Positions 1 to 15,223 of a stretch of DNA of 15,223 nt are shown piece by piece (position 1 is the first letter of the stretch; the number at the start of each line of letters is the position of its first letter). The stretch is from Chloroflexota bacterium (GTDB taxonomy: Bacteria; Chloroflexota; Anaerolineae; Promineifilales; Promineifilaceae). The DNA is taken from the NCBI GenBank assembly GCA_008501785.1, contig QQUD01000604.1, forward strand, positions 1-15,223. Direction: 5' to 3'. The position numbers and the translations under genes were made by a program. Below the pieces are notes generated by a model that saw only the letters and a list, made by a program, of their open reading frames with translations, was not told the origin of the DNA and did no database searches.

Positions 1-39
1 CGTCAAGTAACAGAGGTAGCTGAAAGAGTATCATAATGT

Positions 40-1194
40 TTACCGACTGCCTTTTTTGCCATTAGCGCGTAACTCGGTTGAGGAAATATCACGACGAAAC
101 TGTTCTGCCGGAATGTTGATGAACCGGTTATGTAGGTCTGTTGGCATTTGGCGTGTGTTTAGGTGATGGAAGGTGCCTTGCAGATCGGCACGTCCGGCGA
201 CTAAGAAGTGGCAGCCTAGCTGTTGAATTTCATGAAGGGCTGTCATCATTTGGGATGGGCTATTGTCATAGTAACGAGGGTGGATGATGCGAACGGCCGT
301 ATCATATCCCACAACAAACGTCGTCCCTGGAAACAGCCGTGCCTTTTCCACAAATGTGGGCGCATTGGTCACATAAACTGGCCAGCGTCCGGCAAACTGG
401 GCAATGCGGTCCAATAGGGTTTCTGACTTGAGTGGTGGTTTATCTGCATTGACGGCGGCGAGTTCAAAGGCGATGGGTTGGTTGTGGAGGGAAACGGCCG
501 TTTTTGCCAACTCCAAATGCCCATCATGCAGCGGATTAAAGGCCCCACACAGAAGTACTTTGGGTGATGTTTGCTTCGTTTTGATTTTTCCATGTGCTGA
601 TACAGCAAAAAAATCAAGCTGATGCTGATTAAGCTTGTACACAGCATCTGAAAAATTAGAAACCTTTTTTTTGAGTGTATCACCCGGAAGCAAGGGAACG
701 TCGACACGTAACTCAATTTGGCAGGCTGCTGCAATTGCATTCAGAATGAGGCTGCTGACCAGGTTTTCTTCTCCTGTGCGGTTGCGCGCGCCTTTCAGTA
801 AATGAATTTCGTATCTTGTCAGTTTTGTTGGTTGCCAGATAGCAATATGGGCACGATGTTCCCCCTTTTTGGGGCGATCGGTAATAATCGTGGCTGTACA
901 GGCGACACCGATAAGCGGTGTGTTGGTTTCGTCAAGCTGCCGTGCACGCGTCAGGGCGCGACCCGCCATTAATTTTGCCGTTTGATGGTGTACGTACTGG
1001 GGGGGCCTTTGTCCCAGAAAATCATTAAACGCTGCTTCACTGTACGGGACAAGTGCTTCTAACAAAGTGCGTGTGGCACCTGCGACGCTGAGAATATCAG
1101 ATAACGTTTGCGTGCCAGCACCAGCGGCAACATAGACAAGCTGTGTTGCACAGTCATGTATCGCCTGAACTAATTGTTGAGTTTTCACATTCAT
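40..1194 (-). CDS. CinA-like domain fused to NadD-like nucleotidyltransferase
   Basis: 384 aa, ATG start, TAA stop. The N-terminal half (about 1-165) resembles the CinA C-terminal (PncC, NMN deamidase) fold: around residues 22-60 the order AAGAGTQTLSDILSVAGATR then LVPYSEAAF follows the CinA pattern, but the usual SCTGG-type active-site stretch reads GAGTQ, so deamidase activity is doubtful. The C-terminal half (about 212-384) is an HxGH nucleotidylyltransferase: GAFNPLHDGH at 217-226 is the nucleotide-binding motif and ISSTELR at 370-376 matches the ISSTxxR signature of NadD and PPAT enzymes. Fusions of this order exist in plants and scattered bacteria. A role in NAD or nucleotide metabolism is inferred; the substrate cannot be read from sequence. 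No Shine-Dalgarno is visible, but a -10-like TTTAAT lies 7 nt before the ATG. Two ACGGCCGT palindromes lie inside. Domain calls are solid; the reaction is uncertain. Confidence 0.85.
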   Translation of the reverse strand: MNVKTQQLVQAIHDCATQLVYVAAGAGTQTLSDILSVAGATRTLLEALVPYSEAAFNDFLGQRPPQYVHHQTAKLMAGRALTRARQLDETNTPLIGVACTATIITDRPKKGEHRAHIAIWQPTKLTRYEIHLLKGARNRTGEENLVSSLILNAIAAACQIELRVDVPLLPGDTLKKKVSNFSDAVYKLNQHQLDFFAVSAHGKIKTKQTSPKVLLCGAFNPLHDGHLELAKTAVSLHNQPIAFELAAVNADKPPLKSETLLDRIAQFAGRWPVYVTNAPTFVEKARLFPGTTFVVGYDTAVRIIHPRYYDNSPSQMMTALHEIQQLGCHFLVAGRADLQGTFHHLNTRQMPTDLHNRFINIPAEQFRRDISSTELRANGKKGSR

Positions 1195-1201
1195 CGCAGA
1201 A

Positions 1202-1231
1202 ATTAAAACACGGTTGGCGCATTTGGACCAA
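1202..1231 (-). promoter_or_regulatory. Candidate leaderless promoter of the CinA/NadD-like fusion gene
   Basis: Read on the minus strand: TTGGTC (1231-1226), an 18-nt spacer, then TTTAAT (1207-1202), then 7 nt and the ATG at 1194. Transcription from this -10 would begin at or within a base or two of the start codon. No Shine-Dalgarno is present, which fits. The -35 is a weak match. Confidence 0.4.
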
Positions 1232-1261
1232 AAGTGGCGGGATAATGGTATCAGTCACAAC

Positions 1262-1290
1262 TTGTCCTATTATCTGAATTTTTGTTCAAT
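1262..1290 (+). promoter_or_regulatory. Candidate promoter of the glycosyltransferase gene
   Basis: TTGTCC at 1262-1267, 17 nt, TTCAAT at 1285-1290; each hexamer matches 4 of 6 sigma-70 consensus bases. It would give a leader of about 110 nt before the ATG at 1406. That leader contains a short ORF (1322-1384) behind a GAGG. Weak evidence. Confidence 0.25.
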
Positions 1291-1405
1291 TTTTCATTCT
1301 ATTTCATTTTGAGGATAATAGATGCTTGTTGTTGCTGCTCGGCGTTTGTTTTTTATTTCGAGAGCAGGTGGTGAAAGAAATTGATGCATAGAAAGGACGA
1401 TCTTT

Positions 1406-3610
1406 ATGCCGCTTGAAGTGCTGTATCTATGGGCTGTTTCTCTTTTAGTAATTATTGGTTTGGTGTATTTGTGGCTGCGGGTGCGAGCGAGACGCCTTTT
1501 TGGGGAACAGGATGCGCGTAGAACTGAGCATGATTTATTTGCGCGATTGGTGATGGGGATTTCTGGGGTGATGAAACGGCCGTTTTCATCTACACCTCCC
1601 TTACCCGATACTTCAAACAATGTCCCAGTAATTGATTGGAATGCGCCCGTCACGACTGAAGGGCTTCGGTTGTCTGTGTCTATCATGTTGGTCGCTACCC
1701 TCGCCCTGATTTGGATGGGACAAACCATATCAGCTAGCGTACCATCAGACCTTCAGCGGTGGGTATGGGGCTTGATGGTCGTCGGGGGGATTTTGTTTTT
1801 GTTGTCTGGGCAGGTAGCCATTCGCCAGCAAGTGCCTGCTTGGATTGTCGTGCCTGTTCGAAAAATTTGCGCATTTTTTGACATAGAGGCGGCTCAACTC
1901 GTCTTGCTCTTATTTGCCCCTGTTTTCGTCTGTGTAGCGATTATGGCTGCTGGGTTTGGCGCTATTGCGCGACATTGGTTTATTTCGGTATTGGCCTGGG
2001 TGGTTGCAGTTGGGGCAGCGATTGCCGGAAGCGTACGCTGGCCGATTTCGCAACGATTTAAAATTTCACGAACAGAGTTATGGTTTACGGTTGCCCTCTT
2101 GCTGGTCGCATTTTTTTTACGTGGGGCCGCAACCCAAGTGCTGCCCTATACATTTTCTGGTGATGAAGGCTCTGCTGGGCTAAGTGCGCTGGATTATTTG
2201 AATGGAAAAGCAAATAACCTGTTTACAATCGGGTGGTTCTCTTTCCCGTCCTTTTATTTTGCTTTGCAAAGTGTTGGTATTCGGTTGATGGGGCAAACGG
2301 TTGAGGCTTTGCGTGTGCCGTCGGCAGCAGCGGGGGCTTTGGCAGTGGTGGCTACGTATTGGTTGGCGCGCAGTTTATTTGATCGGAAAACGGCCGTTCT
2401 CGCCGGTCTCTACATGATGGCTTCCCATTATCACATTCATATTAGCCGAATTGGACTGAACAACGTGTGGGACAGTTTGTTTGGCGCAGTGGCAATTTTG
2501 GGTTTCTGGCATGGCTGGAAAACGGGGCGGCGCATTTGGTATGTGGTTTGTGGGTTAGCAATTGGGTTTGGTCAATATTTTTATGTGAGCATTCGCGTGC
2601 TGCCACTGTTGTTTTTGTTATGGGCTGTGTTTGCCTTTTGGCAACAACGAGACACGTTTCGGCAACGGCTGCCGGGAATGATGTTGGCTGCTTTTATTGC
2701 GTTGATTGTGTTTTTGCCGCTGGGTATCTTTTTCTGGAACCACCCATATGAGTTTAACGCGCCATTGGCACGGGTAACGATGATGGGAGAACGGCTGGCT
2801 CAAGAAGTAGCGCATAGGGGACAATCTGCCACGTCAATCTTGTGGGAGCAATTTAAATTGGCTGTGCTGGGATTTACGCAGATACCGATGCGGCTGTTGT
2901 ACGATCCTGGTTCACCCTTGCTGCTGACAGGAGCGGCAACCTTGTTCTTGGTCGGGATTGCCTGGGGGGTGTCGCATTTTGATTTGCGATTTTTGTTAAT
3001 CTTTTTACCATTGGTTGCAGCGATTGCTTCGAATACGGTTAGCCAAAGCCCGCCCGCCTCGCAGCGATACATTTTGGCGATGCCGTTGGTAGCGATTTTA
3101 GTTGGGGTACCATTGGGCTTGTTGGGTAATTGGCTGGACAAGATGTGGACTGAACGTAAGTTTGTGGGGATGCTGGTAACGGCCGTTCTCATGTTTGGGG
3201 TCGTTTATCAAGACGTATCTTATTATTTTTTCGAAGTATACGATTCTTATATTTTGGGTGGCATTAATACACTCATCGCAACGGAAGTCGTTCACTATCT
3301 TGAAGAGCAAGAAACGGTTGAACAAGACGTGTTTTTCTTTGGATTTCCGCGCATGGGGTACAACAGCTTGTCTACAATTCCTTATCTGGTTCCAGAGAAG
3401 CGCGGGCGTGATGTTATTGAGCCGCTACAAGAACCGCCCAATTGGCAGTTGAACGGCCCCACGATTTTGATCTTTTTGCCAGAGCGCGTATCGGAGTTAG
3501 CGTCGGTGCGTGTGGTGTACGATAACGGCCGTTATCGAGAGTTCTATACTGAAAATGATCTATTCCTCTTTGCTTCCTACGAAATTCCTGACCTGACAGC
3601 CGCAGAATAA
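1406..3610 (+). CDS. Multi-pass membrane glycosyltransferase, GT39/PMT-like (ArnT-like)
   Basis: 734 aa with a dozen or so hydrophobic segments. An N-terminal membrane segment (about 5-25) and a cytoplasmic stretch precede the transmembrane core. FSGDEGSAG at 250-258, just after a membrane segment, is the loop of PMT/ArnT-type GT-C enzymes that carries the catalytic acidic residue (D253 or E254). The next part (WFSFPSFYF, then LRVPSAAAGALAVVATYWLA) is typical of the PMT_2 family. Such enzymes transfer a sugar from a polyprenyl-phosphate donor to protein or lipid on the outer face of the membrane; acceptor and sugar are unknown here. AAAGGA at 1392-1397, 8 nt before the ATG, supports the start. 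It converges on the YhaM-type gene across an inverted-repeat terminator. Four ACGGCCGT sites lie within. It might instead act on lipids or cell-wall glycans; the thread linking it to the Thr-rich secreted proteins downstream is inference. Confidence 0.85.
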   Translation: MPLEVLYLWAVSLLVIIGLVYLWLRVRARRLFGEQDARRTEHDLFARLVMGISGVMKRPFSSTPPLPDTSNNVPVIDWNAPVTTEGLRLSVSIMLVATLALIWMGQTISASVPSDLQRWVWGLMVVGGILFLLSGQVAIRQQVPAWIVVPVRKICAFFDIEAAQLVLLLFAPVFVCVAIMAAGFGAIARHWFISVLAWVVAVGAAIAGSVRWPISQRFKISRTELWFTVALLLVAFFLRGAATQVLPYTFSGDEGSAGLSALDYLNGKANNLFTIGWFSFPSFYFALQSVGIRLMGQTVEALRVPSAAAGALAVVATYWLARSLFDRKTAVLAGLYMMASHYHIHISRIGLNNVWDSLFGAVAILGFWHGWKTGRRIWYVVCGLAIGFGQYFYVSIRVLPLLFLLWAVFAFWQQRDTFRQRLPGMMLAAFIALIVFLPLGIFFWNHPYEFNAPLARVTMMGERLAQEVAHRGQSATSILWEQFKLAVLGFTQIPMRLLYDPGSPLLLTGAATLFLVGIAWGVSHFDLRFLLIFLPLVAAIASNTVSQSPPASQRYILAMPLVAILVGVPLGLLGNWLDKMWTERKFVGMLVTAVLMFGVVYQDVSYYFFEVYDSYILGGINTLIATEVVHYLEEQETVEQDVFFFGFPRMGYNSLSTIPYLVPEKRGRDVIEPLQEPPNWQLNGPTILIFLPERVSELASVRVVYDNGRYREFYTENDLFLFASYEIPDLTAAE

Positions 3611-3619
3611 AATTTCATT

Positions 3620-3667
3620 GCAAAGGCGCAAAGATGCTAATTTTTCTTTGCATCTTTGCGCCTTTGC
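3620..3667. terminator. Perfect 18-bp inverted repeat, bidirectional terminator
   Basis: Arms 3620-3637 and 3650-3667 are perfectly complementary with a 12-nt loop containing TAATTTTTC. It lies between the stops of two converging genes (3610 and 3676), so it can end both transcripts. The right arm is itself built of near-repeated octamers (CTTTGCAT, CTTTGCGC, CTTTGCGT at 3646-3669), which suggests a repeat-derived origin. Confidence 0.75.
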
Positions 3668-3675
3668 GTGAGACT

Positions 3676-4626
3676 TTATTTAAAATCGGTAGGATGACGC
3701 AATTCCGTATTAAACATTGGACTGTACTTTGATGTCCATGGCCCTTCGCCATCATCATTGTTGACATAATCGAGAAATCCTTGCACCCGACTATCTAGCA
3801 AATCAATTTGATGTAGCAGCACAGCTTCCAGGGTTTTTGGCACAACGGGAGACCCCCATTCTTGCGTACCATGATGCGATCCAATAAGGTGGATGAGATG
3901 ACGCAGTTCCGCCTGTGGAAAGTTGTCAATCTCTGCTGCGGCTTGTTCCACCATCACAATGCCGCGAATGATGTGGCCTACTAAACGGCCGTCTTCCGAG
4001 AAGTCAAATGCTTCATCAGTTGTATATTCAATCACCTTGCCCAGATCATGTAACAAAGTACCGGCCATTAACAAGTCCTTGTTGACATCAGGGTAGTGGT
4101 TGATCAATGTTTCTGCCAACACAGCCATGCTCAAGGTGTGCTCAAGCAGTCCACCGATGTAAGCATGGTGCATGGCGCGTGCGGCTGGTGCGTTAGAAAA
4201 GCGCGACAAAAATTTTTCATCGAGCAGCAGGTGTGTGACCAGTGATTGCCATGGTTCAGCCAGTGCAGCGGTGCGCTCTTTGAGTTCGGCGATCATTTCA
4301 GATAACGGCCGTTTACTCGAAGGCAAAAATTCGCTCATATCCGGATTGTGCATATCATTCAAATCAGTAATACTGACTTGCAATGCATCCTTATAATTTG
4401 ACGCCCGTCCACTGACAAGCACCACCATCCCAGGACGCACCCAATGTTCTACATAATCCGGTACATCCCAAAACACACAGGCAACCTGGCCTGTTTTATC
4501 CCGCAATGTCCCTAATAAAAATGGTCGATCATTCTTCGTTTTCCGGCGCGATACATCTTGCAATAAAAAAGGTTCATTCATCAATTCATTGCCAGATTTC
4601 AAATCTTCAATAAAAGTCGTTTTCAC
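3676..4626 (-). CDS. yhaM: 3'-5' exoribonuclease, YhaM family (OB fold + HD domain)
   Basis: With the GTG start at 4626 the protein is 316 aa, close to the 314 aa of Bacillus YhaM. AAGGGGG (4631-4637) lies 4 nt upstream of this GTG; the longer version from ATG 4683 adds 19 residues with no family resemblance and no ribosome binding site. Residues about 1-95 form an OB-fold nucleic-acid-binding domain (FLLGTLRDKTGQV then VSGRASNYKDALQV). The HD hydrolase domain follows: H162 in GGLLEHT, H192-D193 in LLHDLGKVIEYT, SHH near 249-251, and D274 in HQIDLLD, a full set of metal ligands. YhaM enzymes degrade RNA and single-stranded DNA from the 3' end in the cytoplasm. It is divergent from the ubiX-like gene and convergent with the glycosyltransferase gene. 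Two ACGGCCGT sites lie within it. Confidence 0.9.
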   Translation of the reverse strand: MKTTFIEDLKSGNELMNEPFLLQDVSRRKTKNDRPFLLGTLRDKTGQVACVFWDVPDYVEHWVRPGMVVLVSGRASNYKDALQVSITDLNDMHNPDMSEFLPSSKRPLSEMIAELKERTAALAEPWQSLVTHLLLDEKFLSRFSNAPAARAMHHAYIGGLLEHTLSMAVLAETLINHYPDVNKDLLMAGTLLHDLGKVIEYTTDEAFDFSEDGRLVGHIIRGIVMVEQAAAEIDNFPQAELRHLIHLIGSHHGTQEWGSPVVPKTLEAVLLHQIDLLDSRVQGFLDYVNNDDGEGPWTSKYSPMFNTELRHPTDFK

Positions 4627-4695
4627 TTTACCCCCTTGACAGAAACCCAAGTGATGGGTGCTGCAAGTTTTGAATAAGGCCATTGTAAATGGATT

Positions 4696-4723
4696 TTGGT
4701 TTTCTGACTACTTATCCTAAAAT
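4696..4723 (+). promoter_or_regulatory. Candidate leaderless promoter of the ubiX-like gene
   Basis: TTGGTT (4696-4701), 16 nt, TAAAAT (4718-4723), then 7 nt to ATG 4731. No Shine-Dalgarno precedes the ATG, so a transcript starting at the ATG is likely. This supports 4731 over the upstream in-frame ATG at 4689, which lies within the promoter. Confidence 0.4.
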
Positions 4724-4730
4724 CAAAAAC

Positions 4731-5069
4731 ATGAAACGTTTAATTGTGGCCATATCAGGCATCGCTTATTCCTTCAGTGACAACTTGTTGCTGCGTGCGG
4801 CTGATGTGATCCGCAAAGATCGAAGGCGGTTGGTACTCGTACCACGCGAGACACCGCTGCACCTGGGTCATTTGCGCATGATGGTGCAAGTGACTGAAAT
4901 AGGTGGCATTATTGTGCCGCCCGTGCCTGCCTTTTACCATCACCCCAAAACAATTGATGACATTGTTAACCAAACGGTGAATCGCGTTTTGGATTTGCTA
5001 GACATCGAATTGCCCCAAGATTTTTTTTCGCGTTGGCAAGGAGGACAAGCAAACGTTGACAAACCATAA
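4731..5069 (+). CDS. ubiX: Internally deleted UbiX-family flavin prenyltransferase
   Basis: 112 aa, against about 190 for normal UbiX. The first ten residues MKRLIVAISG are the normal N-terminus. The next are IAYSFSDNLLLRAADV, which in complete UbiX follows the KTLSG motif some 84 residues later. From there to the C-terminus (VPRETPLHLGHLRMM, PPVPAFYHHP, NQTVNRVLD, FSRWQGG) the match to E. coli UbiX as I remember it is close. The reading frame stays open. UbiX makes prenylated FMN, the cofactor of UbiD-type decarboxylases. The C-terminal residues that bind phosphate and prenyl donor (R in RAADV, RE in PRETP, Y in AFYH, R in NRVLD) remain, but most of the Rossmann core and FMN site is gone, so it is probably inactive unless another gene supplies the rest. 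It overlaps the next gene by 14 nt. Family is certain; whether the deletion is biological or an assembly fault is open. Confidence 0.85.
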   Translation: MKRLIVAISGIAYSFSDNLLLRAADVIRKDRRRLVLVPRETPLHLGHLRMMVQVTEIGGIIVPPVPAFYHHPKTIDDIVNQTVNRVLDLLDIELPQDFFSRWQGGQANVDKP

Positions 5070-5532
5070 CCTGCAACAGGCCGCACTCGGGTTTTTAGCA
5101 TCCCATCAAGTTATGACCTTAGCCACAAACGGTCCGCTCGGTTTATGGGCAGCGGCCGTTTTTTACATGAACGATGGTTTCCGTTTATATTTCCTTTCCG
5201 CTGGTCACACGCGTCATGCGCAAAACATGGCACACACGCCGCATGTCGCCGGCACCATTCAAGAAGATTATGCACAATGGGAAAAGATTAAAGGGATGCA
5301 GTTTGAGGGGGAAATCATGCGACTTTCAGGCACTGCACGTATTAAAGCAATCACGGCATATGGTAAAAAATATTTATTTGTCACAAAAAAAATACCTACC
5401 ATACAAAAGGCATTGTCAAAGGTGAACTGGTACGCGCTGGATTTGACACAATTATATTTAATTGATAACAGCAAGGGGTTTGGTCATCGGGATGAAATAC
5501 CGCTTACTCAACCACGTCATCAAGGTCTTTAA
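5056..5532 (+). CDS. YhbP-like FMN-binding split-barrel (PPOX-class) protein
   Basis: 158 aa from a TTG start at 5056, with AGGAGG at 5039-5044 upstream (11-nt spacing). Starting at the next in-frame ATG (5113) would remove the first helix and strand. The sequence follows E. coli YhbP (UPF0306) along its length as I recall it: an N-terminal helix and TLAT strand, the pair AVFYMNDGFRLYFLS and TRHAQNM, VAGTI, GMQFEGEIMRL near the middle, and the C-terminal IDNSKGFGHR. These pyridoxamine-phosphate-oxidase-like barrels bind FMN or related flavins; the reaction is unknown. The start lies inside the end of the ubiX-like gene, so translational coupling is likely, and both proteins are flavin-related. 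The 3' end overlaps the opposite-strand NYN gene by 29 bp. It carries one GCGGCCGT variant of the iterated palindrome. Confidence 0.8.
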   Translation: MTNHNLQQAALGFLASHQVMTLATNGPLGLWAAAVFYMNDGFRLYFLSAGHTRHAQNMAHTPHVAGTIQEDYAQWEKIKGMQFEGEIMRLSGTARIKAITAYGKKYLFVTKKIPTIQKALSKVNWYALDLTQLYLIDNSKGFGHRDEIPLTQPRHQGL

Positions 5533-6691
5533 CAAGGCGACTCAGATATTTGGCATATTTTGGCGTATCGTATAAAGCAATGGCCGCAGCTTCAATATCA
5601 AACGGTTCTGACAATCCCAATATTTCACGTAAATAAACTGCATCGCATCTTAGTACAGCTTCCTGAAACGGCCGTTCTTCAGCCAGTTGCAATGTTACCG
5701 GTGCAATAGAAAGCGACTTCGCTTTTCGAATGGTTAGCACCTGTCCCCGACGTGCAACTAACATCAATGCGTTAATCTGATTTTTAGAGATTTCTTGATT
5801 TTTTGCAGCGTACTGTTTGGCTAAGGTATCTACTAACTCACGCCACCTTATTTCTGAGCGGTGTTGCAATACGGCAATTAGATTTTTCAAAATACTAAAT
5901 CGCACAGGAGCTGCTATCACGCGCAGCTTTTTCTTTTTTAAGCTGCTGCGGTAGCGTAAGTGCAATTCAGGCATTGCAGATTTTTTCTGCGGAATACGTG
6001 CATAAATGGTGGTGCCTTCTTGTTCAATCTCAACCAGGTGTGGATAGCTTTCCAAGAATTTGCGGAAGCTGCCATTAGCCGGTGGTGTGCGATCAAAGGT
6101 CCCCTGACTTAAAATTGACATGCGCTGCTTCAAGACGCTAGCACGGACTCGACTTTCATTTTCCAACAACTCATCCAATGCCTGGCTCAGTAAATCTTCA
6201 ACCTGCACTTCAGACATTTTTTGATTGGGCAGCATATCTTCATAATAAAGATATTGATCGCAGATGGTGACAAGGCTAGAACTGGCTGTTGGTTTCACGC
6301 CCACACCAATGACTTGTTTGCCTCGTTTACGAAGCGATTGCACCAAGGGTGTAAAATCACGATCTCCGGTAATCAAAACGTAGGTGCTGTATTGGTTGCC
6401 GTCTACCAGCGTGTCCATTGTGTCTACCACAATTTGCATGTCTGCTAGATTTTTGCTGAAGTTGTTGAGTCGAACTGTTGATTGGGTTGTGAATCCAGCA
6501 GTGGCTAATTCTTTGAGAATCTTTTGCCCCTGGCGGGAATCGCCATAAGAGCGGCGTAGTACAACACGGCCGTTTGTGACCCGCACGATTTCCTTCAAAA
6601 TAAGATTGATGTCAAAGGTTAAATTTGATTGTTTTGCCCCGATTGCGATATTGTCCAAATCGAGAAAGATAGCTACATCATTGTTCTTCAC
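5504..6691 (-). CDS. NYN-domain (PIN-like) RNase with LOTUS/OST-HTH domain
   Basis: 395 aa from a GTG at 6691; a G-rich GGGGGAC lies about 11 nt upstream. Residues 1-155 are a NYN/DUF88 (LabA-like) nuclease domain: FLDLDNIA with D11, D13 and N14, DMQIVVDTMD with D84 and D90, and LITGDRDF with D110 and D112. This is the acidic set that binds metal in PIN-like nucleases, and it is complete. Residues about 163-233 match an OST-HTH/LOTUS RNA-binding winged helix (DLLSQALDELL, then SVLKQRM, then SFRKFLESYP and a short beta hairpin). The remaining 160 residues include a second helical region (about 270-325) of the same general type but not clearly recognised. It probably cleaves or processes RNA in the cytoplasm; the target is unknown. 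It is divergent from the exported-protein gene at 7076. Two ACGGCCGT sites lie within. Confidence 0.85.
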   Translation of the reverse strand: MKNNDVAIFLDLDNIAIGAKQSNLTFDINLILKEIVRVTNGRVVLRRSYGDSRQGQKILKELATAGFTTQSTVRLNNFSKNLADMQIVVDTMDTLVDGNQYSTYVLITGDRDFTPLVQSLRKRGKQVIGVGVKPTASSSLVTICDQYLYYEDMLPNQKMSEVQVEDLLSQALDELLENESRVRASVLKQRMSILSQGTFDRTPPANGSFRKFLESYPHLVEIEQEGTTIYARIPQKKSAMPELHLRYRSSLKKKKLRVIAAPVRFSILKNLIAVLQHRSEIRWRELVDTLAKQYAAKNQEISKNQINALMLVARRGQVLTIRKAKSLSIAPVTLQLAEERPFQEAVLRCDAVYLREILGLSEPFDIEAAAIALYDTPKYAKYLSRLVKDLDDVVE

Positions 6692-6808
6692 TAGAATTGC
6701 GTCCCCCTGTTATTAGAACGCTAAAATAAATGCCAAATAGTGTCAGTCGATTCAATTTGAAATGTTGGAATTTATCTAGATATTCTACTAGATTCAGCCG
6801 TTCTCGCA

Positions 6809-6828
6809 ATTGTTTCCCGGGAAACAAT
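6809..6828. promoter_or_regulatory. Palindrome 1, parS/Noc-like binding site
   Basis: ATTGTTTCCCGGGAAACAAT is a perfect 20-bp palindrome. Its core TGTTTCCCGGGAAACA (6811-6826) has the outer TGTTTC of the ParB site parS (TGTTTCACGTGAAACA) and the central CCCGGG of the Bacillus Noc site (ATTTCCCGGGAAAT). The protein that binds it is not in the window. It could also be an operator for a local regulator. Confidence 0.6.
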
Positions 6829-7027
6829 AAAAAGGGAGCTTCGTTTCCAAGAAACTATGATTTAATTATAGGACTTTGGCTCCCAGGACGAATGATTTTG
6901 TATCAAAAGCAACGCATTCTTTGATATTTATGTGAAGTATGCTACCATAAAGTTCTGACACTATGTCAACTACTGTTTTGCAAGGTGCGACATTTGTAGA
7001 TTTCGTGGACAGTAAAACAGTTTGCAT

Positions 7028-7043
7028 TGTTTCCCGGGAAACA
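7028..7043. promoter_or_regulatory. Palindrome 2, parS/Noc-like binding site
   Basis: Second exact copy of TGTTTCCCGGGAAACA, 217 bp after the first and 32 bp before the ATG at 7076. The match to copy 1 extends to 18 bp (ATTGTTTCCCGGGAAACA). Being this close to the start, a bound protein would affect transcription or elongation of the downstream gene. Confidence 0.6.
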
Positions 7044-7075
7044 TTTTCTACACCGAGATGTGATGGAGGTGAATC

Positions 7076-7702
7076 ATGAGAAAATGGGTATGGGACGGAA
7101 AGCCGTGGATGGCATTTAAAACCTTCGCCATCATTTTTTCTTTTATTACGAATATTGTGCTGATATTAGTATTGCTGATTGCCGCTCCGTTAATTCTGCC
7201 AATTGTCAATGACATCGTTAATCCAATTGTGGGTGGACTGAACAATAGTTTTGTTGATATGGGTGACGCCAACATTTCACGCACGATTGAAGTGAATGAT
7301 ACGATACCAATCAACTTTACCTTGCCCTTAGAAACCGAAACCGCTGTTGTCTTGGTTGACAATGTGTCTTTGGCTGGCGTGCCGACTACGTTCAATTTGC
7401 CCGGTGGTGGCGGCACTATCAATGGCGCGGTAAATTTGGTACTGCCCAAAGGATTAGTGTTGCCTGTTGAACTGAGTTTGGATGTGCCGGTTGATCAACA
7501 GATTGATATAGCGTTGAATGTCGATGTTGATATTCCCTTAGATGAAACAGAATTAGGGTCTCCCTTTAATCAATTACAATCCTTGTTTGGACCCCTTGAT
7601 CAACTGATCAAGGACTTGCCAGATACAAATGAAGAACTCTTCCAACGGGTTAATCCTAGCGTTCAATCAGGTGATTCTGTAGAAGCTATCACACCCCAAT
7701 AA
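7076..7702 (+). CDS. Uncharacterised membrane-anchored exported protein
   Basis: 208 aa. GGAGGTGA at 7065-7072 gives a strong ribosome binding site 6 nt from the ATG. After a short basic start there is one long hydrophobic segment (about 15-45, AIIFSFITNIVLILVLLIAAP) that reads as a signal anchor. The rest is predicted to be outside the cell: a run of alternating hydrophobic/polar strands (TIPINFTLP, AVVLVDNV, VNLVLPKGLVLPVELSL, then DIALNVDVDIPLDETELG) and a helical tail with PFNQLQSLFGPLDQLIKDLP. There are no cysteines and no catalytic motif that I recognise. I have the impression that similar proteins occur in Chloroflexota, usually with the DIPL-TELG-PF pattern, but no function is known to me. 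It is followed by a terminator and so is probably transcribed alone. None of the ACGGCCGT sites falls in it. Confidence 0.75.
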   Translation: MRKWVWDGKPWMAFKTFAIIFSFITNIVLILVLLIAAPLILPIVNDIVNPIVGGLNNSFVDMGDANISRTIEVNDTIPINFTLPLETETAVVLVDNVSLAGVPTTFNLPGGGGTINGAVNLVLPKGLVLPVELSLDVPVDQQIDIALNVDVDIPLDETELGSPFNQLQSLFGPLDQLIKDLPDTNEELFQRVNPSVQSGDSVEAITPQ

Positions 7703-7713
7703 GAAAGAAGGTG

Positions 7714-7747
7714 AGAGACAGAGGTTGATTGATTTTCCTCTGTCTCT
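7714..7747 (+). terminator. Hairpin terminator after the exported-protein gene
   Basis: Perfect 11-bp stem AGAGACAGAGG (7714-7724) with CCTCTGTCTCT (7737-7747) and a 12-nt loop, starting 12 nt after the stop codon. The tail ATTTCTC is only moderately T-rich. Confidence 0.6.
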
Positions 7748-7791
7748 ATTTCTCAACTCTCCAACATTCGCCCCCACAACCCTATGCGCCG

Positions 7792-7797
7792 TATAAT
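7792..7797 (+). promoter_or_regulatory. -10 box TATAAT of the methyltransferase gene (leaderless)
   Basis: A perfect TATAAT followed by 6 nt and ATG 7804. Transcription would start at the ATG. No convincing -35 is seen and there is no Shine-Dalgarno. The box rules out the longer reading frame from TTG 7729, which runs through the preceding terminator. Confidence 0.5.
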
Positions 7798-7803
7798 AGC
7801 GGC

Positions 7804-8697
7804 ATGATGACAACACCACCTGTATGTGATTATGAAGGGTCCGATTATCGGACGCGTTTCTGGGAAGGCCAGGGGCGCACTTATGAAGATCAGGCAGAGC
7901 GAATTGCGCTGCGTCGTTTGCTGCCTGCGACTGGTTCGACACTGATTGAGATTGGGGCGGGTTTCGGCCGTTTGGCTGACGAATATCGCGGTTATGAAAA
8001 AGTTGTGCTTTTTGATTACTCACGTTCACTGCTGCGTGAAGCTCAGGCACACTTAGGTGATGATCCTAAATTTATCTACGTGGCAGGCAATTGGTACAAC
8101 ATGCCATTTGTGGATGGTTTGTTTGAAGCAATGGTGCAAATTCGCACATTGCACCATGCCGCAGATGCTCCAGCGTTGTTTACGCAGCTGGCCCGCATTG
8201 CCAAACCGGGCGGCACCTATGTGCTGGAATTTGCGAACAAGCAAAACTTGAAAGCCATTTTACGCTACGCATTGCGCCGTCAAAACTGGTCACCATTTGA
8301 CCAAGAGCCTGTCGAATTTGTGGAACTCAATTTTGACTTTCACCCACGCTGGATTCAAACACAACTGCAATTGGCTGGATTCGAGTCGGGGCAAAAATTA
8401 ACGGTCTCACATTTTCGGATTCCATTGATTAAACAAGTTTTGCCAACAGGCTTGCTTGTTTCGTTAGATTCAATGGCACAGCGGACTGGTAATTGGTGGC
8501 AGCTATCGCCCAGCGTGTTTGTGCATAATCAACATCCGACAAGTGGTGAAACTGCGCCAGCCGATGCGTTTTTTGCATGCCCAGAATGTGGCTCGCCGCT
8601 TGTAGATGTTAAAAAGGAACTGCTTGTTTGTGCTGGCTGTGGTTTGCAGTGGCAAGTTAAAGATGGCTTATACGATTTCAAAGCGCCAGTAAACTAG
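7804..8697 (+). CDS. SAM-dependent methyltransferase with C-terminal zinc ribbon
   Basis: 297 aa from ATG 7804 (a second ATG follows at once at 7807). The class I methyltransferase fold is clear: motif I LIEIGAGFGRLA (47-58), the acidic end of strand 2 in VVLFDYSR, then the motif IV region AMVQIRTLHHAADA and ARIAKPGGTYVLEF, as in Methyltransf_11 proteins. Residues 256-292 form a Trm112-like zinc ribbon with C259-PE-C262 and C276-AG-C279. The substrate is unknown; the ribbon may bind the target or a partner, as in bacterial proteins with a fused Trm112-like domain. A -10 box 6 nt before the ATG implies a leaderless mRNA. A strong terminator follows, so it is a single-gene unit. It carries a TCGGCCGT variant of the iterated palindrome at 7964, but no exact copy. 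Confidence 0.85.
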   Translation: MMTTPPVCDYEGSDYRTRFWEGQGRTYEDQAERIALRRLLPATGSTLIEIGAGFGRLADEYRGYEKVVLFDYSRSLLREAQAHLGDDPKFIYVAGNWYNMPFVDGLFEAMVQIRTLHHAADAPALFTQLARIAKPGGTYVLEFANKQNLKAILRYALRRQNWSPFDQEPVEFVELNFDFHPRWIQTQLQLAGFESGQKLTVSHFRIPLIKQVLPTGLLVSLDSMAQRTGNWWQLSPSVFVHNQHPTSGETAPADAFFACPECGSPLVDVKKELLVCAGCGLQWQVKDGLYDFKAPVN

Positions 8698-8719
8698 GCC
8701 TAAAGAACGTTCATTTGTA

Positions 8720-8778
8720 AAAAGGAGTCGAGACTTTAGCCGGGAAAAATCGAACCGGCTAAAGTCTCGACTCCTTTT
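8720..8778. terminator. Perfect 24-bp inverted repeat terminator
   Basis: Arms 8720-8743 and 8755-8778 are fully complementary, with an 11-nt loop (GAAAAATCGAA). The arms begin with AAAA and end with TTTT, so the hairpin reads as an intrinsic terminator on either strand. It sits 22 nt after the methyltransferase stop. The arm length and exact symmetry are more than a terminator needs and suggest a dispersed repeat element. Confidence 0.75.
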
Positions 8779-8825
8779 GGCTTTGTAGTTGTCAAGGCAA
8801 AATTATCCCTCACAAAAATATTATG

Positions 8826-8831
8826 TATAAT
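8826..8831 (+). promoter_or_regulatory. -10 box TATAAT of the dam-like gene (leaderless)
   Basis: TATAAT then 6 nt then ATG 8838, the same geometry as upstream of 7804. A poor -35 (TTATCC at 8803-8808) lies 17 nt upstream. The box overlaps the alternative ATG at 8823, so 8838 is the likely start. Confidence 0.5.
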
Positions 8832-8837
8832 TGCGTC

Positions 8838-9668
8838 ATGACTTTACAAAAAACGGCCTCCGCTGCGCCTATCTTGAAATGGGCAGGTGGTAAACGACGA
8901 CTCCTAAAACAGTACGCCCTTCATTTTCCCCCAGTCGAACAAATCAATCATTACTACGAACCGTTTATTGGCAGTGCCGCCGTTTTTTTGCATTTGCAAC
9001 CAGAACATGCGACGCTCTCTGATCGGAATGCGCGGCTGATTGAGGTGTATCAAACGATTCAGCAGGATGTGGAAGGGGTGATTGATGCCTTGCAGCCACA
9101 CAAAAATGAGTCAGATTATTATTATCAAATTCGGGCGCAGGTGCCGGAGACGCTAACGGCCGTTCAGCGCACCGCCCGTCTCATCTTCCTCAACAAAACT
9201 TGTTACAACGGTTTGTATCGTGAAAACCGACGTGGCCAATTTAATGTGCCATTTGGCCGCTACAATAACCCAACCATTTGTGACAAAAAAAGATTACGCA
9301 ATGTTTCTTGTTTGCTGCAGAGCGTTGAGTTATTGGCGGTCGATTTTGATGTTGCAGTAGCTGATGCCCAACCAGGCGACTTTGTCTACTTTGATCCGCC
9401 CTATGTGCCGCTCAACAAAACGAGCAACTTTACTGAATATGACCAACATGGCTTTGACGAATCTGCTCACCGCCGTTTAGCGAGTACGGTTGAACGGCTA
9501 ACAGATAATGGCGTGAATGTTATGTTAAGTAACTCGAGTGCCGATTTGGTGTATGCGTTGTACGATAACGGCCGTTACACCCTCCACGAAATCTCCGCCC
9601 GCCGCAACATCAACAGCAAAGCCAACCTGCGCGGCCCTGTCAAAGAACTGCTCATCCTCAACTACTAA
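8838..9668 (+). CDS. dam: Dam-type (D12 class) DNA adenine-N6 methyltransferase
   Basis: 276 aa, the usual length for Dam/DpnM enzymes. Motif X is PILKWAGGKRRLL (11-23), motif I is YYEPFIGSAAVF (39-50) and the catalytic motif IV is DPPY (186-189). The block CYNGLYRENRRGQFNVPFGRY (122-142) is characteristic of the GATC-recognising branch of D12 methylases, so the substrate is probably adenine in GATC, using S-adenosylmethionine. No cognate endonuclease gene adjoins it: upstream is a terminator and downstream an unrelated secreted hydrolase. It therefore looks like an orphan methylase, which could serve repair, replication timing or gene regulation; that role is inference. Two ACGGCCGT sites lie within, suggesting long residence in this genome. 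The ACGGCCGT palindrome contains no GATC, so this enzyme does not explain it. Confidence 0.92.
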   Translation: MTLQKTASAAPILKWAGGKRRLLKQYALHFPPVEQINHYYEPFIGSAAVFLHLQPEHATLSDRNARLIEVYQTIQQDVEGVIDALQPHKNESDYYYQIRAQVPETLTAVQRTARLIFLNKTCYNGLYRENRRGQFNVPFGRYNNPTICDKKRLRNVSCLLQSVELLAVDFDVAVADAQPGDFVYFDPPYVPLNKTSNFTEYDQHGFDESAHRRLASTVERLTDNGVNVMLSNSSADLVYALYDNGRYTLHEISARRNINSKANLRGPVKELLILNY

Positions 9669-9755
9669 ATTACTAACGGACAGGAACGAATACAAATAAA
9701 AAATAAATTTATGTACCCGCTTTCTTCGTAATCTGTTGTTTACTAAAACCTGTTG

Positions 9756-9785
9756 TTGTCACTTTTCCCCTAATCGATTTAAACT
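9756..9785 (+). promoter_or_regulatory. Candidate leaderless promoter of the glycoside hydrolase gene
   Basis: TTGTCA (9756-9761), 18 nt, TAAACT (9780-9785), then 7 nt to ATG 9793. No Shine-Dalgarno is seen. The 124-bp gap after the dam-like gene shows nothing else. Confidence 0.4.
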
Positions 9786-9792
9786 TACGCGC

Positions 9793-11586
9793 ATGAAGTG
9801 GATGAAATTATTTTTATTATGTGTACTTTTGTTGTTAACGGCCGTTATCCAAACCCACGCCGCCCCCGCAGAACGGCCGTCACAAGCCGCCGTCGATTGG
9901 CGCTTTGGGGTGGTCGAGAGCTACGAGAATCCTGGTCAAGCATCAAGTCTGGGCGTGTCGTGGACGCGCGTGAAATTCCATTGGGCGGCTGTGCAGGCTG
10001 GCGGGCCTGGAACATGGACACCTAATGTCAGCGAGGCGCAAATCAGCAATGAAATCGCCTCGGGGCGGATGGTGGTGGGACTGTTGATTGGTGTGCCGGA
10101 TTGGGCGTGGAATAATGGCCTACCTGCCGGACTGGAGTTGCCACACGATGATCCCAACAATACCTGGGGTAATTATGTGCGGGAGGCGGTTTCGCGGTAT
10201 AACGGCCGTATCAACCACTGGATCATCTGGAACGAACCCGATGTGAACGATCCCAATGCTCCCGGCTACACCTGGCCTGGGTCAGTTGACCAGTTTTTCC
10301 AATTGCAACGCACAGCCTATCTGGTTGCGAAAGAGACCAATCCTAATGCCGTCATTCATTTGCCAGCCTTTACGCACTTTTGGGATCCAAACTACATTTA
10401 CAACTTTCTAGATAAGATTGTGGCCGACCCAGCAGCGGATGGCAACAACTACTATTTTGATGTAGTTACGGCGCATCTCTACTTTCAACCCGACAGCATT
10501 TTTAACATCATTCAATCGTTTTATGGTGCGGTGGGCAGTCGCGGCATTCCCTGGAAGCCGGTTTGGTTGGTGGAGACAAACGCGCCGCCGATGGATGACC
10601 CATCGTGGCCGGTGCCAAACTGGACGCTGAAGGTGACGCAGCAGGAACAGGCCGCATTTATACCACAGGCATTGGCGGTGTCGTTGGCCGCCGGGGCGCA
10701 GCGGATCGCGATTTACAAGATGATGGACACGCCGGGAGATGTGGCGGCCAATCCTGAGCCGTTTGGCCTGATTCGTATGGATGGCTCACGCCGGCCCGCG
10801 TTTACGACGTATCAAGTGGCGATTCAATATTTGGCAGGCATGCAGGGTGTTTCGCGTGAACGATGGGATACAGTCGGGCAGGTGCGCTTGGATCAAGGAT
10901 CGCATTCAACAACAGTTCTGTTCTCACGCTTACCGGCTCCCCAACAGGCACAGGTTGCCGCGACGGCGAATACGGCCGTTTTGGTTGACATGTGGGGCAG
11001 TCGCTCCAGCATCGCGGCACAGGACGGCATTTTCACGGTAGACTTGCCCGGTGCGCCCTGTACACAAACGGCGGGGGATTATTGCATGATTGGTGGTACG
11101 ACTTATTATTTGGTACAAGCTGTTGAGGGTGGTTCGTCTCCTGGTGCGCCCTCGGCACCATCACCATCCCAACCCAATCCACCAGCCGCCACAGCCACCA
11201 CAGACCCGAACCAACCCACCACTGAGCCAACTGAAGCACCCCCTCAGGTGACAAACACGCCCACAGACGAACCAACGCCTGAACCGACGGCAACGGAAAC
11301 GGCCGTTCCCACTCACACCCCAACCCCAACAAAATCACCAACATCCACCCCCACACCGGAACCAACCGCTACGCCAACCAGCGAACCAACCAATACACCG
11401 ACAAACGAGCCAACCGAAACGGCCGTTCCTGCAACTGAAGTGGCACAGGTGGGGGTAACGGCCGTTACCCCTGTCACTGTCCTGCCTGAACCAGAACCAT
11501 CAAGCTCATTATCTTACTGGTTTATTAGTGCGGGTATGTTGTTGCTTGCTGGTCTTGCTGGATGGGTGGTAAAAAGAAAAGGTTGA
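9793..11586 (+). CDS. Secreted, membrane-anchored glycoside hydrolase (TIM barrel, clan GH-A-like)
   Basis: 597 aa from ATG 9793; upstream in-frame codons would put a Cys-rich stretch before the signal peptide. Residues 1-23 (MKWMKLFLLCVLLLLTAVIQ onward) are a signal peptide, probably cut near THA-APA. The catalytic barrel (about 35-380) has HWIIWNEPD with E148 as acid/base and WKPVWLVETNAPP with E261 as nucleophile, the pattern of clan GH-A families such as GH5 or GH39. A small beta domain follows to about 445. Residues 446-569 are a Pro/Thr/Ser/Glu-rich linker with repeated EPT and TPTP units. Residues 570-597 are a membrane segment ending KRKG, which would tether the enzyme outside the cell. 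The exact family and sugar target cannot be assigned. Seven ACGGCCGT sites occur here, the most of any gene in the window. Confidence 0.85.
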   Translation: MKWMKLFLLCVLLLLTAVIQTHAAPAERPSQAAVDWRFGVVESYENPGQASSLGVSWTRVKFHWAAVQAGGPGTWTPNVSEAQISNEIASGRMVVGLLIGVPDWAWNNGLPAGLELPHDDPNNTWGNYVREAVSRYNGRINHWIIWNEPDVNDPNAPGYTWPGSVDQFFQLQRTAYLVAKETNPNAVIHLPAFTHFWDPNYIYNFLDKIVADPAADGNNYYFDVVTAHLYFQPDSIFNIIQSFYGAVGSRGIPWKPVWLVETNAPPMDDPSWPVPNWTLKVTQQEQAAFIPQALAVSLAAGAQRIAIYKMMDTPGDVAANPEPFGLIRMDGSRRPAFTTYQVAIQYLAGMQGVSRERWDTVGQVRLDQGSHSTTVLFSRLPAPQQAQVAATANTAVLVDMWGSRSSIAAQDGIFTVDLPGAPCTQTAGDYCMIGGTTYYLVQAVEGGSSPGAPSAPSPSQPNPPAATATTDPNQPTTEPTEAPPQVTNTPTDEPTPEPTATETAVPTHTPTPTKSPTSTPTPEPTATPTSEPTNTPTNEPTETAVPATEVAQVGVTAVTPVTVLPEPEPSSSLSYWFISAGMLLLAGLAGWVVKRKG

Positions 11587-11663
11587 TAGCTTTTCAACAA
11601 AAAACAAGGTAGAGGGCAATCTATTTTGTGCCGTTCATTTGTCTTCTAAAATAATTCCGCTAA

Positions 11664-11684
11664 GATAATGAGGGTTATGATAAT
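11664..11684 (+). promoter_or_regulatory. Possible -10 boxes before the ATPase gene
   Basis: GATAAT occurs twice (11664-11669 and 11679-11684), each followed by G, in a 124-bp gap. TTGTCT at 11639-11644 may be a -35 for the first (19-nt spacing). Weak, but nothing else in the gap stands out. Confidence 0.25.
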
Positions 11685-11710
11685 GGCCATTGTCTTAGAG
11701 GAAGCATGCA

Positions 11711-13135
11711 ATGTTATTTGATCGAGAAGCAGAGATAGATGAATTAAACTTTGTTCTAAACGAACCTGGAAGTCAATTTCTGATTGTGTCAGGGCGTCGT
11801 CGATTGGGAAAAACGACTTTGCTTGTAGAATGGGCTAAAGTCAGCCAAAAGCCGTCACTTTATTGGGTTGCCAGTCGCATATCAGCAGCCCAATTATTGA
11901 AATCCTTTTCTCAGGCTGTTTATGCCCACCTTCACCCAGATGCAGTGGTTGATTCAAGCTTTAGCTATCCTACTTGGGAAATGGCATTGCAGCAATTAGC
12001 TGAGGCGGCAGTAAAAGATCGTTTCGTTGTTATTTTAGATGAGTTTGCCTATGCAGCAGAAGTCGAACCTGGATTGCCATCAATCTTACAGAATGTTTGG
12101 GATCATACTCTGAAGCAAACGCAGATATTTTTGGTTTTATGTGGTAGCCATATTGGCATGATGAAGAAATTGCAAGCATATCAAGCCCCTTTATTTGGAA
12201 GGATTACCGGGCAACTAGAATTAAAGCCGCTTCCTTTTTCAGCCACAGAAGCATTCTTACCAGCTTATTCATTGGAACGACGACTCGCCGTGTATGCAAT
12301 TTTGGGGGGTGTGCCTGGTTATCTAGAATGTTTTAATGATCAGCTTTCATTGGCCGATAATGTACGACGACATTTACTGCGCCCTACCGGCATGTTTCGT
12401 ATCGAACCTCAATTTTTGCTTCAAGATGAGGTACAACAACCACATAATTATTTAGCAATTCTATTGGCTATTTCTTCTGGACACCATACACAAAGTGATA
12501 TTCGTCGCACAACTGGCATTGAGCATGTGACATCGTATCTAAATCGACTGCAGGAGTTACACTTTGTTCGTCGAGATATTCCTGCTACTGTACCATCCGC
12601 CAAAAGAGCCGCATCACGAAAGGGACGATATGATTTATCTGATCCCTATATGCGCTTTTATTACCGGTTTATTCATCCTCATCAGCACCTACTGGCACAA
12701 GGTTTGCACGATTGGCTGTGGCAGCTAATCAGCGAACAATTGCGTGCCTTTATTGGCACCTATGCATTTGAGGAATTATGCCGTGAGTGGGTTCTCACAA
12801 AAGCAAGGATGAATGAACTGTGCTTCATGCCAGAATATGTGGGAAGCCATTGGAGCCGTGAGGCACAAATAGATGTCGTCGCAATTAATTGGCGATTAAA
12901 AGAGATTTTACTAGGTGGGGCTAAGTGGACAGGTGATCCTATCAGGCGCAATATTGTGCGTGGTTTGGTGGAAAAAACAGGATTGATTGTACCCGATGAT
13001 GGTAATGGTTGGAAGGTACACTATGTATTTTTCAGTCGTTCTGGATTTACCGAAGCGGCCGTTTCTGAATCAAAAAAATATCAGGCCATGCTGGTTAATT
13101 TAGAATCGCTCGGACATACATTGGGGGCTGGTTGA
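11711..13135 (+). CDS. Archaeal-type AAA ATPase with C-terminal DUF234 nuclease-like domain
   Basis: 474 aa; AGAGGA at 11697-11702, 8 nt upstream, supports the ATG. The protein opens LFDREAEIDEL, the usual start of the ATPase_2 (PF01637) family. Walker A is SGRRRLGKTTL (27-37) and Walker B is FVVILDEFAY (105-114). A winged helix follows (about 255-295, HTQSDIRRTTGIEHVTSYLN). The C-terminal DUF234 part has the conserved LSDPYMRFYYRFI and FEELCREWV, then a PD-(D/E)xK-like core. In that core D388 (AQIDVV) is kept, but the usual acidic residue of the GExKW motif is glycine (G403 in LLGGAKW). The family is widespread in archaea and mobile regions of bacteria; its role is unsettled. The gene looks more AT-rich than its neighbours and carries no exact ACGGCCGT, only one GCGGCCGT near its end, consistent with later acquisition. 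ATP binding is confident; nuclease activity is doubtful. Confidence 0.88.
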   Translation: MLFDREAEIDELNFVLNEPGSQFLIVSGRRRLGKTTLLVEWAKVSQKPSLYWVASRISAAQLLKSFSQAVYAHLHPDAVVDSSFSYPTWEMALQQLAEAAVKDRFVVILDEFAYAAEVEPGLPSILQNVWDHTLKQTQIFLVLCGSHIGMMKKLQAYQAPLFGRITGQLELKPLPFSATEAFLPAYSLERRLAVYAILGGVPGYLECFNDQLSLADNVRRHLLRPTGMFRIEPQFLLQDEVQQPHNYLAILLAISSGHHTQSDIRRTTGIEHVTSYLNRLQELHFVRRDIPATVPSAKRAASRKGRYDLSDPYMRFYYRFIHPHQHLLAQGLHDWLWQLISEQLRAFIGTYAFEELCREWVLTKARMNELCFMPEYVGSHWSREAQIDVVAINWRLKEILLGGAKWTGDPIRRNIVRGLVEKTGLIVPDDGNGWKVHYVFFSRSGFTEAAVSESKKYQAMLVNLESLGHTLGAG

Positions 13136-13235
13136 TGTTTTGCTCTGTGCAATTTTTACAATTGTGGGACAGGTGTCTTGCTTTTATTGGGTCATGTATC
13201 GTGGCGTTTTAGAATATCAAAAGGCTATTAAAAAG

Positions 13236-13285
13236 CGGATGGGGGGAATACGGATAAAAAATAATATCCGTATTCCTCCCATCCG
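13236..13285. terminator. 21-bp inverted repeat after the ATPase gene
   Basis: Arms 13236-13256 and 13265-13285 pair with one G-T wobble and an 8-nt A-rich loop. It lies 100 bp after the ATPase stop and ends only 17 nt before the ATG at 13303, so transcription of the next gene must start at the hairpin's edge or read through it. No strong T-run follows, so termination efficiency is uncertain. Confidence 0.6.
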
Positions 13286-13302
13286 TATCTAATCAAAAAA
13301 AT

Positions 13303-14613
13303 ATGAAAAAACTCCCAATTCTTATTACAATCATTATTCTTATTTGGGGATGGCGAGCCAGTGTGAAAATGGTAATTGCCCAGCCTACCATCACCCAAAA
13401 TGAAGCAGTTGTCGATTTTCCCAATGAAATCACCTTCACTTTGGAACTGGCAGAAGGCAGCAATGTGGTTGATGCCGTTCTCACTTACGATGTGGACCGG
13501 TTTAGCTGTTTGGATGCTGCTTCGGATGTGCCGTTGGAGGTTGAAGGGAATCGGATTGAATGGGAATGGGTGCTGTCCCGGTCGGGCAACCTGCCGCCGG
13601 GAACGTCGGTTTGGTGGGAATGGACGCTGATTGATGCGAATGGGAATGAAACGGCCGTTCCGCGCCAAACCCTCACCATCATGGATGACCGCTTTGAGTG
13701 GCGCATGTTGGAAGATGAAGGTGTGCATCTTTATTGGTACGAGGGCGATCTGGTGGGACCGCTGTTGCTGGAAGCGGCCGTTTCTGGCCTGGTCACCCTC
13801 GAAGCCGAAATGGGCATCGAATTGCAAGATGATGTGCAAATTTTTATCTATGGCGATGCCAATGAGATGCGAGAAGCGCTGCTATATGTGCAAGGCTGGG
13901 CAGGTGGAGCTGCTTTTCCCGACTACAACACAATTTTGCTGGGCGTTGAGCCGCGTTCTGCCGATACCTGGGGGCTTGATGTCGTGCCGCATGAATTGGC
14001 GCATTTGGTGGTAGACCAATTTGATCGCAGCTGCGTCGGTGGCAGTCGTCCCACGTGGTTAGATGAAGGGTTGGCCATGGTTGCAGAAGGGGACCCAGGT
14101 GCTGATGTGATCGAAGACCTCAATCAAGGCATTAACGGGAATGGGTTTGAGCCGCTGCGTAGTTTGAATGGATCGTTTGCGGCCGATTATGATCAGGCAG
14201 GAATGTCGTATAGTCAAAGCTACAGTGTTGTGGACTATTTGTTGGAAACGTATGGGGCTGAGCAGATGCAGCAGCTATTAACCGTGTTGGCTGACGGCAA
14301 TGGATATGATGAATCGCTTGAGCAAGTGTATGGATTTAATGTGGATGGGTTGGAAAGTGAATGGCGAGCAGCAATTGGTGCGCCATCTCGACCCATTCCG
14401 CCAACACCGACGCGGTTACAGGCTGCGGCTGTGCCGACCTATGCCTTATCTGGCGTACCTCAAACAATGCCAACCCCACCTTCTGCCGCAGAACCGCCGC
14501 CAGAAACAGCAACTCCAGAATCATCTGGGGTGGGTATTTGTGGATTGGGTATTATTTTGCCGCTGATGTTGGTTGGGTTTGTGGGGCGGCGGAAGAGGGG
14601 GGAGTATGTATAA
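13303..14613 (+). CDS. Secreted, membrane-anchored gluzincin metallopeptidase (peptidase MA-like)
   Basis: 436 aa. Residues 1-26 are a signal peptide (KKLPILITIIILIWGW core, likely cut after IAQ). Residues about 30-130 form a beta-rich domain with the look of an Ig-like fold. The catalytic domain (about 135-370) contains HELAH (230-234) and TWLDEGLAM with E255 as third zinc ligand, the HExxH...E arrangement of gluzincins in the peptidase_MA-like group. A Pro/Thr-rich linker (about 375-410) and a hydrophobic C-terminal segment ending GRRKRG follow, the same plan as the glycoside hydrolase at 9793. It probably cleaves proteins or peptides at the cell surface; the substrate is unknown. No Shine-Dalgarno precedes the ATG. 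Its stop overlaps the start of the downstream lipoprotein gene by 8 nt, so the two are probably one operon. One exact ACGGCCGT (13651) and one GCGGCCGT (13774) lie within. Confidence 0.85.
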   Translation: MKKLPILITIIILIWGWRASVKMVIAQPTITQNEAVVDFPNEITFTLELAEGSNVVDAVLTYDVDRFSCLDAASDVPLEVEGNRIEWEWVLSRSGNLPPGTSVWWEWTLIDANGNETAVPRQTLTIMDDRFEWRMLEDEGVHLYWYEGDLVGPLLLEAAVSGLVTLEAEMGIELQDDVQIFIYGDANEMREALLYVQGWAGGAAFPDYNTILLGVEPRSADTWGLDVVPHELAHLVVDQFDRSCVGGSRPTWLDEGLAMVAEGDPGADVIEDLNQGINGNGFEPLRSLNGSFAADYDQAGMSYSQSYSVVDYLLETYGAEQMQQLLTVLADGNGYDESLEQVYGFNVDGLESEWRAAIGAPSRPIPPTPTRLQAAAVPTYALSGVPQTMPTPPSAAEPPPETATPESSGVGICGLGIILPLMLVGFVGRRKRGEYV

Positions 14614-15223
14614 GAGAAGAGTGACACGGAGTTTCACAGAGAAGAGAGGGGGAAGAGAATTTGTTTTAGTTCGGTGGGTGCTGCTTGCGGTTACTGTTTT
14701 TGTGGTGTTGGGTTGTAATTTTGTGGATCGGGTGCTGCTTTCTGGGGGAGGTAGTTTGGGGGATTATGATCGGAGCAGTACGCTGTTTTTGTCTGGGAGT
14801 CAGCCGCGCACGTTGGACCCGGCCACAACGCTGGGGGGGCCAGATGGCCCGTTGGGACATATTTTTAGTGGCTTGACGACGCTGGATACGAATTTGCAGG
14901 TGCAGCCTGAGTTAGCGGCTGGCTGGACGGTGAGTGAGGATGGGCTAGTGTACACGTTTTATTTGCGCAAGGATGCGGTGTTTCATAACGGCCGTTCCCT
15001 CACCACCACCGACATTATCACCTCCTGGGAACGCGCCGCAGATCCCGCAACTGGTTCAGACACAGCACAAACTTATTTGGGTGATATTGAAGGGGTGGTG
15101 GATAAGCTAAACGGCCGTTCCACCCAAATCAGCGGACTCCACGCTATCGACGACCACACGCTTGAAGTACGCTTGATGGCTCCTGTCGTTTACTTCCTTT
15201 CAAAATTGGCCTATCCGGTAGCC
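14606..15223 (+). CDS. ABC transporter substrate-binding lipoprotein, family 5 (partial)
   Basis: The reading frame is open from ATG 14606 to the right edge (206 codons), so the gene is cut. GAGGGGGG just before the ATG can serve as ribosome binding site; GTG 14621 is an alternative start. After a basic N-terminus, LLAVTVFVVLGC is a lipoprotein signal peptide with Cys37 as the lipidated residue. The mature part follows family 5 extracellular solute-binding proteins (DppA/OppA-like): SGSQPRTLDPA, IFSGLTTLDTNLQVQPELA, GWTVSEDGLVYTFYLRKDAVFHNG, and ITSWERAADP. These bind peptides, nickel or other small solutes outside the membrane for an ABC importer. The permease genes would be expected beyond the edge. 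The 8-nt overlap with the peptidase gene suggests coupling: surface proteolysis followed by peptide uptake is a reasonable inference. Two ACGGCCGT sites occur, both read as NGR. Confidence 0.85.
   Translation, partial: MYKRRVTRSFTEKRGGREFVLVRWVLLAVTVFVVLGCNFVDRVLLSGGGSLGDYDRSSTLFLSGSQPRTLDPATTLGGPDGPLGHIFSGLTTLDTNLQVQPELAAGWTVSEDGLVYTFYLRKDAVFHNGRSLTTTDIITSWERAADPATGSDTAQTYLGDIEGVVDKLNGRSTQISGLHAIDDHTLEVRLMAPVVYFLSKLAYPVA

Follow-up and report, generated by a model that had tools for sequence, protein, structure and literature searches.

Introduction

To our knowledge, the function of HIP1 (GCGATCGC), the palindromic octamer of cyanobacteria, is still open. Chi sites are likewise octamers over-represented across genes, and they are directional, recognised in one orientation and strand-biased. 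DNA uptake sequences are short and number in the thousands in a genome, at a density of about one per kb; those known to us are oriented signals and are not palindromic. The first report of HIP1 dates from 1995 (cited in Elhai, 2015; PMC4390886). The accessible part of the same paper puts the frequency of HIPs in cyanobacteria at around 500–2,500 per million bases, and describes over-represented HIP1 in genomes without a CGATCG methylase (Elhai, 2015; PMC4390886). A palindrome of Caldithrix abyssi was related to REP sequences by its authors, according to the accessible part of their paper (PMC5317091).

Here we analysed a 15.2-kb stretch of Chloroflexota DNA (the window) together with related genomes, and found the palindromic octamer ACGGCCGT in great excess. 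No report of it as a genome-wide repeat was found among the literature matches listed, with most subscription journals lying outside the search.

Results

The window contains ACGGCCGT 22 times, where 200 shuffles gave a mean of 0.21 and a maximum of 2. The 10-mer AACGGCCGTT occurs 16 times against a shuffle mean of 0.03. These figures confirm the counts and the strong excess reported in the original prediction. One octamer palindrome thus dominates, as in HIPs, both in the window, where the runner-up occurs only 3 times, and in six relatives. Since GCGATCGC was absent among the leading 8-mer palindromes of the window and relatives, the word is not HIP1 proper. All 22 words lie within ORFs; they are listed below without strand, the signs in brackets being those of the ORFs, together with the gene of an adenine methylase.

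ACGGCCGT at 293..300, DTAVRI frame, ORF 40-1194 (-)
ACGGCCGT at 494..501, KTAVSL frame, ORF 40-1194 (-)
ACGGCCGT at 1576..1583, MKRPFS frame, PMT_2 ORF 1406-3610 (+)
ACGGCCGT at 2390..2397, PMT_2 ORF 1406-3610 (+)
ACGGCCGT at 3179..3186, PMT_2 ORF 1406-3610 (+)
ACGGCCGT at 3525..3532, DNGRYR frame, PMT_2 ORF 1406-3610 (+), centre of an 18-bp perfect palindrome
ACGGCCGT at 3985..3992, HD/OB (YhaM-like) ORF 3676-4683 (-)
ACGGCCGT at 4305..4312, YhaM-like ORF 3676-4683 (-)
ACGGCCGT at 5668..5675, EERPFQ frame, NYN ORF 5504-6691 (-)
ACGGCCGT at 6566..6573, NYN ORF 5504-6691 (-)
8823..9668, plus strand, Dam-family D12 adenine methylase (TIGR00571, 277 bits)
ACGGCCGT at 9156..9163, LTAVQR frame, Dam ORF 8823-9668 (+)
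ACGGCCGT at 9568..9575, DNGRYT frame, Dam ORF 8823-9668 (+)
ACGGCCGT at 9838..9845, ORF 9736-11586 (+)
ACGGCCGT at 9873..9880, ORF 9736-11586 (+)
ACGGCCGT at 10202..10209, ORF 9736-11586 (+)
ACGGCCGT at 10972..10979, ORF 9736-11586 (+)
ACGGCCGT at 11299..11306, ETAVPT, ORF 9736-11586 (+)
ACGGCCGT at 11419..11426, ETAVPA, ORF 9736-11586 (+)
ACGGCCGT at 11458..11465, centre of a 20-bp perfect palindrome, ORF 9736-11586 (+)
ACGGCCGT at 13651..13658, ETAVPR, Peptidase_MA_2 ORF 13303-14613 (+)
ACGGCCGT at 14988..14995, ORF 14573-15223 (+), which runs off the window
ACGGCCGT at 15111..15118, ORF 14573-15223 (+), which runs off the window

On the coding strand, the first base of the word falls at codon position 1, 2 and 3 in 11, 7 and 4 words, respectively, and the peptides named in the original prediction (DNGRY, ETAVP, LTAVQ, KRPFS, ERPFQ) are all present in the window ORFs. 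The idea of a feature of the DNA, spread over all frames and unrelated genes, is supported by these phases and by those in the relatives. The further claim that words occur only inside genes held in the window, where the non-ORF part is about 1.2 kb and only about 2 words are expected there; it did not hold in six relatives, where non-ORF DNA carries words.

In order to obtain genome-wide figures, we used relatives of the window's bacterium (56 genomes of one Chloroflexota order). ACGGCCGT is present at about 990–2,100 copies per Mb in 27 of the 56, inside the HIP range of about 500–2,500. Other orders of the class had at most 430 copies in each of 279 sampled genomes, and more than 1,000 copies were found only inside the one order among the sampled genomes of the class. 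In 23 word-rich genomes (at least 990 per Mb; 21 from a set of 36, plus G226 and G281) there were 5,641–15,176 copies, against 40–459 for the reversed control. An rpoB tree contains one clade in which 23 of 24 rows are word-rich (fork support 82). Counting against a Markov model, a check proposed with the original prediction, was done at second order with the words masked, and gave a 46- to 85-fold excess in six word-rich relatives (for example, 346 observed vs 5.4 expected in one and 465 vs 5.9 in another). The word-poor genomes G009, G016 and G026, pooled, had 3 vs 2.9 expected. No other 8-mer palindrome in word-rich loci reached a count near that of ACGGCCGT. Such strong over-representation is contrary to the usual avoidance of restriction-modification targets.

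We compared individual words between related loci, most of them from MAGs, so that the underlying genomes may have gaps. In locus pairs 79–88% identical, 72–96% of words were intact vs 20–42% of control octamers. Words were kept in 37/38 cases in L019/L021 (controls 57–58%), in 45/49 and 46/48 in L006/L012 (39–42%), in 43/47 in both directions in L006/L015 (34–35%), and in 42/45 and 43/51 in L012/L015 (29–30%). At fourfold-degenerate sites, 0–10% differed inside words vs 15–50% outside (14 directed pairs). Because conservation between related genomes drops to about background just outside the octamer, the unit is the 8-mer ACGGCCGT and not the 10-mer. The 10-mer put forward originally does describe the window, where 25 of the 27 CGGCCG sites differ from AACGGCCGTT by at most one mismatch, but its AA..TT flanks are a preference of some lineages and are not conserved. 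The word is thus genome-wide in the relatives, occurs in all frames and outside ORFs, and is kept far above its surroundings, including at synonymous positions. The predicted likeness to HIP1 in behaviour is borne out by this abundance, conservation and all-frame spread.

Loss-rate ratios in the four closest pairs were 0.048–0.100, where abundance alone predicts 0.053–0.084. In the G001 group, abundance predicts 0.053, and L001/L002 gave 0.16 and L001/L007 0.18; the ratio was 0.15 for L012/L014 and 0.30 for the window and L017. Given these deviating pairs (0.15–0.30), one constant bias is too simple.

Word density in six relatives, compared between coding and intergenic DNA as had been suggested, was 0.56–2.0 per kb in non-ORF DNA vs 1.48–2.12 inside ORFs when these were called by a simple tool, so the words are not confined to genes. 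Codon position 1 was the commonest phase (48–57% per genome). Distances between words were near-exponential (KS p = 0.07), indicating near-random spacing, and no periodic or even spacing was obvious by inspection. Short distances were somewhat rare in G001, G017 and G226; in G001, words less than 50 bp apart made up 0.8% vs 8.3% expected. Among locus types, 41 methylase loci had 183 words vs 243 expected, recently acquired DNA being only mildly depleted, YhaM loci 629 vs 543, D12 loci 144 vs 109, and rpoB loci 51 vs 99, about half. The host locus L015 carries 58 words in 20.9 kb (2.8 per kb). Separately, orthologue mapping of a 4-kb stretch met broken synteny.

Relatives also have other words, mostly around the core CGGCCG: TCGGCCGA, GCGGCCGC, loose CGGCCG, or TGCCGGCA. 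Outer pairs T..A, G..C or loose were found in some genomes, and in G028 enrichment was limited to the bare core. Among single-mismatch neighbours of ACGGCCGT, only TCGGCCGT (2.7- to 9-fold) and GCGGCCGT (1.5- to 3.5-fold) showed enrichment in every one of the six word-rich genomes sampled, the others reaching at most 2.1-fold in any; one-off deviations are thus biased to the two ends of the octamer. Among word-poor sequences, a pool of Promineifilum-like loci had 3.6-fold enrichment of GCGGCCGT and 1.8-fold of TCGGCCGT, and the other pool 0.44-fold and 1.4-fold, respectively. Transversion neighbours of the core were sparse in word-rich genomes, but in one word-poor pool as well. At rpoB, the T..A and G..C genomes offer very few word sites for a comparison of switching at the same position.

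To look for a gene that tracks the word, we searched for methylases, MutL and ComEC, and found no putative reader gene of ACGGCCGT by gene content. No methylase common to all word-rich genomes was found among Dam-like, C5, strong N6/N4 and L168 matches in these possibly incomplete MAGs. The window Dam is a true Dam-family enzyme whose best solved relative is the DpnII methylase (2dpm). As a writer of the word it was rejected: close relatives (61–64% identity) are present in word-poor G009, G016 and G026, and this single protein, a query by which distant D12 families may be missed, was unmatched in 3 of the 23 word-rich panel genomes (G004, G006, G018). C5 methylases, unmatched in 10 of these 23 (39-genome panel), were rejected as a common writer. 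Strong N6/N4 matches were sporadic among the matches listed; those in word-rich G001, G002, G003 and G010 were weak, word-poor G026 had matches, and word-poor G009 and G016 as well as G028 had none. L168, a solitary methylase partly resembling known adenine methylases, had some match in 34 of 56 genomes and close relatives in only 9, and its family was likewise rejected as the common methylase. MutL and ComEC were each present in 50 of 56 genomes (word-rich 25/27, others 25/29); being equally common in both groups, neither discriminates.

Phage-like DNA was sampled by a word-pair search of IMG/VR, which gave at least 120 matches; choosing close pairs favours dense stretches. Among 120 matches listed, 30 carry 5 or more words in a more than 20-fold excess, and 11 exceed 2.1 words per kb, the highest host whole-genome average. 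Only one stretch, with both terminase subunits, is clearly phage, and 14 of 30 proteins from six stretches had no PHROG match. In G003, a stretch in which a methylase gene adjoins a terminase-like ORF (ORFs read by eye) has 0 words in 3.2 kb.

Discussion

The best reading of these data is that ACGGCCGT belongs to the same kind of repeat as HIP1, with a sequence of its own and outside the cyanobacteria. As HIP1 is described in the accessible part of Elhai (2015; PMC4390886), the two share a single octamer palindrome at a frequency within the HIP range, deviations that fall most often on the outermost bases, and relatives with other words, some of the same core (TCGATCGA in cyanobacteria, TCGGCCGA and GCGGCCGC here). 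In contrast to HIP1, the present word belongs to Chloroflexota, has the core CGGCCG instead of CGATCG, and goes with no methylase common to the word-rich genomes in the classes searched.

ACGGCCGT is probably a HIP-class palindrome, read as duplex by a putative factor and kept by a selection-like bias of about 4 (2Ns). A sequence-specific factor would read the palindrome as double-stranded DNA, with an outer-base specificity that may differ between lineages, and copies would be gained and kept through a fixation bias of about 4 in 2Ns units per site, which could be selection, or a drive from repair or conversion that acts in the same way. The rough agreement between conservation and abundance in the closest pairs sets this value of about 4 per site as one that any mechanism must meet. 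The reader would most likely belong to general DNA maintenance, as a protein of repair, recombination or self-recognition. The word-dense stretches of phage-like DNA suggest that whatever DNA in the cell carries the word can benefit.

Alternatively, a methyltransferase acting on CGGCCG or ACGGCCGT may drive the process, with methyl-directed mismatch repair making and keeping words as a by-product, along the lines of Elhai's model for HIP1. The word does contain GGCC, a methylation target in Synechocystis according to the accessible part of PMC6560206, MutL is widespread in the order, and the lack of N6/N4 matches in word-poor G009 and G016 and core-only G028 would fit. We nevertheless regard this explanation as unlikely. 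The gaps in C5 and window-Dam matches among word-rich genomes, the few close relatives of L168, the weak N6/N4 matches in four word-rich genomes (one of them, in G003, beside the terminase-like ORF) and the matches in word-poor G026 all speak against it, and MutL is no rarer in word-poor genomes. Gene content, for the methylase classes searched and in possibly incomplete assemblies, thus lends no support to the methylation target that the original prediction had offered, and HIP1-rich genomes without a CGATCG methylase are on record as well (PMC4390886, accessible part).

The word-dense phage-like stretches would also suit a recombination or defence nuclease that recognises the word and either repairs the DNA bearing it or leaves that DNA intact. 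As with Chi, an over-represented octamer runs through genes and could mark self; unlike directional Chi, ACGGCCGT is a palindrome without orientation. The phage-like excess is modest, because single host loci such as L015 also reach 2.8 per kb, and the terminase-linked G003 stretch is without words, making such a Chi-like role improbable. Thousands of short copies at about one per kb recall USS/DUS, and ComEC is common in the order, so that competence machinery favouring word-bearing DNA might raise copy number through transformation. We consider this improbable too, since known uptake sequences are non-palindromic and oriented whereas ACGGCCGT is a perfect palindrome, ComEC is just as frequent in genomes that lack the word or have another one, and density on phage-like DNA is no obvious prediction of uptake. 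The preference for codon position 1 is what frequent codons (ACG GCC, GGC CGT) or local repeats might yield. Such an artefact of composition or codon use is refuted in the samples used by the Markov comparison (e.g. 346 vs 5.4), and its chance is negligible also in view of the word-poor pool at expectation, the words in non-ORF DNA, the lack of any comparable palindrome, and the protection of fourfold sites inside words.

To go further on the HIP-class reading is speculative, and we offer the following only as a possibility, and not a likely one. This would be a second HIP system, evolved independently, in which one CGGCCG-core reader changed its outer specificity several times (A..T, T..A, G..C, loose), rewriting thousands of sites each time, and phage or mobile DNA would carry the word as a self mark for a non-methylase maintenance or defence machine. 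If true, HIP words would occur in bacteria generally and follow a shared logic.

A parallel outside the cyanobacterial phylum, in which the word differs, relatives use other outer pairs and some lineages have no dominant word, makes the HIP question a comparative one: the reader of HIP words must follow each change of word, and may be lost where the word is lost. The Caldithrix abyssi repeat is another over-represented palindrome outside cyanobacteria and differs in being 18 bases long, with 38 exact copies of which 13 overlap annotated coding regions, as given in the accessible part of PMC5317091.

Results

The window (15,223 bases, 47.4% G+C) holds 22 copies of ACGGCCGT, an octamer palindrome with the core CGGCCG, against a mean of 0.21 in 200 dinucleotide-preserving shuffles. 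Its 10-mer extension AACGGCCGTT, with AA..TT flanks, occurs 16 times against a mean of 0.03, so that the strong over-representation claimed for both in the original prediction was borne out. As also claimed, the word falls in all codon phases (11, 7 and 4 of the 22) and in unrelated families: the ORFs carrying it are cytidylyltransferase-like, PMT_2, HD/OB (YhaM-like), NYN, Dam and Peptidase_MA_2, with two further word-bearing ORFs besides those placed in families. The interpretation first offered was right in kind, and required correction on two points. One was the restriction of the word to genes: all 22 copies in the window do lie in ORFs, but in six related genomes, analyzed with a simple ORF caller, words also occurred outside ORFs (0.56–2.0 per kb versus 1.48–2.12 within). 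The other was the unit. The palindrome is real, but in aligned orthologous stretches eight positions are kept while the adjoining bases stand at about the surrounding level, so the unit is not the 10-mer. The base 5' of the word was A at a frequency of 0.58–0.60 in three genomes (G017, G226, G001) and 0.45 in G021, and C at 0.36–0.37 in G012 and G015; lineages thus differ in the outer flank they favour, and the AA..TT of the window is one such preference. At 3520–3537 and 11452–11471 of the window, inside ORFs, a word forms the centre of a longer perfect palindrome, of 18 bp at the first site and 20 bp at the second.

The repetition of ACGGCCGT is a real, strong and clade-wide feature. We found 3,696 relatives of the window's YhaM-like protein; among the best 120, named matches carried Anaerolineales, Ardenticatenaceae, Promineifilaceae, Leptofilum or Chloroflexi labels, and metagenome proteins were at most 94% identical. 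An alignment search with one genome per species gave 80 YhaM loci, 37 of them (L001–L037) with Chloroflexota-type titles, and here ACGGCCGT was the clear top 8-mer palindrome in 23 and tied for the top in two more, L026 (one copy) and L032 (three). A YhaM tree with 42 rows placed the window, whose best identity there was 66%, in a 13-row group (support 85/83) whose remaining 12 rows are all word-rich, that is, with at least about 990 copies per Mb. The 21 word-rich genomes among 36 whole genomes held 5,641–15,176 copies versus 40–459 of the reversed control. Within the order of the relative G001 (56 genomes), 29 had more than 2,800 copies and 27 stood at about 990–2,100 per Mb, densities based on genome sizes rounded to 0.1 Mb. 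When 298 genomes were drawn evenly from the class, more than 1,000 copies were found only in members of that order, to which 19 of the 298 belong, and the remaining 279 had at most 430. A Markov check confirmed the excess: against a second-order background with words masked, observed/expected counts in six sampled genomes were 346/5.4, 465/5.9, 191/3.2, 166/3.6, 157/2.0 and 127/1.5. By the same measure there were 3/2.9 in the pooled word-poor genomes G009, G016 and G026, and 12/5.9 in pooled Promineifilum-like loci.

In six genomes, codon position 1 was the commonest for the word (48–57%), followed by 2, with 3 the rarest. The distances between words were distributed nearly exponentially (KS p = 0.07; coefficient of variation 0.80–1.14), with no obvious periodicity in these genomes; distances below 50 bp were rarer than expected in G001 (0.8% vs 8.3%), and also in G226 and G017. 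All single-mismatch variants together reached 0.97- to 1.87-fold. Two were enriched in all six genomes, TCGGCCGT (2.7- to 9-fold) and GCGGCCGT (1.5- to 3.5-fold), and the others stayed at or below 2.1-fold in any genome. An excess of GCGGCCGT does not set word-rich genomes apart, because it was also seen in the Promineifilum-like control pool (3.6-fold, with TCGGCCGT at 1.8-fold); the pooled word-poor control gave 0.44-fold and 1.4-fold, respectively.

Copies of ACGGCCGT are protected, as shown by pairs of stretches around the YhaM gene.

Table. Intact words and control octamers in aligned pairs (two counts, two directions)
Pair (identity); words intact; controls intact
L019/L021 (93.5%); 37/38 in both; 57–58%
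L006/L012 (88.4%); 45/49, 46/48; 39–42%
L006/L015 (84.1%); 43/47 in both; 34–35%
L012/L015 (82.8%); 42/45, 43/51; 29–30%
L001/L002 (82.4%); 26/32 in both; 26–29%
L001/L007 (79.2%); 21/27, 21/29; 20–22%
L012/L014 (75.2%); 13/21, 13/15; 10–13%
window/L017 (69%); 5/10, 5/11; 8–9%

Fourfold-degenerate sites differed at 0–1.4% within words versus 15–36% outside in the L006/L012/L015 and L019/L021 groups, at 5.7–9.3% versus 42–44% in the L001/L002/L007 group, and at 2/32 and 3/31 versus 50% in L012/L014. Amino acids differed in 78 of 1,454 codons overlapping words versus 8,922 of 67,779 elsewhere, counts that are not independent because each pair was counted in both directions. At five rpoB columns, each with a word common to at least five genomes of the A..T type (the outer pair of ACGGCCGT around the core), the word was present in 14/15, 13/15, 16/23, 7/9 and 7/23 of the A..T genomes with sequence there; word-poor G026 carries it at one. 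In the rpoB of G009 (L418) two shared columns read ACGGTCGT and ACGGTCGC, and G016 also has ACGGTCGC at the second; these are perhaps words decayed through C-to-T change.

The word also occurs on mobile DNA. A scan of viral contigs for two words 15–45 bases apart, a criterion that favours dense stretches, gave at least 120 stretches; among the matches listed, 30 had at least five words and a more than 20-fold excess, and 11 exceeded 2.1 per kb, the top whole-genome average of hosts. Since the single host locus L015 reaches 2.8 per kb, only the densest viral stretches (3.0–4.2 per kb, some short) exceed hosts. One stretch, L316, encodes large and small terminase subunits, and its 9.3 kb carry 18 words. 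L283 and L331, with 49 words in 13.2 kb and 20 in 7.1 kb, share a contig; given its genes for an integrase, ParA, an FtsK/SpoIIIE-like protein, an anti-repressor and a transglycosylase, this contig could be either a phage or some other kind of element. PHROG matches were found for 2/9 proteins of L318 and for 0/3 of L279.

Discussion

We propose that a reader would recognise the word as duplex DNA, and that a fixation bias acting together with it would keep the copies. If a bias S per site multiplies the loss rate by S/(e^S-1) and the abundance by e^S, abundance in six genomes predicts loss-rate ratios of 0.053–0.084; the four closest pairs gave 0.048, 0.070, 0.083 and 0.100. The fit was poorer for L001/L002 (0.16) and L001/L007 (0.18), versus 0.053 predicted by the abundance in G001, and a single bias also fitted L012/L014 (0.15) and window/L017 (0.30) less well, possibly through site heterogeneity or saturation. 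The agreement of loss with abundance is compatible with selection and with a conversion or repair drive alike.

The word works like cyanobacterial HIP1 (core CGATCG), as originally suggested, in those HIP features open to testing, but word, core and phylum all differ, and it is not HIP1 itself. Among the papers listed in literature searches, none reported ACGGCCGT as a genome-wide repeat; a 2018 study, reportedly on selection on HIP1, and a 2011 prokaryote survey may mention non-cyanobacterial words. Elhai (2015, PMC4390886) cites that survey and reports for HIP1 a first/last-base bias of deviations and, in cyanobacteria, a methylase link. No such link was found here: Dam-like genes, C5 methylases and N6/N4 methylases did not track the word across the relatives' genomes, nor did the L168 methylase family across the order; MutL and ComEC, nearly universal in the order's genomes, were no discriminators. 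N6/N4 matches were weak in G001, G002 and G010. The L168 gene (1321–2271) is a solitary methylase-like gene with glycosyltransferase-like and deacetylase-like neighbours, as judged by ORF reading, and has close relatives (57–72%) in 8 more genomes of the order. In word-rich G003, a weak N6/N4 match (L169, G003:C117), in an ORF resembling a ParB-methylase fusion, adjoins a terminase-like ORF, and this stretch has no ACGGCCGT in 3.2 kb.

Other words were found in samples of 40–81 kb per genome (G331–G333 pooled; 26–30 kb each of G009, G016 and G026), with folds from unmasked third-order Markov models for octamers and second-order for hexamers. TCGGCCGA occurred 57 times in G323 (36.5-fold) and 74 times in G129 (16.7-fold), and GCGGCCGC 98 times in 60 kb of G213 (L443–L445; 20.7-fold). 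In G325 (L211–L215) CGGCCG is nearly absent (0.1-fold) and TGCCGGCA occurs 43 times in 44.5 kb (12.7-fold; 3,665 genome-wide), a word with a different core inside the same order. CGGCCG had no fixed outer pair in G184 (7.7-fold), G331–G333 (7.75-fold), G028 (3.85-fold) or G031 (8.0-fold, leaning to A..T), and reached just 1.48-fold in Promineifilum-like G102; the 26–30 kb samples of G009, G016 and G026 showed no dominant palindrome. In an rpoB tree of 50 genomes, one clade had 23 of 24 rows word-rich, the exception, G009, being nested inside, and G129 grouped with G184 and G323; several deep forks were weakly supported, and therefore the number of word switches is not fixed.

Some further word and repeat patterns were seen in these genomes. 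GGCGCC and GGGCCC were almost absent from the G213 sample. In G102 (L457–L459), TTAGGAAT, TTACGAAT, TTCCTAAT and TTCGTAAT occurred 16–18 times each in 60 kb (18- to 61-fold), and are perhaps a repeat family. Dispersed REP- or MITE-like repeats of about 35–60 bp, at 4679–4735 and 5012–5047 of L175 (G012:C1), match dozens of places in G006, G015, G281 and G322.
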